Shown here piece after piece: positions 1 through 64,000 of a stretch of 64,000 nucleotides of DNA. The notes under the pieces are model-generated. The model saw only the letters and a program-made list of their open reading frames with translations, was not told the origin of the DNA and did not search any database. Position 1 is the first letter of the stretch. Each line of letters opens with the position of its first letter. Both the position numbers and the translations under genes were made by a program. The stretch is from Pseudomonas sp. S35 (lineage in GTDB: Bacteria; Pseudomonadota; Gammaproteobacteria; Pseudomonadales; Pseudomonadaceae), in assembly GCF_009866765.1 (NCBI RefSeq), contig NZ_CP019431.1:3100001-3164000 (forward strand), in the 5' to 3' direction.

Positions 1-1021
1 CGATGGAACCGCGGACAAAGATCGTCGGGTCATAGGCGATGCGGTAATCCATGCCCGCCGGGAAGCTCTTTTTCAGCTCGGCCATCTTGGCGCGCACATC
101 GTTGGAGATGTCGATGGCATTGGAGCCGGGACGCTGGAAGATCGGAATGGCCACGGCGGGCTGGTTATCGATCAGCGAGCGCAGTGCGTACTGGCTGGAC
201 CCCAACTCGACGCGGGCGATGTCCTTGAGGCGCGTGATTTCACCGTTGGCGCCGGCGCGAATCACAATGTTCTCGAACTCTTCCTCGGTGACCAGGCGGC
301 CCTGGGTATTGACCGACAACTGGAAGCTGGTGTCACTCGGCGCAGGTTGTGCGCCCAGGGCACCGGCCGCGACCTGGCGGTTTTGCTCGCGGATTGCGGT
401 CACCACGTCGGTGGCGGTCAGGTTGCGCGAGGCGGTCTTGTTCGGGTCCAGCCAGACGCGCAGGGAGTAGTCACCCATGCCGAACAACTGCACGTCACCC
501 ACGCCACCCAAGCGGGCCAGCTCATCCTTGATATTGAGGATGGCGTAGTTGGACAGGTACAGCATGTCGTAACGCTGATCCGGTGAGGTCAAGTGCACCA
601 CCATGGTCAGGTCGGGGGAGGCCTTGTCCACGGTGATACCGATGCGGGTCACTTCCTCAGGCAGTTTGGGCTGAGTCCGCGTCACACGGTTTTGTACCTG
701 CACCTGCGCGTTGTCCAGGTCGGTGCCCAGGGCGAAGGTGATGGTCAGGGTCAGCTTGCCGTCGGCGGTGGATTGCGAGGACATGTACAGCATGTTCTCG
801 ACGCCGGTGATCGCCTGTTCCAGCGGAGCGGCCACAGTTTCGCCGATGACCTTGGGGTTGGCACCAGGGAAGTTGGCACGCACGACGACCGTCGGCGGTA
901 CCACTTCCGGGTATTCGCTGATCGGCAATTGGAACAGCGAGATCGCGCCGGCGATCAGGATCAACAGCGAAAGCACCGCTGCGAAGATCGGCCGCGAAAT
1001 GAAGAACTTGGAAAAATTCAT
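1..1021 (-). CDS. mexF: RND efflux pump inner-membrane transporter MexF, N-terminal part
   Basis: Partial gene: it starts at 1021 and runs off the left edge, leaving about 340 codons of a protein usually near 1,060 aa. It would be the proton-driven inner-membrane pump of a MexEF-OprN-type tripartite drug exporter. The N-terminus reads MNFSKFFISRPIFAAVLSLL, with the first membrane helix of the HAE1 RND family. It is followed by porter-domain sequence typical of MexF, including the GETVAAPLEQAITGVENMLY segment and LGGVGDVQLFG. It lies 15 bp downstream of mexE on the same strand, so the two are surely one operon; an outer-membrane channel gene would be expected beyond the edge. The visible portion is intact. 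Confidence 0.95.
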   Translation of the reverse strand, partial: MNFSKFFISRPIFAAVLSLLILIAGAISLFQLPISEYPEVVPPTVVVRANFPGANPKVIGETVAAPLEQAITGVENMLYMSSQSTADGKLTLTITFALGTDLDNAQVQVQNRVTRTQPKLPEEVTRIGITVDKASPDLTMVVHLTSPDQRYDMLYLSNYAILNIKDELARLGGVGDVQLFGMGDYSLRVWLDPNKTASRNLTATDVVTAIREQNRQVAAGALGAQPAPSDTSFQLSVNTQGRLVTEEEFENIVIRAGANGEITRLKDIARVELGSSQYALRSLIDNQPAVAIPIFQRPGSNAIDISNDVRAKMAELKKSFPAGMDYRIAYDPTIFVRGSI

Positions 1022-1036
1022 CTTGAGTCGTATCCC

Positions 1037-2278
1037 TTAACCGCGTGGAGACGCAACGGCTGCGAGCTTGGGCGCGGTTTTTTCCGGCGCCACTTGCTCC
1101 AGGTTGCTGGCTTCAAGCGCTTGTCGTTGTTGGGCCAAGGCGGCGAGGGTTTCCTGGCTGGCCATCGGAATGGTTTCCGGCGCGACCGGCGAGCCGGGAC
1201 GCACGCGCTGCAGGCCCTTGACGATAATCGTGTCGTCCTTGTTCAGGCCGCTGCGCACAATGCGCAAACCTTCGATCTTCGGCCCCAGTTCCACGGCGCG
1301 GTAGGCTGGCTTGTCGCCGTCCATCACCAGCACGAACTTCTTGCCCAGGTCGGTGCCCACGGCTTCATCGTTGATCAGCACGGCGGAGTAGGTGCCGCTG
1401 CCCACCAGCTTCAGGCGTGCGTAGAGGCCAGGGGTGTATTCGCCCTTGCTGTTATCGAACACGGCGCGCCCACGGATGGTGCCGGTGGCCGGGTTGACCT
1501 GGTTGTCGACGAAGTTCATCTGGCCCAGGTGCGGGTTGCCGGTTTCATTCGACAGGCCCAGGTACACCGGGGTGGTGGCGCCACGGCGGCCTTGGCGGGC
1601 CAGTTCGGTGTACTTGAGGTACACGCGCTCATCGGCGTCGAAGTAGGCGTAGACCTTGTCGGTGGACACCACGCTGGTCAGCGCGGTGGTATCGGCCGTC
1701 ACCAGGTTGCCGGCGGTGATTTCAGCCCGGCTGACGCGGCCGCTGATCGGCGAGCTCACGCGGGTAAAGCTCAGGTTCAACTTGGCCAGGTCCAACTGCG
1801 CCTGGATCCCGGCGACAGCAGCGCGGGCTTCCTGGGCGGCGGTGGTGCGCGAGTCGGCCAGTTCGGCGGAGATCGCATTGCTCTGGCGCAGGCGTTCGCC
1901 GCGTTGGGCTTCGTTGTCGCTGCGGGTGGCGGCGGCTTTGGTTTGTGCAAGCTGGGCTTCAAGGCGGCGCACTTCAGCCTGGAACGGACGCGGGTCGATC
2001 TGGAACAGCAGGTCGCCTTTCTTGACCAAAGCGCCTTCGGTGAAAGCGACTTGGTCAATCTGGCCCGACACGCGTGGACGGATCTGTACGGTTTCCGGTG
2101 CTTCCAGGCGGCCGGTGAATTCGTCCCACTCGTTGACCGGTTGTTCCAGCACCTTGGCCACACTGACTTTGGCTGCAGGCATGGCGGCCGCTTGGTCCGG
2201 GGCCTTGCCGCATGCGCTCATCACCACCACGGCCAGAATCGCCAGGGGGAAGCGCAAATGTTTGAGTGACTGTTCCAT
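1037..2278 (-). CDS. mexE: RND efflux periplasmic adaptor subunit MexE
   Basis: This 413-aa membrane-fusion protein links the MexF pump to an outer-membrane channel. The N-terminus is a lipoprotein signal: hydrophobic residues 8-20, then a lipobox ending in Cys23 (MSAC). Lipoyl/barrel-sandwich motifs follow (RPRVSGQIDQVAFTEGALVKKG begins this domain), then an alpha-hairpin rich in Ala/Gln/Glu and a second lipoyl half (FTRVSSPISGRVSRAEIT). I chose the ATG at 2278, immediately before the lipoprotein signal; an in-frame extension to 2317 adds only non-signal residues. It is first in the operon with mexF. Assignment to the MexE rather than the MexA branch rests on the partner permease and on overall wording of the sequence. 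Confidence 0.9.
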   Translation of the reverse strand: MEQSLKHLRFPLAILAVVVMSACGKAPDQAAAMPAAKVSVAKVLEQPVNEWDEFTGRLEAPETVQIRPRVSGQIDQVAFTEGALVKKGDLLFQIDPRPFQAEVRRLEAQLAQTKAAATRSDNEAQRGERLRQSNAISAELADSRTTAAQEARAAVAGIQAQLDLAKLNLSFTRVSSPISGRVSRAEITAGNLVTADTTALTSVVSTDKVYAYFDADERVYLKYTELARQGRRGATTPVYLGLSNETGNPHLGQMNFVDNQVNPATGTIRGRAVFDNSKGEYTPGLYARLKLVGSGTYSAVLINDEAVGTDLGKKFVLVMDGDKPAYRAVELGPKIEGLRIVRSGLNKDDTIIVKGLQRVRPGSPVAPETIPMASQETLAALAQQRQALEASNLEQVAPEKTAPKLAAVASPRG

Positions 2279-2362
2279 GAGGTGCATCCGCCAATGTATT
2301 TGAGATGGGCGGATCATGCGCGGCGATGTGCTATGTCACGAATCGAATGAAGCAAAGGTAAC

Positions 2363-2379
2363 TATCATTCGGAATGATA
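2363..2379. promoter_or_regulatory. Perfect 17-bp inverted repeat upstream of mexE
   Basis: TATCATTC-G-GAATGATA is a perfect inverted repeat with 8-bp arms around one base. It lies 84 bp upstream of the mexE start and 111 bp upstream of the divergent 2491 gene. The core also fits a T-N11-A LysR-type box. It is a plausible repressor or activator operator for either direction. No regulator gene is adjacent, so its ligand and partner are unknown. Confidence 0.45.
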
Positions 2380-2490
2380 TAAGCGCGAGATTAGCCCTCT
2401 AGCATGGGGGTTTCGTTAGGGTGCTATCAATGGCCGTGATAACAAAGCACTGTTGCGCGGCGTGCAAGCAATGTCGATTTAGGCACCTGT

Positions 2491-4233
2491 ATGGTTACTA
2501 TTGCGCATGCAGATATTTCGACCCGGAAGTCATTCATGACCATGCTCCAAACGTCGCTCCGTAAAAATGTCAGGGTTCAGAGCAACACCTTTTCCCTTGC
2601 GCTCAGCCAGACCCTGACGGTCTTGTCCGAGCGAATCAGCCAGGCTCAAGCCAGCATTAGCGCGATCAACCGCCTGAGTTTACGCAGCGCCGAAAGGGAG
2701 CGCATCAATGCCCTGGCTCCGACCCTGACGCGCGTGCAGAAGTGCCAACAGCAGTTCGATCAGCAGAAAAGTGAAGGGTACGGGTTCGGTTGGCTGCTCA
2801 GCCCGTTGGATACGCATCAGGCGTCCGTTGAACTCAAAGCAGCGCGGCTCCAGCATGAGCAAGCAATCCTGGCTTTCGATGAGCCGGCCATCACGGCACA
2901 ACGCGACAGCGACATCGACGAGCACAACCGCTACGTCGCTGGCCAGCACGAGGAACAGTTCAAACTCAAGGCGCTATTGGAGAAGCTTCTCAAATCCCAG
3001 CGCCAGTTGAAGGACTTCGAGTTGGCCGCGACAGACGCTTTGGCCGCTGCGAAAGGCAACGGATGGCTGGCGCCTGATTTCGCCGTAACCTTGGCCCGGG
3101 TGATTGACCTTGTGCGCGAGGTGAAAATGCCACAAGCCCACGACTGCCTGGGGCAACTGGTCTTTCAGAAAACACCGGATGTGGCAGCCTATGCCAAGCT
3201 GCGCAAGCGGGCCGAAGGCATTCGCGAATGCGCCAATCGGGATCACTTCGGCATTGCGGTGACGGGCGGCTTCCCCAATATTGTCGCGGCCAGCGCCAGG
3301 CTGGCGGCGGCAAACATGCAACGCGACTCAGCCAGTCAGCTGTTGCAATGTCGTCAAACTGCCGACCAGTGGCAACTGCTGAGCCAATTGGCGACTTCAC
3401 CCACCCACCTGTCCATTGATGTGCTCTGGGCGATCTACTGGGCGATGTTTCAGTGCCAACAGGAAATGGCCAGGTTCCTGAACAGCGCGGCGGCTATCGA
3501 AGATCTGTTGAACGGCCGGTTCAGCGCCTACGTCGAGCACTGGCTCGGGGGCTGGGCGTCCAAACAGATTCCACAATTCGGCTACCCTATGTCCCACTCT
3601 TTCCTTGGCACGCTGCAACTGGCGGGTAAGCCGGAAGAAAGCCGTTTAGGGGCCGACCTTGGCGTCATTATTTCTTTGAACATTGGTGGTCTGGTCTGTC
3701 GCAAAGCCGTGCTTTTGCAGGCCAAACGGGCAAAGGACTGGGTCGCCGATGTTGGCAGTAAAAAAGGCCAGCTACCCAAGCTGTCCAAGTTGCCGCGGGG
3801 CGGTTACTACCTGTTTTATCACGAGTCTGCGAACCTGCAATTGGCCACTGCGGTTCCAACGGTCAGCTCTGCTCAAGCGTTGGAGCAGCTGTTGCTCACG
3901 GCGGGCAAAAACCCGGATGGCACCTACCTGCCCATCGACGTGCGTGAGACGGGTTGGGATTGGGCGAGCTTTATGAGTTTTGGCCTGTGTGACGCCAATT
4001 CGGAGATCGGTGAGCCGTTCGACACCATTGATGACGCGCTGCGGATTCTGGGCAGTGGCGAGACCGGCGCGCTGCCCCTTCGGCTGTTCGTGGTCGCTAT
4101 CGAGGATGAACCGTACGTTCGTGAGATGGCGCAGCGTGTGCGTGAGCGCTACGTAGACCTGCAAGAGCCGCTGACCAAGAAAGAAAGGAAACAGTTGGAC
4201 GGGAATGAGCGTGGCCATAGCCACGGTATGTGA
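2491..4233 (+). CDS. Uncharacterised 580-aa protein with possible PD-(D/E)XK nuclease-like core
   Basis: I do not recognise this protein. The N-terminal third (residues about 20-190) is helical and rich in Gln, Glu, Leu and Ala, probably a coiled coil; there is no signal peptide. Around residues 380-440 the pattern changes to alternating hydrophobic strands: D389 (GADLGVIISL), then VLLQAK with Q410 and K412, then GYYLFYHES. A D...(E/Q)-x-K arrangement with acidic residues just upstream (E382-E383) fits the core of PD-(D/E)XK phosphodiesterases. That fit is my inference and not a family match. The tail is charged and ends with a His-rich segment. Start is uncertain: ATG 2491 is the outer limit, while ATG 2536 is preceded by a better GGAAG site. 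It stands alone, divergent from mexE, and ends at a strong terminator. Confidence 0.75.
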   Translation: MVTIAHADISTRKSFMTMLQTSLRKNVRVQSNTFSLALSQTLTVLSERISQAQASISAINRLSLRSAERERINALAPTLTRVQKCQQQFDQQKSEGYGFGWLLSPLDTHQASVELKAARLQHEQAILAFDEPAITAQRDSDIDEHNRYVAGQHEEQFKLKALLEKLLKSQRQLKDFELAATDALAAAKGNGWLAPDFAVTLARVIDLVREVKMPQAHDCLGQLVFQKTPDVAAYAKLRKRAEGIRECANRDHFGIAVTGGFPNIVAASARLAAANMQRDSASQLLQCRQTADQWQLLSQLATSPTHLSIDVLWAIYWAMFQCQQEMARFLNSAAAIEDLLNGRFSAYVEHWLGGWASKQIPQFGYPMSHSFLGTLQLAGKPEESRLGADLGVIISLNIGGLVCRKAVLLQAKRAKDWVADVGSKKGQLPKLSKLPRGGYYLFYHESANLQLATAVPTVSSAQALEQLLLTAGKNPDGTYLPIDVRETGWDWASFMSFGLCDANSEIGEPFDTIDDALRILGSGETGALPLRLFVVAIEDEPYVREMAQRVRERYVDLQEPLTKKERKQLDGNERGHSHGM

Positions 4234-4272
4234 AGCGTCAAGGACCTGCCTGCCGTGTGCCTGAGAGCACCG

Positions 4273-4310
4273 GGGCTGCGAGCTAACCGCGCTCGCAGCC
4301 CTGGTTTTTT
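4273..4310 (+). terminator. Rho-independent terminator of the 2491-4233 gene
   Basis: An 11-bp GC-rich perfect stem (GGGCTGCGAGC at 4273-4283 and its complement at 4291-4301) encloses a 7-nt loop and is followed by TGG and six T. It reads as a plus-strand intrinsic terminator 39 bp after the upstream stop codon. The T-run overlaps the stop codon of the convergent oxidoreductase gene. Confidence 0.88.
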
Positions 4311-6519
4311 ACGCGGTACCGAACCCGACCAGCACCGTCAGCGCCCCTTGGTTATCCCCCAGCCCAATTCCATACCGCCCCTCCAGATCATCGTTGATGC
4401 ACAACTGCAATTCCCCCGTCTGCCCCGCTGGAATCTCGGCCAGATCCCCCACCAGGAACGGCATCCCGCTGCTGCCCACGCGGCCGATCAGCGCGCCTTC
4501 GTTCGCACCGGGCAAGGTGTAGCCCGCCTTGGCGATCAACCCCGGGCTGCCGTTGCCATCGACCATGCCGCCCACCGGGCTGGCCAGCCATTTACCACTG
4601 ACATAGCGCACCAGGCGCGGGCTCGGACCGCTGACCTGCACACCGGTGCCTTGCCACGGTTGGTTGGCCTGCACTTGCACGGTCACGGCTTTGAGGTCAT
4701 TGCACAGGGTGTCGCCGGCCTGGATCGACAGCGCGGCGATGGTCAGGCTCGGGTTGGACGTACCCGTGGTGGGGAACACACCATCGCCCACCAGGAACAG
4801 GTTGCTGTGGTCCCAACTGCGCTGGTACTTGTCGACCACCGAGGTGGTCGGATCGGCGCCCATGCGGTAGGTGCCCATCAAGTGCCCGGCGCCCTGGAAC
4901 GAATAGGACTCGCCTTGGTACGTGAACACCCCAGGCGGGATATCGGCGGTCAGCTCGGTGGCGCCCAGCAGTTCGGTGATGACGTGGCTGGCCAGAATCC
5001 GCGCCTGCTTAAAGCCCTCCTTGGTGTAGTCGGACAGGTCGTAGTGGATTTCCGGGCGGGGGATGCCCAGGCGGTCTTTGTACTGGCTGGACGGTACGAT
5101 GTAGCAGTTGGCGTTGTTCGGGTCTTCCTCCACTTGCTCCACCAGGAAACCCACACGAAATTGCCGGGTCAGCAGGTTGTTCAGTTGTTGTACCAGCGCC
5201 GTACCGAACAGCACCTGGGACGCGCCGGTGCCATTGGGCAGCGGGTTGGTGCGGCTGACGTTGGTGCCATCGATCAGGTCGGCGACGGTGGTGTAGGGGT
5301 CGCCGATGGGCCAGTTGAAGCCCTCGTTGCCGATCTCGATGCGCCACGCGGCGCGCTGGCTGCGAAAGGCGCCGTCGCGCAGGCTTTCGATGCCGGAGGT
5401 GGACACCGGGCCGCGGTACGGGAACACCCTCTTGCCTTCGGGCATCAGGCCCCAGGCCAGGTAGATCGGGTGGTCCGCCAGGCTGCGGCCGACTTGGCCA
5501 CTGCTGTTGGCCACACCGTTGGGCCAGGTGCTGCTGGTGGAGTTGAGCAGCAGTTTGGGCGTCTCGATGGCGTGGGCAGCGATCACATAGCGCTGGCCCA
5601 CGGCAACCCCGGTACCGGTCGCCGGCCCATCGCCAAGTTGGTACTGAATGAACTCAATGCCACTCACGCTCTTGTCTGCTGCCACCGTGACCTTGCTCGC
5701 CACGGTCTTGTACAGCACCCGCACATTGCCGGTGTTGAGCGCATTGTTCAGGGTCACCGTGGCGTCGTACTTGGCCTGGATCGGACAGATCGGCGTGCAG
5801 TTGGTATTGCCCGCGCACACCCGCCGCCCGGCATACGGCTGGGAGTTGCGCCCGGCCGGTGTCGGGCTGACCACCAGGGGCAGACCTTGGAACGATTGAC
5901 CCTGCACCGCACTGACGAAACTGCCGTCCACCAGCGATAGCGCAATGCTGGTCATCGGGTATTCATAGTTTGTCGGGAAGGTGATGCCCAGGTAGGCCTG
6001 GTCGGCGACGTTGGCGGCCACACCGATTTCCGCTTCGGCGCGGCAGTAAGCGCTTTGCAGGTCGTTGTAGCCGATCGGCCAATCCACGCCCACGCCATAC
6101 AGGGATTTCATGCGGAAATCATTGGGCAGCATGCGCAGGCAGGTGGCGACCCAATGCCAGGTAGTGCCGCCACCCACGCGTTCATAGGTGCTGGTGAACG
6201 GCAGCGGGCCTTTCTGCACCAGGTAACTGACGTCGGGGTTGTTCCAGCCCAGGATCAGGTCGGCAATGGTCGCCCGTGGCGCATTCTGTTCCGCCGGGTT
6301 GCGCGCCGGGCTCAGGGTGCTGACTGGCGGGTAGGGCGATTCGGGGGTCTTCAGGGTGGCGGTGTAGAAACGCTCCAGGTACTGGTTTCGGTTGGCCGGG
6401 ACTTGCGGGCCAGATTCCAGCACCAGCACCTTCACCCCCGCCAAGCCCAGTTGATAGGCAATGATGCTGCCCGCCAGGCCAGCACCGACGATTACCACGT
6501 CTGCTTGTTCGGTACTCAT
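4309..6519 (-). CDS. GMC-family FAD-dependent oxidoreductase, large dehydrogenase subunit
   Basis: The product is 736 aa. It opens with an FAD-binding Rossmann fingerprint, VVIVGAGLAGS (residues 8-18), followed by VLVLESGP. Near the C-terminus it has the GMC signature region, with HLMGTYRMG and later GDGVFPTTGTSNPSLTIAAL, the flavin-proximal end of the family. Such proteins oxidise sugars, polyols or alcohols and pass electrons to a cytochrome. It has no signal peptide of its own, fitting export with a partner small subunit. The start at 6519 is set by the CAGGAG site upstream and by the ATGA overlap with the preceding small-subunit gene. It carries an extra C-terminal tail of roughly 130 residues beyond the usual end. 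Substrate cannot be told. Confidence 0.88.
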   Translation of the reverse strand: MSTEQADVVIVGAGLAGSIIAYQLGLAGVKVLVLESGPQVPANRNQYLERFYTATLKTPESPYPPVSTLSPARNPAEQNAPRATIADLILGWNNPDVSYLVQKGPLPFTSTYERVGGGTTWHWVATCLRMLPNDFRMKSLYGVGVDWPIGYNDLQSAYCRAEAEIGVAANVADQAYLGITFPTNYEYPMTSIALSLVDGSFVSAVQGQSFQGLPLVVSPTPAGRNSQPYAGRRVCAGNTNCTPICPIQAKYDATVTLNNALNTGNVRVLYKTVASKVTVAADKSVSGIEFIQYQLGDGPATGTGVAVGQRYVIAAHAIETPKLLLNSTSSTWPNGVANSSGQVGRSLADHPIYLAWGLMPEGKRVFPYRGPVSTSGIESLRDGAFRSQRAAWRIEIGNEGFNWPIGDPYTTVADLIDGTNVSRTNPLPNGTGASQVLFGTALVQQLNNLLTRQFRVGFLVEQVEEDPNNANCYIVPSSQYKDRLGIPRPEIHYDLSDYTKEGFKQARILASHVITELLGATELTADIPPGVFTYQGESYSFQGAGHLMGTYRMGADPTTSVVDKYQRSWDHSNLFLVGDGVFPTTGTSNPSLTIAALSIQAGDTLCNDLKAVTVQVQANQPWQGTGVQVSGPSPRLVRYVSGKWLASPVGGMVDGNGSPGLIAKAGYTLPGANEGALIGRVGSSGMPFLVGDLAEIPAGQTGELQLCINDDLEGRYGIGLGDNQGALTVLVGFGTA

Positions 6520-7028
6520 GACGATGCTCCTGATTGCGGGCTGGCGGTGACCCCGGTGAAGTCTTCCAGGCTCGGCGGCGGGCTGTTCCAGTAACCAAAG
6601 AAGAACTCGCTGTAACCCATGGGATGGGCCTGGGCGATGCTCCATGCCCAGCTCTGGGTATAGGCCTCGGCACTGACCACGGTTTGTTCGTCCACCGGGA
6701 ACGCGCCTTGGGTGTACGGCTGGTACCACACGCCGAGTAGCCATAACTTCATGATTGCGCGCGCCGCCTGGGCGGTTTGCGTGGGGGCGGGTTGGCCGTT
6801 CTGCATCAGGATCGCGGTGCCGATTTGTTGTGGCGTCTGTTGTTCGGCCAGCAGCGCGGCGTATTGGGCGAGCAAGGCGCTGAGCACGCTTTGCCCCAGG
6901 CGCGGGCCGATGAAAGCGAGAAACGTGGTGGGCAGGCCGATCGGGTCCACGGACGGCGCGAGCAGTGCTTGGTCGATCCCCGTGAGCACCACGCTCAAGC
7001 CGGTGAAATTGTCCAGGTCGGTACTCAT
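6516..7028 (-). CDS. Dehydrogenase small subunit (sorbitol/fructose dehydrogenase small-subunit-like)
   Basis: This 170-aa protein is encoded between the cytochrome and GMC genes, overlapping each by 4 bp (ATGA at both ends). The conserved stretch with MKLWLLGVWYQPYTQG, later ending YTQSWAWSIAQAHPMGYSE, resembles the small subunits that accompany membrane-bound FAD-dependent polyol, gluconate and fructose dehydrogenases. Those subunits normally bring a Tat signal to export the complex. Here I see no clear twin-arginine signal at the N-terminus, which begins MSTDLDNFTG. How the complex reaches the periplasm is therefore unclear. Its function is inferred mainly from its partners. Confidence 0.72.
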   Translation of the reverse strand: MSTDLDNFTGLSVVLTGIDQALLAPSVDPIGLPTTFLAFIGPRLGQSVLSALLAQYAALLAEQQTPQQIGTAILMQNGQPAPTQTAQAARAIMKLWLLGVWYQPYTQGAFPVDEQTVVSAEAYTQSWAWSIAQAHPMGYSEFFFGYWNSPPPSLEDFTGVTASPQSGASS

Positions 7029-8392
7029 GGCTGACTCCTTGTCACACCGGTGGATTGGGCGCGTTCGAGCAGGTAGGTGAAGTCCGCGAAACTGGTGCGC
7101 GGCGATTGCGTCACGTGGGTGGCGGCATTGCCGTGACAGGCAATGCAACTCGACGAGGCCTGGGGCACGGTGCCCTGGATATACGTCTCCAGCGTGGCAT
7201 TGGCGAGGAACGACGGCGCCGGGTTGCCCAGCGGCTTGGTCGCGGAGATCTGGCACGGTGGCTGGCCGCTGAGGGTGGGCCACTGGGTGCTGATCAACTG
7301 GTAATTGGCCCACACGCTGTTGGGGTTAACCGTGCGCAGCAGCGTTTGGTAGGTGTTGTTGAGGGCCTTGGTTTCATCGGTCAGGGGGATTTCACGCACG
7401 ATCTGCGACGGCGTGGCCTTCACCGCAGGGTTCCAGGGCCGGGGTGGCGGTTGGTTGACCTCGGCATGGCTGCTGGCGTTGTAGAACAGATACGGGCCTT
7501 TGCGTTCGGCGGGCGGCGTGGTTTTTTCCGGCACATTGTCGACGTGCTCGAAGGTCGACCACACCCACTGTGGCGCACTGGTGGTCTTGTGCACGATATG
7601 CAGCCCCACCAGCCCCACCGGCTCGGCCACGCAAGACTCGGCCACCACTGGCCCCTTGCTTGGGTCGCTGTTGCCCGGCGTATACACCAGGGCATCGACG
7701 GTATGGAAACTGCCGGGCTTGTCGTTGCCGTCCAGCACTTTCCACGAGGCCTTGACCATCAGTGAACCCACGTCTCTGGTGGCCGGGTTGCCGCAACTGA
7801 ACGCCACGGCATTGGCCGGGCTGGCGGCAAAAAACGCCTGCTGGCCCTGGATGCTGTAGAGACCGTTGTTGACGATGCCATCAAACATCGACTGGTTGAC
7901 CACGATTTCATTGCGCGTGTACACGCCGCTCTGGTCCACCAGCGGGCCGCTTTGAAACGGCTGGATAAACTCGTCCAGCACATCCGGGACCTTGCCCATT
8001 TGTTGCAACAAACGCCCCGAACCCTTGCCCTCACAGGCCGCGGGCACATGGGCCGGCGCCTGCCAGCCCGCCGGCTTCTGCCCTTGGGGCAGAAAGATCT
8101 GATAGCTCTCCTTATAGCTTTCCCACACTGTGGCCGCGTCCTGCTGGCCGATCTGCATGCCGGTATTGGGGTTGCCATCGGCCAGGACCGGCCAGTTCAG
8201 CGCAATAAACGTTTGCCACGACATTTCATCGAAGTTGGTTTGCAGGCTGGTCAGGGAAAACGGCGGGGTCGCCGTGACATCGAAGGGGATTTGCGTAGAC
8301 AGCGTGGGGGCCGCGACGACCAGGGGGCTCAGCAACGCGCCGAATAGCGCACAGCCGAACCCGGGCCGGGGGCGATGGGTTTCCATTCTCAT
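7025..8392 (-). CDS. Secreted monohaem cytochrome c-like subunit of the GMC dehydrogenase
   Basis: A 455-aa protein with an N-terminal export signal (basic residues, then ALFGALLSPLVVAAP) and a single haem c motif, CIACH, at 416-420 near the C-terminus. The long region between has no motif I recognise. It is probably the electron-accepting cytochrome subunit of the dehydrogenase encoded next to it. Classical three-subunit sugar dehydrogenases use a three-haem cytochrome, so one haem in 455 residues is unusual. The start at 8392 has AGGAG six bases upstream. It is the first gene of the cytochrome, small-subunit, GMC operon and overlaps the next gene by ATGA. Confidence 0.75.
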   Translation of the reverse strand: MRMETHRPRPGFGCALFGALLSPLVVAAPTLSTQIPFDVTATPPFSLTSLQTNFDEMSWQTFIALNWPVLADGNPNTGMQIGQQDAATVWESYKESYQIFLPQGQKPAGWQAPAHVPAACEGKGSGRLLQQMGKVPDVLDEFIQPFQSGPLVDQSGVYTRNEIVVNQSMFDGIVNNGLYSIQGQQAFFAASPANAVAFSCGNPATRDVGSLMVKASWKVLDGNDKPGSFHTVDALVYTPGNSDPSKGPVVAESCVAEPVGLVGLHIVHKTTSAPQWVWSTFEHVDNVPEKTTPPAERKGPYLFYNASSHAEVNQPPPRPWNPAVKATPSQIVREIPLTDETKALNNTYQTLLRTVNPNSVWANYQLISTQWPTLSGQPPCQISATKPLGNPAPSFLANATLETYIQGTVPQASSSCIACHGNAATHVTQSPRTSFADFTYLLERAQSTGVTRSQP

Positions 8393-8513
8393 CGTTATCT
8401 CCTAGGCATCAGGCGCCAGGAGACAGTGGGTCCGTCATGGACTCTTCAATGCGCCTCCTGGCACGGGCTTGAGCGTAGATAAGCCTGCTGGGAAGGGTGT
8501 CGCGACCGCTAGA

Positions 8514-8528
8514 TTTATTCGTAATAAA
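8514..8528. promoter_or_regulatory. AT-rich palindrome upstream of the cytochrome/GMC operon
   Basis: TTTATT-CGT-AATAAA is a perfect 15-bp inverted repeat, 122 bp upstream of the cytochrome start. It sits in the only AT-rich patch of the 156-bp gap between the hydroxylase gene and the cytochrome gene. It may be an operator or part of the promoter; no regulator is assignable. Confidence 0.3.
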
Positions 8529-8548
8529 AACAATAGCTAGGAGTGGGT

Positions 8549-9064
8549 TCAGGCACGGTCAGCGCGAATATAAGTGCCAAACATATGGTCCCACAACGGC
8601 GAGGACACGCCGAAGTTCTTCTCGATGCCCTTGCGGTGATGCAGGTCGTGATTGGCCACCAGCCCCGGAATGAACGCGTAGGCCCAATGCTCAGGGCGAT
8701 GCATCACGTAATGCACCGAGATGTAATAGAAGTAGCCCGTCACTGCACCGATAAACGCTGAGGTCAGGCCGACGTACCAGGCGAGCAGCAGTAACACGGC
8801 AAAGGTGGCGCTGGTTTTCCAGCTGGACACACCGATATAGGCCAGCACATCCACATGGTGGGTCCAATGCTCGTGGCGATACAGCGAATGGAACAAAAAG
8901 CGATGCGCCGAATACTCCACCAGCGTCCAGGCCAGCAGGCCCGCGAGCAATTGCAGCGAGTCAAGCGGTGCCAGGCAGAGCGCCAGGCCGATGAACAGCG
9001 GGACGGTAAAAAAGTCCAGGTAGTAAGCGACTGACGACATCAGCCATTTGTTTGAAGCCGCCAT
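8549..9064 (-). CDS. Membrane fatty acid hydroxylase / sterol desaturase superfamily protein
   Basis: A small (171 aa) membrane di-iron-type protein. Hydrophobic segments near residues 8-50 and 80-115 are interspersed with histidine motifs of the superfamily: EYSAHRFLFH, HEHWTHH, HYVMHRPEHW and NHDLHHRKGIEKNFG. The family hydroxylates or desaturates lipids using oxygen. Substrate cannot be predicted. I chose ATG 9064; ATG 9088 adds eight residues but has no ribosome-binding site. It follows the phosphorelay genes by 38 bp on the same strand and may be co-transcribed with them. Confidence 0.8.
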   Translation of the reverse strand: MAASNKWLMSSVAYYLDFFTVPLFIGLALCLAPLDSLQLLAGLLAWTLVEYSAHRFLFHSLYRHEHWTHHVDVLAYIGVSSWKTSATFAVLLLLAWYVGLTSAFIGAVTGYFYYISVHYVMHRPEHWAYAFIPGLVANHDLHHRKGIEKNFGVSSPLWDHMFGTYIRADRA

Positions 9065-9102
9065 GTGCGGATCGTCCTTGAGGTGCATGAATCGGTGGGC
9101 AA

Positions 9103-9591
9103 TTAAACCGGGTCTTGCCCGGCGGCGGGCAGAGTGCCCGTTGCTTGGCGCCGTTGCAACAACTCGATGTGCTCGGCGGGCACCAGCGTGCGCAAGGTTT
9201 TGTACAGCACCCGCGTTTCCAGCAGGTTCCACACCCGCAGCATGGTTTCCAGGGCGTCCAGCGGTTTGCTGATGAAGTCCCGCGCGCCGAGGGCGAGGGC
9301 ACGCAGGCGTGTGTCGCGGGTGGCGTCGGCGGTGAGCACCAGGATCGGCAGGTATTCACCCTGGGGAATGCGTCGGTTGAGTTGTTCCAGCACCGCGAAA
9401 CCGTCGAACTCGGGCATGTGCAGGTCAAGAATCACCAGGTCCGGTTCGAAGCTGTTGAACAGCTCCAGCGTGCGCAGCGGCTGGGTGCTGCTCAGCACGT
9501 TGGTCAACCCTTCACGCGCCAGCAGTTGCTCCACCAGGTCGAGGTTCGGGCGTTGGTCGTCGATGATCAGAATGCGCAGGTCGAGGTTCAC
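9103..9591 (-). CDS. Single-domain-type response regulator (receiver only)
   Basis: The 162-aa product has one receiver domain: acidic pair D11-D12, phospho-acceptor D56 in VILDLHMPEFDG, T/A in VLTADAT, and the K of the ISKP motif. It ends about 40 residues later without a recognisable DNA-binding or enzymatic output. It should act as a phosphate relay or through protein contact. The GTG start at 9591 shares a 4-bp GTGA overlap with the stop of the hybrid kinase, which implies coupled translation. It is the last member of the four-gene phosphorelay. Confidence 0.85.
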   Translation of the reverse strand: MNLDLRILIIDDQRPNLDLVEQLLAREGLTNVLSSTQPLRTLELFNSFEPDLVILDLHMPEFDGFAVLEQLNRRIPQGEYLPILVLTADATRDTRLRALALGARDFISKPLDALETMLRVWNLLETRVLYKTLRTLVPAEHIELLQRRQATGTLPAAGQDPV

Positions 9592-11903
9592 GCGGTCTCC
9601 GGAAAATACAGGTCGAGGTGGGCAAGGAACGCCGGCACGTTGATCGGTTTGTTCAGCACCGCCGTTGCACCTGCGTCGTGCAAGGCGCAACGGGTGAGGT
9701 CGCTGGCGTCGGCGGTGATCATCAGCACCGGGGTGTTGCGGGTCAGGGGTGACTGACGCAGGCGTTGCAGCACTTTCAGGCCGTCGATGTCCGGCAGCGA
9801 GACATCCAGCAGAATCAGCTGTGGCCCATGCTGCGCGGCCAAGTCCAGGCCCAATTGGCCTTGCATGCTCGACAGCAGTTTTATCCCCGGCCGGCGTTGC
9901 AGCAGGGTTTCGATCAGCGCCAGGCTAGAGAGGTTGTCCTCGATACACAGGACCTGTCCCTGGAACCTGCAAACCGTGGGGGCCGGGCGCTTGAGTGCGG
10001 TGTCGACAACGGGTGTGGCGATGCTTTGGGGTTGCGTCACGCGCACGAACGGCAGTTCCAGGGTGAAACGTGAGCCGACGCCGGCCTGGCTCTGCACGTT
10101 CAGTTGGCCGCCCATCTTTTCCAGCAGGCTTTTACTCAGCGCGAGGCCCAGGCCGCTGCCTTCCACATTCGGGTCGGCGCCCAGGCGTTCGAATGGTTTG
10201 AACAGTTGCCCGATATGATCGGTCGCGATGCCGTTTCCGCTATCGCACACCGACACGCCGATACGTGGCCCATCAATGTTGACCTCAATGCTCACCTGGC
10301 CGCCACGCCGGTTGTATTTGATCGCGTTGGACAGCAGGTTCAGCAGCACCTGGGTCAGGCGCTGGCGGTCGGCAACGATGCCCACATCCGCCGCCAGCGT
10401 GGGCAGGGGTTGCAAACGGATACCCGCATCCGTGGCCATTGGGGAGACCAGCGTCAGCGCCTCCTGCAACGCACCCACCAGTGGAATCGGTCCGATATTC
10501 AACGCCAGGCTTCCGGCCTCGATCTTGGCGATGTCCAGCACTTCGTTGATCAGCGTCAGCAAGTGCTGGCCGGCGCGCAGGATATGCCCCACATCGGGCT
10601 TTTGCGCCTTGGGCGCGTCCATGTCCAACAGCTGCGCAAAGCCCAGGATCGAGTTGAGCGGCGTACGCAGTTCGTGGCTCATGCGCGACAGGAATTCGCT
10701 CTTGGCCCGACTGGCCCGTTCGGCTTCCTCACGGGCCGTGCGCAGGGCGATCTCGGCGGCGCGGCGGTCGGTAATGTCGCGGGTGATCTTCGAAAACCCG
10801 CGCAGGGCACCGGTGCTGTCGTACTGTGCTGTGATCACCACGCTGGCCCAGAACCGCGTGCCGTCCTTGCGGCAGCGCCAGCCTTCTTCGGCGTAATCAC
10901 CCTCGCGGGTCGCTTCACGCAGCGCCATGTCCGGGTGTTGCGGGCACTCTTGGGGCAGGTAGAACAGCGAGAAATGCTGGCCGATGATTTCCTGTTCGGT
11001 GTAGCCCTTGATCCGCTCGGCGCCGTTGTTCCAACTGGTGACATGGCCGGCCGTGTCGAGGGCGAAGATCCCGTAGTCCTTGACCCCGTCGATGATCAGC
11101 CGCAAGCGCTCCTCGTTGTCGCGCAACGCACGCTCGCGCTCGGCCAGCAACATCCCGGCTTCCACCAGGCTGGTGCCCAGCTGGCCGATCTCGTCGTTTT
11201 CCGGCGGTTGCGGCAGTAGCGGAGAACCAAGGGCCAGGCGTTGTGCATTGCGCTGTACGTTCTGTACGCGGGCCACGATGCCCTTGGACAGAAACAGCAC
11301 CGCGACAATCGCGCCGAACAACCCGCAGATCGCCGCCAGCCAGGTGGACAGCAACAGGCGTTGACGGGTCTCGGCCGCGGCGGCGCTGCGCTCGGCCAGC
11401 AATGAATCTTCGAGCCTGAGCATGGTGCTGATGTGTTGGCGCAAGGCGTCGAGGATGTGTTTGTTGCTGATCAGAATGGCGCTGATCGATGCCGGTGTGG
11501 CTTGGCTGTCCTTGAGCATCTCTTCGAGCCCGTCGACCTTGCCGTCAATCAACGGTTTGATCGCGCTGAGTTGTGCGCGCACCCGTGGGTCGCGTACGTC
11601 ACCGTCAAGGCGGCGCAGGGCCGCGTCGATCTGGGGCCTGGCGTTCAGGTAGCTCGGCAGGAAGTCCTCGCGGTGCGTGAGCAGGTAGCCGCGCACGCTG
11701 GCTGCCGCCTCCGCCAACAAGGTGTGCACCGCCTGGATATCGCCCTGCACGCGCAGCACCCGGCGCACGTCCTCCTCGGCGCGGGCGGTCTGGCGTTCGG
11801 TGGTGTAGATCAGCACCAAGGACAGCAACAGCACGACCAGCGGCAACGAAATGACGACCAGCGCCTTGCCCCGCAGCGGTAAGTCGGCCCAACGGCTTTT
11901 CAT
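9588..11903 (-). CDS. Hybrid sensor histidine kinase with PAS domain and receiver
   Basis: A 771-aa membrane sensor kinase. A transmembrane helix (residues 14-34) precedes an extracytoplasmic helical domain resembling CHASE3, and a second helix lies near 186-206. A HAMP-like linker and a PAS domain follow (LIIDGVKDYGIFALDTAGHV to the ITRDITDRR end). The kinase core has H410 in MSHELRTPLNS, an N-box NLLSNAIKYN, DSGNGI and GSGLGLALS. A C-terminal receiver carries D700 in LILLDVSLPD. All catalytic motifs look intact. It overlaps the LuxR-type regulator gene upstream (ATGA) and the small receiver downstream (GTGA). Input signal unknown. Confidence 0.92.
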   Translation of the reverse strand: MKSRWADLPLRGKALVVISLPLVVLLLSLVLIYTTERQTARAEEDVRRVLRVQGDIQAVHTLLAEAAASVRGYLLTHREDFLPSYLNARPQIDAALRRLDGDVRDPRVRAQLSAIKPLIDGKVDGLEEMLKDSQATPASISAILISNKHILDALRQHISTMLRLEDSLLAERSAAAAETRQRLLLSTWLAAICGLFGAIVAVLFLSKGIVARVQNVQRNAQRLALGSPLLPQPPENDEIGQLGTSLVEAGMLLAERERALRDNEERLRLIIDGVKDYGIFALDTAGHVTSWNNGAERIKGYTEQEIIGQHFSLFYLPQECPQHPDMALREATREGDYAEEGWRCRKDGTRFWASVVITAQYDSTGALRGFSKITRDITDRRAAEIALRTAREEAERASRAKSEFLSRMSHELRTPLNSILGFAQLLDMDAPKAQKPDVGHILRAGQHLLTLINEVLDIAKIEAGSLALNIGPIPLVGALQEALTLVSPMATDAGIRLQPLPTLAADVGIVADRQRLTQVLLNLLSNAIKYNRRGGQVSIEVNIDGPRIGVSVCDSGNGIATDHIGQLFKPFERLGADPNVEGSGLGLALSKSLLEKMGGQLNVQSQAGVGSRFTLELPFVRVTQPQSIATPVVDTALKRPAPTVCRFQGQVLCIEDNLSSLALIETLLQRRPGIKLLSSMQGQLGLDLAAQHGPQLILLDVSLPDIDGLKVLQRLRQSPLTRNTPVLMITADASDLTRCALHDAGATAVLNKPINVPAFLAHLDLYFPETA

Positions 11904-12568
11904 GGTTGCGCCACCAGGCCCCAGGCGATGCCGCGCACGGCGGCCTGGGTGCGGTCAGCTGCGCCGAGCTTGCCGATCACCCGCTCTACATGGGCTTTGG
12001 CGGTGCCGGTGGTGATCCCAAGGTGTTCACCGATTGCCCGGTTGCTCATGCCGTTGGCCACCAGCGCGAGCACCTGGCGCTCCCGGGGTGTGAGGCTTTC
12101 GGTGGCGGGGCCGCCGCTGGCCTGGCGCTCCGTCATGCGTCGCAACAGCCGTGCGCTGACGGCGGTGTTGAGCGCCTCGCCACCGGCGGCCACCTGTTGC
12201 AGCGCCTGGATCACCTCGGCCCGGCTGGCGTCCTTGAGCAGGTAGCCGACCGCGCCCGCGTTCATCGCCGCCTCCAGGTACTCGGGGCTGTCGTCCATAG
12301 TGAACATCACCACTTTGACTGCCGGTAGGCGTTCTTGCAGCAAGCGTGCGGCGCCCAAGCCGTTGAGCCCCGGCATCCGAATGTCGAGGATGACGATGTC
12401 CGGCAGCAAGTGCTCGCACAGTTCCACCGCTTGCAGCCCGTCGCTGGCCTGGCCAACCACTTCGAACTGCGGATGGCCGGCCAGCAAGGAGACGAAACCG
12501 GTGCGCGTGACTTCATGATCGTCCGCCAGTACCAGACGCAGGACGTGGGTCATTGGAACGGGGTTCAT
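11900..12568 (-). CDS. NarL/LuxR-family response regulator
   Basis: The 222-aa product has an N-terminal receiver (D16-D17, phospho-acceptor D62 in VILDIRMPG, K in YLLKDA) and a C-terminal LuxR helix-turn-helix (LTPRERQVLALVANGMSNRAIG start, then AHVERVIGKLGAADR). It is the DNA-binding output of the phosphorelay and the natural partner of the NarX/UhpB-type kinase encoded just upstream. The start at 12568 forms an ATGA overlap with that kinase's stop. Targets are not known; the palindrome at 13816-13827 is one candidate site. Confidence 0.92.
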   Translation of the reverse strand: MNPVPMTHVLRLVLADDHEVTRTGFVSLLAGHPQFEVVGQASDGLQAVELCEHLLPDIVILDIRMPGLNGLGAARLLQERLPAVKVVMFTMDDSPEYLEAAMNAGAVGYLLKDASRAEVIQALQQVAAGGEALNTAVSARLLRRMTERQASGGPATESLTPRERQVLALVANGMSNRAIGEHLGITTGTAKAHVERVIGKLGAADRTQAAVRGIAWGLVAQP

Positions 12569-13743
12569 TGAGGTGTTCCATTCAGGTGGGCGGGCACGCG
12601 GGCACGCAGTTGGGTGCCGCCGTTGAGCCCGCTGGCACAGCTGAAGTCGCCACCCAGCAGGCTGGCACGCTCTTGCATGGTGGCAAGGCCCAGGTGTTGC
12701 GCGTCATCCTGTGGCTTCGCGCAGGCGAAGCCTTGGCCGTCGTCGTCCACCTGCATGCAGGCCTGGCCGTCGCGCAGTTCCAGGGTCAATTGCACCCAGC
12801 TTGCCTGTGCATGCTTGAGGACATTGTTGATGGCTTCCTGGCCGATCCTGAACAGGGCGATTTCCACCTGGCTGGGCAGCCGCGCTTCGCAGTGCGCCCG
12901 CCATACCACATTGATTCCAGCGTCGCGCAAGCGATCAGCCTCCTTATCGAGGGCTTTGAACAGGCCAAAGTCATCCAACACCGTGGGGCGCAGGCCCGCG
13001 ATCAGTTGCCGGCCCTCGCCGACCGAGTGTTGGGCCAGGTTGAGGATCGCCTGCAAGTCTGCGGCCAGCGTGTCTGGCAACGCTGGGCAGCGACCGGCAA
13101 ACCCCTGCAGGCGCTGGTGCAAGCCCGCGAGGGTTTGTGCCAGGCCATCGTGCAGGTCGTAGGCGACGCGCTTGCGCTCGTCTTCCTGGGCGTGAAGCAG
13201 GCGGTTGACCAGGTCGGACAACGTCCGGTCCCGCAGGGTGAGGGTCATCAGGAGTCGATGATTCTCCAGGTGTGTCGCCAGCAACGTGGCAAGCAGTTGC
13301 AGGGACTCGCTGTCTTCGTGTTCCGGCGCACGCAGGCTGACACTGTTGCCCAGCACCAATACGCCGAAAGTGTTGCCGTCTCCACCGCGCAACGGCACTT
13401 GCAGCACGCTGGGCAGGGCGCTTTCAAGCGGCTCCTGCCAGTACGGCTTAAGCAGGTTGCGGTCGGCGAGGGCGGCCAGGCTGTTCAATCGCGCCGGGTT
13501 GCCGTGGGCAGCGGTGGTGTGGGCGATACCCTGTGCGTCCCATTCCCGCAGCAGCCCGTGGTCCATCGCGAGGAAGGCGCAGGCCCGTAGCAACACACGC
13601 GCGCGCATGGCATCGGGGCTGAGTTGGGCCAGTTCCTGCCCGGTGTCGACCAACAGTCGCAGGCGCGCCGTGCGGCTTTGCGACTGGCGGAAATGCGCGC
13701 GCATGGCCAAGGCGCTGCCGGGGTCATGGGGCGTGTTTTGCAT
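12565..13743 (-). CDS. GAF-domain NarX/UhpB-type sensor histidine kinase
   Basis: A 392-aa kinase with no transmembrane segment, so probably cytoplasmic. Residues about 30-165 read as a GAF-like sensor. They are followed by a HisKA_3 dimerisation domain (EDERKRVAYDLHDGLAQTL, phospho-accepting H198) and a compact HATPase (GQEAINNVLKHAQA, DDDGQGF, GLATMQERASLLGG). This kinase class pairs with LuxR-type regulators, exactly what follows it. The ATG at 13743 has GGAG eight bases upstream and starts the four-gene phosphorelay operon. An in-frame extension to 13821 has no supporting signal. Confidence 0.9.
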   Translation of the reverse strand: MQNTPHDPGSALAMRAHFRQSQSRTARLRLLVDTGQELAQLSPDAMRARVLLRACAFLAMDHGLLREWDAQGIAHTTAAHGNPARLNSLAALADRNLLKPYWQEPLESALPSVLQVPLRGGDGNTFGVLVLGNSVSLRAPEHEDSESLQLLATLLATHLENHRLLMTLTLRDRTLSDLVNRLLHAQEDERKRVAYDLHDGLAQTLAGLHQRLQGFAGRCPALPDTLAADLQAILNLAQHSVGEGRQLIAGLRPTVLDDFGLFKALDKEADRLRDAGINVVWRAHCEARLPSQVEIALFRIGQEAINNVLKHAQASWVQLTLELRDGQACMQVDDDGQGFACAKPQDDAQHLGLATMQERASLLGGDFSCASGLNGGTQLRARVPAHLNGTPQ

Positions 13744-13815
13744 GGAGGATGCTCCAGGATTTTTGCGGGCGCAGGGGGCGTCTATTAAACATGCTTGAAC
13801 ACCTTGGGCGCTATC

Positions 13816-13827
13816 TGCCATATGGCA
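13816..13827. promoter_or_regulatory. TGCCATATGGCA palindrome between divergent genes
   Basis: A perfect 12-bp palindrome, partly extended by CTAT/ATAG on its flanks. It lies 73 bp upstream of the phosphorelay kinase gene and 84 bp upstream of the divergent gene at 13911. LuxR-type response regulators often bind short inverted repeats, so autoregulation by the 11900-12568 product is a reasonable guess. Confidence 0.35.
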
Positions 13828-13910
13828 TAGGTAAATGGCTCCGGTTGGCCGATGGCGGGTGGCGGGCGGATTGGCAAAGTGGGCTCAACGAACACCACTG
13901 GAGTATCCCA

Positions 13911-14429
13911 ATGCAATTCAAGCCCGCAGCACTCGCCCTGATGTTTGCGTTGAGCGTACCGTTTGTTCAGGCCGCCGACACCTCGCCGTATGTTTACCGC
14001 GACGTGGCCCAGGCCCCGACCGATGTCAAAGACCGGGAAATTGCCGGTTTGTTCGACCGCTGGAACAGTGCCTTGCAGACCGGCAACGTCAGCTCGGTGG
14101 TCGACCTGTATGCACCGGGCGCGGTCCTGCAGCCCACCGTGTCCAACCAAGTGCGCACCACGCCGGACCAGATCAAGGACTACTTCGATCACTTCATGGC
14201 GCTCAAACCGGTAGGGCAGATCAACTACCGTGAAATTCGCCAGTTGGGCACCAATGTGGCTATGGACAGTGGGGTCTATACCTTCACCCTCACTGACGCC
14301 GACGGCAAGGCCAGCGATGTGCAGGCACGCTACACCTTCGTCTATGAGCAGGTGGACGGCCAGTGGAAAATTCTTAATCATCACTCCTCGGCCATGCCCG
14401 AAGTGCAGGCCAAGCACGCCAAGCAGTAA
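13911..14429 (+). CDS. Secreted SgcJ/EcaC-type (SnoaL-like) protein
   Basis: The product is 172 aa with a clear Sec signal (MQFKPAALALMFALSVPFVQ, then AAD cleavage region). The mature part matches the small alpha+beta cone fold of the SnoaL/DUF4440/CaMKII-association group: FDRWNSALQTGNVSSVVDLY, AVLQPT, RYTFVYEQVDGQWKILNHHS near the end. Members of this group are called SgcJ/EcaC family, but the name carries no proven reaction. GGAG lies nine bases before the ATG, and a strong terminator follows. It is a single-gene unit divergent from the phosphorelay and may be one of its outputs. Confidence 0.8.
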   Translation: MQFKPAALALMFALSVPFVQAADTSPYVYRDVAQAPTDVKDREIAGLFDRWNSALQTGNVSSVVDLYAPGAVLQPTVSNQVRTTPDQIKDYFDHFMALKPVGQINYREIRQLGTNVAMDSGVYTFTLTDADGKASDVQARYTFVYEQVDGQWKILNHHSSAMPEVQAKHAKQ

Positions 14430-14439
14430 AAGCTGGATC

Positions 14440-14475
14440 AAAAATGCCCATCCTCTTCAGGGGATGGGCATTTTT
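14440..14475 (+). terminator. Rho-independent terminator after the SnoaL-like gene
   Basis: A long perfect stem (AAAAATGCCCATCC at 14440-14453, complement at 14462-14475) has an 8-nt loop, with A-run and T-run built into the stem ends. It starts 11 bp after the stop codon and separates this gene from benR. The A/T symmetry means it could terminate from both sides. Confidence 0.9.
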
Positions 14476-14585
14476 GCGTGGTTGCGCCACGATACCTCCT
14501 GGGTATCCAACCAGACTTTATCCATATTGGACCGCCCGTAGCCTACGCGTCAGCCTAGGGCCAATAACTATAAAGAGGCGCAACC

Positions 14586-15533
14586 ATGACCGTGCTATTG
14601 AGTGAGCGCAGCCAGATTTTCCAAGGTGCCGACGCCTATGCGGTGTCCGAATACGTCAACCGGCATGTGGGCAGCCACTGTATTCGCCTGCCACCCAAGG
14701 GCCGCCCACAGGCGAGTATCAGCCACCGGACCTTTTCCAGCCTGGACTTATGCCGCATCAGCTACGGTGCGCCGGTGCAAGTCACCTCGGCGGCGCTGGA
14801 GACCATCTACCACCTGCAGATCCTGTTGACAGGCCATTGCCGCTCCAACGCCAGAGGTGAGGAACAGGTGTTCGGGCCGGGAGAAATCCTGCTGATTAAC
14901 CCGGATGACCCGGTGGACCTGACCTATTCCGCCGACTGCGAAAAATTCATCATCAAGTTGCCGGTGCGCCTGCTGGAAAACGCCTGCCTGGAGCAGCACT
15001 GGACACTGCCGCAGCAGGGGATCCGCTTCGCGGCGGCGCGCCACGCGCTCAGTGAAATGAACGGCTTCCTGCAATTGCTCGGGTTGATCTGCCACGAGGC
15101 GGAAAACGCCGCGGAGCCTGAAGTGCAAAGCCTGTATGAGCGGATTGTGGCGAATAAGCTCCTGGCGCTGTTGGCCAGCAATGTGTTGCGGGTGCTTCCA
15201 CAGACCGCTCACGGTGGCGGCTTCGAGGCCGTGCGCGAGTTTATTGAAGCGCACCTCACTGACGAAATCAGCCTTGAGCAACTGATGGCCATTGCCAAGG
15301 TCAGCGAGCGCAAGTTGTACAGCCTGTTCGAATCCCAGGTCGGCTTGTCGCCCCGGGACTACGTACGCCAGCGCAAGCTCGAACGTGTGCACGCCCGGCT
15401 GCAACAGGCCACGGCACGCAGTGTCACCGAAGTCGCGCTGGACCACGGGTTTGTGCACTTGGGGCGCTTTTCCGAGGCCTATCGCAAACGCTTTGGCGAG
15501 TTGCCTTCGCAGACCTGGAGGCGCCAGCGCTAA
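14586..15533 (+). CDS. benR: AraC/XylS-family activator of benzoate catabolism, BenR
   Basis: The 315-aa product has an N-terminal effector/dimerisation domain (residues about 1-200) of the AraC-binding-like type, and a C-terminal pair of helix-turn-helix motifs (ISLEQLMAIAKVSERKLYSL, then VTEVALDHGFVHLGRFSEAY and the terminal FGELPSQTWRR). Length and layout match XylS/BenR. It should bind benzoate and activate the ben promoter. It sits directly upstream of benA on the same strand, and the expected tandem operator begins 5 bp after its stop codon. GAGG precedes the ATG. Confidence 0.9.
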   Translation: MTVLLSERSQIFQGADAYAVSEYVNRHVGSHCIRLPPKGRPQASISHRTFSSLDLCRISYGAPVQVTSAALETIYHLQILLTGHCRSNARGEEQVFGPGEILLINPDDPVDLTYSADCEKFIIKLPVRLLENACLEQHWTLPQQGIRFAAARHALSEMNGFLQLLGLICHEAENAAEPEVQSLYERIVANKLLALLASNVLRVLPQTAHGGGFEAVREFIEAHLTDEISLEQLMAIAKVSERKLYSLFESQVGLSPRDYVRQRKLERVHARLQQATARSVTEVALDHGFVHLGRFSEAYRKRFGELPSQTWRRQR

Positions 15534-15537
15534 AGGC

Positions 15538-15573
15538 TGCGCTACGCGGATAGCGATGTGCAGGCAGCGGATA
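15538..15573 (+). promoter_or_regulatory. Tandem XylS/BenR-type operator upstream of benA
   Basis: Two 15-bp direct repeats fit the XylS/BenR half-site TGCA-N6-GGNTA: TGCGCTACGCGGATA at 15538-15552 (one mismatch) and TGCAGGCAGCGGATA at 15559-15573 (perfect). They are 21 bp apart start to start, with a 6-bp spacer, the arrangement known for the Pm promoter. A CATAAG -10-like hexamer at 15593-15598 lies at a suitable distance, and the benA start is 65 bp after the second repeat. Confidence 0.8.
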
Positions 15574-15638
15574 TTGAGGCGCAGGGCGAGGGCATAAGGT
15601 GGGGGGGCCTGATACAAGAACAACGGAGGGCCTACCCC

Positions 15639-17015
15639 ATGATCAGCACACTCGACCGACTCGCTCGCCAACTGGGCGAGTCCGTTCAGGAAGATCCCGC
15701 GACCGGGGTGTTCCGCTGCCGCCGCGATATCTTCACCGACCCCGACCTGTTTGCCCTGGAGATGAAGCACATCTTCGAAGGCGGTTGGCTTTACCTGGCG
15801 CACGAAAGCCAGGTGCCCGAGATCAACGACTACTTCACCACCTGGATCGGCCGCCAGCCGGTGGTCATTACCCGCGACAAACAGGGTAGCCTGCACGGCC
15901 TGGTCAACGCCTGTGCGCACCGTGGTGCCATGCTGTGCCGCCGCAAACAAGGCAACAAAGGCTCGTTTACCTGCCCGTTCCACGGTTGGACCTTCAGCAA
16001 CGCCGGCAAGCTGCTCAAAGTGAAGGATGCCAAGACCGGCGCCTACCCCGACAGTTTCGACTGCGACGGCTCCCACGACCTCAAGCGCCTGGCGCGCTTC
16101 GAAAACTACCGAGGGTTCCTGTTCGGCAGCCTCAGTGCCGACGTACCGGAACTCAGTGATTACCTGGGCGAAACGCGGGTGATCATCGACCAGATGGTCG
16201 ATCAGGCGCCCCTGGGCCTGGAAGTGCTGCGCGGCAGCTCCAGCTATGTCTACGACGGTAACTGGAAGCTGCAGATCGAGAACGGCGCGGACGGTTATCA
16301 CGTGAGCTCCGTGCACTGGAATTATTCGGCGACTATGGGTCGACGCAACTACGAAGCCGAAGGCACGCGCACCGTCGACGCCAACGGCTGGTCGAAAAGC
16401 CTGGGCGGCGTGTACGCCTTCGAGCATGGGCATATCCTGCTGTGGACGCGCCTGCTCAACCCCGAAGTACGCCCGGTGCACGCGCACCGCGAGGCGTTGG
16501 CCGAACGCCTGGGCCAGGCCCGTGCGGACTTTATCGTCGATCAAACCCGCAACCTGTGCCTGTACCCCAATGTGTACCTGATGGATCAGTTCTCCACCCA
16601 GATCCGCGTGGTGCGGCCTCTTGCGGTGGACAAGACCGAAGTCACCATCTATTGCATGGCGCCCATCGGCGAAAGCGCCCAGGAACGTGCCACGCGTATC
16701 CGCCAATACGAAGACTTCTTCAACGTCAGTGGCATGGGCACTCCCGATGACCTCGAAGAGTTTCGCGCCTGCCAGACCGGCTACCAGGGCGCGACGACCT
16801 TGTGGAACGACCTCAGCCGCGGCGCTAAACAGTGGGTCGAAGGCGCGGATGAAAACGCCCGGGCGATGGGCATGCAGCCGCAACTGAGCGGCATCAAGAC
16901 CGAAGACGAGGGCCTGTTCGTGCGCCAGCATGCGCATTGGTCCCAGAGCCTGCAACGCGCGATCAAGCGCGAGCAACACGGTCTGATCGCGACCGATAAG
17001 GCGGTGCAGCCATGA
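15639..17015 (+). CDS. benA: Benzoate 1,2-dioxygenase large (alpha) subunit
   Basis: The 458-aa oxygenase alpha subunit converts benzoate with O2 and NADH-derived electrons to cis-1,2-dihydroxy-cyclohexa-3,5-diene-1-carboxylate. The Rieske centre is complete: C92, H94, C112, H115 in the C-x-H-x17-C-x2-H motif. The mononuclear iron region is present as NGADGYHVSSVHWNY with Asp and two His. The start at 15639 has GGAGG upstream; an in-frame extension to 15558 would run through the operator. It overlaps benB by ATGA. Close relatives include toluate dioxygenase XylX, but BenR, BenK and BenF context favours benzoate. Confidence 0.95.
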   Translation: MISTLDRLARQLGESVQEDPATGVFRCRRDIFTDPDLFALEMKHIFEGGWLYLAHESQVPEINDYFTTWIGRQPVVITRDKQGSLHGLVNACAHRGAMLCRRKQGNKGSFTCPFHGWTFSNAGKLLKVKDAKTGAYPDSFDCDGSHDLKRLARFENYRGFLFGSLSADVPELSDYLGETRVIIDQMVDQAPLGLEVLRGSSSYVYDGNWKLQIENGADGYHVSSVHWNYSATMGRRNYEAEGTRTVDANGWSKSLGGVYAFEHGHILLWTRLLNPEVRPVHAHREALAERLGQARADFIVDQTRNLCLYPNVYLMDQFSTQIRVVRPLAVDKTEVTIYCMAPIGESAQERATRIRQYEDFFNVSGMGTPDDLEEFRACQTGYQGATTLWNDLSRGAKQWVEGADENARAMGMQPQLSGIKTEDEGLFVRQHAHWSQSLQRAIKREQHGLIATDKAVQP

Positions 17016-17500
17016 GCCTGTCCCGTGACCGTTTGCTCGACTTTCTGTACCGCGAAGCGCGCCTGCTCGATGATCGCCAATGGGACGAATGGCTGGCCTG
17101 CTATTCGCCCAAGGTCGAGTTCTGGATGCCTGCGTGGGACGACCAGGACACCTTGACCGAAGACCCGCACAGCGAAATCTCGTTGATCTACTACCCCAGC
17201 CGCGACGGCCTGGAAGATCGCGTGTTTCGCATCAAGACCGAGCGCTCCAGCGCCAGCACCCCTGAGCCACGCACGGCGCACCTGATTACCAACCTCGAAG
17301 TGCTGGCCGACGACGGCGAGCAGGTAGACCTGCGCTTCAACTGGCAAACCCTCAGCCATCGCTACAAGACCACGGACATGTATTTCGGCACCTCGTTCTA
17401 TCGCCTGGACCTGCACGGCGAACAGCCGCTGATCACGCGCAAGAAAGTCGTGCTGAAGAACGACTACATCCACCAGGTCATCGACATCTACCACATCTGA
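17012..17500 (+). CDS. benB: Benzoate 1,2-dioxygenase small (beta) subunit
   Basis: The 162-aa beta subunit is of normal length for ring-hydroxylating dioxygenases. It has the conserved start region (LLDFLYREARLLDDRQWDEW), SEISLIYYPSRDGLEDRVFR and a C-terminal RKKVVLKNDYIHQVIDIYHI. The fold is structural and helps to set substrate range; it has no metal. It is translationally coupled to benA by a 4-bp overlap, and the next gene starts 10 bp later. Confidence 0.94.
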   Translation: MSLSRDRLLDFLYREARLLDDRQWDEWLACYSPKVEFWMPAWDDQDTLTEDPHSEISLIYYPSRDGLEDRVFRIKTERSSASTPEPRTAHLITNLEVLADDGEQVDLRFNWQTLSHRYKTTDMYFGTSFYRLDLHGEQPLITRKKVVLKNDYIHQVIDIYHI

Positions 17501-17510
17501 GGACATTGCC

Positions 17511-18533
17511 ATGACGTACGCCATTGCCCTGAACTTCGAGGACGGTGTGACCCGTTTCATCGACTGTAAGGTGGGTGAAAAAGTCCTCGATGCCGCCTTC
17601 CGTCAACGTATCAATCTGCCTATGGATTGCTCGGACGGCGTGTGCGGCACCTGCAAGTGCCACTGTGAAACCGGCGCCTACGACCTGGGCGACGACTACA
17701 TCGAAGACGCCCTGAGCGAAGACGAAGCAGGCGAGCGCCAGGTGCTGACCTGCCAGATGGTGCCGCAGTCCGATTGCGTGATCGCCGTGCCGGTGCCGTC
17801 CAGCGCGTGCAAGACCGGTACCGCGCAGTTCAGCGCGACGGTTGCCGGCATCACGCGGCATGCCGACGCCGCCGTGCAAGTGAGCTTTGAGCTGGACCAA
17901 GTGCCGGTATTCCTGCCGGGCCAGTACGTCAATATCGGCGTGCCGGGCAGCGCGCAGACGCGCTCGTATTCCTTTAGCAGCCGGCCTGGGGCGTCACGCG
18001 CAAGCTTTTTGATCAAGCACGTGCCAGGTGGGTTGATGAGTGGCTGGCTGGAGCGGGCCCAACCCGGCGAGGCGGTGACCATGACTGGGCCATTGGGCAG
18101 CTTTTACCTGCGCGAAGTGGTGCGGCCGTTGCTATTGCTGGCCGGCGGGACTGGCCTGGCGCCGTTTCTGTCGATGCTTGAAGTGCTGGCCGAGCGCGGT
18201 GAAAGCCGGCCGATCCAGTTGATCTACGGCGTCACCCGCGACCAGGATCTGGTGATGGTCGAGGCGCTTGAGGCGTTTGCACAACGCTTGCCCGGTTTCG
18301 GGTTTGTCACCTGCGTAGCCGACCCGCAGACCGCGCACCCACAGCAGGGTTATGTGACCCAACACATGGCCAGCGACGTGCTGCACGACGGCGACGTCGA
18401 TGTGTACCTGTGCGGGCCGCCGCCGATGGTTGATGCGGTTCGCCAGTATTTCAAGGCCCAAGGCGTGAGCCCGGCGAGCTTTCACTACGAGAAGTTCACG
18501 CCCAACGCCATTGCCACCGGCGACGCCGCCTGA
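17511..18533 (+). CDS. benC: Benzoate 1,2-dioxygenase electron transfer component
   Basis: A 340-aa NADH:acceptor reductase feeding electrons to BenAB. The N-terminal plant-type 2Fe-2S ferredoxin has the cysteines of CSDGVCGTC and the distant C in VLTCQM. An FAD domain follows (RSYSFSSRPG), then an NAD domain (LLAGGTGLAPFLSMLE, YLCGPPPMVDAV). Domain order ferredoxin-FAD-NAD is that of BenC/XylZ. The start follows benB by 10 bp with a GAGG site; all motifs are intact. Confidence 0.95.
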   Translation: MTYAIALNFEDGVTRFIDCKVGEKVLDAAFRQRINLPMDCSDGVCGTCKCHCETGAYDLGDDYIEDALSEDEAGERQVLTCQMVPQSDCVIAVPVPSSACKTGTAQFSATVAGITRHADAAVQVSFELDQVPVFLPGQYVNIGVPGSAQTRSYSFSSRPGASRASFLIKHVPGGLMSGWLERAQPGEAVTMTGPLGSFYLREVVRPLLLLAGGTGLAPFLSMLEVLAERGESRPIQLIYGVTRDQDLVMVEALEAFAQRLPGFGFVTCVADPQTAHPQQGYVTQHMASDVLHDGDVDVYLCGPPPMVDAVRQYFKAQGVSPASFHYEKFTPNAIATGDAA

Positions 18534-18543
18534 GGACAACACC

Positions 18544-19305
18544 ATGACTCCACGTTTCAACACCAAGGTTGCGCTGGTCACCGGCGCAGCCCAGGGCATC
18601 GGCCGTCGTGTCGCCGAGCGTTTGCTGGAGGAGGGCGCCTGGCTGGTGGCCGTCGACCGTTCCGATCTCGTGCATGAATTGCAGCATGAGCGAGCGCTGG
18701 TGCTCACCGCCGACCTGGAGCAACACGCCGAGTGCGCACGGGTGATGGCCGCCGCCCACCAACGCTTTGGGCGCATCGACATTCTGGTCAATAACGTCGG
18801 CGGCACTATCTGGGCCAAGCCGTTCGAGCATTACGCCACGACTGAGATCGAGGCCGAGGTGCGTCGCTCGCTGTTCCCCACGCTGTGGTGCTGCCACTGC
18901 GTGTTGCCCTACATGCTGGAGCAGGGCAGCGGCGCCATCGTCAATGTCTCGTCGATTGCCACGCGCGGCGTCAACCGCGTGCCTTACGGTGCGGCCAAGG
19001 GCGGTGTGAATGCGTTGACCGCCTGCCTGGCCTTGGAGACCGCTGGCAGCGGCATTCGCGTGAACGCCACGGCACCGGGCGGCACCGAAGCACCGCCGCG
19101 GCGCATCCCGCGCAACAGCCAGCTGCAAAGCGAGCAGGAACGGGTCTGGTACCAGCAGATCGTCGACCAGACCTTGAGCAGCAGCCCGATGCACCGCTAC
19201 GGCAGTATCGACGAACAAGCCGGTGCGATTCTGTTCCTGGCCTCGGATGAGGCCTCTTACATTACCGGCGTGACGCTGCCGGTGGGAGGTGGCGACCTGG
19301 GTTGA
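18544..19305 (+). CDS. benD: 1,6-dihydroxycyclohexa-2,4-diene-1-carboxylate dehydrogenase
   Basis: This 253-aa short-chain dehydrogenase oxidises and decarboxylates the benzoate diol to catechol with NAD+. Motifs: the nucleotide-binding TGAAQGIGR near the N-terminus, NNVGG, the catalytic Ser in NVSSIATRG, and Tyr/Lys in PYGAAKGGVNAL. The start at 18544 follows benC by 10 bp with GAGG. An upstream in-frame start at 18511 lies inside benC and is less likely. Downstream, the catechol genes are not in the window. Confidence 0.95.
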   Translation: MTPRFNTKVALVTGAAQGIGRRVAERLLEEGAWLVAVDRSDLVHELQHERALVLTADLEQHAECARVMAAAHQRFGRIDILVNNVGGTIWAKPFEHYATTEIEAEVRRSLFPTLWCCHCVLPYMLEQGSGAIVNVSSIATRGVNRVPYGAAKGGVNALTACLALETAGSGIRVNATAPGGTEAPPRRIPRNSQLQSEQERVWYQQIVDQTLSSSPMHRYGSIDEQAGAILFLASDEASYITGVTLPVGGGDLG

Positions 19306-19359
19306 ACCACGTACTACCTGCGGACACTGACTCACAACAACAATAATGAGAGCACTGCC

Positions 19360-20694
19360 ATGCGTACCCATGATGTTCATTCGCTGATCGACAACGCCCG
19401 TTTCAGCCGCTTCCATTGGCTGGTGATGGGCCTGTGTGCCTTGCTGTTGATCTTTGACGGCTATGACTTGTTTATCTACGGCGTGGTACTGCCGGTGATC
19501 ATGAAAGAGTGGGGCTTGTCGCCCCTGCAAGCTGGCGCGTTAGGCAGCTACGCGCTGTTCGGCATGATGTTCGGCGCGTTGGCGTTCGGCAGCCTGGCCG
19601 ACAAGATCGGCCGCAAGAAAGGGATCGCCATCTGCTTTGCACTGTTCAGCGTGGCCACGGTGGTCAACGGCTTTGCCAGCAACCCTACCGAATTCGGTGT
19701 GTGCCGCTTTATCGCCGGGCTTGGCTGCGGCGGGCTGATGCCCAATGCGGTCGCGCTGATGAACGAATACGCGCCGAAAAAAATCCGCAGCACCCTGGTG
19801 GCCCTGATGTTCAGCGGGTACTCGCTGGGGGGAATGCTCTCGGCCGGTGTCGGCATTTTCATGTTGCCGCGTTATGGCTGGGAGTCGATGTTCTTCGCCG
19901 CCACCGTACCGCTGTTGCTGCTGCCGGTGATTGTGTACTGGCTACCGGAGTCGATTGGTTTCCTGATTCGCCAGGGGCGCCTGGAACAGGCGCGCGCATT
20001 GCTCAAGCGCTTGTCGCCGGACACCGTCATAAACGCCGAAGACAGCCTGCACCTCAGTGACGGCAAGGCCAAGGGCACCTCTGTGCTGGAGCTGTTTCGC
20101 CAGGGGTTGGCGGTGCGCACCGTGGCGATCTGGGTTGCGTTCTTCAGCTGCTTGCTGATGGTCTATGCACTGAGTTCGTGGCTGCCCAAGCTGATGGCAG
20201 GCGCCGGTTATAGCCTGGGGTCGAGCCTGTCGTTCTTGCTCGCGCTGAATTTTGGCGGCATGGCCGGGGCGATTGTCGGTGGTTGGCTGGGCGACCGCTT
20301 GAACCTGGTCAAAGTGATGATCGGCTTCTTTCTCACCTCCGCTGTTTCGATCAGCCTGCTGGGCATCAACAGCCCGATGCCGGTGCTGTACTTGCTGATC
20401 TTCCTTGCCGGCGCAACCACCATCGGCACGCAGATCCTGCTGTATGCCGGCGCTGCGCAGCTGTACGGCTTGTCGATCCGCTCCACCGGCTTGGGTTGGG
20501 CCTCGGGTATCGGCCGCAACGGTGCGATTGTCGGCCCGCTGTTGGGCGGCGCTTTGATGGGCATTCAACTGCCGCTGCAACTGAACTTCATCGCCTTTGC
20601 CATCCCCGGTGCCGTGGCCGCGCTCGCCATGACGGCCTATGCGCTGAATGAGCGTCGTACCCGCACGCACCTGGCGGCCGCCCGCGCGCTTTGA
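19360..20694 (+). CDS. benK: Aromatic acid:H+ symporter (benzoate MFS transporter)
   Basis: A 444-aa major facilitator of the aromatic acid:H+ symporter family, with about 12 hydrophobic segments. Family markers are the DGYDLFIYGVVLPVIMKEWG stretch in the first helix with its acidic pair, the loop 2-3 motif GSLADKIGRKKG, and the second-half copy GGWLGDRLN. It should bring benzoate across the inner membrane. It follows benD by 54 bp in the operon. Paralogues PcaK/MhpT are possible, but the location argues for BenK. Confidence 0.9.
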   Translation: MRTHDVHSLIDNARFSRFHWLVMGLCALLLIFDGYDLFIYGVVLPVIMKEWGLSPLQAGALGSYALFGMMFGALAFGSLADKIGRKKGIAICFALFSVATVVNGFASNPTEFGVCRFIAGLGCGGLMPNAVALMNEYAPKKIRSTLVALMFSGYSLGGMLSAGVGIFMLPRYGWESMFFAATVPLLLLPVIVYWLPESIGFLIRQGRLEQARALLKRLSPDTVINAEDSLHLSDGKAKGTSVLELFRQGLAVRTVAIWVAFFSCLLMVYALSSWLPKLMAGAGYSLGSSLSFLLALNFGGMAGAIVGGWLGDRLNLVKVMIGFFLTSAVSISLLGINSPMPVLYLLIFLAGATTIGTQILLYAGAAQLYGLSIRSTGLGWASGIGRNGAIVGPLLGGALMGIQLPLQLNFIAFAIPGAVAALAMTAYALNERRTRTHLAAARAL

Positions 20695-20733
20695 GCCTCC
20701 ATAACGTCGACAACAATAAAAAAGAGCAACGAC

Positions 20734-21990
20734 ATGAATCAGCAGACCTCCCACGGTATCTGGCTCTCCCTCCTGGGCGTGCCCCTGGCGGCCACGGCCG
20801 CTGATAGCGGCTTTTTCGAAGGTTCCACGGCCACTTTGCAGGCACGCAACTACTACTTCAGTCGGGACTTCTCCGACATTGTCGGGGCCAATCGGCAATC
20901 CAAGGCCGAAGAGTGGGGCCAGGGTTTTATCCTCACCTACAAATCCGGCTATACCGCTGGCCCCGTCGGCTTTGGCCTGGACGCGCTGGGTACGTTGGGC
21001 GTCAAGCTCGACAGCAGCCCGGATCGGGTCAACAGCGGGTTATTGCCGGTGCAGGACGACGGCCGCGCGGCTGACAACTACAGCCGCTTGGGGCTGACCT
21101 TCAAGGCGCGCCTCTCCAAGACCGAACTGAAGGTCGGCGAACTGCAGCCCAACCTGCCGGTACTGGCGTTCAGCGACATTCGCTTGTTACCGCCCAGCTA
21201 TCAGGGGGTGAACATCAGCTCTGCTGAAATCACCGGCCTGACCCTGCAAGCCGGGCACCTGACCACCACCAGCCTGCGCAATGAAGCGGGCGATGAAAAG
21301 ATGATCGCCATGCTCGGCCATGTGCCGCAGCGCGGGGCCGAGAGCGACGCGTTCAACTATGTAGGGGGTGACTACGCCTTCAACGGCAACCGCACCAGCG
21401 TGAGTGTATGGCGTGGCCAGTTGCAGGACATCTACGCGCAGAACTTTATCGGCCTCAAGCACAGCCAGCCTATGGGGACTTGGGTGTTGGGCGCGAACCT
21501 GGGCTATTACGACGCACAGGAGGACGGTGACCAGTTGCTCGGCAAAATCGACAACCAGGCGTTTTTCTCGTTGCTGTCGGCCAAGCGCGGCGGCCATACC
21601 TTTTATGTCGGTTACCAGGCCATGTATGGCAACAGTGCGTTCCCACGGGTGTTTGCCAACATCACGCCGTTGGGCAACGAGGTGCCCACCTATGAGTTTG
21701 CCTACACCGACGAGCGTTCCTGGCAGGTGCGTTACGACTATGACTTCGTTGCTCTGGGCATTCCTGGGTTGACTACCACGGTGCGCTACATCACCGGGGA
21801 TAACGTGAGCACGGGCGCCGGTTATGAGGGCAAGGACCGCGAGCGCGACCTGGACATCGGTTATGCGGTGCAAAGCGGGCCGTTGAGTGGCCTGGGTATC
21901 CGCGTACGCAACGTGATGGCGCGCTCCAACTACCGCAGCGACATCGATGAGAACCGCTTGATCCTCAGCTACACCTGGAAACTGCTTTAA
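20734..21990 (+). CDS. benF: OprD-family outer-membrane porin, BenF-like
   Basis: The 418-aa product has a signal peptide ([12 protein letters not shown]) and then typical OprD-family barrel sequence: [40 protein letters not shown], and a final aromatic strand ending [13 protein letters not shown]. It is the last ben gene and should be the outer-membrane entry route for benzoate. It follows benK by 39 bp. Its stop codon overlaps the stop of the convergent DUF2790 gene by a few bases, so no terminator separates them. Confidence 0.85.
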
Positions 21991-22199
21991 ACCCCGCCTT
22001 GGCAGGTGCCCATCACGCTATAGGTGAGGGTGTGGCTGACGCCCTGGCTGTCGAGGTACACCAGGGTTGCCGGTTCCACCTGGCAACTACCCGGTACCGG
22101 GGTGATGGACACGATGTGCTGGACATCTTCAGTACCGCCGGCGGCGAGTGCGCCGGTGGCGGTGAAGAGCAGCACAAGACTGAGCAGTTTGATGTTCAT
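21987..22199 (-). CDS. Small secreted DUF2790-family protein
   Basis: A 70-aa protein with a signal peptide ([19 protein letters not shown]). A short mature domain follows with [19 protein letters not shown], the conserved [17 protein letters not shown] and two cysteines, matching DUF2790 proteins common in pseudomonads. Function is unknown. It faces the ben operon tail to tail and is divergent from the LysR gene at 22311. Confidence 0.75.
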
Positions 22200-22310
22200 G
22201 ATGGGACTCCTCTGTGTGTGGAACCTATGTTAGGCGCTCTGGCGTTGGATTAAAGACAGGAACCGGTAAGTGACTCGTACGTCTTGCGTAGCAATCAAGG
22301 TACAACGCGA

Positions 22311-23237
22311 ATGGATTTGATCAATGGCATGCAGGTATTTGCCCGCGTGGTCGACTGTGGCAGCTTTGCCGCCGCTGCCGAGGTCTTGGGTGTGTCCGGT
22401 GCCCAAGTGTCGCGGTTGATCTCCGAGCTGGAGAGACACCTGCAAACGCGCCTGTTGCAGCGCACCACGCGGCGCCTGAGCCTCACCGAATCCGGCGAAC
22501 GCTTCTTGCTGCGCTGCCGCGACATCCTGGAAGACGTCAGGGAAGCCACCGCCGAGGCCAGCGGCGCCCACCTCAACCCGCGCGGACGTTTGCGCGTGCA
22601 TTGCATGAGCGGGCTGGGTGTACTGATCACGCCCTTGATCGCCCGCTACAGCGAGCACTACCCGGACGTGTGCATGGAACTGACCCTGTCCCAGCACAAT
22701 CCGGACCCGCTCCAAGAGGGCCACGATGTGGTGATCTCTATCGCCCATGCCTTGCCGGATTCGGCGCTGGTCAGCCAAACCCTTGGCCAGTTGTTCAGCG
22801 TGCCCTGTGCGGCGCCGGGTTACCTGACAAGGCACGGCGTGCCGCAACAACCGCAGGACCTTTTGCAGCACTGGTGCTTGCACCTGCAGGACTTCCAGGA
22901 GGATGCGTGGCTGTTCAAGGGGCCGGTTGTGATTACGCCGGGCCGGCGCTTTAGGACCAACGTTGCCGACGCCATGGTCAAGGCCACGCAGGAAGGCATG
23001 GGCGTGAGCCTGCTGCCGTTTTTCAGCGCCTGCCCGGCGCTGCAAGACGGTTCGCTGGTACGGGTACTGCCGGCTTACCGCCTGCGCGAGCGCAACATTT
23101 TCGCGGTTTACCCGTCACGGCGTTTTCTGGATGCCAAGGTGCGCACGTGGGTGGCTTTCCTGCAGACCCACTTGCCTGCGCTGTTAGCCACCCACGTCGA
23201 GGTGATGGAAAACCCGGCGCACTGGGCGGGCGATTGA
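22311..23237 (+). CDS. LysR-family transcriptional regulator
   Basis: The 308-aa product has an N-terminal winged helix (MDLINGMQVFARVVDCGSFA, AEVLGVSGAQVSRLISELE, RLLQRTTRRLSLTESG) and a substrate-binding domain of the usual length. I chose ATG 22311, which begins the standard family start; upstream codons lack support. It is divergent from the DUF2790 gene and upstream of an orphan binding protein, either of which could be its target. Effector unknown. Confidence 0.88.
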   Translation: MDLINGMQVFARVVDCGSFAAAAEVLGVSGAQVSRLISELERHLQTRLLQRTTRRLSLTESGERFLLRCRDILEDVREATAEASGAHLNPRGRLRVHCMSGLGVLITPLIARYSEHYPDVCMELTLSQHNPDPLQEGHDVVISIAHALPDSALVSQTLGQLFSVPCAAPGYLTRHGVPQQPQDLLQHWCLHLQDFQEDAWLFKGPVVITPGRRFRTNVADAMVKATQEGMGVSLLPFFSACPALQDGSLVRVLPAYRLRERNIFAVYPSRRFLDAKVRTWVAFLQTHLPALLATHVEVMENPAHWAGD

Positions 23238-23413
23238 GCGAGATGTTGGTGGTGCAACAGCAGTTCAATAAAGTGTTCGGATGTCCGTGCGCGTACAGGC
23301 CGCTGGGGGTTGAATTGAAAGGCTCGCAACGTTGGCATGAATTGTGTTGTCAGGCCTGTGGCGCTGACCCGACAACGGGAGGGAAACCCCACCTTTCATA
23401 AGAAACCACACCT

Positions 23414-24754
23414 ATGCACAACGTCTTGCAACGCACATTTATCGCCGGTTTGCTGGCCCTCGGCACGCTCGGCGGGCCTTTGTCGGCAGTGGCCCAGGCT
23501 GCTTCTGATCAACAGTTTATCCCGCTGGCCACCTACCGGGTCGGCGCCTATGCCTCCAGCGGCATCCCCTGGTGGGCGGGGGAAATCGATTACTTTCGCT
23601 ACATCAACGAAGTCGAAGGCGGTGTGAACGGCGTGAAGCTGGTCTGGCAGGAATGCGAGACCGAATGGAAGACCGACCGCGTCATCGAATGCTACGAGCG
23701 CTATAAAACCGGCCTGGATGGCGCGCCCACGGCGTTCTTCTTCACCCACAGCACACCCGCCTCCTATGCGTTGATCGAGCGTGCCGCCGTCGACCACATC
23801 CCGTTGATCGACGGCGCCGGCGGGCGCACCGAGTCCACCGATGGCCGGGTGTTCCCTTATGCGTTCCCGCTGCTGCTCAACTACTACGGCCAGGCGTCGG
23901 TGGGGATCAACTACATTGCCCAGCGCGAAGGTGGGCTGGACAAGCTCAAAGGCAAGAAGATCGTCACGGTTTACCATGACTCCGCGTACGGTCGCGAAAC
24001 CCAGTCCGCCATGCAGTTGCTGGCGCAGAAGTACGGCTTTGAAAATATCCAGATTCCCGTGGCAGACCCTGGCAGCGAGCAGTCAACCCAATGGCGGCAG
24101 GTGCGCCAGATCAATCCGGATTGGGTGTTTTTGCGCACGTGGGGCGTTTCGACACCGGTCGCGATCAAGACCGCCGTGCGCTTCGGCGTCCCTGTGGACC
24201 GCCTGATTGGTGACGTGTGGGCCGGCTCCGAAGCCGACGTGATCCCCGCCGGCACCGCCGCCAAAGGCTATCAGGCGCTGGCGCCGTTCCCCGGTGGCGA
24301 CGGCTTTGACATCCATAAAAAGCTCAAGCAGTTCATCCTGGACGCGGGCAAAAGCAACCTCAAGGACGCCAGCTACTTTGGCAAGGTGTACTACAACATC
24401 GGCTTGATCAATGCGGCCATTGCCGTCGAAGCGCTACGCACCGGCCAGGCAAAGTTCGGTAACCGGGCATTGAACGGTGAAGAGACGCGCTGGGCGTTCG
24501 AGCACCTGAACATCGACGCTGCGCGCCTCAAGGCGATGGGTTTCGAAGGGTTGCTGGCGCCCCTGACGTTGTCCTGCGCCGACCATGAAGGCGGCGGCTC
24601 AGCCCGCGTGCAGCAGTGGGACGGACAAAAATGGGTGTTGGTAACCGACTGGCTGCAAGCGGACCGCGCCACCTTGCGCCCATTGATCGAGGCCAAGTCC
24701 GCCGCGTATGCCCAGGAAAAAGGCATCGTGGCGCGTGACTGTTCGGCACCGTGA
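23414..24754 (+). CDS. LivJ-like periplasmic substrate-binding protein (orphan)
   Basis: A 446-aa type I periplasmic binding protein of the branched-chain amino acid/amide class. It has a signal peptide (LLALGTLGGPLSAVAQAA), then VGAYASSGIPWWAGEIDYFR, the central KGKKIVTVYHDSAYGRE segment and PDWVFLRTWG typical of the fold. No LivHMGF-type permease or ATPase genes adjoin it: the next gene converges from the other strand 8 bp away and belongs to a different importer class. It may work with a distant transporter or as a chemosensory binding protein. No strong ribosome-binding site is visible before the ATG. Confidence 0.8.
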   Translation: MHNVLQRTFIAGLLALGTLGGPLSAVAQAASDQQFIPLATYRVGAYASSGIPWWAGEIDYFRYINEVEGGVNGVKLVWQECETEWKTDRVIECYERYKTGLDGAPTAFFFTHSTPASYALIERAAVDHIPLIDGAGGRTESTDGRVFPYAFPLLLNYYGQASVGINYIAQREGGLDKLKGKKIVTVYHDSAYGRETQSAMQLLAQKYGFENIQIPVADPGSEQSTQWRQVRQINPDWVFLRTWGVSTPVAIKTAVRFGVPVDRLIGDVWAGSEADVIPAGTAAKGYQALAPFPGGDGFDIHKKLKQFILDAGKSNLKDASYFGKVYYNIGLINAAIAVEALRTGQAKFGNRALNGEETRWAFEHLNIDAARLKAMGFEGLLAPLTLSCADHEGGGSARVQQWDGQKWVLVTDWLQADRATLRPLIEAKSAAYAQEKGIVARDCSAP

Positions 24755-24762
24755 AGCGCTGA

Positions 24763-26385
24763 TCACGCCGCCGTTGCGCTGAGTGCCTGGCCAGGGATGG
24801 CCGCAATCAGCTCGCGGGTGTACTCGGTGGCCGGCCGGTTGAAGATCTGCTCCACCGAGCCCTGTTCCACCACCCGGCCATTGCGCAGCACTAGCACCTC
24901 GTGGGCGAAGTTGGCGACCACCGACAGGTCGTGGGACACCAGCACATAGGCCATGCCCAGGTCCCGTTGCAGCTCTTCGAGCAACGCCAGAATGTGCGCC
25001 TGCACCGACACATCCAGCGCGCTGACCGGTTCGTCGAGCAGCAGCAGGTCGGGTTTCAACGCCAGCGCGCGGGCGATGGCGACGCGTTGGCACTGGCCAC
25101 CGGACAGCTCTCGCGGCAGGCGGTCGAGGAAACTCACCGGCAGGTGCACGCGGCTGATCAACTCGCGAGCCGCCTGTTCCAGTGCCGCGCCCTTGAGCAG
25201 GCCGAACGACACCAGCGGCTCGACGATGCTGTCGAACACGCTCAAGCGTGGGTCGAGCGCGGCGAAGGGGTTTTGTTGCACCAGTTGCAGGCGTTGGCGC
25301 AGCGGGCGGAAGTCACGCCAACTGAGGTCGGTGACATCCTGCTGTTCGAACTTCACGCGGCCTTGGCTGGGTTTTTCCAGGCCCAGGGCGATGCGCAGCG
25401 CGGTGCTCTTGCCGGAGCCGGATTCGCCGACAATGGCCAGGGTCTGGCCGGGATACACCTCCAGGTTGAGATCCTCCAGGGCCAGGAACGTCGAGGCCTC
25501 GCCCTTGACCTTGGGCAGCGCGAACGTCTTGCCGACGTGATGCAGGCTTAGGATCGGCTGGCGGCCCAGGTCGAGGTTGATCAACGGTTCACGCCGCCTG
25601 GCGAAGGCGGGCGCGGCGGCGATCAGTGCGCGGGTGTAGTCGTGGTTGGGGTTGGCGAGAATCTGCCGTGGAGGGCCTTGTTCGACCACTGCGCCGTGCT
25701 GCATCACCAGGATGCGGTCGGCGCGGTCGGCGGCCACACCCAGGTCATGGGTGATGATCAACAGCGAAATCCCGCGTTCACTGACCAGGTGTTGCAGGTG
25801 ATCGAGGATCTTGCGCTGCACGGTAACGTCCAGTGCGCTGGTGGGCTCGTCCGCAATGATCAGGCGTGGGTTACCGGCCAGGGCGATGGCTATGAGCACG
25901 CGCTGACGCATGCCGCCAGAAAGCTCGTGGGGGTATTGGCGTGCGCGCAGTACCGGTTTATCGATGCCCACCTGTTGCAGCAGCTCGACAATATCCGCGT
26001 CGACCCCGGGGTAGCGTTTGCCCTTGGCCAATATCAACGCTTCGCCAATCTGCTGGCCGACGCGCAAGGTGGGGTTGAGGCTGACCATCGGGTCCTGTGG
26101 CACCAGGCCGATGGTGCGGCCACGCAGGGTGCGTTTCTGGCGCTCGCTGGCGTGGGTCAGGTCGTTGCCGTCGACCCACAATTGACCGGCGCTGATCTGC
26201 GCATTGTCTGGCAGCAGCCCAAGAATGGCGTTGGCCAGGGTGGATTTACCCGAGCCGGACTCGCCGACAATTGCCACGGTCTCCCCTTGGGCGATGGACA
26301 ACGACAGCGTGCGCACGGCCTGATTGACCTGGCCGCTGGAGCGGTATTCGACATTGAGTTGGCGTACATCGACCAAAGGGTTCAT
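24763..26385 (-). CDS. Dpp-type ABC transporter, fused double ATPase
   Basis: The 540-aa product carries two complete ABC ATPase domains in one chain, like GsiA or YejF. Domain 1 has GESGSGKST, QDPMVSLNPTL, LSGGMRQRVLIA and LIIADEPTSALD. Domain 2 repeats GESGSGKST, QNPFAALDPRLSV, LSGGQCQRVAIA and LLLDEPVSALD. Each ends with the oligopeptide-importer tail (YTRALIAAAP, YTRELIAAIP). It powers uptake through the two permeases encoded upstream. Start 26385 overlaps the preceding permease's stop (ATGA). It is the last gene of a five-gene import operon. Confidence 0.93.
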   Translation of the reverse strand: MNPLVDVRQLNVEYRSSGQVNQAVRTLSLSIAQGETVAIVGESGSGKSTLANAILGLLPDNAQISAGQLWVDGNDLTHASERQKRTLRGRTIGLVPQDPMVSLNPTLRVGQQIGEALILAKGKRYPGVDADIVELLQQVGIDKPVLRARQYPHELSGGMRQRVLIAIALAGNPRLIIADEPTSALDVTVQRKILDHLQHLVSERGISLLIITHDLGVAADRADRILVMQHGAVVEQGPPRQILANPNHDYTRALIAAAPAFARRREPLINLDLGRQPILSLHHVGKTFALPKVKGEASTFLALEDLNLEVYPGQTLAIVGESGSGKSTALRIALGLEKPSQGRVKFEQQDVTDLSWRDFRPLRQRLQLVQQNPFAALDPRLSVFDSIVEPLVSFGLLKGAALEQAARELISRVHLPVSFLDRLPRELSGGQCQRVAIARALALKPDLLLLDEPVSALDVSVQAHILALLEELQRDLGMAYVLVSHDLSVVANFAHEVLVLRNGRVVEQGSVEQIFNRPATEYTRELIAAIPGQALSATAA

Positions 26386-27266
26386 CGCTGGATCTCCTCG
26401 AACGTGCGGGCGATATGGTTGAGGCTGAAGACCACCGCCACCAGGAACAGGCCGGGCAGCAACGACACCCACGGCGCCGTGATCAGAAAATGTCGGCCGT
26501 TGGCGATCAAGGTGCCCCATTCCGCGGCCGGTGGCGCGGCGCCGAAACCGAGAAAGCTCAAGCCGGCAGTGGCGAGGATCGCGGCGCCGAAGTCTAGAGT
26601 GGCCAGCACCGCCACCGGTCCCCAGGCATTGGGCAGGATATGGCGCAGCAAGGTGCGGCCCCAACTGGCACCGCCTAAACGTGCGGCTTCCACGTAGGGC
26701 AGGGTCTTGACCCGCAACACCTCGGCGCGGGTGGTGCGGGCAAAACCCGGAATGATGCCGATGCCGACGGCGATGGCCACCGGCACGGTGCCGAAGCCGA
26801 TCGCCGTGACAATCGCCAACGCCAACAGCAAGCCGGGCAGGGCGAGCAGGACATCGACGAAGCGCATGATCACCGCGTCGATACGTCCCCCGGCAAAGCC
26901 GGACAGAATGCCCAGCCCCAGACCGCCTATCAGCGCGATGCCGACCGCCAGCGAGGCGGCCAGCACCGACAGGCGGGCGCCGTAGACCACGCGGGTAAAC
27001 AGGTCGCGGCCAAGTTCGTCGGTGCCGAACCAATGGGTCAGGTTGGGCGCGCTGAGCTTATCCAGCGGTGAAGTGGCATAGGGGTCGTAGTGAGTGAGCA
27101 GCTGCGGCGCCACGGCGGCGGCCAATGAGAACAGCACCAACAGCACCGCCAGGCTGAACCCCGGCCGGCGCAGCAGCGGTCGCAACGCCGCGGTCGCACG
27201 TTGCAGGTGACTGCGACGGCGCCATAGCGGGGTCGAAAACCCTGGGTTTCGATTGAGCGTAGTCAT
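26382..27266 (-). CDS. Dpp-type ABC transporter permease (DppC-like)
   Basis: The 294-aa inner-membrane permease has about six helices. The DppC-type N-terminus (LLRRPGFSLAVLLVLFSLAA) is followed by HWFGTDELGRDLFTRVVYGA, the conserved cytoplasmic loop region TRAEVLRVKTLPYVEAARLG and HILPNAW. It pairs with the DppB-like protein to form the membrane channel. The start is 3 bp after the DppB-like gene, and its stop overlaps the ATPase start. Confidence 0.92.
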   Translation of the reverse strand: MTTLNRNPGFSTPLWRRRSHLQRATAALRPLLRRPGFSLAVLLVLFSLAAAVAPQLLTHYDPYATSPLDKLSAPNLTHWFGTDELGRDLFTRVVYGARLSVLAASLAVGIALIGGLGLGILSGFAGGRIDAVIMRFVDVLLALPGLLLALAIVTAIGFGTVPVAIAVGIGIIPGFARTTRAEVLRVKTLPYVEAARLGGASWGRTLLRHILPNAWGPVAVLATLDFGAAILATAGLSFLGFGAAPPAAEWGTLIANGRHFLITAPWVSLLPGLFLVAVVFSLNHIARTFEEIQR

Positions 27267-27269
27267 GGT

Positions 27270-28220
27270 CTAGGACACCTTTGGCGTGTGGGAAATACGC
27301 GGGTCAAGCCACGGGTAAAGCAGGTCCACCAGCAGGTTCACCAGTACGAAGGCAGCCGCTGATACTGCAACAATCGCCAGTACCACGGGAATGTCCTGGC
27401 GCAGCACCGCTTCCTGGGCCAGCCGGCCGATGCCGGAACGGGCGAAGATGGTCTCCACCAGCACCGCGCCAGACACTGTATTGCCCACCTGCAAGCCGAT
27501 CAGCGTGAGGATCGGCAGCGCCGCATTCTTGAACCCGTGGCGTGCCTGCACTTGGCCACGGCTAAGGCCCTTGGCGTAGGCGGTGATAATGTAGGACTCT
27601 TTCCACACACCCTGGAAGCTGCGTTGCAGCACTTGGGCGTATACCGCCGCACTGGGGATCGCCAGGGTGATCGCCGGTAATACCAGGCTTTCAAAACCCC
27701 GGCTGCCGGTGGCGGGAAACCAGCCCAGCCCGAACGCAAACACCTGGATCAGCAGCAGCCCCATCCAGAACACCGGCACCGAAAAGCCCAGGGACGGCAA
27801 GCGTGCCAGCGCCTTCTTCAGCGGTTGCCAACGGATGTACGCGGTGAGGTAGGCCAGGCCGATACCGCCAAGCAGCGACAGCACAATGGCCAGGCCGGCC
27901 AGCGACAGCGTCTGCGGCAGACGTTCGACCAGCAGCTCGGCCACCGGGCGGTTAAGCGATAGCGACTGGCCAAAATCCCCGCGCAGCGCGCCCAGCAGCA
28001 AGTCGACATATTGCTCGAACAGGCCTTTGTCCAGCCCGTAATACGCCCGCGCCTTGGCCAGGTCTTGCACCGACAGCGCGTCGGCTTCTATGCCCGAGGC
28101 GCTGAGCATGATCGACAGCGTGTCACCGGGCAGCAGATAGAGGATGAAGTAGGTGATGCTGTAGGCACCCCATAGCACCAGCAGCGCCTGGCCGACTCGG
28201 CCGATCAGGTAGCGACTCAT
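27270..28220 (-). CDS. Dpp-type ABC transporter permease (DppB-like)
   Basis: The 316-aa permease starts with the typical MSRYLIGRVGQALLVLWG and has six predicted helices. The conserved loop reads ESYIITAYAKGLSRGQVQ and the ending is the family's DLLYPWLDPRI. It is half of the heterodimeric channel with the 26382-27266 product. The start at 28220 overlaps the binding-protein stop (ATGA). Confidence 0.92.
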   Translation of the reverse strand: MSRYLIGRVGQALLVLWGAYSITYFILYLLPGDTLSIMLSASGIEADALSVQDLAKARAYYGLDKGLFEQYVDLLLGALRGDFGQSLSLNRPVAELLVERLPQTLSLAGLAIVLSLLGGIGLAYLTAYIRWQPLKKALARLPSLGFSVPVFWMGLLLIQVFAFGLGWFPATGSRGFESLVLPAITLAIPSAAVYAQVLQRSFQGVWKESYIITAYAKGLSRGQVQARHGFKNAALPILTLIGLQVGNTVSGAVLVETIFARSGIGRLAQEAVLRQDIPVVLAIVAVSAAAFVLVNLLVDLLYPWLDPRISHTPKVS

Positions 28221-29845
28221 GGCGTGCCGACCTCGATATCACCCAGCAGCGCGAAGCCCTCGGCAGTCCAGCGGAAGTTTTTCACCTTGGCAGACGTCGC
28301 GGCCTGCCAAACGCGTTCATACACCGGGAACGCCGAGCCCTCGTCGACCAGCAGATCCTGCAAGTCGCCATAGGCCGTGGCGCGTTGCTGGGCCTGGGTG
28401 GCGGTGATACCTGCGTCGAACAGGGCCTTGGCGGTGTCCAGCACTGCCGGCTCGTAAAGGTTGGTGGCCAGTGTCGAACTGTTGGCGGTACGCGGGTCGA
28501 GGATGGTCTGCAGGATGATCGGATCGGCACGGGTCATGTAGTTGATGGTCAGGTCGTAGTTGCCTGCGGAGTTGTTGGCGACCCACTCGGCGCGAGTGAC
28601 CACGCTGAGTTTCAACTCGATGCCGACCTTGCGCAGTTGGTCCTGGATCAGCACGTCGCCGGCAGTTTCCGCCGGGGTGATGTTGTAGCTCAGGCTCAGG
28701 CGCTTGCCATTTTTGCTGCGGTAACCGTCGGCACCCTTGGCCCAGCCGGCTTGGTCCAACAGGCGCTCGGCGCCGGCGGGGTCATACACCAGCTTGGTGC
28801 CCTGGCTCTTGAAGTAGGGCGTGGTCACGTCATAGATGCCGTCCACCACCGGGAAGCCGGCGTTGTACACGGTGCTGGCGTAGCTTTTACGGTCGATGGC
28901 CTTTTGCAGGGCCAGGCGGACTTGCTTGTCGGCCAGTGCGCGTTCGCCACGGGTGTTGGGATACAGGTTGTAGGCCGGTCCCGGCAGCGAACGGCTCTGG
29001 ATCGTCGCGCCTTTGGACTGGAATAGCTTCAGGTCCACTTCGGAGAACGGGTTGCGTGGCCACAGGATATCGGCCTTGCCTTGCAGGAACAGGCCGTTGC
29101 GCACGCTTTCTTCGGGGATGTAGCTGACGTCCACGGCGTCCAGGTGTGCTTCACCCTGATTACTCATGTTGGCCGAGGCCCAGGCATAACCCTTGCGCTT
29201 GGTCAGGTGTGCGCCGACTTCCGGCGTGTAGCTGGCCAGTACGAACGGCCCGGTGCCGATGATTTTACCCAGGGAGCGCTCCTTGGCGCTGAGCGCGTAG
29301 GAGGCGGGCGCCAGAATTGACAGGTTGGTGGTGGAGGTGGCTTGCAGGAACCCGGCGTTAGGCTTGGCCAGCACCAGCTTGACGGTGAAGTCGTCAACCA
29401 CCTCAGCGTGGTCGTAGCCCGCCAGGTAGGTGGCGCCGAACGTTGCCGGCAGCTCGGTGGCCAGGGCCTTGTCACTGTCAAAGGCGGTTTTCACCGCGAG
29501 GGCATCGAAGCGCTGGCCATTGCTGAAGGTCACGTCGTTACGCAGGTGAAAGGTGTAGGTCAGCGCGTCGTCGCTGATTTCCCAGCGTTTGGCCAGCCAC
29601 GGGATGATCTTGCCGGTCTGCGGGTCCTGGTCGGTGAGGGATTCGGCGACATTGCGCAGCAGCACTCGGTGTTCCAACCAATAGACCTGGAATGGGTCGA
29701 CGCTGACCAGGGTGGTGTTATCGCCGAAGAAGGCGATGTTCAGGGTCTTGCCCGCCTGTGTGTCGTTGCCCGGTGAGCACGCCGCGAGGCTCAGGGCCAG
29801 TGCGCCGGCGGCCAGCAGGCGGCTTGGCAGATGTGATCTATTCAA
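28217..29845 (-). CDS. Dpp/OppA-type substrate-binding lipoprotein
   Basis: A 542-aa SBP_bac_5-type binding protein with a lipoprotein signal (LLAAGALALSLAAC, Cys near residue 23). Family landmarks include WEISDDALTYTFHLRNDVTF, NPFSEVDL and YNLYPNTRGERALADKQVRL. The start appears to be TTG at 29845: it directly precedes the signal peptide, GAGG lies seven bases upstream, and no ATG is suitably placed. It follows the TonB receptor by 26 bp. Ligands of this class include peptides, nickel, opines and metallophores; none can be assigned here. Confidence 0.87.
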   Translation of the reverse strand: MNRSHLPSRLLAAGALALSLAACSPGNDTQAGKTLNIAFFGDNTTLVSVDPFQVYWLEHRVLLRNVAESLTDQDPQTGKIIPWLAKRWEISDDALTYTFHLRNDVTFSNGQRFDALAVKTAFDSDKALATELPATFGATYLAGYDHAEVVDDFTVKLVLAKPNAGFLQATSTTNLSILAPASYALSAKERSLGKIIGTGPFVLASYTPEVGAHLTKRKGYAWASANMSNQGEAHLDAVDVSYIPEESVRNGLFLQGKADILWPRNPFSEVDLKLFQSKGATIQSRSLPGPAYNLYPNTRGERALADKQVRLALQKAIDRKSYASTVYNAGFPVVDGIYDVTTPYFKSQGTKLVYDPAGAERLLDQAGWAKGADGYRSKNGKRLSLSYNITPAETAGDVLIQDQLRKVGIELKLSVVTRAEWVANNSAGNYDLTINYMTRADPIILQTILDPRTANSSTLATNLYEPAVLDTAKALFDAGITATQAQQRATAYGDLQDLLVDEGSAFPVYERVWQAATSAKVKNFRWTAEGFALLGDIEVGTP

Positions 29846-29871
29846 TGGGGTGCCCTCGTTTTCGATTTGGC

Positions 29872-32304
29872 TTAAAAGTCGTAGGCCAGCTTGGTGTACC
29901 AGTAGCCGCCGCCGGGGTAGAACGGCGGGTTGCCGTACGCCGCCAAGCCGAGGTTGCTGTACACGGCGTGTTTGTCCGGGCGCACGTCGAAGATGTTGGT
30001 GCCGCCGACGCTGACGGTCAGGTGATCGACAAAGGTGTAACTGATGTCCAGGTCGGTGATCCATTTGGCGCCGAAGCTGCGGTCGCCAGTGGGGTTGACG
30101 GCCAGGGTCTTGACCGCGCCGTAGCGGGCGGTTTGCAGGTTCACCGCAAGATCCTCGACTTTCCAATTGGCGCCCAGGATCCATTTGGTCTTGGGCGACG
30201 CTTCGGTCAGGTCGCCTTCGCGGTCGCGGCCCACCAGGGTTACGCCGGAGCTGGCCAGTGCACTCGGGGTGTCGCGGGAGCCTTCGATGGTGGTTTTGTT
30301 CCAGTTAAACCCCAGGCTCCAGCGCACATCGCCCCAGGCGTCCAGCGGCGTGGTGTGGTCGGCGACCACATCCAGGCCACGGGTGCGGGTGTCGAAAGCG
30401 TTGGTGTAGTAGTTGACCCAGGTGCCCGAGGGCACGCCTTGGGCGGTGAGGATGCCGTTGATCACGCCGTTGCCCTGGTCATAGATGTTGCTGGTCAGGG
30501 CAATGCGGTCGTCGATGTCGATCAAGTACGCGTCGGCGGTGATGCTGGTGCGCGGCGCCGGTTGCCAGGTCAAGCCCAGACCAAGGTTGCGTGATTTTTC
30601 CGGCTTGAGGTCATCGCCACCCAAGGCTGTGGCCAGGTTGCTGCCCGACGGTGTCAAGCGGGTTACGGCGGGTACTACATTGCCGTTCACGTCCACGGCC
30701 ACCCGGTTGTCGGCCACGGTGTAGCCGATCTGGGTCAGGGACGGCGCCCTAAAACCGGTGCCGACGGTGCCGCGCACGGCCACGGTGTCCGTCAGTTCGT
30801 AGCGAGAATTCACTTTCAGGCCGAAGGTGTTGCCCGAGTCATCGTCGTAATGTTCGACCCGCCCGGCCACATCGAGAAACCAGCGCTCGGTCAGGTCGAA
30901 GCCCAGGTCCAGATAGCCCGCGTAGTTGTTGCGGATCAGGCTGACTTCGTCTTCCGGGCGAATCGTCACCGCTGCCTGTGCGCCTGATGCGGCCGGGTAG
31001 GTCCCGGTGACATAGGCCTCGGGGTCGCCGGCGAAGGTGCTGAAGTGCTCCCAACGATGCTCCAGGCCGGCCGACACCTGCACCGGCGAGGTCAGGTTGA
31101 ACAGGCTGTCGTAACGGCGGGTGAAGTCCAGGTTGTTCACCCACTGCTCGAAGCGGAAGGTGGCCAGGTTGTCGAATTTTGTCGGCGAAGCGGTGCCCAG
31201 GGATGGGTTGATGTTGAGGTCGCTGGAGTGATGGACATTGTTGCGTCCGTAGGTGGTGCTCAGGTCCCAGTTCCAGTCGGCCACCTGGCCCTTGCCGCCG
31301 AACAGCAGTTGATAGTCGCGGTCCTTGATGTTGTTCAGCGGGTAGTAGCCGTCAGGGAATACCTCGGGCACCGCGGCCCGGCCAGTCGGCAACCGGAAGT
31401 AGTTGGCGGCTTCGGCGTCGCGCTCACCGTAAGTGGAGAACGAATAGAGCGTCAGGTCCTCCAGGGGCAGTTCGGCGTTATACGCCAGGTTGAAGGCCTT
31501 GAGGTCAGGGTCGCCGTTCTTGATCGCCACCCGGTCCCAGGCGGCTTGCTTGGCTGGGTCGTTGAAGGCCCTGACGCTGTTGTCGGCCTTGTCGTTCCAC
31601 GAGGCTTCGCCACGTTTGCGCGCGTCGGAGGAAAGGTGAAAAAAACCGCCGTCGCCCAGTTTGAAACCCTGGTCTGCGGCGATCTTGATGGTTTCGCCCT
31701 GCCCGGAATACAACTGGCCGTAACTGGTTTCCAAATGCCCACCTTCGTGGGTGGACTTGAGGATGATATTGATCACCCCGGCCACGGCGTCCGAGCCGTA
31801 CTGGGCGGCGGCGCTGTCTTTGAGCACCTCGATATGGTCCACGGCGCTGACCGGGATCAGGTCGATGTCGACCGCATTCGCACCGCTGTTATCGATCGAG
31901 CCACGCTGGCCGGTGGCGCCGTTGTGGCGACGCTTACCGTTGACCAGCACCAGCGTGTAGGCCGGGCCCAGGCTGCGGTTGCTGAGTGGGCGCGTCACCG
32001 AGTTGTAGCCGGCGATATTGGTGCCGAAGTTGAACGACGGCAGCAACTTGGCAATCGCCTCGGACAGCTCGGAACGACCGGTCTTGAGCAGTTGCTCGCT
32101 GTTGATCACATCAATCGGCGCCGGGCTGTCGGCCACCGTACGCTGCTGGCCACGCAGGCCGGTGGAGATCACGGTGACGGTGCCGAGCTTGGCATCTTCG
32201 GTCGAAGTTTCGGCGAAGGAGGGCGCGGCAGCGAGCAGCAGGGAACTGGTCAGCAGTGACAGGTGAAACTTCTTGAGGGGCAGCGGGGAGGCGAGGTCTG
32301 GCAT
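29872..32304 (-). CDS. TonB-dependent outer-membrane receptor
   Basis: An 810-aa receptor with signal peptide (LLTSSLLLAAAPSFA). The plug domain begins TVTVISTGLRGQQRTVADSP and contains LVLVNGKRRHN and VAGVINIILKS. A 22-strand-type barrel ends YWYTKLAYDF with the terminal Phe. There is no N-terminal signalling extension. It is the first gene of an operon with a complete Dpp-type ABC importer, so receptor and importer probably handle one substrate in series. Start 32304 has only a weak ribosome-binding site. Confidence 0.93.
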   Translation of the reverse strand: MPDLASPLPLKKFHLSLLTSSLLLAAAPSFAETSTEDAKLGTVTVISTGLRGQQRTVADSPAPIDVINSEQLLKTGRSELSEAIAKLLPSFNFGTNIAGYNSVTRPLSNRSLGPAYTLVLVNGKRRHNGATGQRGSIDNSGANAVDIDLIPVSAVDHIEVLKDSAAAQYGSDAVAGVINIILKSTHEGGHLETSYGQLYSGQGETIKIAADQGFKLGDGGFFHLSSDARKRGEASWNDKADNSVRAFNDPAKQAAWDRVAIKNGDPDLKAFNLAYNAELPLEDLTLYSFSTYGERDAEAANYFRLPTGRAAVPEVFPDGYYPLNNIKDRDYQLLFGGKGQVADWNWDLSTTYGRNNVHHSSDLNINPSLGTASPTKFDNLATFRFEQWVNNLDFTRRYDSLFNLTSPVQVSAGLEHRWEHFSTFAGDPEAYVTGTYPAASGAQAAVTIRPEDEVSLIRNNYAGYLDLGFDLTERWFLDVAGRVEHYDDDSGNTFGLKVNSRYELTDTVAVRGTVGTGFRAPSLTQIGYTVADNRVAVDVNGNVVPAVTRLTPSGSNLATALGGDDLKPEKSRNLGLGLTWQPAPRTSITADAYLIDIDDRIALTSNIYDQGNGVINGILTAQGVPSGTWVNYYTNAFDTRTRGLDVVADHTTPLDAWGDVRWSLGFNWNKTTIEGSRDTPSALASSGVTLVGRDREGDLTEASPKTKWILGANWKVEDLAVNLQTARYGAVKTLAVNPTGDRSFGAKWITDLDISYTFVDHLTVSVGGTNIFDVRPDKHAVYSNLGLAAYGNPPFYPGGGYWYTKLAYDF

Positions 32305-32394
32305 GTCGAGATCGGTCCATTAAGCCTGTTACAGGCACCTGGTGGTCGGGGTTACGTCCTCCGCCAGGTATGGGGTCGGTCTGTGAAGTGAAGA

Positions 32395-32435
32395 TATTCC
32401 TATAAAAAACCCGAGGGAAAGTCTTTTTTGGAATA
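32395..32435. promoter_or_regulatory. Spaced inverted repeat TATTCC/GGAATA upstream of the TonB receptor
   Basis: TATTCC at 32395-32400 and GGAATA at 32430-32435 are inverted and flank a 29-bp A/T-tract-containing segment about 90-130 bp upstream of the receptor start. The surrounding 70 bp is the most AT-rich DNA nearby and probably holds the operon promoter. No protein can be assigned. I looked for a Fur box and saw only loose similarity. Confidence 0.25.
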
Positions 32436-32528
32436 AGCTAATTATTAGATATTGTTATTATTTGATTTTTTAAAATCATCTATTTTTATGATGTTGTGGG
32501 GCGGGGCCGGCCGGGGCGTAAGCGTGCA

Positions 32529-32600
32529 TCAAGTCTGCAGCGCCGGGCCCTTCAACTCGATTTGATTATCGTCCGGGTCGTTGAGATAAATCGACCAGCC
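32529..32600 (-). pseudogene. 3' remnant of a glyoxalase/VOC-family gene
   Basis: Read on the minus strand, about 23 codons encode GWSIYLNDPDDNQIELKGP followed by ALQT and a stop at 32529. This is the characteristic C-terminal strand of glyoxalase/bleomycin-resistance (VOC) proteins, including the metal-binding Glu of IELKG. Upstream, the frame meets a stop after one more Ala codon and the family resemblance disappears, so the 5' part is gone. It lies in the gap between the TonB receptor and the FeaR-like regulator and marks an old deletion or recombination. Confidence 0.6.
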
Positions 32601-32779
32601 CGCTCACCACAAGATAAGGGTAGGTTTTCACCAAAAATGTGTAGATACCCATGCCCCGATGAGGGCGTGCCTGTTGATGCAGTGGTTGCTGACGCGCATC
32701 GAGCCCACTCTGCTTGCGCACAGGAAAAATAGATAATATGTTAACGGTATAACTATAAATAATCTGTGGGAGCGGGGAT

Positions 32780-33721
32780 ATGCCAGCCTTATTGCACGCG
32801 CGTGAGACGTTCGCCAACTGGAACCGCGACCTGCAGGCGGTGTGCGGCAATTTCAGCACGGCGCTGTCAGATCAACACACGCTGTTTATCGGCAGTGTGT
32901 ATGGCCAGGATGTCTGCGGCCTTGAGTTGGCCCATATCCGCACCAATGCCGGATTGATCCGCCGCCATCGCACCTCGGGTGACGGCGACGACGACCGTCA
33001 CTGCTTTCTCATTCTTCAATGCAGCGGCCATCAGCGCATCCGTGGGCAACATCAGGTGATTGAGTTGGGGCCTGAAGATATCGCCCTGGTCGACTCGGCG
33101 CAGGCGTTCGAGATCGAGCCGCGAGGGCTGGTGCAAAATATCTCGATTCACCTGTCACGCCAGGAAGTCAGCCATCAACTCGGCCAGCAACCGTTGTTCG
33201 GCAAGCTCGCTCGCAATAGTGTCGCCACGCATATGATTCGCGCACTCGTGCGTTCATTGGGCGACGTCGCGTTGCGCAGGGAATCCGGCGCCAGCAACGA
33301 TGGGGCGGCGCTGGAGCATGCCCTGATCGGGTTGGCTGTCGCCGGCCTCGACGAGCGTTCCGGCGGGCAGCCCGCCTTTGCATGCGTGGGCCACGATGAC
33401 CTGTATGGCTTGGCCACCCGCTTGGTTGAGGCCTCCCTGCAAGACGCCGAGCTAGGCCCTGATTATCTGGCTCGTCAGTTGAATGTGTCGGTTCGCCAGC
33501 TCTATCGGCTGTTCGAGCAGCGCCACGAAAGCATCTCGCGTTATATCCAGCAACGCCGTCTGGAACGGGTGGCCCAGGATCTGCGGTGCCACGAACTGCG
33601 CCATGAATCAATCACTCAGATCGCCTTCAAGTGGGGGTTTGTCGACGCCGCGCATTTCAGTCGCGCGTTCAAGCGCCATTTCCAGCACGGCCCACGGGAT
33701 TTTCGCCAACAGTCCGTGTAA
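32780..33721 (+). CDS. AraC-family regulator, FeaR-like
   Basis: The 313-aa product has an N-terminal AraC-binding-like domain (residues about 10-190) and a C-terminal double helix-turn-helix (YLARQLNVSVRQLYRLFEQR, then ITQIAFKWGFVDAAHFSRAF and KRHFQHGPRDFR). Layout resembles FeaR, which controls amine/aldehyde oxidation genes. It lies 130 bp upstream of the PQQ alcohol dehydrogenase gene in the same direction and likely activates it. GGAG about nine bases before the ATG supports the start. Confidence 0.85.
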   Translation: MPALLHARETFANWNRDLQAVCGNFSTALSDQHTLFIGSVYGQDVCGLELAHIRTNAGLIRRHRTSGDGDDDRHCFLILQCSGHQRIRGQHQVIELGPEDIALVDSAQAFEIEPRGLVQNISIHLSRQEVSHQLGQQPLFGKLARNSVATHMIRALVRSLGDVALRRESGASNDGAALEHALIGLAVAGLDERSGGQPAFACVGHDDLYGLATRLVEASLQDAELGPDYLARQLNVSVRQLYRLFEQRHESISRYIQQRRLERVAQDLRCHELRHESITQIAFKWGFVDAAHFSRAFKRHFQHGPRDFRQQSV

Positions 33722-33730
33722 GTGTGCGCC

Positions 33731-33786
33731 TGGCAGAGAATGCCAAGCGGTTTGGCAGACTCAGTCAAGTCACGCTGCGTGGCAGG
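33731..33786. promoter_or_regulatory. Repeated TGGCAG motifs upstream of the PQQ dehydrogenase gene
   Basis: TGGCAGA occurs at 33731-33737 and 33753-33759, 22 bp apart, and TGGCAGG at 33780-33786. Between the first two lies a perfect inverted repeat, TGCCAA-N5-TTGGCA (33741-33757). Direct repeats about two helical turns apart suit an AraC-type activator. The FeaR-like product encoded immediately upstream is the obvious candidate. Confidence 0.45.
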
Positions 33787-33851
33787 CCTTTTAATAAGGT
33801 TGCCTGGGCTGGGGGTGATACCGAGCCGATTATCGCTGGAGAACAATAACA

Positions 33852-35966
33852 ATGAGATCACGCAGCCTGTTACCAGGCCTCCCTTTACTGATGGCTTCGC
33901 TCTGCACAGTGGTGTGGGCGGCACCGGCGCAGGTCGATGGCCCGCGAATCATCGCGGCCGACCAGGAACCGGGCAACTGGATGAGCCATGGTCGCACCTA
34001 CGATGAGCAGCGCTACAGCCCGCTGGACAGCGTCAATGCCGGCAACGTCGCTCAACTGGGCATGGCCTGGACCACCAAGCTTGATATCGACAGTGGCACT
34101 GAGGCTACGCCATTGGTGGTCGATGGGGTGATGTACACCACCGGGGCCTTCAGCATTGTCTATGCCATCAATGCCGCCACCGGTGAGTTGCTGTGGAAAT
34201 ACGATCCGAAGGTGCCGCCCGAGAACCTGAGCCAGGGTTGCTGCGGACCGGTCAATCGCGGCGTTGCGGTATGGCAGGGCAAGGTCTACGTGGGCAGCTT
34301 CGATGGTCGCTTGATCGCCCTGGATGCGGCCAATGGTCAGCCGGTGTGGAGCGTCGATACCATCATTGACCGGACAAAAAGCTACTCGATCACCGGAGCG
34401 CCTCGCATCGTCAAGGGCAAGGTGCTGATCGGCAATGGCGGCGCCGAGTTTGGCGTGCGCGGCTACGTCACAGCCTATGATGCCGACACCGGAAAACAGG
34501 TGTGGCGCTTCTATACCGTACCCGGCGACCCCAAGCTGCCCCCGGAAAACCCCGCTATGGCCAACGCCATGAAAACCTGGGACGGCGACGGCTGGGTCAA
34601 ATGGGGCGGCGGCGGAACGGTCTGGGACTCGATGGCCTATGACCCGCAGCTGGATCTTCTCTATGTGGGCACGGGTAACGGTTCACCTTGGAACTACCAG
34701 TTCCGCAGCAATGGCAAGGGTGACAACCTGTATGTGTCGTCGATCCTGGCGCTGCGGCCAGACACCGGCGAATACGTGTGGCACTACCAGATCACGCCGC
34801 AGGACCAGTGGGATTTCACCGCGACCCAACACATGATCCTGGCCGATATCAAGATCGACGGCACCGTACGCAAGGTGATCATGCAGGCGCCGAAAAACGG
34901 GTTTTTCTACGTCCTGGATCGCACCAACGGCCAGTTGCTCTCGGCTAACAATTTCGTCCCGGTCAACTGGGCCAGCGGTATCGACCTGAAAACCGGGCGC
35001 CCGATCCTCACCGGTGCGGCCGACTATTCCAAAGAGCCGAAGGTGGTACAGCCGAGCTTTCTCGGCGGGCACAACTGGCACCCCATGTCATTCAGCCCCA
35101 AGACCGGTTACGTCTACATCCCGGCTCAGTACACCCTGGCTGAGTTGAAGGCGGCCAAGGCGCCGATGTTCTTGTCGAACAAGTCCGTGGTGAATTTCGG
35201 GCTGGATGTGCCGGACTTGCCTGAAGATCCGAAAACCCTCAATAAAATCCGTGATGCCTGGAGCGGAGAACTGATCGCCTGGGACCCGGTTAAACAGCGG
35301 GCGGCCTGGAAGCAGCCTTACATCAGCGCCGGCAATGGCGGCACGTTGGCCACCGCAGGCAACCTGGTGTTCCAGGGCACGGCCGATGGTCGCGTTGTCG
35401 CCTACCGCGCCGACACCGGCAAGCCGCTTTGGGAACATCGAGCCAACTCCGGGGTGATGGCCGGGCCTGTCACCTATAGCGTCGATGGCGAGCAATACGT
35501 GGCGTTCTCGGTGGGCTGGGGCGGCATCATCCCGTTGCTGACCGGTCCATTGACCAACAAGGGCAAGGTGCGCGCAGAGTCGCGGGTGATCGCCTTCAAG
35601 CTAGGCGCCCACGGCGAACTACCGCCGCCCAAGGTAGCGCCGGTCGTACCGACGACCCATCAGGTTCTCACCGCCACCCCCGAGCAGCTGGCGCAGGCGC
35701 GGGGCTTGTTCAATGGCCTGTGTGCCGGTTGCCATGGCCTTAACGCCATCAGCGGCGGCGTGGTCCCGGACCTGCGCTACCTGGATGACAACAAGCACGC
35801 GGCGTTTCCAGCGTTTCTCAGCGGGGCGCTGATCAATGGGGGCATGCCGAACTTCTCCGACATGCTTCAACGCGAAGACATGGAATTGATCCGCCAATAC
35901 CTTGTCAAGCGAACCCAGGATCTGCACGCCGATCTCAAGGCGGCCGGGCACACCGCCTCGCACTGA
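33852..35966 (+). CDS. Type II quinohaemoprotein (PQQ) alcohol dehydrogenase
   Basis: A 704-aa periplasmic protein: signal peptide (LLMASLCTVVWA), then an eight-bladed PQQ propeller with repeated W-motifs. It has the vicinal disulfide pair in QGCCGPVNRG and active-site Asp in PQDQWDFTATQ. A C-terminal cytochrome c domain has CAGCH at 624-628. It oxidises alcohols to aldehydes and passes electrons through its own haem. The residue two after the catalytic Asp is Thr; lanthanide-dependent enzymes carry Asp there, so calcium use is predicted. The following outer-membrane protein and the aldehyde dehydrogenase further on may belong to the same route. Substrate unknown. Confidence 0.92.
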   Translation: MRSRSLLPGLPLLMASLCTVVWAAPAQVDGPRIIAADQEPGNWMSHGRTYDEQRYSPLDSVNAGNVAQLGMAWTTKLDIDSGTEATPLVVDGVMYTTGAFSIVYAINAATGELLWKYDPKVPPENLSQGCCGPVNRGVAVWQGKVYVGSFDGRLIALDAANGQPVWSVDTIIDRTKSYSITGAPRIVKGKVLIGNGGAEFGVRGYVTAYDADTGKQVWRFYTVPGDPKLPPENPAMANAMKTWDGDGWVKWGGGGTVWDSMAYDPQLDLLYVGTGNGSPWNYQFRSNGKGDNLYVSSILALRPDTGEYVWHYQITPQDQWDFTATQHMILADIKIDGTVRKVIMQAPKNGFFYVLDRTNGQLLSANNFVPVNWASGIDLKTGRPILTGAADYSKEPKVVQPSFLGGHNWHPMSFSPKTGYVYIPAQYTLAELKAAKAPMFLSNKSVVNFGLDVPDLPEDPKTLNKIRDAWSGELIAWDPVKQRAAWKQPYISAGNGGTLATAGNLVFQGTADGRVVAYRADTGKPLWEHRANSGVMAGPVTYSVDGEQYVAFSVGWGGIIPLLTGPLTNKGKVRAESRVIAFKLGAHGELPPPKVAPVVPTTHQVLTATPEQLAQARGLFNGLCAGCHGLNAISGGVVPDLRYLDDNKHAAFPAFLSGALINGGMPNFSDMLQREDMELIRQYLVKRTQDLHADLKAAGHTASH

Positions 35967-36053
35967 TTTCATGCCGTTACACCTGCGCCTGGCGGCTCCC
36001 TGTGGAACCGCCATGGCGAAGCGCTGCCCCCCATAAAAATAAAGAGACTCGCC

Positions 36054-36908
36054 ATGAAAACACTTAGCACTCTGACCTTCAGCGCACTGCTCGCCAGCCT
36101 GGCGCCCCTGGCCCAGGCCGATGTCAAACCTGACCCCGGCGACTACACCGCGCTGCCGCAGGGCACCGATGTGGTGGTGCTGTACCAGCAGAACCCGAGA
36201 GGGGATAAGGTGTATTCCGGCGGCAAGAAAGTCGCCGACAACCTCGATCTGGACCTCACGGTCGGCGTGTTGCGACTGATCCACTTCACTGAGTTCTTCA
36301 ATACAGGGCTCACCTGGGACCCACAGATTGTGATCCCCTTCGGCTATCAGAAGATCGGCGCCACCGACAGCAAAAACTCGGGGCTGGGTGATATCACGTT
36401 CGGCGGCACGGTGTGGACCATCGCTGACCTCGCCAACAACGAACACCTGGGCTGGTCGGTGTTTGTGACCGCACCCACCGGCAGCGACAAAAACCAGGGT
36501 TTTGCGCTGAGCGACAACCGCTGGGCCTTGGACTTCCAGGTCGGCTATATCAAGGGCCTTACCGATAACATCACTTGGGACGTGATCGCCGAAACGGAGT
36601 TCTACGCCAAGCAGCGCGCCACCGATGCCGAAAAAGAACCGTTGCTCCAGTTGCACAATCATCTGCGCTACAACTTCACCCCGGACACCTACGCCGCGAT
36701 CTCCTATCGACATAACTGGGGCGCACGCCAGACCCTCGATCATGAAACCCTGGCCACCAGCCGCAGCAACGGTACGGTCGGCTTTACCGTCGCGACCATG
36801 CTGGGCAAGCAAGTGCAGGCCCTGGGCCAGCTCATGCGTGACACTTCAGTGCGTGAAGGCGTGAAGATTGATCATTCACTGCAGTTTCGCCTGGCGTACT
36901 TTTACTGA
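36054..36908 (+). CDS. Outer-membrane protein of the MetA-pathway of phenol degradation family
   Basis: A 284-aa protein with signal peptide (LLASLAPLAQA) and antiparallel strand-rich sequence ending LQFRLAYFY, typical of small outer-membrane barrels. Segments such as LGDITFGGTVW and LDFQVGYIKGLTDN match the Phenol_MetA_deg/SphA-like family found beside aromatic or alcohol catabolic genes. It may admit a hydrophobic substrate of the dehydrogenase. It lies 87 bp after the PQQ dehydrogenase with a separate ribosome-binding site, probably in the same transcript. Confidence 0.78.
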   Translation: MKTLSTLTFSALLASLAPLAQADVKPDPGDYTALPQGTDVVVLYQQNPRGDKVYSGGKKVADNLDLDLTVGVLRLIHFTEFFNTGLTWDPQIVIPFGYQKIGATDSKNSGLGDITFGGTVWTIADLANNEHLGWSVFVTAPTGSDKNQGFALSDNRWALDFQVGYIKGLTDNITWDVIAETEFYAKQRATDAEKEPLLQLHNHLRYNFTPDTYAAISYRHNWGARQTLDHETLATSRSNGTVGFTVATMLGKQVQALGQLMRDTSVREGVKIDHSLQFRLAYFY

Positions 36909-36930
36909 GACCAAGGTGACCCAGGGGCGC

Positions 36931-36952
36931 GCCCTCACGATTGCGTGAGGGC
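36931..36952. other. Hairpin at the end of convergent genes
   Basis: GCCCTCACG-ATTG-CGTGAGGGC forms a 9-bp perfect stem 22 bp after the outer-membrane protein gene, and it includes the stop codon of the convergent aldehyde dehydrogenase gene. No T-run follows on either strand. It may stall or stabilise 3' ends rather than act as a classical terminator. Confidence 0.45.
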
Positions 36953-38359
36953 CAGTGTGTTCAAGCACACCACTTTGGGTTGCGTCATTTCCTCGTAGGC
37001 GAAACGTACCCCCTCACGCCCCAGGCTGCCGTACTTGGAGCCACCAAACGGCATTGCATCAAAACGGTAGTCGGAGGAGTCGTTGATCATCACGCCTGCG
37101 GCCTCGATCCTGCGCGCAGCGCTCATGGCCGTCGCCAGGTCGCGGGTGAAAATGCCGGCGTGCAAGCTGTAGTCAGGCTCATTGGCCAGCGCGATGGCCT
37201 CATCGAAGGCGTCAAATCGTTGCAACACCACCACGGGTGCGAAGACTTCGTTACGCCATAACTGGCTGGTGTGATCGACGTTTTCCAGGACTGTGGCGGC
37301 GTAGCATGAACCCAGGCGCGTGTGCCCGCATAGCAAGGTTGCACCTTGCGTCAATGCGTCGGCCACTACGCGCTGCGCATTTTTCGCCGCTTGCTCGGTG
37401 ATCATCGGGCCGATGTCGGTGCTGGCCAGCAGAGGGTCGCCGGCCACCAAGGCGCTCGCCTGACTGACAAAGCGCTCGCGGAACGCTGCATAAACAGACT
37501 CATGAATCAGCAGTCGTTGAGTGCCGATGCAGTTTTGCCCCGCCGCCCAGAATGCGCCGGACAGGCAACTCTCCACCGCCGCCGCAAGGTCGCAGTCACC
37601 CATGACGATCACCGGCGCGTTACCGCCCAGGTCCATCGCCAGTTTCTTCAGGCCCGCTGTGCGGGCGATCTGCTCACCGGTGACGAAGCCTCCGGTAAAG
37701 GAAATCATGCGCACGTCACGTGCCGCGACCAGGGCCTTGCCCAGTTCGGCGCCGCCGGTGGCAACCGTGACCACCGACTCGGGCAGCCCGGCGTCGACCA
37801 GGTACGACACCAGTTTTATCGCTGACAACGGCGCCAATTCAGACGGCTTGAGAATCACCGCGTTACCACCGGCAATGGCGGGGCCAAGCTTGTGCGCCAC
37901 CAGGTTCAAGGGGTCGTTGTATGGCGTGATCGCGACGATCAAGCCAAGGGGTTCGCGGGTGAACCAGCCCTGACGCGACTCTGAGCCCTCATACGCGTCG
38001 AACGGAATCACCTCGCCGGCATTGCGCTTGGCTTCTTCGGCCGAGAGCTTGAGGGTGTTGACGCAACGCTTGACCTCTTTTTGTGCCTGCTTGAGGGTTT
38101 TGCCGGCTTCGTCGACGATCAGTCGGGCAAATGCCTGTGCATCGCGTTCGATGCGCCGGGCCGCCTGTTCGAGAATCTGCGCCCTGCGATAGCGCGGCAA
38201 ACCGGCACAGGCGCGCACGCCCTGGCGGCCCTGTTCCAGCAGGTGTGGTGCCTGCGAAGCGCACAGATCCGCTACGGTGCCGATCAGCGTCCCGTCAAAG
38301 GGGTTGAACACGTGGATCTGTGGTGCCACGACAGTCCGGGCCACATTCGATACGTTCAC
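36935..38359 (-). CDS. NAD(P)-dependent aldehyde dehydrogenase
   Basis: A 474-aa ALDH-superfamily enzyme. Motifs: substrate/cofactor strand [27 protein letters not shown], the Rossmann-like FTGGFVTGE, catalytic Cys in WAAGQNCIG and the C-terminal [13 protein letters not shown]. The general-base position usually reads ELGG but here is MDLGG, with Asp in place of Glu. The start is taken as GTG 38359, with GGGAG seven bases before it, only 4 bp after the homoserine dehydrogenase stop. The tight coupling suggests its aldehyde comes from that pathway (aspartate semialdehyde is possible), though the nearby PQQ dehydrogenase could also supply one. Confidence 0.88.
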
Positions 38360-38363
38360 AGGC

Positions 38364-39413
38364 TTACTCCCGGTTCTGTGCAGCGGATTGATGAAGGCTG
38401 ATGATGTCGGACAGCAGCGCAAACGCCGTTTCCTTACGCCCGGCCCCGGGGCCCGAAACGGTCACCGTGCCGATCAGGTCGGTGCTGAAGGACACTGCGT
38501 TGGTGGCACCGCCGATGCTGGCCAGCGGATGATCGTTGCGCAACAAGCGCGGTTCAACGCTGGCACTGACCGAACCATCGGCATGCCGGGTGGCAGCGCC
38601 AATCAGCTTCCAGCGTGCGTTGTCCTGGCGAGCCTTGACGATGTCGTCAAGGGTGAGGGCACTGATACCGCTGCAGCGCACATCGTTGACCGTGAGCTTT
38701 GCCTCCAGCAGTTCGTTGGCCAGGATCACCACTTTGAGGCGTACATCATGGCCCTCGACATCCGCCGTCGGGTCCGCTTCGGCGTACCCCAGGGCCTGCG
38801 CCTGCTTGACTGCCTCGGCGAAGCCCAGGCCGCTTTCCATGCGGGTCAAAACGAAGTTGGAGGTGCCGTTGAGAATGCCCTCGAAGCCGATGATGGTGCT
38901 GCCTGCCAGCAACTGCCTGGCCAGGCGGATCACTGGCGTGCCACTCATCACCGACCCTTCGTATTCAAATGCAACATGGTTGCGCTGCGCGAGGGCTTTC
39001 AACTCGGCACCGTGCAGGGCAATCGGTCCTTTGTTGGTGGTCACCACGTGTTTGCCGTTTTCCAGCGCCCAGCGGCAGAACGAGGTCGCCGGTTCGCCAT
39101 CCACCGGGTTGGTGAAGGTGGCTTCGGCAATGATGTCGGCACCGGCTTCTTTGATCACCGCTTCAGTGCGTGCGACTGCGTCGCCACCCGGCAGGTGGGC
39201 CAGCGCAGCCTCGACCACCGGCAGGGCCGCCAGCGAGGCCGCATCCAACCCTTGGCGATTGATCACCGACCCCAGAAAAAGGTCGGTGACACCGACGATT
39301 TTCAGGCTGAACCCCAGTGTGTTGCTCCAGTCTTGGTTGCGTTCGGCAATCAACTGGGCCAACGCTCGGTTGACGCCACCAAAGCCCACCAGCGCAATCT
39401 TGTATTCAGTCAT
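38364..39413 (-). CDS. hom: Homoserine dehydrogenase, short form without ACT domain
   Basis: The 349-aa enzyme interconverts homoserine and aspartate semialdehyde with NAD(P). It has an N-terminal Rossmann motif ([17 protein letters not shown]), [11 protein letters not shown], the catalytic region [10 protein letters not shown], and [17 protein letters not shown]. Bacterial biosynthetic Hom usually carries a C-terminal ACT domain for threonine feedback (about 430 aa); this one stops before it. With the Lrp regulator and permease nearby, that suggests a catabolic or unregulated paralogue. It is co-transcribed with the aldehyde dehydrogenase 4 bp downstream and separated from the Lrp gene by a terminator. 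Confidence 0.88.
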
Positions 39414-39543
39414 TTTTTATTGCCCTTGATCTGTGTGATGAGTGATTAACCACTAGATTAGGCGCGCGATCAGGGCAGTGAAATATGCCGATTTGCTTTG
39501 TTTTATGGGCATTTTGACCAAAGCTCGGCGCTGCAACAGGCAT

Positions 39544-39566
39544 AAAAAAAGCCAACAGGCGTTGGC
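39544..39566 (-). terminator. Terminator between the Lrp and homoserine dehydrogenase genes
   Basis: GCCAAC-AGGC-GTTGGC (39551-39566) is flanked by seven A on the left and five T on the right. On the minus strand it gives a hairpin followed by seven U, 21 bp after the Lrp stop. It should end the threonine synthase-Lrp transcript, so hom must have its own promoter in 39414-39540. It can work in both directions. Confidence 0.82.
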
Positions 39567-39587
39567 TTTTTCAGCGGCGAAAACGGC

Positions 39588-40025
39588 TCAGACGACGGAC
39601 GATAAAACGAATGACGTCACGGTGTTCTCCACGCCGGCCAGCGCCGAGATCTGGTTCCAGACCTGATGCACCCGCTGCGGGCTGGTGGCGCCGACGCGTA
39701 CCATCAGGTCGAACTCACCGCTCATGACATCGCACTGGATCACTTCAGCAATTGTCCGTAGCGCCTGCAACACATCCTCACCGCGCATACGATCATAGCG
39801 ATAGACGAAAATCACCGCGTTGATCTGCGATGAAGCCTGGTGCCCGTCGCCGGTCAGTACCGTATAGCCGAGGATTGCGCCGTCGCGCTCCAACCGTTCG
39901 ATCCGTTGGCGCACGGCATTGCGCGACAGATTGACCTTCGCCGCCAGCTCCGCGTGCGCCGCCCGCGCGTTAAGCCGCAGCTCGGCGATGATGCGCTCAT
40001 CGAGAGGGTCCAGAATGCGCTTCAT
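39588..40025 (-). CDS. Lrp/AsnC-family transcriptional regulator
   Basis: The 145-aa product has an N-terminal helix-turn-helix (LDPLDERIIAELRLNARAAH, ELAAKVNLSRNAVRQRIERL) and a RAM ligand-binding/oligomerisation domain (VMSGEFDLMVRVG). Such proteins sense amino acids and control their catabolism or transport. ATG 40025 has AGGAGG only four bases upstream. The alternative GTG at 40052 would form a GTGA overlap with the threonine synthase stop and add nine residues. Placement among homoserine, threonine and sulfur amino acid genes suggests it controls them. Confidence 0.87.
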   Translation of the reverse strand: MKRILDPLDERIIAELRLNARAAHAELAAKVNLSRNAVRQRIERLERDGAILGYTVLTGDGHQASSQINAVIFVYRYDRMRGEDVLQALRTIAEVIQCDVMSGEFDLMVRVGATSPQRVHQVWNQISALAGVENTVTSFVLSSVV

Positions 40026-40048
40026 ATGGCCTCCTGTTGCCCCGTCGT

Positions 40049-41428
40049 TCACAGGGTGTCGAGCAGTTGAAAGAGGGGGCCGAGGTCGTCAGGCGCGATC
40101 CGGCGACGGGGTGAGGCGTCGTGCGTGGTGGCCAGGGCGTTCTGCTGCGGCGCGTTGATGCCCAGTTCGTCGAACAGCGCAGCCGATTTGGCTGGCGAAG
40201 TTTCCCCGAGGGTGACCATCGGCGCGACCAGGCTGCGCCGGTACAGTCTCGCGGCAAGTACCGCAGTGGCCGTGTGCGGGTCGATCAGGTAGCCCGTGTC
40301 ATGGTACAGCGAGGTGATTTCATTCAGGGTTTGAGCATCGCTGACCGCGTACGAATCGATGATCATCCGTGCCCGCAACCAGCATTCATTGGCGAGGGTC
40401 ATCTCTGCGCTGGCGTCGAACTCGGCCATCAGCGCGCTTACCGCTGTAGCGTCGTGCCCATACAACTCCCAGAGAAAACGCTCCAGGTTGGAGAAAATCG
40501 ACAAGTCCATGGCTGGCGACAGGGTTTTGTCCGCCCGTTGCCGACAGTAGTGGTTTTTCAGGAACAGCTGATGCAACGCGTCGTTTTTGTTGGTCGCGAC
40601 GATGATCTGGGTAATCGGCAGGCCCATTTTTTGTGCGATATAGCCTGCATAGACTTCGGCGAAACTGGCGGCTGGCACGCTGAAGCCGATCGGGCGCTGA
40701 CCGCCACCCAGTTGCAGCACGGCGTAGAAATAAAACACCAGTTGTGCAAGCACGTTGACCCAGTTGCTGGAATTGAAGCTGATCGCCTCATAGCGCGGGT
40801 TGGGCCACTGCCGGAACAGGCGGTTCGCGAGGTGCTGGCACTCGTCAAAGCTGCCGGTGACGGCGAACGTGTGCAGGGCGGGGTGCGCTGCGCTGAGCAG
40901 TTCCTGCAGTTGATGCGGGAGGACCCCAGACTCCGGGTAGAGCAGCACGATGTGGACGTCATCACAGTGTTTGAACGCTTCGATGGCTGCCAGGCCGGTG
41001 TCACCGTTGGTGGCGCCAAGCAACACTGCGCGCCGCTGGCGCTTATGCAGAAAGTACTGCACAAGCTGCGCCTGGAGCTGCGCGGCGAAATCCTTGGAAG
41101 AGCGAGTAGGGCCGTGGAACAGTTCCAGTACCCATTCGTTGCGATCAACCTGATGCAGCGGCGCCACCGCACGGTGCTTGAACTGACCGCAGGCCGCGTT
41201 GAGCAGGCGCTTGAGATCCGCTTCAGGGATAGACGCCCCGATAAACGGACGCATGACCCGATAGGCCAGTTCGTCATAGGGCAAGGTTGACCAGTTGGCG
41301 ATCTCGCGGGGTTCGAACAGCGGCAGCTCGAAGGGGACGAACAGCCCGCCGTCGTCGGCAAGCCCGGACAGTACGACCTTTTCGAAGTCCGCCTGCGCGG
41401 CCGAACTTCGGGTACTTACATAGTGCAT
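40049..41428 (-). CDS. thrC: Threonine synthase
   Basis: The 459-aa PLP enzyme converts O-phosphohomoserine to threonine. It begins MHYVSTRSSA, with the typical ADDGGLFVP, and has the cofactor Lys in FHGPTRSSKDFAAQLQ, LGATNGDTG and the family's GFSVPAASFAEVYAGYIAQK phosphate-binding region. In the K motif the usual Pro-Thr-Leu-Ala-Phe is Pro-Thr-Arg-Ser-Ser, a divergence that may alter substrate preference. It lies 17 bp downstream of the LysR gene and just before the Lrp gene. It is probably a second copy next to the biosynthetic thrC expected elsewhere. Confidence 0.87.
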   Translation of the reverse strand: MHYVSTRSSAAQADFEKVVLSGLADDGGLFVPFELPLFEPREIANWSTLPYDELAYRVMRPFIGASIPEADLKRLLNAACGQFKHRAVAPLHQVDRNEWVLELFHGPTRSSKDFAAQLQAQLVQYFLHKRQRRAVLLGATNGDTGLAAIEAFKHCDDVHIVLLYPESGVLPHQLQELLSAAHPALHTFAVTGSFDECQHLANRLFRQWPNPRYEAISFNSSNWVNVLAQLVFYFYAVLQLGGGQRPIGFSVPAASFAEVYAGYIAQKMGLPITQIIVATNKNDALHQLFLKNHYCRQRADKTLSPAMDLSIFSNLERFLWELYGHDATAVSALMAEFDASAEMTLANECWLRARMIIDSYAVSDAQTLNEITSLYHDTGYLIDPHTATAVLAARLYRRSLVAPMVTLGETSPAKSAALFDELGINAPQQNALATTHDASPRRRIAPDDLGPLFQLLDTL

Positions 41429-41445
41429 CGTGGGGCTCCGGCCAT

Positions 41446-42336
41446 TTATTTATAGCGATGGGCCTGCTCGACCAGCCAGGTGGAAAACATGACAGCATCG
41501 GGGTGCTGGTCAGCCTCGGAACTGCGTACCAGGTAGAACGACTCGCTGGCCTCGATGCGCTGATCGAAGGGCTCGACCAGGCGTCCATCCTGGAGCATCT
41601 CGCCGACCATCGAGGAGCGGGCCAGCGCAATCCCTTGCCCCAGTTCGGCCATGCGCAACGTCGAGATCAGCGTGTCGAATTGCATGCCTCGGGAGGAATC
41701 GACGGCGTCTGCGCCGACCCTCTTGAGCCAGTACCCCCAACCCTCTTCGTAACCCAGCACATGCAGCAACGGATGCCGCGCGACGTCGCTCGCGGTCGTC
41801 AGCGGTGACCCTGCCATCAAGGCGGGTGAACAGACCGGAAACAAGGTGTCCCAGGTCAGTCGCTGCGACACCAGGCCAGGCCATTGGCCATGCCCCCAGC
41901 GAATCTCCATATCGTCTTCGCCATCCAGTTCCTTGACCCATATGTTGCTGATGTAGCGGATATCGACGTGGGGATGCGCCCGGCTGAAGTCCACCAGCTT
42001 GGGCGCCAGCCAGTGCACAAAAAACGCCAGGCTGCCGCGCACCTTGATCGGCCGGCGTGTGTGCTGGCCAAAAATCTCGTTGGTCCCCACCGCCAGCCGC
42101 GTGATTGCATCCTGCACCACCGGCAGATAGGCCTGGCCTTCTTCTGTCAGCCCGAGGCCACGGGGCAGGCGCTTGAACAGCGCCACCCCAAGATGGCTTT
42201 CCAGTTGGCGGATCTGCTGGCTGACTGCGCCCTGGGTCAGGCACAGCTCATCTGCGGCGTGGGTAAAGTTCAGGTTACGCGCGGACACCTCGAAGGCGCG
42301 TAGCCAGTTCAATGGGGGGAGCGGCTTTTGCTTCAT
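41446..42336 (-). CDS. LysR-family regulator, GcvA-like
   Basis: The 296-aa product starts with the GcvA-subgroup N-terminus (LPPLNWLRAFEVSARNLNFT, AADELCLTQGAVSQQIRQLE, LFKRLPRGLGLTEEG), followed by the effector domain with VRGSLAFFVHWLAPKLVDFS. It sits between the permease and threonine synthase genes on the same strand, 46 bp after the former and 17 bp before the latter. It probably regulates this amino acid gene set together with the Lrp protein. Confidence 0.9.
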   Translation of the reverse strand: MKQKPLPPLNWLRAFEVSARNLNFTHAADELCLTQGAVSQQIRQLESHLGVALFKRLPRGLGLTEEGQAYLPVVQDAITRLAVGTNEIFGQHTRRPIKVRGSLAFFVHWLAPKLVDFSRAHPHVDIRYISNIWVKELDGEDDMEIRWGHGQWPGLVSQRLTWDTLFPVCSPALMAGSPLTTASDVARHPLLHVLGYEEGWGYWLKRVGADAVDSSRGMQFDTLISTLRMAELGQGIALARSSMVGEMLQDGRLVEPFDQRIEASESFYLVRSSEADQHPDAVMFSTWLVEQAHRYK

Positions 42337-42382
42337 GGTCTGGACCTTATTGACGCGTACTCAGCACGCTTACCCATGCCGT

Positions 42383-43807
42383 CTAGGGTGACGGCTGAAC
42401 CGTGGCGGCGAGCGACAAGCGTCGCTCGCGGCTGTTGCGGGTAATGTAATACACGAAGTAGCACCAGGCGATGAAGGGCACTCCGAAGTACAGCGCTACC
42501 CGCTGTTCAGGGTCGAATGCGATCCCCACGCAGGCAAGGCTGCAGCACACCAGTGCGCCCAGCGGCACCCACGGGTAGCCCCGGACCCGAAACTTGAGGT
42601 CGCGCACATTCCCGCCGTTGGCCACATAGTGACGGCGGAACGCAATCTGGCTGGCGGCGATGCTCATCCACACCACCACCACCGCCAACCCGGAAATCGA
42701 CACCAGCGCCAGGTAGACAGTGTCGGCGGCGAACACACTGCTGAGCAGTGACGCGCCGCCGCCGACCATGCTCAACACGATCGCATTCAACGGTGTGCCC
42801 ATGCGGGTCAGGTGCGAGAACTGCTTGGGCAGGTGGCCCTGGTCGCTCAAGGTCCACAGCATCCGCGAGGCGGCGTACAGCCCGGAGTTGGCGGCCGACA
42901 ACAGAGCGGTGATGATCACGAAGTTCATGATGTCGGCGGAGTAGGGGATGCCGATGTAGGTGAACACGGTGACAAAGGGGCTCTCCACCAAACCGGCCTG
43001 TTCACGCGGGAGCAGCGTCGCCAAGACAAAAATGGTCCCGACGAAAAAGATCGCCAGGCGCAGGACGGTGGTGCGGATGGCACGCGGCACGTTGCGTTGC
43101 GGGTCTTTGGTTTCACCGGCGGCGATGCCGATCAACTCGGTGCCGGAGAAAGCAAACGACACTGCCAACAAGGTCATGGCAATCGACATGAAACCGGTGG
43201 GGAACAGGCCTTCGCGGGTGAAATTACCCAGGCCGATGCTGTGGGCCTGATCGATATTGAGCAAGCCAAGGATGGCGCCGCCGCCGATGATCAGGAACAC
43301 CACGACCGTCACGACTTTGATCAGGGACAACCAGAACTCGGTCTCGGCGAACAAGCGTACCGAGACCACGTTGGTAAGGAATACCGCCCCGGCGAACAGC
43401 GCGCTCCAGATCCACACGGGCGTGTCTGGAAACCAGCGGGTCATCAGTATCCCTGCGGCGGTAAATTCCGAGCCAATGGCTACCGTCCACGTCAGCCAAT
43501 ACAGCCAGGCCACGGTGTAGCCCGTGCCGGGGCCGAGAAAACGTGTCGCGTAGGTGCTGAACGAGCCGGTTTCCGGCATCTGCACCGCCAACTCGCCGAG
43601 ACACATCATCACCATGTACACCATGAGTGCGCCGATGATGTAGGCGATCACGGCGCCCAAGGGGCCTGCTTGGTTAACCGTATAGCCCGAGGTTAGAAAC
43701 AGCCCGGTGCCGATCACGCCCCCCAAGGCCAGCATGACAATATGGCGTGTCTGCATCTCCTGTTTGAAACCGGCACGCGTGTGGGTGTGTTCTTTTGTTA
43801 TGGACAT
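42383..43807 (-). CDS. Amino acid permease, MmuP-like (S-methylmethionine type)
   Basis: A 474-aa APC-superfamily permease with 12 hydrophobic segments. From the first helix ([17 protein letters not shown]) on, long stretches read like E. coli MmuP, the S-methylmethionine permease: [36 protein letters not shown] and [15 protein letters not shown]. General amino acid permeases share some of this, so substrate is an inference. Start may be ATG 43807 or ATG 43819; neither has a strong ribosome-binding site. It lies downstream of the cystathionine gamma-synthase-family gene on the same strand. Confidence 0.82.
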
Positions 43808-43884
43808 GGTTGTTCTCATGAAAGTAGTTGGGGCAGGAAGGAACATTGCCACTCGGTTTTATTATTATTGCTCTTCATGAAACG

Positions 43885-43909
43885 CCTCACCGACGGCCCT
43901 GTCGTGAGG
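43885..43909. other. Hairpin between the PLP-enzyme gene and the permease gene
   Basis: CCTCA and CGAC (43885-43894, with one bulged C) pair with GTCG and TGAGG (43901-43909) around a 6-nt loop, giving a 9-bp stem. No U-run follows on the minus strand. It lies 9 bp after the stop of the 43919-45175 gene and may lower expression of the downstream permease or protect the mRNA end. Confidence 0.4.
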
Positions 43910-43918
43910 TTTGAAACG

Positions 43919-45175
43919 TCAGTTCACGCCCTCACTGAAGACAGGCTGTTGGTGTTTTTCATCGTGTAATCCCCTGACAAAGGCGAACGCCTGCTTCAGA
44001 TCGTCAAGCAGGTCGTCGGTGTCCTCGATACCGACCGAGACCCGCACCAGCCCCTCTGAAATGCCCAGCGCCCGCCGCTCTTCCAGGGTGTTTTCAACAT
44101 GGCTGGTGGTTCGGGCCGGGCCGTAAATGGTTTCTACCGCCCCAAGATTGCCCGCGCAGTGGGCAAACCGCAGGCGTGGCAGCAGCACCTTGACCGTGTC
44201 CATGCCGCCGATGAGCACGAAGCTGACGATGGCGCCAAAGCCGCCCATTTGCGCACACGCCACCGCGTGGTTCGGGTGACCGGGCAAGCCGGGATAATTG
44301 ACCGATTCCACCAACGGCTCAGTGCAGAGAAACTCTGCCAGGGCGCGGGCACTGCGTTGCTGCTGACGCATGCGCAGCACCAGGGTCTTCATGCCGCGGA
44401 TGATCATGTATGCCGAGAACGGATCAAGCGTCGCACCGTTGATTTCCCGGTAATGCCGAACCTTGGCCATCAAGGCTTCATTGCCACATACAAGGCCACC
44501 CAATACGTCACCATGACCGCTGAGGAATTTGGTCGCGCTGTGGATGACCACATCCACCCCCAGTGCCAGCGGGTTCTGATTCAGTGGCGTGGCAAATGTG
44601 TTATCGGCCACCACCAGTGCGCCGACGCGCCTGGCCGCAGTGACCAGACGCTGGATATCGATTATTTTCAGGGTCGGGTTGGTCGGCGTTTCCAGGTACA
44701 CCACCTGACAGCCTTTGGCGATTTCACGTTCAATCTCTTCGTGATCGAACGTCTGGCACAAGGTTACCGCCACACCCGTGCGCGGCAGGAATTCCTCGAA
44801 AATCTTGTTGGTGCCGCCGTAACTGTCCTTGGTCGATACCACACGGTCGCCATGGGCCAGGAAGGTGTACAGCACACTGCTGATGGCCGCCATGCCGCTG
44901 CTGAACGCTACTGCGGATTCGGCCATTTCCAGTTCGCCAATCTTGGCTTCAAGGGTTTCGACCGTCGGGTTGCTCATACGGCTATAGATGAAGCCCGGTG
45001 CTTTGCCCATGGCCACGTCGTACCAGACGTCGATGTCGTCGTAACCGTAGGCGGCGCTGACCACAATAGGTGTCTGCGTGGCGTTGTAGGGATGCCTGAC
45101 TTGCTCCCCACCCCAGACCGCCCGGGTCCCGGCGCCCGCATTATCAAGCCCTGCGCTGTCAGGTTTGTTGTTCAT
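43919..45175 (-). CDS. Cystathionine gamma-synthase-family PLP enzyme
   Basis: A 418-aa Cys/Met metabolism PLP enzyme. Motifs: YSRMSNPTVETLEAKIGELE, FSSGMAAISSVL, LETPTNPTLKIIDI and the cofactor Lys in HSATKFLSGHGDVLGG. GHGD resembles methionine gamma-lyase, but the lyase's specific Cys (YGC) is Gly here (SYGGTNKIF), so canonical methionine gamma-lyase is unlikely. Gamma-synthase, gamma-lyase or action on S-methylmethionine remain possible. ATG 45175 is chosen; GTG 45190 is an alternative and neither has a clear ribosome-binding site. It is the first gene before the MmuP-like permease. Confidence 0.85.
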   Translation of the reverse strand: MNNKPDSAGLDNAGAGTRAVWGGEQVRHPYNATQTPIVVSAAYGYDDIDVWYDVAMGKAPGFIYSRMSNPTVETLEAKIGELEMAESAVAFSSGMAAISSVLYTFLAHGDRVVSTKDSYGGTNKIFEEFLPRTGVAVTLCQTFDHEEIEREIAKGCQVVYLETPTNPTLKIIDIQRLVTAARRVGALVVADNTFATPLNQNPLALGVDVVIHSATKFLSGHGDVLGGLVCGNEALMAKVRHYREINGATLDPFSAYMIIRGMKTLVLRMRQQQRSARALAEFLCTEPLVESVNYPGLPGHPNHAVACAQMGGFGAIVSFVLIGGMDTVKVLLPRLRFAHCAGNLGAVETIYGPARTTSHVENTLEERRALGISEGLVRVSVGIEDTDDLLDDLKQAFAFVRGLHDEKHQQPVFSEGVN

Positions 45176-45730
45176 TGAGACTACTCGCACTGAGGGGTGA
45201 ACGTTGATTCATTCACACAGATAGTGCAGGTCAATATAGGGATAAGCGGTGCGCCCGAGAAACGATGTTATCGGTGCCAAAGGGCTGCTTTTTTTAATGG
45301 GTATTGCGGGCGGATGTAGAGGATTTTGGTACGGCGGGCTTCGCCATACCGGCGTTTTTCAAGTGACATTTTCGCTGACCCCTTCGCGCCGAGAAACTTC
45401 GGCCATCGTCAGGCTCTGCGGGGGAAGCAACATCTTTAACAATGCGGCTCTACGTTCTGGTGAATAGCACGACACGCGTAGTCTCTTTGCGCCCCCGATG
45501 TTCTTTTTCAGGAAAAATCGGAGAGGCGACAACTATCCTGACACCGGGGGATGTGACGGAAAGGTGCCGACCTAAAAAATATAAAATATATATGAATCAA
45601 TATGATGACTTTGAATTACTACGAGTTTGACGTTTGCGTCGTTTTATTGGCTGATTAATATCAAAGAGCCATATTGACAGATTGTTGGACGATAATTAGT
45701 CTTTGCAAGATGTTTCAAGGACTGAACGCG
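45176..45730. other. Long intergenic region between divergent gene sets; AT-rich leader of the lipid cluster
   Basis: These 555 bp hold no convincing gene. The part from about 45,570 to 45,720 is clearly AT-rich (for example AAAAAATATAAAATATATAT at 45574-45593) against GC-rich surroundings. It includes a small GACG-TTTG-CGTC hairpin at 45629-45640 and a TTGACA hexamer at 45674-45679 without an obvious -10 at the right distance. The promoter of the fatty-amine-type cluster must be here. No regulator gene accompanies it. Confidence 0.6.
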
Positions 45731-47431
45731 ATGACTAATGGATTAGTTGCACCTGCCCGCCTGTGCCTCATAGAAAAATTCCTGTTGTGCCCACCGGACC
45801 GTCTCATAACGGTTCTTGATCATGATTCTGCCGTTTGCCTGACGCAGTTGGACCTCAAATCGAAGGTTTATCAGGCGCGTCAGGTACTCCGCCAACGTGC
45901 CCTTGAACCGGGGCAGGTCGTAGCGATCTGCATGCCTTCGAGCATGGAGGTGCTGACCGTGGTGCTCGCCGCGTGGGCCGAAAGATTGGCAATCGCGCTT
46001 CTGCCGCACGATTTAACTCATACGACAATGCGTGATGGCAGCGGGTTGGCCGCAATGCTGGAGTTGATTGAACCTGCGTTGATAATGACCAGCGGGGCGA
46101 TAGCGACGAAGTTGCCGGGCTCATGGTCAGATGTCGCCCTGACGGATGACGCGTTGCTCAAGCAGATGAGCGCGATAGCCGATTACGTCGATGAGCCAGC
46201 CTTGAGCCGCCCTGAAGACTTGGCGATTTTACAGTTCACATCTGGCAGTACCGGAATGCCCAAAGCGGTGTGCATCAGTCAGTCGATGCTCAGTTCCAAT
46301 TGTCAGGCAATTGCCGAGCGTGTAAACGTCGACACGACCGACCGGATGGTCAGTTGGTTACCGCTTCACCACGACATGGGGCTTTCCGCATTGACGCTGG
46401 CCTGGTGGTGTTCTATCGATCTGGTGCTGATGCCAACTCACGAGTTTTCTCGACAGCCCATGGCTTGGCTGCAGGCACTTTCTCGCTTCAAGGGTACCTT
46501 GTCACCAGCGCCAACTTCTGCATTTGCCTTGCTCAGCCGCCTCGCCGGACGCGTGCGCGAAGGTGAACTGGACTTGTCCCATTGGCGCTATGCCTGGGTG
46601 GGTGCCGAGCCAGTGTTTTATGACCACCTCCGTCAGTTTGAAATTGCCTTCGCAGTTCATGGCCTGCAAGTGGGTGTACTGCAACCGGCGTACGGTATGG
46701 CGGAAGCAGTGGTTGCGGTTTCACTCAACGCGCCTGGACAAGGTATGCGCGTTCGCTGGTTGGACACTCAAAGCCTGCACAGCTCAATGCTGCTCAAAGA
46801 GCAAGCGCCTGGCACTCCCGGCTCTGCACCTTATCTAGGAAATGGCACGGCAGTCGGTGAAACCGAATTTCGAGTCGTAGATGAACACGAAATTTGTTTG
46901 ACGCAGGGCCAGCTTGGCCGGCTGCAGATCAGGGGCGACAGTATCATTCGCCGTTACTTGAAAATGGATCCGGTGCGACCCGAAGCAAAAGATTGGTATG
47001 ACACGGGTGACCTGGGCTTTCTGCTGAACGATGAAGTGTTCATTACCGGGCGCAGCAAGGACTTGATTACGCGTGCAGGCGTCAACGTCAATCCGCACAT
47101 TATTGAATGGGCGCTGGAAAGTGCCTTCAATTTAGCTGCCGGTTCTGTCGCTGCCTTCTCCTGCATCGACATTCAGCGTTCAAAGGAATGCGTTGTAGTG
47201 GTCATGGCGAGTAATGCTCTTGGCACTCGGGATCCAGCGGAGTTGCGTCGCGAAGTGGCGCAGATCGTTGTACGGCAAGCCGGCGTGCAGGTGGATGAAG
47301 TGCTGCTGATCCGCCGCTCGGAATTCCCTAAAACCACAAGTGGGAAAATCCAACGTCAGGCATTAAGTCGACTGTATTTGAGTAACCGTTTGAGTTCTGC
47401 TGCCGTCACGACTGACCGCGTTTCCGCTTAA
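45731..47431 (+). CDS. Fatty acyl-AMP ligase (FAAL-like)
   Basis: The 566-aa adenylating enzyme has the phosphate-binding motif LQFTSGSTGMPKAV, the FAAL/acyl ligase region SWLPLHHDMGLSALTLAWWC, a run typical of FAALs (PMAWLQALSRFKGTLSPAPT), YGMAEA, and the hinge region YDTGDLGF followed by GRSKDLIT and the terminal catalytic Lys in TTSGKIQR. It should activate a fatty acid as acyl-AMP and load it onto the carrier protein encoded 45 bp downstream. ATG 45731 with AAGGA nine bases before is chosen; ATG 45710 is possible. It is the first gene of the 15-gene operon. Within this cluster its role matches TamT or JamA. Confidence 0.88.
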   Translation: MTNGLVAPARLCLIEKFLLCPPDRLITVLDHDSAVCLTQLDLKSKVYQARQVLRQRALEPGQVVAICMPSSMEVLTVVLAAWAERLAIALLPHDLTHTTMRDGSGLAAMLELIEPALIMTSGAIATKLPGSWSDVALTDDALLKQMSAIADYVDEPALSRPEDLAILQFTSGSTGMPKAVCISQSMLSSNCQAIAERVNVDTTDRMVSWLPLHHDMGLSALTLAWWCSIDLVLMPTHEFSRQPMAWLQALSRFKGTLSPAPTSAFALLSRLAGRVREGELDLSHWRYAWVGAEPVFYDHLRQFEIAFAVHGLQVGVLQPAYGMAEAVVAVSLNAPGQGMRVRWLDTQSLHSSMLLKEQAPGTPGSAPYLGNGTAVGETEFRVVDEHEICLTQGQLGRLQIRGDSIIRRYLKMDPVRPEAKDWYDTGDLGFLLNDEVFITGRSKDLITRAGVNVNPHIIEWALESAFNLAAGSVAAFSCIDIQRSKECVVVVMASNALGTRDPAELRREVAQIVVRQAGVQVDEVLLIRRSEFPKTTSGKIQRQALSRLYLSNRLSSAAVTTDRVSA

Positions 47432-47476
47432 TCATCCTTTACAACAGCACGGATTGCATACGTGCAAGGAGCACTT

Positions 47477-47743
47477 GTGTTTGATGTTATTTGCCAGACA
47501 ATAAAAAGCCTTTCAATGCAGGGCATTCTACCGGCTCATTTGAACAGTTCCGCGATAAAGCCTAACGATACGCTGTTGGACTTGGGGTTGGACTCAATGG
47601 GGCAACTAACGCTGCTCTCCGAGTTGAAAGGTCGTTTATCGCTGAGCTTGCCTGCCGACCAAGTTGATGCGACGACAACGCTTCATGAGTTGGCGTTGAT
47701 ACTTGAGCGTGCGAACACACTCGCGTTTTCTGCGGCGGTATAA
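47477..47743 (+). CDS. Acyl carrier protein 1
   Basis: An 88-aa carrier protein with the phosphopantetheine site Ser40 in DLGLDSMG and the usual four-helix pattern. The start is taken as GTG 47477, preceded by AAGGAG five bases upstream; GTG 47462 is less well placed. Position next to the FAAL gene suggests it receives the activated acyl chain on which the desaturase and reductase act. A phosphopantetheinyl transferase is not in the window. Confidence 0.87.
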   Translation: MFDVICQTIKSLSMQGILPAHLNSSAIKPNDTLLDLGLDSMGQLTLLSELKGRLSLSLPADQVDATTTLHELALILERANTLAFSAAV

Positions 47744-47754
47744 AGGGATCGTCA

Positions 47755-48777
47755 ATGTCCACTAATATGTCTGTAAAAATGCCGTGGTTCGTCAGTGCCA
47801 AGGTCGACACGCTGGCTATTCTGGTTGGAGGCCCATTGATTTCGGTCGCGCTGTTACTGGCTATTATGCAGGGACCGGCGTTTCTGGTGGGCGCGTTGTT
47901 GTTTGCGCTGTTTCTGGATATTCCCCATGTACTGCATACGCACGTTCGATTGTTCGCTGAGCCGCTGGAATATCAGCGCCACAAAGTGCAATTCTGGGCG
48001 GGATTAGTTGTTATCAGTGTCTTGTGCGTCGGCCTCTACAGCCTGAATGCTTTACCTTGGCTTGTGGCGATCTGGGTTTATTGGCAGCCCTATCATGTGT
48101 GTAAACAGCATTTTGGTGTGGCGGCACTTTATGCGAAGAAGGCCGGGTATAAACATTCCACTTTGCCGATTCGCAACATGGTATTGGCCGGGTTTGCTGC
48201 GCCGCTGATTTATCGCATCACTCACGGTGGTTTTCATTTTGGAAACTACGAACTGTTTGAGCAGACGCTGCCGTTTGCGAACATCTCAATTCCAACGCCG
48301 GCACTCGCGCCGTTCTGGGCTTGGTTGGCATACGCTGTATTCGCCGCCACGACGCTTCAATTCCTGGTTGCCGAGCGGCGACAGCAGCGTCATCAAGAAG
48401 GCTTGCCGCGGTTCGTATTGGTCATGCTGGCGGTTTCGCTGGGTTTGTATAACGCCGCTTACCTGCTGGTGAGCGATCTGTACGCGCTTATTTTGATCGG
48501 TACCAGCATCCACGCGCTGCAATACCACTTGGTGTGCACGTCTACCGTGATGGCTGGACTGCGCCGAACTGAAACCCAGCCAGCCGTCACAGGCGCCTTG
48601 GGTGTTGCACACGGTTGGGTCAAGCGGATGGGGGCTAAACCGTGGATCTGGTTCAGTACGCTGGGGCTGGCCAGTCTGTTGGTGCTCAGCCTGGAGATGC
48701 CTTCTGTAGGGCTGGTACCGCTGATCATCGTTCTGCATCACTTCTACCTGGATGGTGTCATTTGGAAACGTCGGTGA
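47755..48777 (+). CDS. Polytopic membrane protein with conserved-looking histidine clusters
   Basis: This 340-aa protein has about eight hydrophobic segments and belongs to no family I can name. Histidines cluster near membrane borders: DIPHVLHTHVRLF, WQPYHVCKQHFGVAALY, HALQYH and, at the C-terminus, LHHFYLDGVIWK. Spaced His pairs of this sort are found in membrane metal-dependent oxygenases and desaturases, so a di-metal lipid-modifying enzyme is a fair inference. A structural or transport role cannot be excluded. It starts 11 bp after the carrier protein gene and overlaps the desaturase gene by GTGA, so it is made together with both. Confidence 0.7.
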   Translation: MSTNMSVKMPWFVSAKVDTLAILVGGPLISVALLLAIMQGPAFLVGALLFALFLDIPHVLHTHVRLFAEPLEYQRHKVQFWAGLVVISVLCVGLYSLNALPWLVAIWVYWQPYHVCKQHFGVAALYAKKAGYKHSTLPIRNMVLAGFAAPLIYRITHGGFHFGNYELFEQTLPFANISIPTPALAPFWAWLAYAVFAATTLQFLVAERRQQRHQEGLPRFVLVMLAVSLGLYNAAYLLVSDLYALILIGTSIHALQYHLVCTSTVMAGLRRTETQPAVTGALGVAHGWVKRMGAKPWIWFSTLGLASLLVLSLEMPSVGLVPLIIVLHHFYLDGVIWKRR

Positions 48778-49802
48778 AGCCTGTCGCAAACCTGGACGGG
48801 CGTACCTTCGTGGACGAGTTGCGCCCATTGATCGAGGACTTGCGACGCCATCATGCATGGCGCTATCGCTTGGACTTCGGATTGAGCATCGGCTTGTTCT
48901 GGGTCGCACTGTCCATGCTCGAAGGCGCCGGTTCTGTGACTTGGCCGTTATGGTATGGCACGGCGGTGTTCACGCTTTACCGGTCGGCCATGTTCATTCA
49001 TGAGCTGAGCCATATGCCGCGCCGCGCTGTACCCGGGTTCAACCTGATGTGGAACCTGGCGTGTGGTATCCCACTGCTGTTGCCATCGTTTTTGTATTTG
49101 AGCCATATCGACCACCATACGCTCGGGCGCTACGGCACTCGCCAGGATCCGGAGTACCTGCCCTTTGAGCAGCAGTTTGGCCGCAGTGTGATCACCTTAT
49201 TGGTCGGTACGCTTTTTACGCCGCTATTGCTGTTGGTACGTTTTGCAGTACTTGGCCCGGCCTCTTGGTGCATTGCGCCGCTGCGTCGGCGGGTCATCGA
49301 GCGATACAGTGCGGTCACCTTACATGCCGCCTACCGAAACACGGCGACGCGTTTTCGTAGCGCGCGCGGCTACAACTACCTGCTGGAGATAGCGACCAGC
49401 CTTTATGCGTGGGGGCTGATCGCTGCAGCAGGCTCAGAGATGTTGCCGTGGTCGCGTGTCGGCCTGTTCCTTGCCGTCATTTATGGTGTGTTGTTCATCA
49501 ACATGTTCCGCACATGCCTGGCGCATCGGTATGCCTCCAGCGGTGAACCGGTATCACTTCAATGGCAATTGGCCGATTCGTCGACCCATGATCGACAGGG
49601 AAGTTGGCTGGAACTGCTTGAGCCCCTGAGCCAACGCTATCACGCCATGCATCATCTTTTTCCGGCATTGCCCTATCACTCTTTGAGACCAGCCCATGAA
49701 CGAATCATGGTGGCCGAGGGTGTGGCGGCGGATCTTTATCGACAGACAGCGGGTCGGCTATCACCCGTTTCGTCACCCTACAGCACAGAGAATCTTTCAT
49801 GA
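48774..49802 (+). CDS. Membrane fatty acid desaturase
   Basis: The 342-aa integral membrane desaturase has three histidine boxes: HELSH (76-80), HIDHH (111-115) and HAMHH (290-294), with hydrophobic helices between. Such di-iron enzymes insert double or triple bonds into acyl chains; when encoded beside a FAAL and a carrier protein they commonly act on acyl-ACP. The start is GTG 48774 (GTGA overlap with the previous stop). Frames running further upstream lie inside the previous gene. Its own stop overlaps the aminotransferase-reductase start by ATGA. Whether it is a desaturase or acetylenase cannot be read from the sequence. Confidence 0.87.
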   Translation: MKPVANLDGRTFVDELRPLIEDLRRHHAWRYRLDFGLSIGLFWVALSMLEGAGSVTWPLWYGTAVFTLYRSAMFIHELSHMPRRAVPGFNLMWNLACGIPLLLPSFLYLSHIDHHTLGRYGTRQDPEYLPFEQQFGRSVITLLVGTLFTPLLLLVRFAVLGPASWCIAPLRRRVIERYSAVTLHAAYRNTATRFRSARGYNYLLEIATSLYAWGLIAAAGSEMLPWSRVGLFLAVIYGVLFINMFRTCLAHRYASSGEPVSLQWQLADSSTHDRQGSWLELLEPLSQRYHAMHHLFPALPYHSLRPAHERIMVAEGVAADLYRQTAGRLSPVSSPYSTENLS

Positions 49803-52414
49803 GCCCTTGGCAGCAAATCAGTCCATTTGAGCAGCATGTGAATCCTGCGGTCGGCGAATTGATTCGTCGGGTAGGGCTCGACAAAACGTTTGTCCGCGGC
49901 GAGGGCTGCTACCTCTATGACGCACAAGGACGGGCTTACCTGGATTTTCTCGGTGCGTACGGTGCGCTGCCATTCGGCCATAGTCCGGACGCATTGCTGG
50001 CCGAACTGGCCAGCTTTCAACTGAGTCGGGAACCGATCTTTGTGCAGCCATCTTCCCTGGCGGCAAGTGGGTTGCTGGCACAACGTCTATTAGCAATCGC
50101 GCCAGGCGATTACCGAAGCGTGACCTTTCAAAACAGTGGCGCCGAAACGGTAGAGGCGGCACTTAAAGCCTGCCTTATCAAGACAGGTCGCAAGCGCATT
50201 TTGTCGACCCACCAGAGCTTCCATGGCAAGACGCTCGGAGCGCTCTCAGCGACAGGCTCGGATAAATATCAGGAAGGTTTCCAAGCGCCGTTGCCTGGTT
50301 TTGATTTTGTTGACTATGGCGATATTCAGGCCCTTGAAGACCAATTACAGCGCCACCCTGACGCCTACGCTGCAGTAATCATTGAACCGGTACAGGGCGA
50401 GGGTGGAATCAATCTGCCGCCGCCCGAGTACCTGCAGCAAATCAGGGCCGCCTGTGATCGCAGCGGCACCCTGTTGATTATCGATGAGGTTCAAACCGGA
50501 CTGGGACGCACCGGGCAGATGTTCGCCAGTGCGGGGGTGCAAGCGGACTGCCTGCTGCTGGCGAAAGCCCTGGGCGGCGGGGTCATGCCGATCGGTGCCT
50601 GTTTGCTCAGCAAGAACGCGTACAGCGAAGACTTCCAGAACAAGCATTCATCTACGTTCGGCGGCAACACACTGGCCTGCCGCATCGGGCTGAAAGTGCT
50701 GGATCTACTGGACGAACGTCAAGACCTGCTGGACGGCGTGCGAGAAAACGGACGCTACTTGCTGGAACAACTCAACGAGCTGGCGGCACGACACGCCTCG
50801 TTCATCAAGGAAGTACGCGGTGCGGGCTACCTGATCGGCATCGAGTTTGATCTTGATCGCAGTCACTATCCGCAATTCTACGGCGGCTTCACCGGCATCA
50901 TGGGGGAGCAGGAAAGCCTTGTTCCCATTCTCGCAAGCTACTTGCTCAATGTTGAAGGTGTACGCGTTGCACCGACCCTCAACGGTGCGAACGTGATGCG
51001 TGTCGAGCCTCCCCTCATCGCCGGGCGAGCCGAGTGTGAAGTGTTTATCCAGGCGCTGGCTCGCACGCTGCAATGGGTGGAGGAGGGGCGTACGGGCACA
51101 TTACTTGCGCATCTGCTTGATGCTCAGCCCTGCTCGTCGGGACCACCGCCAGCGCCGCTGCATCAGATCAGCTTTACCGAGGCAGTGCCTGATAACCATT
51201 TTGCATTTGTTTTGCATCCCCTGGAACTCTCGAACTATGCCGAATTCGATGAAAGCCTGAGTCATTATTCTCAACAGTCGTTGCGCATGCTTGAAGAGCG
51301 CTTGAATCCGTTGATGGACCCATTTTTCGTCTCTACCGTCGAGCTTACATCGCCTGCCACCGGTCGCAGAGTGACCGGTGATCTGATCATGGTGCCACGC
51401 TCCGCGGCGCAGTTTGCGGCGATGCCCGTTGAGGAGTCCTGTGAACTGATCGGCCAGGCCATCGACATGGCCAAGCAACGCGGTGCAACGTTGGTCGGGC
51501 TAGGCGGGCATACCTCAATCGTGACCGGTGGTGGCTTGCGTTTGTTGGATAAAGGCGTGGCCCTGACGACGGGTAACAGTTACACGCTGCTTACAGCGGT
51601 CGAGGCATCGTGCCGTGCGGTTGAAATGACAGGGCGCCGAATGCAGGACATGCGCGTTGCGGTTATTGGTGCCACCGGAAGCATAGGCTCGGCCATCGCG
51701 CGGTTGATTGCGATGCAGGCCGGACAGGTCACCCTGGTGGGTAACCCGATGAGTGCACGGTTCAACACGCCGCGCTTTGGCTCTGTCATTACTCAGTTGG
51801 TGAACTTCTGCACGCAGGGCGTGCCGGCGCCCGGCAGCGTACTTGCCGCAATCGCTGAGCGTTTGAACGAACACGATAGCGCCGATCTCGCAGCCTTGTT
51901 GTTGACTGAAAACGGTGAGCGTACCGCGCTGCGCTGGAGTAACGACATCAACCTTTCGTTGGCCGACGCTGACTTGGTACTGATTGCGACTAACAGCGCC
52001 GAGCGCTTTATCAGCGCCGATGACATCGCCGAAGGGGCCATCCTGTGTGACATCTCCCGACCCGCCAATGTCAGCCAGGATATCTCCAGTCGCCGGCCGG
52101 ACGTGCTGGTGCTTGACGGTGGCATTGTCGAAATGCCCGGAGAAGCACGCTTGGGCTCACGTTACGGTATCCCGCAAGACCTCGCCTACGCCTGCATGGC
52201 CGAAACCATGATGCTCGCCCTCGAAGGTATTTCCTGCCACACGAGCCTTGGTCTGGACCTCAGCAATGATGACCTTGAATTGGTTCAATCGTTGTCCGTG
52301 CGCCACGGTTTCATGCTGGCTGGATTTCGCAGTTTTGATAAAGCCCTCGATCCCGATCAGTGGCGCAGATACGCCGAACGATTCAGCACCGCTACCGCTG
52401 TCGAAACCATCTAA
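49799..52414 (+). CDS. Bifunctional class III aminotransferase / acyl-ACP reductase fusion
   Basis: The 871-aa protein is two enzymes joined. Residues 1 to about 430 are a class III PLP aminotransferase: FQNSGAETVEAALK, IIEPVQGEGG, IIDEVQTGLGRTG and cofactor Lys256 in LAKALGGG. Residues about 460-860 read like the cyanobacterial long-chain acyl-ACP reductase (AAR): VTGDLIMVP, GATLVGLGGHTSIVT, the Rossmann motif VIGATGSIGSA (near 620-632), DGGIVEMPG, YACMAETMMLALEG with Cys799 aligned to the AAR acyl-accepting Cys, and VRHGF near the end. Together they would reduce acyl-ACP to an aldehyde and transaminate it to a primary amine, as proposed for TamH of tambjamine biosynthesis. Confidence 0.9.
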   Translation: MSPWQQISPFEQHVNPAVGELIRRVGLDKTFVRGEGCYLYDAQGRAYLDFLGAYGALPFGHSPDALLAELASFQLSREPIFVQPSSLAASGLLAQRLLAIAPGDYRSVTFQNSGAETVEAALKACLIKTGRKRILSTHQSFHGKTLGALSATGSDKYQEGFQAPLPGFDFVDYGDIQALEDQLQRHPDAYAAVIIEPVQGEGGINLPPPEYLQQIRAACDRSGTLLIIDEVQTGLGRTGQMFASAGVQADCLLLAKALGGGVMPIGACLLSKNAYSEDFQNKHSSTFGGNTLACRIGLKVLDLLDERQDLLDGVRENGRYLLEQLNELAARHASFIKEVRGAGYLIGIEFDLDRSHYPQFYGGFTGIMGEQESLVPILASYLLNVEGVRVAPTLNGANVMRVEPPLIAGRAECEVFIQALARTLQWVEEGRTGTLLAHLLDAQPCSSGPPPAPLHQISFTEAVPDNHFAFVLHPLELSNYAEFDESLSHYSQQSLRMLEERLNPLMDPFFVSTVELTSPATGRRVTGDLIMVPRSAAQFAAMPVEESCELIGQAIDMAKQRGATLVGLGGHTSIVTGGGLRLLDKGVALTTGNSYTLLTAVEASCRAVEMTGRRMQDMRVAVIGATGSIGSAIARLIAMQAGQVTLVGNPMSARFNTPRFGSVITQLVNFCTQGVPAPGSVLAAIAERLNEHDSADLAALLLTENGERTALRWSNDINLSLADADLVLIATNSAERFISADDIAEGAILCDISRPANVSQDISSRRPDVLVLDGGIVEMPGEARLGSRYGIPQDLAYACMAETMMLALEGISCHTSLGLDLSNDDLELVQSLSVRHGFMLAGFRSFDKALDPDQWRRYAERFSTATAVETI

Positions 52415-52428
52415 GAGAGGATCCGAGT

Positions 52429-52881
52429 ATGCCCGTATTGGAAAAAACCACCCTCATCAAGGGGCGTAGCTGTGCCGAGGTATTCGACTTCTGCATGGAA
52501 GGTGTGAACTTCCCGAAGATCTTCCCGGAGCGCGTTACCCCACTTGGAAACATAGATATTGCTGACCTGCGGATCGAGCAAGGGCGTCAATTCCGTTTCC
52601 GGCATTGGATGTTCGGGTTTATCCCTGCCAATTGGACCGTTGGCATCCGCGAAGTCAAAGACAACGAGTATTTCATTGATGAAATGATCAAGGGGCCCCT
52701 GAGTGCGTTCCGGCATGAGCATCGCGTTGAATCCGCTGCCGGGGGGACGCTTTATACCGACCGAGTGACTTATCACGCCATAGGCGGTGCGCTGTTTGAG
52801 TGGTTGTTTGTCGACGCCTATATGGACCGGATATTTGAAGCACGTCACCGCAACATGCAACAGCTTTTGGACCTCTCATGA
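52429..52881 (+). CDS. SRPBCC-family ligand-binding protein
   Basis: A 150-aa protein with the START/SRPBCC helix-grip pattern: an N-terminal strand (LEKTTLIKGRSCAEVFDFCM), a central FRFRHWMFGFIPANWTVGIR, and a long C-terminal helix (FEARHRNMQQLLDL). The family holds hydrophobic ligands and includes cyclases, dehydratases and lipid carriers. No catalytic residues are diagnostic. The start at 52429 has GAGAGG upstream, 14 bp after the aminotransferase-reductase stop. It overlaps the next gene by ATGA. It might carry or shape the lipid intermediate. Confidence 0.78.
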   Translation: MPVLEKTTLIKGRSCAEVFDFCMEGVNFPKIFPERVTPLGNIDIADLRIEQGRQFRFRHWMFGFIPANWTVGIREVKDNEYFIDEMIKGPLSAFRHEHRVESAAGGTLYTDRVTYHAIGGALFEWLFVDAYMDRIFEARHRNMQQLLDLS

Positions 52882-54008
52882 TTGCTGTCAAAGCAGTGGA
52901 TACGGCAAAGCGGTTAAGGCAGTTTATCGACCTGCCTTTTCGTCTGTACGCCGACGACCCGCACTGGGTTGCGCCCTTACGCAGCGACATGAAACGGATA
53001 CTGTCACCACGACACAACCCCTTCTTTCGCGAAGCACAGATTGAGCATTTTCTGGCGCTGGATGATCAAGGTCAGGCCCAGGGTCGAGTCAGCGTATGTA
53101 TTCACGCGGCATACAACCTGCGCTTTGGTCATGAGCACGTTTTTTTCGGTTTTTTTGAAGTCGCGCCAGACCCCGCCGTCACGCGGGCATTATTCGATGC
53201 GGTAGGTCAATGGGCGAGAGCGCGTGGCAAATCAAGGTTACTGGGGCCTTACAGTTATACCTCGACACAGGATGCTGCGTTGTTACTCGAGAACATCGAC
53301 GGCCGGCCTCCCACGCTGCTGCAAACCTATAACCCGCTTTGGTACGCCGACGCTCTCAAGCAGGCGGGTTTCGAGCTGGCTTTCACCTTCAGCACGTATG
53401 GGGTTGACGTGGAGCAGTACCGTGCGCGACGCAAGGCCAGCCGCAGTGAAAAAGTATTGCCAGGTAGCCAGTTCAGTGTGCGCAGTGCTACGCGGACTGA
53501 CTTGCGTTCGAATCTGGAGGAGATCCGCTGTTTGTTCAACAGTGCATTTGCCGAGAACTATGAGGTCGCGCCGATCTCCAAGGCCAGTTTCAAATTCCAG
53601 ATCGATAGTGTGAAGACGTTTATCGATCTTGAAGGCATCAAGCTTATTGAACTGGACGGCCGGGCCGTAGCATTTTTCCTGATTTTGCCGGACCTCAACC
53701 AGATCTTGAGTCGACTCAAGGGGCATTTCGGTCTGTTCGACCTGCTCAAGCTAAATCGTTACAAGCGCGGCGTCACCGGTGGTGTCATCGCACTTATCGG
53801 TGCCGACCCATCCGTCCAGGGAAGTGGCCTAGGCCGGTTAATCGGCGATGAGATCGTGCGTTACGCCGAACCGCGCTTTCAACGTGTTGACACCATGTGG
53901 ATCGACGACCGCAATCCTTCCAGCTACGTACTTGCACGTAATGTCGGAATGCGTCGGACCAAGCGCTACGGTGTTTTCGGACTCAATTTAGACCAAACCC
54001 CGGGTTAA
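52878..54008 (+). CDS. GNAT-like acyltransferase-fold protein
   Basis: The 376-aa protein opens with IDLPFRLYADDPHWVAPLRS and NPFFREAQIEHFLALDD, the hallmark of an uncharacterised GNAT-like family. The C-terminal part has an acetyl-CoA-binding style motif A, DPSVQGSGLGRLIGDEIV (near 310-325), then the NPSSYVLARNVGM tail. The middle is long compared with simple acetyltransferases. If active it could acylate the amine formed by the cluster, but the donor and acceptor are unknown. It is translationally coupled to the SRPBCC gene. Confidence 0.75.
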   Translation: MIAVKAVDTAKRLRQFIDLPFRLYADDPHWVAPLRSDMKRILSPRHNPFFREAQIEHFLALDDQGQAQGRVSVCIHAAYNLRFGHEHVFFGFFEVAPDPAVTRALFDAVGQWARARGKSRLLGPYSYTSTQDAALLLENIDGRPPTLLQTYNPLWYADALKQAGFELAFTFSTYGVDVEQYRARRKASRSEKVLPGSQFSVRSATRTDLRSNLEEIRCLFNSAFAENYEVAPISKASFKFQIDSVKTFIDLEGIKLIELDGRAVAFFLILPDLNQILSRLKGHFGLFDLLKLNRYKRGVTGGVIALIGADPSVQGSGLGRLIGDEIVRYAEPRFQRVDTMWIDDRNPSSYVLARNVGMRRTKRYGVFGLNLDQTPG

Positions 54009-54026
54009 ACTGGAGCTGTAATCGAA

Positions 54027-54713
54027 ATGGATAATCCCTTGATTTCTCTTGTGGGGCTGAAAAAATTCTACCCCAGCGGTGACGGGCGCAGTTTAGTGCT
54101 CAATGACATCAACCTGACGATACCTCGCGCCAGCATGACGGTGATCAGAGGTGTATCAGGCTCGGGCAAAACCACGCTGCTCAATGTGCTGGGCGGTTTG
54201 GATCGTGTGGATGAGGGGTTGGTCCAGGTCGCAGACGCACGCCTGAACGCCATGGACTTCAAGGCATTGACGCGTTTCAGGGCGGAGCGGGTAGGGTTCA
54301 TCTTCCAGTTTCACAACTTGATCCCGACGTTGACGGTGAAGGAAAACGTGCTGACTGGGCTTGAACCGCTCCGCTCAGTCACTTTGCAGGATCATGCGCG
54401 CGCGCAGGAATATTTGCGCAAAGTTGGTCTGCACGAACACGCCGAAAAATTCCCTTCAAAACTCTCCGGAGGTCAGCAACAGCGGGTCGCTATTGCGCGA
54501 GCGCTTATCAAGGAACCTCAGTTGATTCTCGCGGACGAGCCCACCGGCAGTCTTGACGAAGAGACAGGCATGCGTGTTTTTGAACTGCTGCGTCAGATGC
54601 AGGAAGAGAAGCAGGTCACGGTGGTCATCGTCACGCATAACCCCGCACTTGGGCAGCACGCCGATGACGTCTACGAGATGCGCTCCGGCAACCTGCACAG
54701 GGCCGAACCATGA
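54027..54713 (+). CDS. ABC transporter ATP-binding protein (LolD/MacB type)
   Basis: The 228-aa ATPase has GVSGSGKTT (Walker A), LSGGQQQRVAIARAL (signature) and LILADEPTGSLDEETG (Walker B plus D-loop), with the FQFHNLIPTLTVKENVL region of the LolD/MacB family. It pairs with the FtsX-type permease whose gene overlaps its stop. These transporters act mechanically on substrates at the periplasmic side rather than pumping through a membrane pore. A lipid extraction role fits the neighbours. Confidence 0.92.
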   Translation: MDNPLISLVGLKKFYPSGDGRSLVLNDINLTIPRASMTVIRGVSGSGKTTLLNVLGGLDRVDEGLVQVADARLNAMDFKALTRFRAERVGFIFQFHNLIPTLTVKENVLTGLEPLRSVTLQDHARAQEYLRKVGLHEHAEKFPSKLSGGQQQRVAIARALIKEPQLILADEPTGSLDEETGMRVFELLRQMQEEKQVTVVIVTHNPALGQHADDVYEMRSGNLHRAEP

Positions 54714-57070
54714 ACATGCTGATGCGGCATGTGCTTCGCTCGGTTCTGGTCATTCGCTATCGCTTGCTGACCATCGCACTGATCTGTGCCTCGACCTTTG
54801 GTGTGCTGGTGGGTGCCTATTCGGCGATCGACAGTCTGTTCGATACGGTCGAGGACATTCAGTCCCACGCATCGATGGCCGATCTGGAAGTCATCTTTGC
54901 GCCGGACGATCTGATCAACCTCCCGGCATTCGATGACATTGCCGGCGTAACCGCGACCCATCACCGCTTACTGATGCCAGGGTTGGCGCCTTTGCGCGGT
55001 AGTCAGCCGGTCGCAGGGTTGATGGTGAGTGCCGACGCCGCGGATTTCTCGGCGGTCAACCGACTGAAGGCCTTGCAAGGTCGCCTGCCTAATGCAGCGG
55101 ACGTTGCAGGAATTGCCCTTGAGCGTAACTGTGCGAAATTCCATGGGAAGGGCGTGGGTGACCGTTTTGATTTTATTGCCGGCGCTGCCAGGTATCCGGT
55201 GGAGGTTATCGGCATCGTTGAAAGCCCAGAGTATCTGGTCGCGCCGCTGAACCCCAGTGTGTACGTGCCCAGCAACGGCTCCCTGTGTGTGTTGTTTGCT
55301 GACCAGGGGCTCATGCGCCAGCAGTTGGGCTTTTCAGCCAGCAACAGCTTATTGTTCAGCGTGTCGCCGCATGCATCGATGAATGAGGTCAAGCAGCGCA
55401 TTGCCGCGCGAGCGCAGTCGCGTCTGGCCGTCGATTACGTGCTGCCTCGCCAGGAGCAGTTCAGCCAAAAGTTCCTCGAGTTGGACCTCAATACCTTCAA
55501 GGTTTTCCTGCCGACGGTTGTGCTGATTTTTGCGCTGTCATCGACCTTGGTGGTGTTTTTCCTCATGTTCCAATGGGCCAAGGAAGAACGCCCATTGATC
55601 GCAATGTTTCTCACGCTGGGCTATACGCGTCGACAGGTCGTTTGCGCTTACAGCCTGCCTGCGCTGATGCTGATTGTGCTCGCTTTGGTGCTGGGTTGCG
55701 GCCTGGCGCTGTTTGATATGTATGCATTCGGCTGGAACTACGCACGCGCCATCGGCATGCCCGAGCCACAGTTGATGTTCAAGCCAGCTTATCTATGGCG
55801 AGCCGGATTATTGCTGTGCTGCACCGTCGCCCTGGGCATGTACTTGCCGATGCGCTCGATCATTCGCATCACGCCGATGGACGCCCTGCGTGACGTTGGC
55901 GCAGGTCAGGAGCAAGCGTTTGCGCTGCGTATGGTCGCCTGCCTGCGTCATATCGGAGGACCGTTCTGGTTTCGTTATTCGTTGCGCAACTTGCTGCGCA
56001 GCTGGCGCATCAGCCTGGTCACGGTGCTGGCAATGTCGGCGAGTATCGCAATCACCATTGCCTTCTATATTTCCCTGACGTCCATGGAGCGAACCGCGAT
56101 CAGCAACGTGGAGCGCGACAACTGGAGTCGCGTGGTCGATCTGGATGTGCCCTGGTGGGATGAAGATATCGGACGTCTCGAAGGCCTGGCGTCAGGCAGT
56201 CGCTGGTCGACGTTCGTCAAAGGCGGGGCGCAGGTTTTGGGCGAAGGGCAGCTGGATAACGCCAGTCTCCTGGGTATCGAGCCGGCCGACAGCGTGCGTC
56301 ACGTAAACCTGATGGAAGGCCGGATGTTGTTGGACGGCGATCTTGACACGCTGGTGATTGAACGCCGCATCGCCATTGCCCATGACGTCCACCCAGGTGA
56401 CCGTTTGAATCTAAAAGTGCGAGGAAACGTCTATCCGGCCAAGGTCGTCGGGGTGTTTTCCGGGGCGCTGCCGGGTGAAGTGATTACGACGCGCCGCTTC
56501 GCTCAGCAAATGCTGTCACTGGATGAGCAGTTTACCGGCGCTTACCTGGTGGATGCGGGGAGCAGTGGCCTGGACGATGCGAGAATCTATGAGTTGGCAG
56601 GCGTGGTACGGGTTACGTCCAAGCAGAACATAGTCGCCTCCATCTTGGAGATCAGTTCGCATATCTGGGTGATCATTCACATCTGCGCGTTGATGAGTAT
56701 TGCGATTGCACTGCTGTTTGCGGTGACCAGCATGAACTTCAGCATCGTGGGGCGTCGCGGCGAATATGGCGTGTTGAGAATTCTCGGTTTCAGCGACCGA
56801 AGTGTGTCGCTCATCATGCTTTGCGAAACCTTCAGCGTTGCGCTGCTTGCTGGCGTGGTGTCCATCCCGCTGGGCTATGGTCTCGCAGGCGTCCTCAATC
56901 ATCGCCTGACGGACGTCTGGTTCAAGATCAACACCGACCCCGCCTTCAGTGATTTCTGGAGAGTCATCCTGCCCGCCTTGGTGATTATTCCATTCGCAGC
57001 AATGCCGGCCATTCGTCATGTATTGCGTATTCGCGCGGTAGACACGCTCAAACTCAGGAATTTTGGATGA
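54710..57070 (+). CDS. FtsX-type ABC permease with duplicated core
   Basis: A 786-aa permease. The N-terminal helix (residues about 12-40) is followed by a periplasmic MacB_PCD-like domain. Three helices lie near 260-390 (FLPTVVLIFALSSTLVVFFL starts one), then another helix, a second periplasmic domain, and three final helices near 650-770. That is two FtsX modules in one chain, as in YbbP-like permeases. It ends with the IPFAAMPAIRHVLRIRAVDT pattern. It shares 4-bp overlaps with the ATPase and the LolA-like genes, making a three-gene export unit inside the cluster. Confidence 0.88.
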   Translation: MNMLMRHVLRSVLVIRYRLLTIALICASTFGVLVGAYSAIDSLFDTVEDIQSHASMADLEVIFAPDDLINLPAFDDIAGVTATHHRLLMPGLAPLRGSQPVAGLMVSADAADFSAVNRLKALQGRLPNAADVAGIALERNCAKFHGKGVGDRFDFIAGAARYPVEVIGIVESPEYLVAPLNPSVYVPSNGSLCVLFADQGLMRQQLGFSASNSLLFSVSPHASMNEVKQRIAARAQSRLAVDYVLPRQEQFSQKFLELDLNTFKVFLPTVVLIFALSSTLVVFFLMFQWAKEERPLIAMFLTLGYTRRQVVCAYSLPALMLIVLALVLGCGLALFDMYAFGWNYARAIGMPEPQLMFKPAYLWRAGLLLCCTVALGMYLPMRSIIRITPMDALRDVGAGQEQAFALRMVACLRHIGGPFWFRYSLRNLLRSWRISLVTVLAMSASIAITIAFYISLTSMERTAISNVERDNWSRVVDLDVPWWDEDIGRLEGLASGSRWSTFVKGGAQVLGEGQLDNASLLGIEPADSVRHVNLMEGRMLLDGDLDTLVIERRIAIAHDVHPGDRLNLKVRGNVYPAKVVGVFSGALPGEVITTRRFAQQMLSLDEQFTGAYLVDAGSSGLDDARIYELAGVVRVTSKQNIVASILEISSHIWVIIHICALMSIAIALLFAVTSMNFSIVGRRGEYGVLRILGFSDRSVSLIMLCETFSVALLAGVVSIPLGYGLAGVLNHRLTDVWFKINTDPAFSDFWRVILPALVIIPFAAMPAIRHVLRIRAVDTLKLRNFG

Positions 57071-57846
57071 ACAGCAAACTGCTAACTGCGTTGCCTCTTT
57101 TAATGCTTTGCACATGGCCCGCCTTCGCCGACGATGCACTGGCGGTCATGCAGGATTCTGATCGCCGTATGAAGGCACAGGACGAAAAAGTCGACTATCG
57201 CATGGAGCTGTTTGAGGGCGAGCGGCTGACCTTTACACGCCAACTGAGTCGCTTGGACAAGCGTATGAGCGACCGCATGGGCACCTTGGTACGGTTCACC
57301 GCGCCCGCGGCCGTCAAGAATGTTGCTCTGTTAATTGAGGACAGTGGAAAAGCCGCGAACGACATCTGGTCTTATACCCCATCGACCAAAAGCTTGAGAC
57401 GACTGGCCGGTTCTCAAAAGCAGAACTGGTTCATGGGGACGGACTTCACCTATGAAGACTTTGAGGACTACAAGCTGCTGAACTACACGTTCACCAGCCT
57501 CGCGACCTCTCAGCCCTGCCTCAGTTGGCCGGCATGCCGGCAGATTGAAGCGAAGGCGCGTAGCGAAGAGGCAGATATTTCCGGCTATTCACGCAAGGTC
57601 TATTACCTCGAAGAGCAGAGCCGTTACCCGGTGCAGGTGGATTACTTTGACCGCCAGGGGGTGCTGGTCAAACAGCTTAAAAGCGACGGCTTGCAAGTTG
57701 TTGACGGATTCAGCAGGCCTACGGCCCAGACCATGCACAATCTGGCAGCCAATAAGAGCACGCGGATGATTGTCGAGAAAGTGAGCATCAACCCTGGCAT
57801 CTCGGATGCTGAATTCACTCAACGTGCCTTGCGCACTGAACACTGA
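57067..57846 (+). CDS. LolA-like outer membrane lipoprotein-sorting family protein
   Basis: The 259-aa periplasmic protein has a signal peptide (LLTALPLLMLCTWPAFA) and the LolA/LolB-like half-barrel pattern of the lipoprotein-sorting (COG2834) group: YRMELFEGERLTFTRQLSRL, RFTAPAAVKNVALLIE, DIWSYTPSTKSLRRLAG and FMGTDFTYEDFEDY. Members beside permeases shuttle hydrophobic cargo through the periplasm. It overlaps the permease gene and lies 15 bp before carrier protein 2. It is probably the carrier between the FtsX permease and the outer membrane. Confidence 0.82.
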   Translation: MNSKLLTALPLLMLCTWPAFADDALAVMQDSDRRMKAQDEKVDYRMELFEGERLTFTRQLSRLDKRMSDRMGTLVRFTAPAAVKNVALLIEDSGKAANDIWSYTPSTKSLRRLAGSQKQNWFMGTDFTYEDFEDYKLLNYTFTSLATSQPCLSWPACRQIEAKARSEEADISGYSRKVYYLEEQSRYPVQVDYFDRQGVLVKQLKSDGLQVVDGFSRPTAQTMHNLAANKSTRMIVEKVSINPGISDAEFTQRALRTEH

Positions 57847-57861
57847 TCCCGAGAGTCCCGT

Positions 57862-58119
57862 ATGTCGACTGAATCGCTGCAAACCCTGGTGCTGGAGTTG
57901 CTCGCCAGCACGTTGGAACTGGATATCACTGAGCTGGATACGCAACTGAGCATCGAAGAGCTGGGGCTCGACTCGCTGGACGTACTGAAGCTCACCTACG
58001 CAATTGAAAAGCGATTCGCTGTCAATTTATCAGCGTACAGCCATACCGATATCAGCTCCGTGTCTCGCCTGGTGGAAATACTTGCTGAACGGCTGGCCTC
58101 CAAGCGAGCGGTTTCATGA
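57862..58119 (+). CDS. Acyl carrier protein 2
   Basis: An 85-aa carrier protein with phosphopantetheine Ser38 in ELGLDSLDV. It differs strongly from carrier protein 1 (47477-47743), so the two probably serve separate steps. It overlaps the ketosynthase gene by ATGA, which suggests that this carrier feeds that enzyme. The ATG has a GAG-type site upstream. Confidence 0.9.
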   Translation: MSTESLQTLVLELLASTLELDITELDTQLSIEELGLDSLDVLKLTYAIEKRFAVNLSAYSHTDISSVSRLVEILAERLASKRAVS

Positions 58120-59333
58120 ACACAGTTGTCATTACCGGAGTGGGGTGTGTGTCACCGTTTGGTGTGGGTCGAGCGCGTCTTTGGGAGGGGTTGGCCACAG
58201 GACAATGTGCCATCGCACCAGTGCCTCGTTTGATCGACGTTGTCGGCGGAACATGTAACGCGGGGGCATTGCCGGATGATGCACTTGATGGCCTGTTCAC
58301 GGCCAATGAGTTGTTACTGTTAGACCGCGCGAGTCAGTTTGCACTGCTGTCGGCGGCGGAGGCGCTGGCCATGGCCGGTCTCAACCCTGCCACGGTTGAC
58401 CCCTACAGGTGCGCGGTCTACATGGGCACCGCCTTGGGTGGCAGCGAGTCGTTGCACAGCGCCTATCTGGATCTCTATCAGGCCGGCAGCGCTACACTCG
58501 CGCCGTGGACGGTGCCCCGGGTCATGGCGAATGCCGCCGCCAGTCACATAAGCTTAAAATACGGTTTCAAGGGCCCAGCGCTCACCGTCAGCACCGCGTG
58601 TGCCTCTTCCACACAGGCGATTGGCGAGGCTTATCGGTTGTTGCGATGCGGTGATGCAGACCTGGTGATGGCAGGTGGTACTGACGCATGTCTTAACGCA
58701 CTGGTCTGGAAAGCATGGGAGGCGTTGCGAGCAATGGCCCCCGATACCTGCCGGCCATTTTCCGTCGGCCGGCGTGGCATGGTGCTGGGCGAGGGGGGCG
58801 GGGTATTGGTTCTGGAGACCCTGGCGCATGCCCGAGCGCGCGGCGCACCGATACTGGCTCACGTATTGGGGTATGGGGTCAACAGTGACGCTGGCGACTT
58901 ACTCAAGCCATCCGTGGACGGCCCCGCTCAGGCCATGCGCCAGGCCATTGCCGACAGCTGCTTGCCCGTCGAGGCATTCAGTTACATCAACGCCCACGGC
59001 ACTGGCACTTTACTCAATGACCGGTGCGAAACGGCGGCTATCAAACACGTATTCGGCGCTCATGCGCCTTCGCTGGGCGTGTCATCCGTCAAGTCCTCGA
59101 TAGGTCATCTGATGGGCGCTGCGGGGGTGGTCGAGTTGATTGGGGGGCTTATGGGCTCGATACACAATCAGATTCCCGGAACCCTCAATTACCTGGGGCA
59201 GGATGCCGACTGCGACTTGGACTATGTGACTGGGGGCGCGCGCGAGGCCAATGTGAAAGCGTGGCTGAAAAACTCCTTCGCGTTTGGTGGCCTTAATGTT
59301 TCCTTGGCTCTGGCTGCGCAGGGCACTCAATGA
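58116..59333 (+). CDS. Beta-ketoacyl-ACP synthase (KAS II/FabF type)
   Basis: A 405-aa condensing enzyme with an intact Cys-His-His triad: C162 in STACASSTQA, H294 in NAHGTGT and H331 in SIGHLMGAAG. It also has MAGGTDACLNA and the C-terminal NSFAFGGLNVSLAL. It should extend an acyl chain by two carbons on carrier protein 2. No malonyl transferase, ketoreductase of FabG type or dehydratase is in the cluster, apart from the SDR downstream; housekeeping enzymes could supply these. It overlaps genes on both sides by 4 bp. Confidence 0.92.
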   Translation: MNTVVITGVGCVSPFGVGRARLWEGLATGQCAIAPVPRLIDVVGGTCNAGALPDDALDGLFTANELLLLDRASQFALLSAAEALAMAGLNPATVDPYRCAVYMGTALGGSESLHSAYLDLYQAGSATLAPWTVPRVMANAAASHISLKYGFKGPALTVSTACASSTQAIGEAYRLLRCGDADLVMAGGTDACLNALVWKAWEALRAMAPDTCRPFSVGRRGMVLGEGGGVLVLETLAHARARGAPILAHVLGYGVNSDAGDLLKPSVDGPAQAMRQAIADSCLPVEAFSYINAHGTGTLLNDRCETAAIKHVFGAHAPSLGVSSVKSSIGHLMGAAGVVELIGGLMGSIHNQIPGTLNYLGQDADCDLDYVTGGAREANVKAWLKNSFAFGGLNVSLALAAQGTQ

Positions 59334-60301
59334 TTCTGGTCACCGGCGCCAGTGGATGCCTGGGCAGTCATATCGTGCGGGAGTTGCTGGAACAGGGTGA
59401 GCACGTGGCAGTGCTGGTCTTGCCGAACGATCCAGCCGTGGCGTTGCAGAGCCTGCGCGAAGGTTTGGTCTGGCGCGAAGGCGATCTTCTGGATCCCGCC
59501 AGCCTCGGGTCCGCGCTTGAAGGCGTCACACAGATCTACCATGCCGCCGGTTTGGCGCTGCCTTACGAGTGCGAGCGCAAGCGTATGTTTGCGGTCAACG
59601 TGCAGGGAACGGTGAATTTGCTGCGGGCCGCTCGCGACGCGGGGGTCGAGCGCATCTTGCACGTATCGTCCATCGCTGCCGTTGGCTATCCGGCCGAGGA
59701 AGCGGACGAGTCAATGATCTATAACGGCGATGCATTTCGGCTGGCCTATATGCACAGCAAGCGTGATGCAGAAGATCAGGTTCGTGGTTTCTGTGCGTCG
59801 GGCATGGATATTGTCATTGCGTGTCCCTCTGCGGTCATCGCCTCCAACTGCGATGTGCTGCATGGATGGGGCAAGGTCATGCTTGATCTGCAGCTTCGAC
59901 GCCTGCCGTTTATCCCACCCGGCGGCATTGCGGTCATCGGCGCGCAAGATCTGGTGAGGGGGCTGCTGGCCGTCATGGCCAAAGGCAAGAGCGGGGAGCG
60001 ATATATCCTGAATGCTCATAACGTCAGCTATCTCCAATTGTTCACCTGCATGGCCGCTGCGATGGCCGTCGAAGCACCGCGTTGGCAGCCTCGCACATTG
60101 GGATGGATCGTCGCCCTTTTGCGGCCGTTGGACGTATTGCTCACGAGAATACCCCTTAGGCTCTCGGCCGATGTCGTTGCGTTGCTGGGCAGGCAGGTTC
60201 ATTACCGAAGTGACAAGGCTCGTCGGCAATTAGGCTTCGTGCCGGCACAATCACTGGAGCATATGGTCCATGAGGCCGCAAGCTGGTTGACGAGTCGATA
60301 G
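59330..60301 (+). CDS. NAD-dependent epimerase/dehydratase-type extended SDR
   Basis: A 323-aa extended short-chain dehydrogenase: MILVTGASGCLGSHIVRELL at the N-terminus (TGxxGxxG), YHAAGLALPY, the Ser in HVSSIAAVGYP, and Tyr/Lys in YMHSKRDAE. Extended SDRs of this 3-beta-HSD/dihydroflavonol reductase look reduce keto groups on lipid and steroid substrates. Here it may reduce the beta-ketoacyl product of the ketosynthase or oxidise an alcohol. It is coupled to the ketosynthase gene by a 4-bp overlap. Confidence 0.87.
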   Translation: MILVTGASGCLGSHIVRELLEQGEHVAVLVLPNDPAVALQSLREGLVWREGDLLDPASLGSALEGVTQIYHAAGLALPYECERKRMFAVNVQGTVNLLRAARDAGVERILHVSSIAAVGYPAEEADESMIYNGDAFRLAYMHSKRDAEDQVRGFCASGMDIVIACPSAVIASNCDVLHGWGKVMLDLQLRRLPFIPPGGIAVIGAQDLVRGLLAVMAKGKSGERYILNAHNVSYLQLFTCMAAAMAVEAPRWQPRTLGWIVALLRPLDVLLTRIPLRLSADVVALLGRQVHYRSDKARRQLGFVPAQSLEHMVHEAASWLTSR

Positions 60302-60312
60302 GAGATTGATCG

Positions 60313-61842
60313 TTGAATGCATGGATGATGTTTGATCCTCAAGCTCGGCAGGACACGCCTGCTGTGACTGAGTTGAATGCATGGTTGCAGGACTGGGCGA
60401 AACGCCTGGACTTTCGCCTGATGGATGAGCGCCGTTGCCTGCCGCCGCACTTGGTGCTGGCAGTCGGGAACCGGGGTTTACTGGGAATGCAGGTGCCCGC
60501 CGACTATGGCGGCCGGTTGTGCTTGTCCAACTTCGAATTGCTGCGAGTACAGCGTCAATTGGGCGCCATCGACCTGACCTTGGCTTTTTTTATCGGTCTC
60601 AACAACGGGTTGGGTATCCGTCCTATTCAACGCTTCGCGGCGCCAGCGATCAAAGAGCGGTACCTGCCGCAACTGGCGAATGGTCGAATGCTCGCCGCGT
60701 TTGCGTTGACTGAGCGGGCGGCGGGCTCCAACCCGTTGGGCATGGCGGCCTGCGCGCGACGTGAAGGCAGTGTGTTCAGGCTTGATGGGACTAAGTCCTG
60801 GTCAGGTTCGGCTGCATGGGCGGGCGTCATTTCGGTATTCGCCCGGCATATTGATGACCAAGGGCGTGAGCTCGGCTATTTGGGGCTCTGTGTAGATGCA
60901 GAGCAACAAGGTATGCGCCAGGGTAGCGAAGCGATGACGCTTGGCCTCAAAGGCATGGTGCAGAACCAACTGCATTTTGAAGCTGCGCTGGTCAACCAGG
61001 ACCGAGTCCTGGGAAGTGCCTATGCAGGCCTGGCTGTGGCCAGCGACACGATGGCGTTCGGCCGGCTGGGTATTGCCGCTACCTGTGTCGGTGGGTTATG
61101 GCGGTGTGTTCAGTTGATGATCCGCTATAGCACCCGACGTAGCCTGGGCGGTCACCCTCTTTGGGATCATGAGCATACTCAACGCGTGGTTGATGACGCG
61201 CTCTGTGCAGCGACAGCAATCGGTAATTGGGTCGATGAGCTGGCGCTACGACTGGATCAGGGCTCGCCTGACGCTCCCCCCGAGGTCCTGGCCGCGACGA
61301 AGTGGTTGGCCAGCGAGGTGCTCGGGGAGGTCAGTGATAGCGCGCTGCAGATGCTAGGGGCTCGCGGCTATTGCGATAACAATCCCATTGGACAACTCTG
61401 GCGCGACGCTCGCATTACGCGCTTATTCGAAGGGCCTTCGGAAACGCTGGCGGCATTCATCGGCCAGCGCGTGCTGGAACAACCCAGCACGGTCATCGCC
61501 TACCTTGACCAGACTGCCCATGGCGAAATTACCCGAGCACGAATCCTGGAGTGGACCGCCGAAGAGGTGTCCGCCTCGCGTTTATCTGCGGGTTCGCTCA
61601 GGTTGGGGGAATGTGCTGCCTGGTTGATGCTCTCGTCGCAACCGCTGGATGAATTCTGTCGCCGTTGGGTGGACTATCGACTGGAGAGGGCGCTGCACGC
61701 GTGGGAAAGAACACGTTTACCTATCAGAAAAATGAATTACTTGAGCGATTGGGCAACGATTGATGCAGGTCTTCAGGATTGCATCCAGCCCGGTGAAGAG
61801 CGCGAGATCGACCCTTTGCTAGCCTCACAGGTGAGCCTATGA
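60313..61842 (+). CDS. Acyl-CoA dehydrogenase-family flavoprotein
   Basis: A 509-aa ACAD-like protein: LLGMQVPADYGGRLCLSNFE, FALTERAAGSNPLGMAA, GTKSWSGSAAWAGVISVFAR, the arginine-containing ITRLFEGPSETLAAFIGQ region, and a C-terminal extension. It would create a double bond in an acyl thioester, as TamP does on carrier-bound dodecanoate in tambjamine formation. The start appears to be TTG 60313 with GGAG eight bases upstream; ATG 60325 is too far from it. It follows the SDR by 11 bp and overlaps the next gene by ATGA. Confidence 0.87.
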   Translation: MNAWMMFDPQARQDTPAVTELNAWLQDWAKRLDFRLMDERRCLPPHLVLAVGNRGLLGMQVPADYGGRLCLSNFELLRVQRQLGAIDLTLAFFIGLNNGLGIRPIQRFAAPAIKERYLPQLANGRMLAAFALTERAAGSNPLGMAACARREGSVFRLDGTKSWSGSAAWAGVISVFARHIDDQGRELGYLGLCVDAEQQGMRQGSEAMTLGLKGMVQNQLHFEAALVNQDRVLGSAYAGLAVASDTMAFGRLGIAATCVGGLWRCVQLMIRYSTRRSLGGHPLWDHEHTQRVVDDALCAATAIGNWVDELALRLDQGSPDAPPEVLAATKWLASEVLGEVSDSALQMLGARGYCDNNPIGQLWRDARITRLFEGPSETLAAFIGQRVLEQPSTVIAYLDQTAHGEITRARILEWTAEEVSASRLSAGSLRLGECAAWLMLSSQPLDEFCRRWVDYRLERALHAWERTRLPIRKMNYLSDWATIDAGLQDCIQPGEEREIDPLLASQVSL

Positions 61843-63074
61843 AGGTACCGGCAGTGAAGGTCGGCCTTGCATTAGCGATACTGAGTAATGTCTGTTACGG
61901 CGACGCTCTCGACGCACTTGATTTCAACGGCCGTCTGGAAACCCGACAAGCGTTGACCCGCGAAGGCGAGTGGGGGCTCAACGAGTACTCCGCATTGTTG
62001 GGGGGGAGTTGGCAGGATGCATCGGGCTGGCGCTACAAGTTGCAAGTCAGGGCTTTGCAGGAAAATAAACTGGACGGCGACTATCACGAAGTCGAGCCCC
62101 GTGAACTCTTCGCTGAATACCAAGGCGAACGATGTACCTCCACGCTGGGGATACAACAAGTCGTCTGGGGCAGCGCTGACCGGCTCAGGGTCCTGGACGT
62201 GATCCATGCGTTTGACCGTCGCGAAGGCTATTTCGGCGACTATGTCCAGCAACGACGCCCATTGGCCATGCTCAACAGTGAATGCTCGGTATTCCAGGAT
62301 CAGTCCTTACAGCTGCTGTTGATCCCCCAGACGCGTAAGGACCTGCTTCCCGATAGCGGTGCCCGTTTTGCTGAAACCAGGGTCAGCGATTATTTGGGCA
62401 ATATCCCTCAGACCGAAGCGGATGGTCCGGACTGGCGTAAACCTTCCGACTGGACACCCGCCTTGCGCTGGAGCGGCAACGCCCATGGGGTGGACTATTC
62501 CTTGAATGGCTGGCACGGCTGGCAGACTGAAGAGACCTACTCCGCCCGGCTGACACCCGCTGGTCTGAGTTATCGAGAAGCACTGAAGCGTCGCACACTG
62601 CTTGGCGGCTCATTCGCGATGCCGATAGGGCCGTTGGTATTGAAGGGTGAAGCGGCCTTCGTCCCTGACGCCTATCGTTACTCCCAGGCACAAACCGGCA
62701 TCGTTGGGCTGGAGAAGAACCGTCAGAAGCAATTGCTGCTGGGTATGGATTACTTGAGTGGGGACTGGTTCTTCGGCATGCAGTACTACAACGTCTGGAA
62801 GGAGGCCGTGGCGCGCGCCGTCGATCAGGATCGCACGCAAATGATCAGCTTGGCGGTACGCCGCGAGCTATGGCAGGGCCGGCTTTACCTCACCGCTTAC
62901 GTTGCGCAGGACCTGCGGCTGGATGCGCAATATGCTTCTTTGGAAATGCGGTACGACGTTGATGCCCACTGGCAGCTACGTACGGGTGTGGACATATTCG
63001 AGGGCAGTCAGCGTAGCTTCGGTTATTTTGACGAACAAAGCCGGTGGATTAATGCTGTGCGTTATTCCTTTTAG
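61839..63074 (+). CDS. DUF1302-like predicted outer-membrane beta-barrel protein
   Basis: The 411-aa product has a signal peptide (VGLALAILSNVCYGDA) and alternating strand-rich sequence ending DEQSRWINAVRYSF, with a terminal aromatic residue as in barrels. Segments FNGRLETRQALTREGEWGLN and QQVVWGSADRLRVLDVIHAF resemble DUF1302 proteins, which occur beside lipid exporters and DUF1329/MMPL genes. It is the last gene of the operon and likely the outer-membrane element of the export line. I am moderately sure of the family. Confidence 0.72.
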   Translation: MKVPAVKVGLALAILSNVCYGDALDALDFNGRLETRQALTREGEWGLNEYSALLGGSWQDASGWRYKLQVRALQENKLDGDYHEVEPRELFAEYQGERCTSTLGIQQVVWGSADRLRVLDVIHAFDRREGYFGDYVQQRRPLAMLNSECSVFQDQSLQLLLIPQTRKDLLPDSGARFAETRVSDYLGNIPQTEADGPDWRKPSDWTPALRWSGNAHGVDYSLNGWHGWQTEETYSARLTPAGLSYREALKRRTLLGGSFAMPIGPLVLKGEAAFVPDAYRYSQAQTGIVGLEKNRQKQLLLGMDYLSGDWFFGMQYYNVWKEAVARAVDQDRTQMISLAVRRELWQGRLYLTAYVAQDLRLDAQYASLEMRYDVDAHWQLRTGVDIFEGSQRSFGYFDEQSRWINAVRYSF

Positions 63075-63783
63075 CGTGGCCATGCGCTGCGTTAATGTGA
63101 TTTTTGCGGGCGATGGCGACTCAGTTAAAAGGGGGACGTGTTGAGAGTGGGGATGCATTTCTCTCAGGAGAGACTCTCAGGGTCGCCAAAAAACATTTTG
63201 ACATGGCTCTAGAACAGTAGTTTCAGATTGAAAAAATAGAATTATGCCCCCAGTTATGCCCCCAATTGCACAGGGTGTACGAGCGATCGAGAATAGCGAT
63301 TTCTGACGCGGATCTGGGTGGCCGTGGCTGGTATTCAGTGCGCCTCCGTATACTGGATTACCAACCCGAATCTGGCAAATTCTTGGTCGTTAGATGAATC
63401 GATATCCTTAATTGGAGTTGTCCGGGCTGTCTTTCAGCACCCGTCCTGAAATTGGCATCGTGAGATGCTCATGCTCTGCAAGATGTTGCAATGGCGCTGG
63501 TCGTCAGAGAGATCGATCCGCGTGTCCACCGGCAGCTGGACGGGAATGCTAGGCGAATGGCCACAGAAAACGCCTAGGAAGAGGTTGTTCAGATTCAACG
63601 TGGTACGCAACGCTGAGCATCGTGCCTCTGATCATGGGTCTCAATAGTCCGGTCGGCCCCAGCACCTCTCGCTTCAACGGGGCACGGAGCCGGATGGCAG
63701 CGAGGGCGCTCAGGTTGCATATAGATGCGGGCGCCTTACCTTCGCTGTTCATTGCCAGCTAAGCCTTTGAGCTCGGTCGGCGA
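63075..63783. other. Gene-poor segment between the lipid cluster and the ParE gene
   Basis: No convincing coding frame, tRNA or insertion sequence is visible in these 709 bp. Short open frames at 63465-63647 (plus) and 63549-63752 (minus) oppose one another and show no family sign. A TCTCT-CAGG-AGAGA hairpin at about 63161-63174 follows the operon end, but without a T-run. The tandem TTATGCCCCCA repeat at 63242 is the only distinct structure. Confidence 0.55.
63242..63265. repeat. 12-bp tandem repeat TTATGCCCCCAR x2
   Basis: TTATGCCCCCAG (63242-63253) is followed directly by TTATGCCCCCAA (63254-63265), differing only at the last base. On the minus strand this reads as two GGGGGCATAA units. 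Paired motifs of this kind are often seen near tyrosine integrase attachment regions of islands, but no integrase is in the window, so the link is only suggestive. Confidence 0.5.
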
Positions 63784-64000
63784 TCATTCGTTGGGCAGGT
63801 GCAGTTGCCCTTCCATGGCGTCATGAAGAAGTCGGACGACCTCGATCACGTCGGCGGTTGCTACACGATAAAACACGATATGGCGAGGGCTCTTGACCGC
63901 CCCATGGGGCTGTTTGGCCTGCTGTCGTGAATAGATGAGGTGATAGCTGCGAAGGCCCGGTGCCAGCTCATCGCGTTCGTAGCTGCCAATGCGATAAGGC
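63784..64000 (-). CDS. ParE/RelE-family toxin, C-terminal part
   Basis: The open frame enters from the right edge, and 71 codons plus a stop at 63784 are visible. It reads YRIGSYERDELAPGLRSYHL, then SPRHIVFYRVATADVIEVVR and LLHDAMEGQLHLPNE. This is the C-terminal two thirds of a ParE-type toxin, in which LRSY, HIVFYR and RVLH-like elements are typical. ParE proteins poison DNA gyrase and are paired with an antitoxin gene usually just upstream, which would lie beyond the window. Being cut by the edge, its start and integrity are unknown. Confidence 0.75.
   Translation of the reverse strand, partial: PYRIGSYERDELAPGLRSYHLIYSRQQAKQPHGAVKSPRHIVFYRVATADVIEVVRLLHDAMEGQLHLPNE

Follow-up and report, generated by a model that had tools for sequence, protein, structure and literature searches.

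A conserved fifteen-gene operon of Pseudomonas as a candidate route to an N-acylated long-chain amine and its delivery to the outer membrane

What is made by an operon that carries enzymes of fatty amine formation, an acyltransferase of the ceramide synthase family and a Lol-type transport line, and where is the product delivered? Such a locus occupies positions 45731..63074 of the 64,000-nucleotide stretch of DNA analysed here (the window, C1:3100001-3164000 in the 6.6-Mb, single-contig genome of Pseudomonas sp. S35). Our main reading, with a probability of about 0.48, is that the operon could by itself provide both for the synthesis of an N-acylated long-chain amine, a two-chain, ceramide-like lipid made without serine palmitoyltransferase (SPT), and for the passage of this lipid to the outer membrane.

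Organisation, conservation and genomic setting

The operon is real. Its 15 open frames all lie on the + strand, and the widest gap at the 14 junctions, between the fatty acyl-AMP ligase (FAAL) and ACP1 genes, is 30 bp, in agreement with the first-pass annotation, which had described one strand and gaps of no more than 45 bp. The nine 4-bp overlaps that it counted are in fact eight (junctions 3/4, 4/5, 6/7, 8/9, 9/10, 11/12, 12/13 and 14/15). The ATG at 52429 is the best reading for the start of gene 6, which encodes a SRPBCC protein. Most of the gene contents listed at that time were recovered as Pfam families, namely AMP-binding, two PP-binding, FA_desaturase, Aminotran_3, ABC_tran, FtsX with MacB_PCD, LolA_like, ketoacyl-synthase, Epimerase-type SDR and acyl-CoA dehydrogenase; the SRPBCC and GNAT assignments are sub-threshold, and gene 3 and the barrel protein gave no direct Pfam match. 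The stretch 45577..45730 (+), presumably the promoter region, is common to the nearest relative (L122) by blastn, and seven other stretches share the upstream DNA from 45654 or 45672 onward. At the operon end, a terminator-like stem with a T-rich tail is predicted at 63071..63105 (+), in a region where terminator-like sites show no excess over shuffled sequences and promoter-like sites are fewer than in shuffles.

Searching genome contigs with the gene 5 protein, a transaminase-reductase fusion, yielded 78 loci. All 15 genes, with order and strand kept, are present in 11 of them (L005-L015), where the barrel ends at the stretch border and identity of the operon proteins ranges from 44 to 98%; these are ten Pseudomonas records (including P. 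mediterranea, P. gingeri, P. batumici, P. lini and P. parasichuanensis) and Chromobacterium sphagni. The full set was also found in 7 of 7 additional regions, with the barrel complete to its C-terminus, one of them (L122) representing a new genome and the other six apparently records already sampled. The P. cyclaminis locus (L057) is a decayed remnant with six of the 15 genes, among which only those for the SRPBCC protein and the barrel appear intact, and in the remaining 66 loci, which lack the operon, the fusion enzyme is accompanied at most by other, weak matches. Values of dN/dS were 0 to 0.33 in 71 of 75 gene-locus pairs, dS being not computable in four, and gene 6 is the most conserved gene of the operon (86-100% identity among close relatives). 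The operon is a conserved unit, beyond chance, in some Pseudomonas and a Chromobacterium, which is what the first-pass proposal depended on. It is nevertheless rare: gene 3, taken as the operon marker, has strong matches in 8 of 398 Pseudomonas genomes and weak, stop-containing ones in two more, and its profile matches in 2 of 369 genomes of the class, the window's own and that of one distant relative.

The G+C content of the operon is 56.9%, versus 62.0% in the first 45 kb of the window. In the 11 orthologous loci it is 62-67% in ten and 56.2% in P. lini, so that the low value appears to go with the lineage. Shared DNA starts 59-154 bp upstream of the FAAL start in 8 of 19 compared stretches and stops 51 bp (L122) or 196 bp (L057) past the operon, and the flanking upstream gene (43919-45190) has no match in those 19 stretches, ten of which extend about 5.9 kb upstream. 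From this we infer that the operon is found at different genomic sites. The P. cyclaminis locus may be an exception, its site being possibly related to that of the window, since relatives (41-68% in tblastx segments) of window genes at 38.4-41.4 kb are found downstream of it. A plasmid origin was considered and rejected, as megablast gave no match among 72,556 plasmid records. An IS21-like istB/istA pair, its identity read from the sequence, starts 1.7 kb downstream of the operon.

A description of this gene set was not found in the open-access PMC literature searched. As far as that literature shows, the operon family is undescribed, and it joins a tambjamine-tail core, a ceramide-synthase-family acyltransferase and a Lol-type line. 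The closest known clusters are those for the tambjamine tail and for koreenceine.

Probable amine formation and proposed modification of the chain

The formation of an amine by FAAL, ACP and fusion enzyme is very probable and is the firmest part of our reading, in line with the fatty amine proposed in the first-pass annotation. Gene 1 (45731..47431, + strand as for all the genes below) encodes a 566-residue FAAL that matches PF00501 and, with scores under the cut-off, NCBIfam FAAL-type models, and is 30% identical to an E. coli AasR-type ligase. Gene 2 (47462..47743) encodes ACP1 (93 aa, PF00550), with the motif GLDS at 42-45. In the first step of the proposed pathway, FAAL would activate a free fatty acid and load it onto ACP1. 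Gene 5 (49799..52414) encodes an 871-residue fusion of a class III transaminase (PF00202 over residues 31-424, PLP-binding Lys256) with an acyl-ACP reductase, recognised by its match to solved acyl-ACP reductases (6jzq), in which GxxGxxG begins at 624 and Cys799 lies within a motif aligning to the cysteine motif of 6jzq. Gene 5 thus has both halves of the TamH/KecF-type layout, each with its motifs, and scores below cut-off against the PigE model (516 of 850 bits). In the pathway this enzyme would convert an acyl-ACP, via the aldehyde, to the amine (step 4), as suggested by these motifs and by the precedent of PtTamH, which has the same layout, takes C7-C14 aldehydes and, with PtTamA, converts fatty acids to amines, according to PMC9594044. 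For PP_2782 and three thermophilic relatives, PMC10829540 (2024) reports demonstrated transaminase activity and a reductase inferred from structure.

The first-pass annotation attributed the tambjamine tail to TamT, TamB, TamP and TamH, an attribution that needs correcting: the route proposed in PMC5939613 comprises loading by TamA, dehydrogenation by TamT and reduction plus amination by TamH, and in the available text TamP is not named and TamB has no such role. The operon resembles this tambjamine YP1 tail system of Pseudoalteromonas tunicata in the activation of a fatty acid onto an ACP, the acyl-CoA dehydrogenase family protein (ACAD) and the fusion enzyme with the same domain order. It differs in that FAAL and ACP are separate genes, in its additional membrane desaturase, ketosynthase, SDR, YghO-family acyltransferase and export line, and in the lack of pyrrole genes, an absence already remarked on in the first reading and upheld here, none of the 15 operon proteins having a bipyrrole (MBC) family as its best match.

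The fusion enzyme is 31% identical to those of two other loci (L086 and L087, the latter from another Pseudomonas) and 42-49% identical to Firmicutes fusions; in L060, P0017 and P0033 it is itself followed by a fused ligase. We considered whether the Firmicutes relatives represent the same pathway and rejected this after comparing 46 loci (L016-L062 without L057). A 493-residue neighbour recurs in 17 of the 46 and a 192-residue neighbour in 16; we take them to be prolyl-tRNA synthetase and 5-formyl-THF cyclo-ligase, respectively, and on that reading the context is a different one.

Several genes could act on the chain. Gene 4 (48774..49802) encodes a membrane fatty acid desaturase (342 aa, PF00487) with three His boxes, and gene 14 (60313..61842) the ACAD (509 aa, Pfam and NCBIfam matches, FEGP motif present); one or both would desaturate the chain in step 2. 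Gene 3 (47755..48777) encodes a polytopic membrane protein of 340 aa, in which five His and three Asp are invariant across 24 aligned relatives and the predicted structure is helical almost throughout (pLDDT 89). Searches for its family ended without an assignment, with no Pfam match at E 10 and, by hhalign against three BCD proteins (Brp/Blh, PF15461), a probability of 0.2% from a thin profile. Our guess is that gene 3 encodes a metal-dependent enzyme with the lipid chain as its substrate. In step 3, a FabF-like ketosynthase (gene 12, 58116..59333, 405 aa, Pfam and NCBIfam matches, Cys-His-His motifs present), ACP2 (gene 11, 57862..58119, 85 aa, PF00550, GLDS at 35-38) and an extended SDR (gene 13, 59330..60301, 323 aa, Pfam and NCBIfam matches, YxxxK present) would carry out a two-carbon extension and keto reduction, of either the backbone or the second chain. 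The SDR is HpnA-like, HpnA being its best NCBIfam model, below cut-off, and partly CerR-like, with 33% identity to CerR over 118 N-terminal residues only.

Another conceivable product is a koreenceine-like cyclic imine or alkaloid, for which the ketosynthase would lengthen the chain, the fusion enzyme would make an amino ketone and the ring would close spontaneously. Koreenceine clusters (kecA-K in Pseudomonas koreensis; PP_2777-PP_2787 in P. putida KT2440) do share ACP, ketosynthase, fusion enzyme (KecF) and SDRs with the operon, and combine them with export genes. The content of L087 is similar, with consecutive ACP, ketosynthases, fusion enzyme, two SDRs, barrel, LolA-like protein and MMPL pump, and L086 resembles it, so that both loci may be called koreenceine-like by gene content only. 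However, koreenceine clusters have two ketosynthase/CLF pairs with KecF, while the operon has a single ketosynthase gene and no CLF-type partner. Moreover, it has FAAL loading, a desaturase and an N-acyltransferase, which the published koreenceine gene list lacks, and its fusion enzyme is closer to the Firmicutes proteins than to those of L086 and L087. A cyclic product is therefore most unlikely.

Alternatively, the operon may contribute only a portion of a bigger surface lipid or lipopeptide, whose head group would be added by genes at other places in the genome. In favour of this, the 15 operon proteins gave no match to a glycosyl- or phosphotransferase family, and genes 3, 12, 13 and 14 have no placed role. 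The recurrence of the same 15 genes in the same order in other species, and the want of any counterpart of the flanking upstream gene in the compared stretches, argue against it, and we regard it as quite unlikely.

Gene 7 and the proposed acylation of the amine

The principal new finding of the analysis concerns gene 7 (52878..54008, 376 aa). What had been noted as a GNAT-like gene does have a clear GNAT fold in the predicted model, with a sub-threshold GNAT match in Pfam, but that label understated it. By sequence and profile comparison this tandem-GNAT N-acyltransferase is a member of the YghO/CC_1154 family, the bacterial ceramide N-acyltransferases in a wide sense (26% identity to YghO over 380 columns, the full length, E 7e-42; hhalign 100%). 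Among 398 Pseudomonadota genomes, the family was found in 35 of the 35 with a clear SPT, or in 35 of 37 if two genomes with weaker SPT matches (G1057 and G916; 38 and 40%) and no GNAT, excluded from the 35, are counted; the co-occurrence has a Fisher value of 7e-43, which ignores the kinship of the genomes.

Eight of the 43 carriers of the GNAT family are without SPT. They comprise the window's own genome, in which four of 14 SPT candidates were scored and none matched at E 1e-70, and seven others. A reductase half was found in none of ten genomes searched (those seven and three with SPT), in a search that had no positive control. Since the seven are without SPT and gave no reductase half, the family would have other uses as well. 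A tree of 65 rows was built with the window's protein, YghO, nine close relatives whose identity of 54-86% led us to treat them as operon copies, one in three of the entries P0143-P0240, and a further 21 proteins of 300-480 aa taken from 24 loci of other genomes. Three of these loci gave no usable frame, and 18 of the 42 other GNAT genomes had no locus. The operon GNATs form a clade of their own (100/99), apart from the group that contains YghO and the SPT genomes, and gene 7 does not belong to the SPT-linked clade of bacterial ceramide synthases in the narrow sense.

The family membership of gene 7 makes an N-acylated product more likely than a free amine, which narrows the earlier proposal of a free or N-acylated lipid amine. 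In step 5, gene 7 would acylate the newly formed amine; that it does so with a long chain we hold to be slightly better supported than the contrary. Several points weigh against the main reading: gene 7 falls in a clade separate from the SPT-linked one, seven other genomes have the family but no SPT, the SDR is similar to CerR in part only, FAAL and ACP resemble AasR and AcpR generically, gene 3 has no assigned family, and 66 loci have the fusion enzyme but not the operon. The product could instead be a free or N-acetylated unsaturated fatty amine, made by the tambjamine-tail logic without the pyrrole and exported as an antimicrobial, gene 7 then capping or detoxifying it with a short acyl group. 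FAAL, ACP, ACAD and fusion enzyme fit the TamA-TamT-TamH logic, another Pseudomonas locus (L085) has FAAL, ACP, fusion enzyme and ACAD with two desaturases, and the nearest solved folds to the gene 7 model are acetyltransferases. On the other hand, the family occurs in every SPT genome of the draw, and six database proteins fuse a gene 7 relative (57-63% identity) to a relative of the ABC ATPase of gene 8 (64-67%), four of them whole and two with a partial GNAT. Given this occurrence and these fusions, a biosynthetic step just before export fits gene 7 better than a cap does, and we consider a free or N-acetylated amine rather unlikely.

If the amine is acylated with a long chain, a more specific scenario can be considered, tentatively: a sphingolipid look-alike may have evolved without SPT, the fusion enzyme giving a terminal-amine chain (3-hydroxy or unsaturated), gene 7 adding an amide-linked second chain and the Lol-type line bringing the ceramide mimic to the outer membrane. 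The operon shares with the bacterial sphingolipid pathway (AasR, AcpR, SPT, CerR, CerS/YghO) an acyl-ACP ligase, a dedicated ACP, an extended SDR and a YghO-family N-acyltransferase, the likeness of FAAL and ACP to AasR and AcpR being generic. It differs in having no SPT, in bringing in nitrogen by transamination, in the partial similarity of its SDR and in the separate clade of gene 7. Should this scenario hold, it would amount to a second route to lipids of the ceramide type, in which reductive amination of an acyl-ACP takes the place of SPT, and would define a novel class of surface lipid in bacteria that comes with its own transport system.

The putative export line

That the LolD/FtsX transporter, LolA-like carrier and barrel transport the product toward the outer membrane is probable, judging from the encoded families, and is the second-firmest part of the reading after amine formation; an export line of its own had been ascribed to the operon from the outset, and its components are indeed encoded there. 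Gene 8 (54027..54713) encodes a LolD/DevA-type ABC ATPase (228 aa, Pfam and NCBIfam matches) with Walker A and LSGGQ, gene 9 (54710..57070) a duplicated FtsX/MacB-type permease of 786 aa (PF02687 and PF12704, two stretches each), and gene 10 (57067..57846) a LolA-like periplasmic carrier (259 aa, PF17131) with a signal-like N-terminus. Gene 15 (61839..63074) encodes a DUF1302-like outer-membrane barrel of 411 aa, also with a signal-like N-terminus, which shares 27% identity with barrels in L086, L087 and L060; the L060 protein matches PF06980 (DUF1302). The SRPBCC (START-like) protein of gene 6 (52429..52881, 150 aa, sub-threshold PF03364/PF10604) would pass the lipid on, LolD and the duplicated permease would lift it out of the inner membrane, and the carrier and the barrel would bring it to or through the outer membrane (step 6). 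The families, their co-conservation and the fusions of gene 7 to LolD are the basis for this step.

The components are alike to those of Lol lipoprotein export (LolCDE, LolA, LolB) in the LolD-type ATPase, the FtsX-type permease and the LolA-like carrier, and differ in the single duplicated permease, the LolA_like PF17131 family, the DUF1302-like barrel, the absence of LolB and the cargo, presumed to be a lipid. In Caulobacter, sphingolipid flippases or transporters are stated in PMC11087976 to be not yet identified; if our reading is correct, the operon supplies a candidate transport line for ceramide-type lipids. For koreenceine, kecIJK have been proposed to export the alkaloid, according to PMC6498172. 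In the koreenceine-like L087 the genes at these places encode a DUF1302-like barrel, a LolA-like protein and, where the operon has LolD/FtsX, an MMPL pump. The AmeABCD system for efflux of apolar monoterpenes in Castellaniella defragrans likewise has a DUF1302 outer-membrane protein and a LolA-superfamily periplasmic protein, but with an RND rather than an ABC pump, a terpene cargo and, in the text available, no biosynthetic genes (PMC6394551). This points to a recurring pattern, in which otherwise dissimilar clusters that have the fusion enzyme also encode a LolA-like carrier, a DUF1302-like barrel and either an ABC or an MMPL pump.

Operon copies in relatives and the adjoining DNA

In the operon copy of the closest relative (L122), the gene for the second carrier protein, ACP2 (6710-6967), has a stop codon that ends the protein four residues before the end of the ACP2 encoded in the window, and this early stop is distant from the GLDS site. 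A decayed copy of the operon was found in Pseudomonas cyclaminis (L057, 21-4055), in which the FAAL, fusion enzyme, GNAT and ACAD genes are reduced to fragments, while those for the SRPBCC and barrel proteins look intact. A short way downstream of the operon, our reading of the sequences points to a ParE-like ORF and an IS21-like istB/istA pair, located at 63787-64000 of the window and continuing to 67036 in stretch L129.

Fusion-type enzymes in other loci

A further Pseudomonas cluster with a transaminase-acyl-ACP reductase fusion (L085, 6336-18697; genome G001) contains FAAL, a LuxR-type regulator, ACP, the fusion enzyme, ACAD, an FMO-like monooxygenase and two desaturases, between which a ferredoxin-reductase-like protein is encoded; it looks like a route to an unsaturated fatty amine that includes an oxidation step. 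Another Pseudomonas locus (L088, 8175-10664; genome G009) has a reductase-like stretch (28%) preceding a transaminase-like stretch (37%), which is the domain order of PigE, the reverse of that in gene 5 (the fusion enzyme of the operon), and FAAL-like and ACAD-like matches are located farther along.

In many of the loci L016-L062, mostly from Firmicutes MAGs, fusion enzymes with 42-49% identity to gene 5 lie within a recurring, housekeeping-like neighbourhood, so that this type of fusion might serve a general function in those bacteria as well. At L060 (4566-19512), from a Lysobacterales MAG, the fusion enzyme (1433 aa) carries a ligase fused at its rear, and its neighbours encode LolA_like, MMPL and DUF1302 proteins as well as a further ligase and a condensation domain. 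May this be another exported product derived from an amine?

YghO-family acyltransferases and serine palmitoyltransferase

Genomes G811, G864, G946, G949, G1096, G1124 and G1129 carry an N-acyltransferase of the YghO family, to which gene 7 belongs; in these genomes, neither a clear serine palmitoyltransferase (SPT) nor the reductase half of the fusion was found. In the yghO stretch of Escherichia coli K-12 (L083), no SPT gene is among the annotations, and a copy of IS5 adjoins yghO. In E. coli INSC1002, the SPT gene region (L084, 319-3672) includes two genes annotated as lptF and lptG, possible paralogues with a role in sphingolipid movement, that adjoin the SPT gene.
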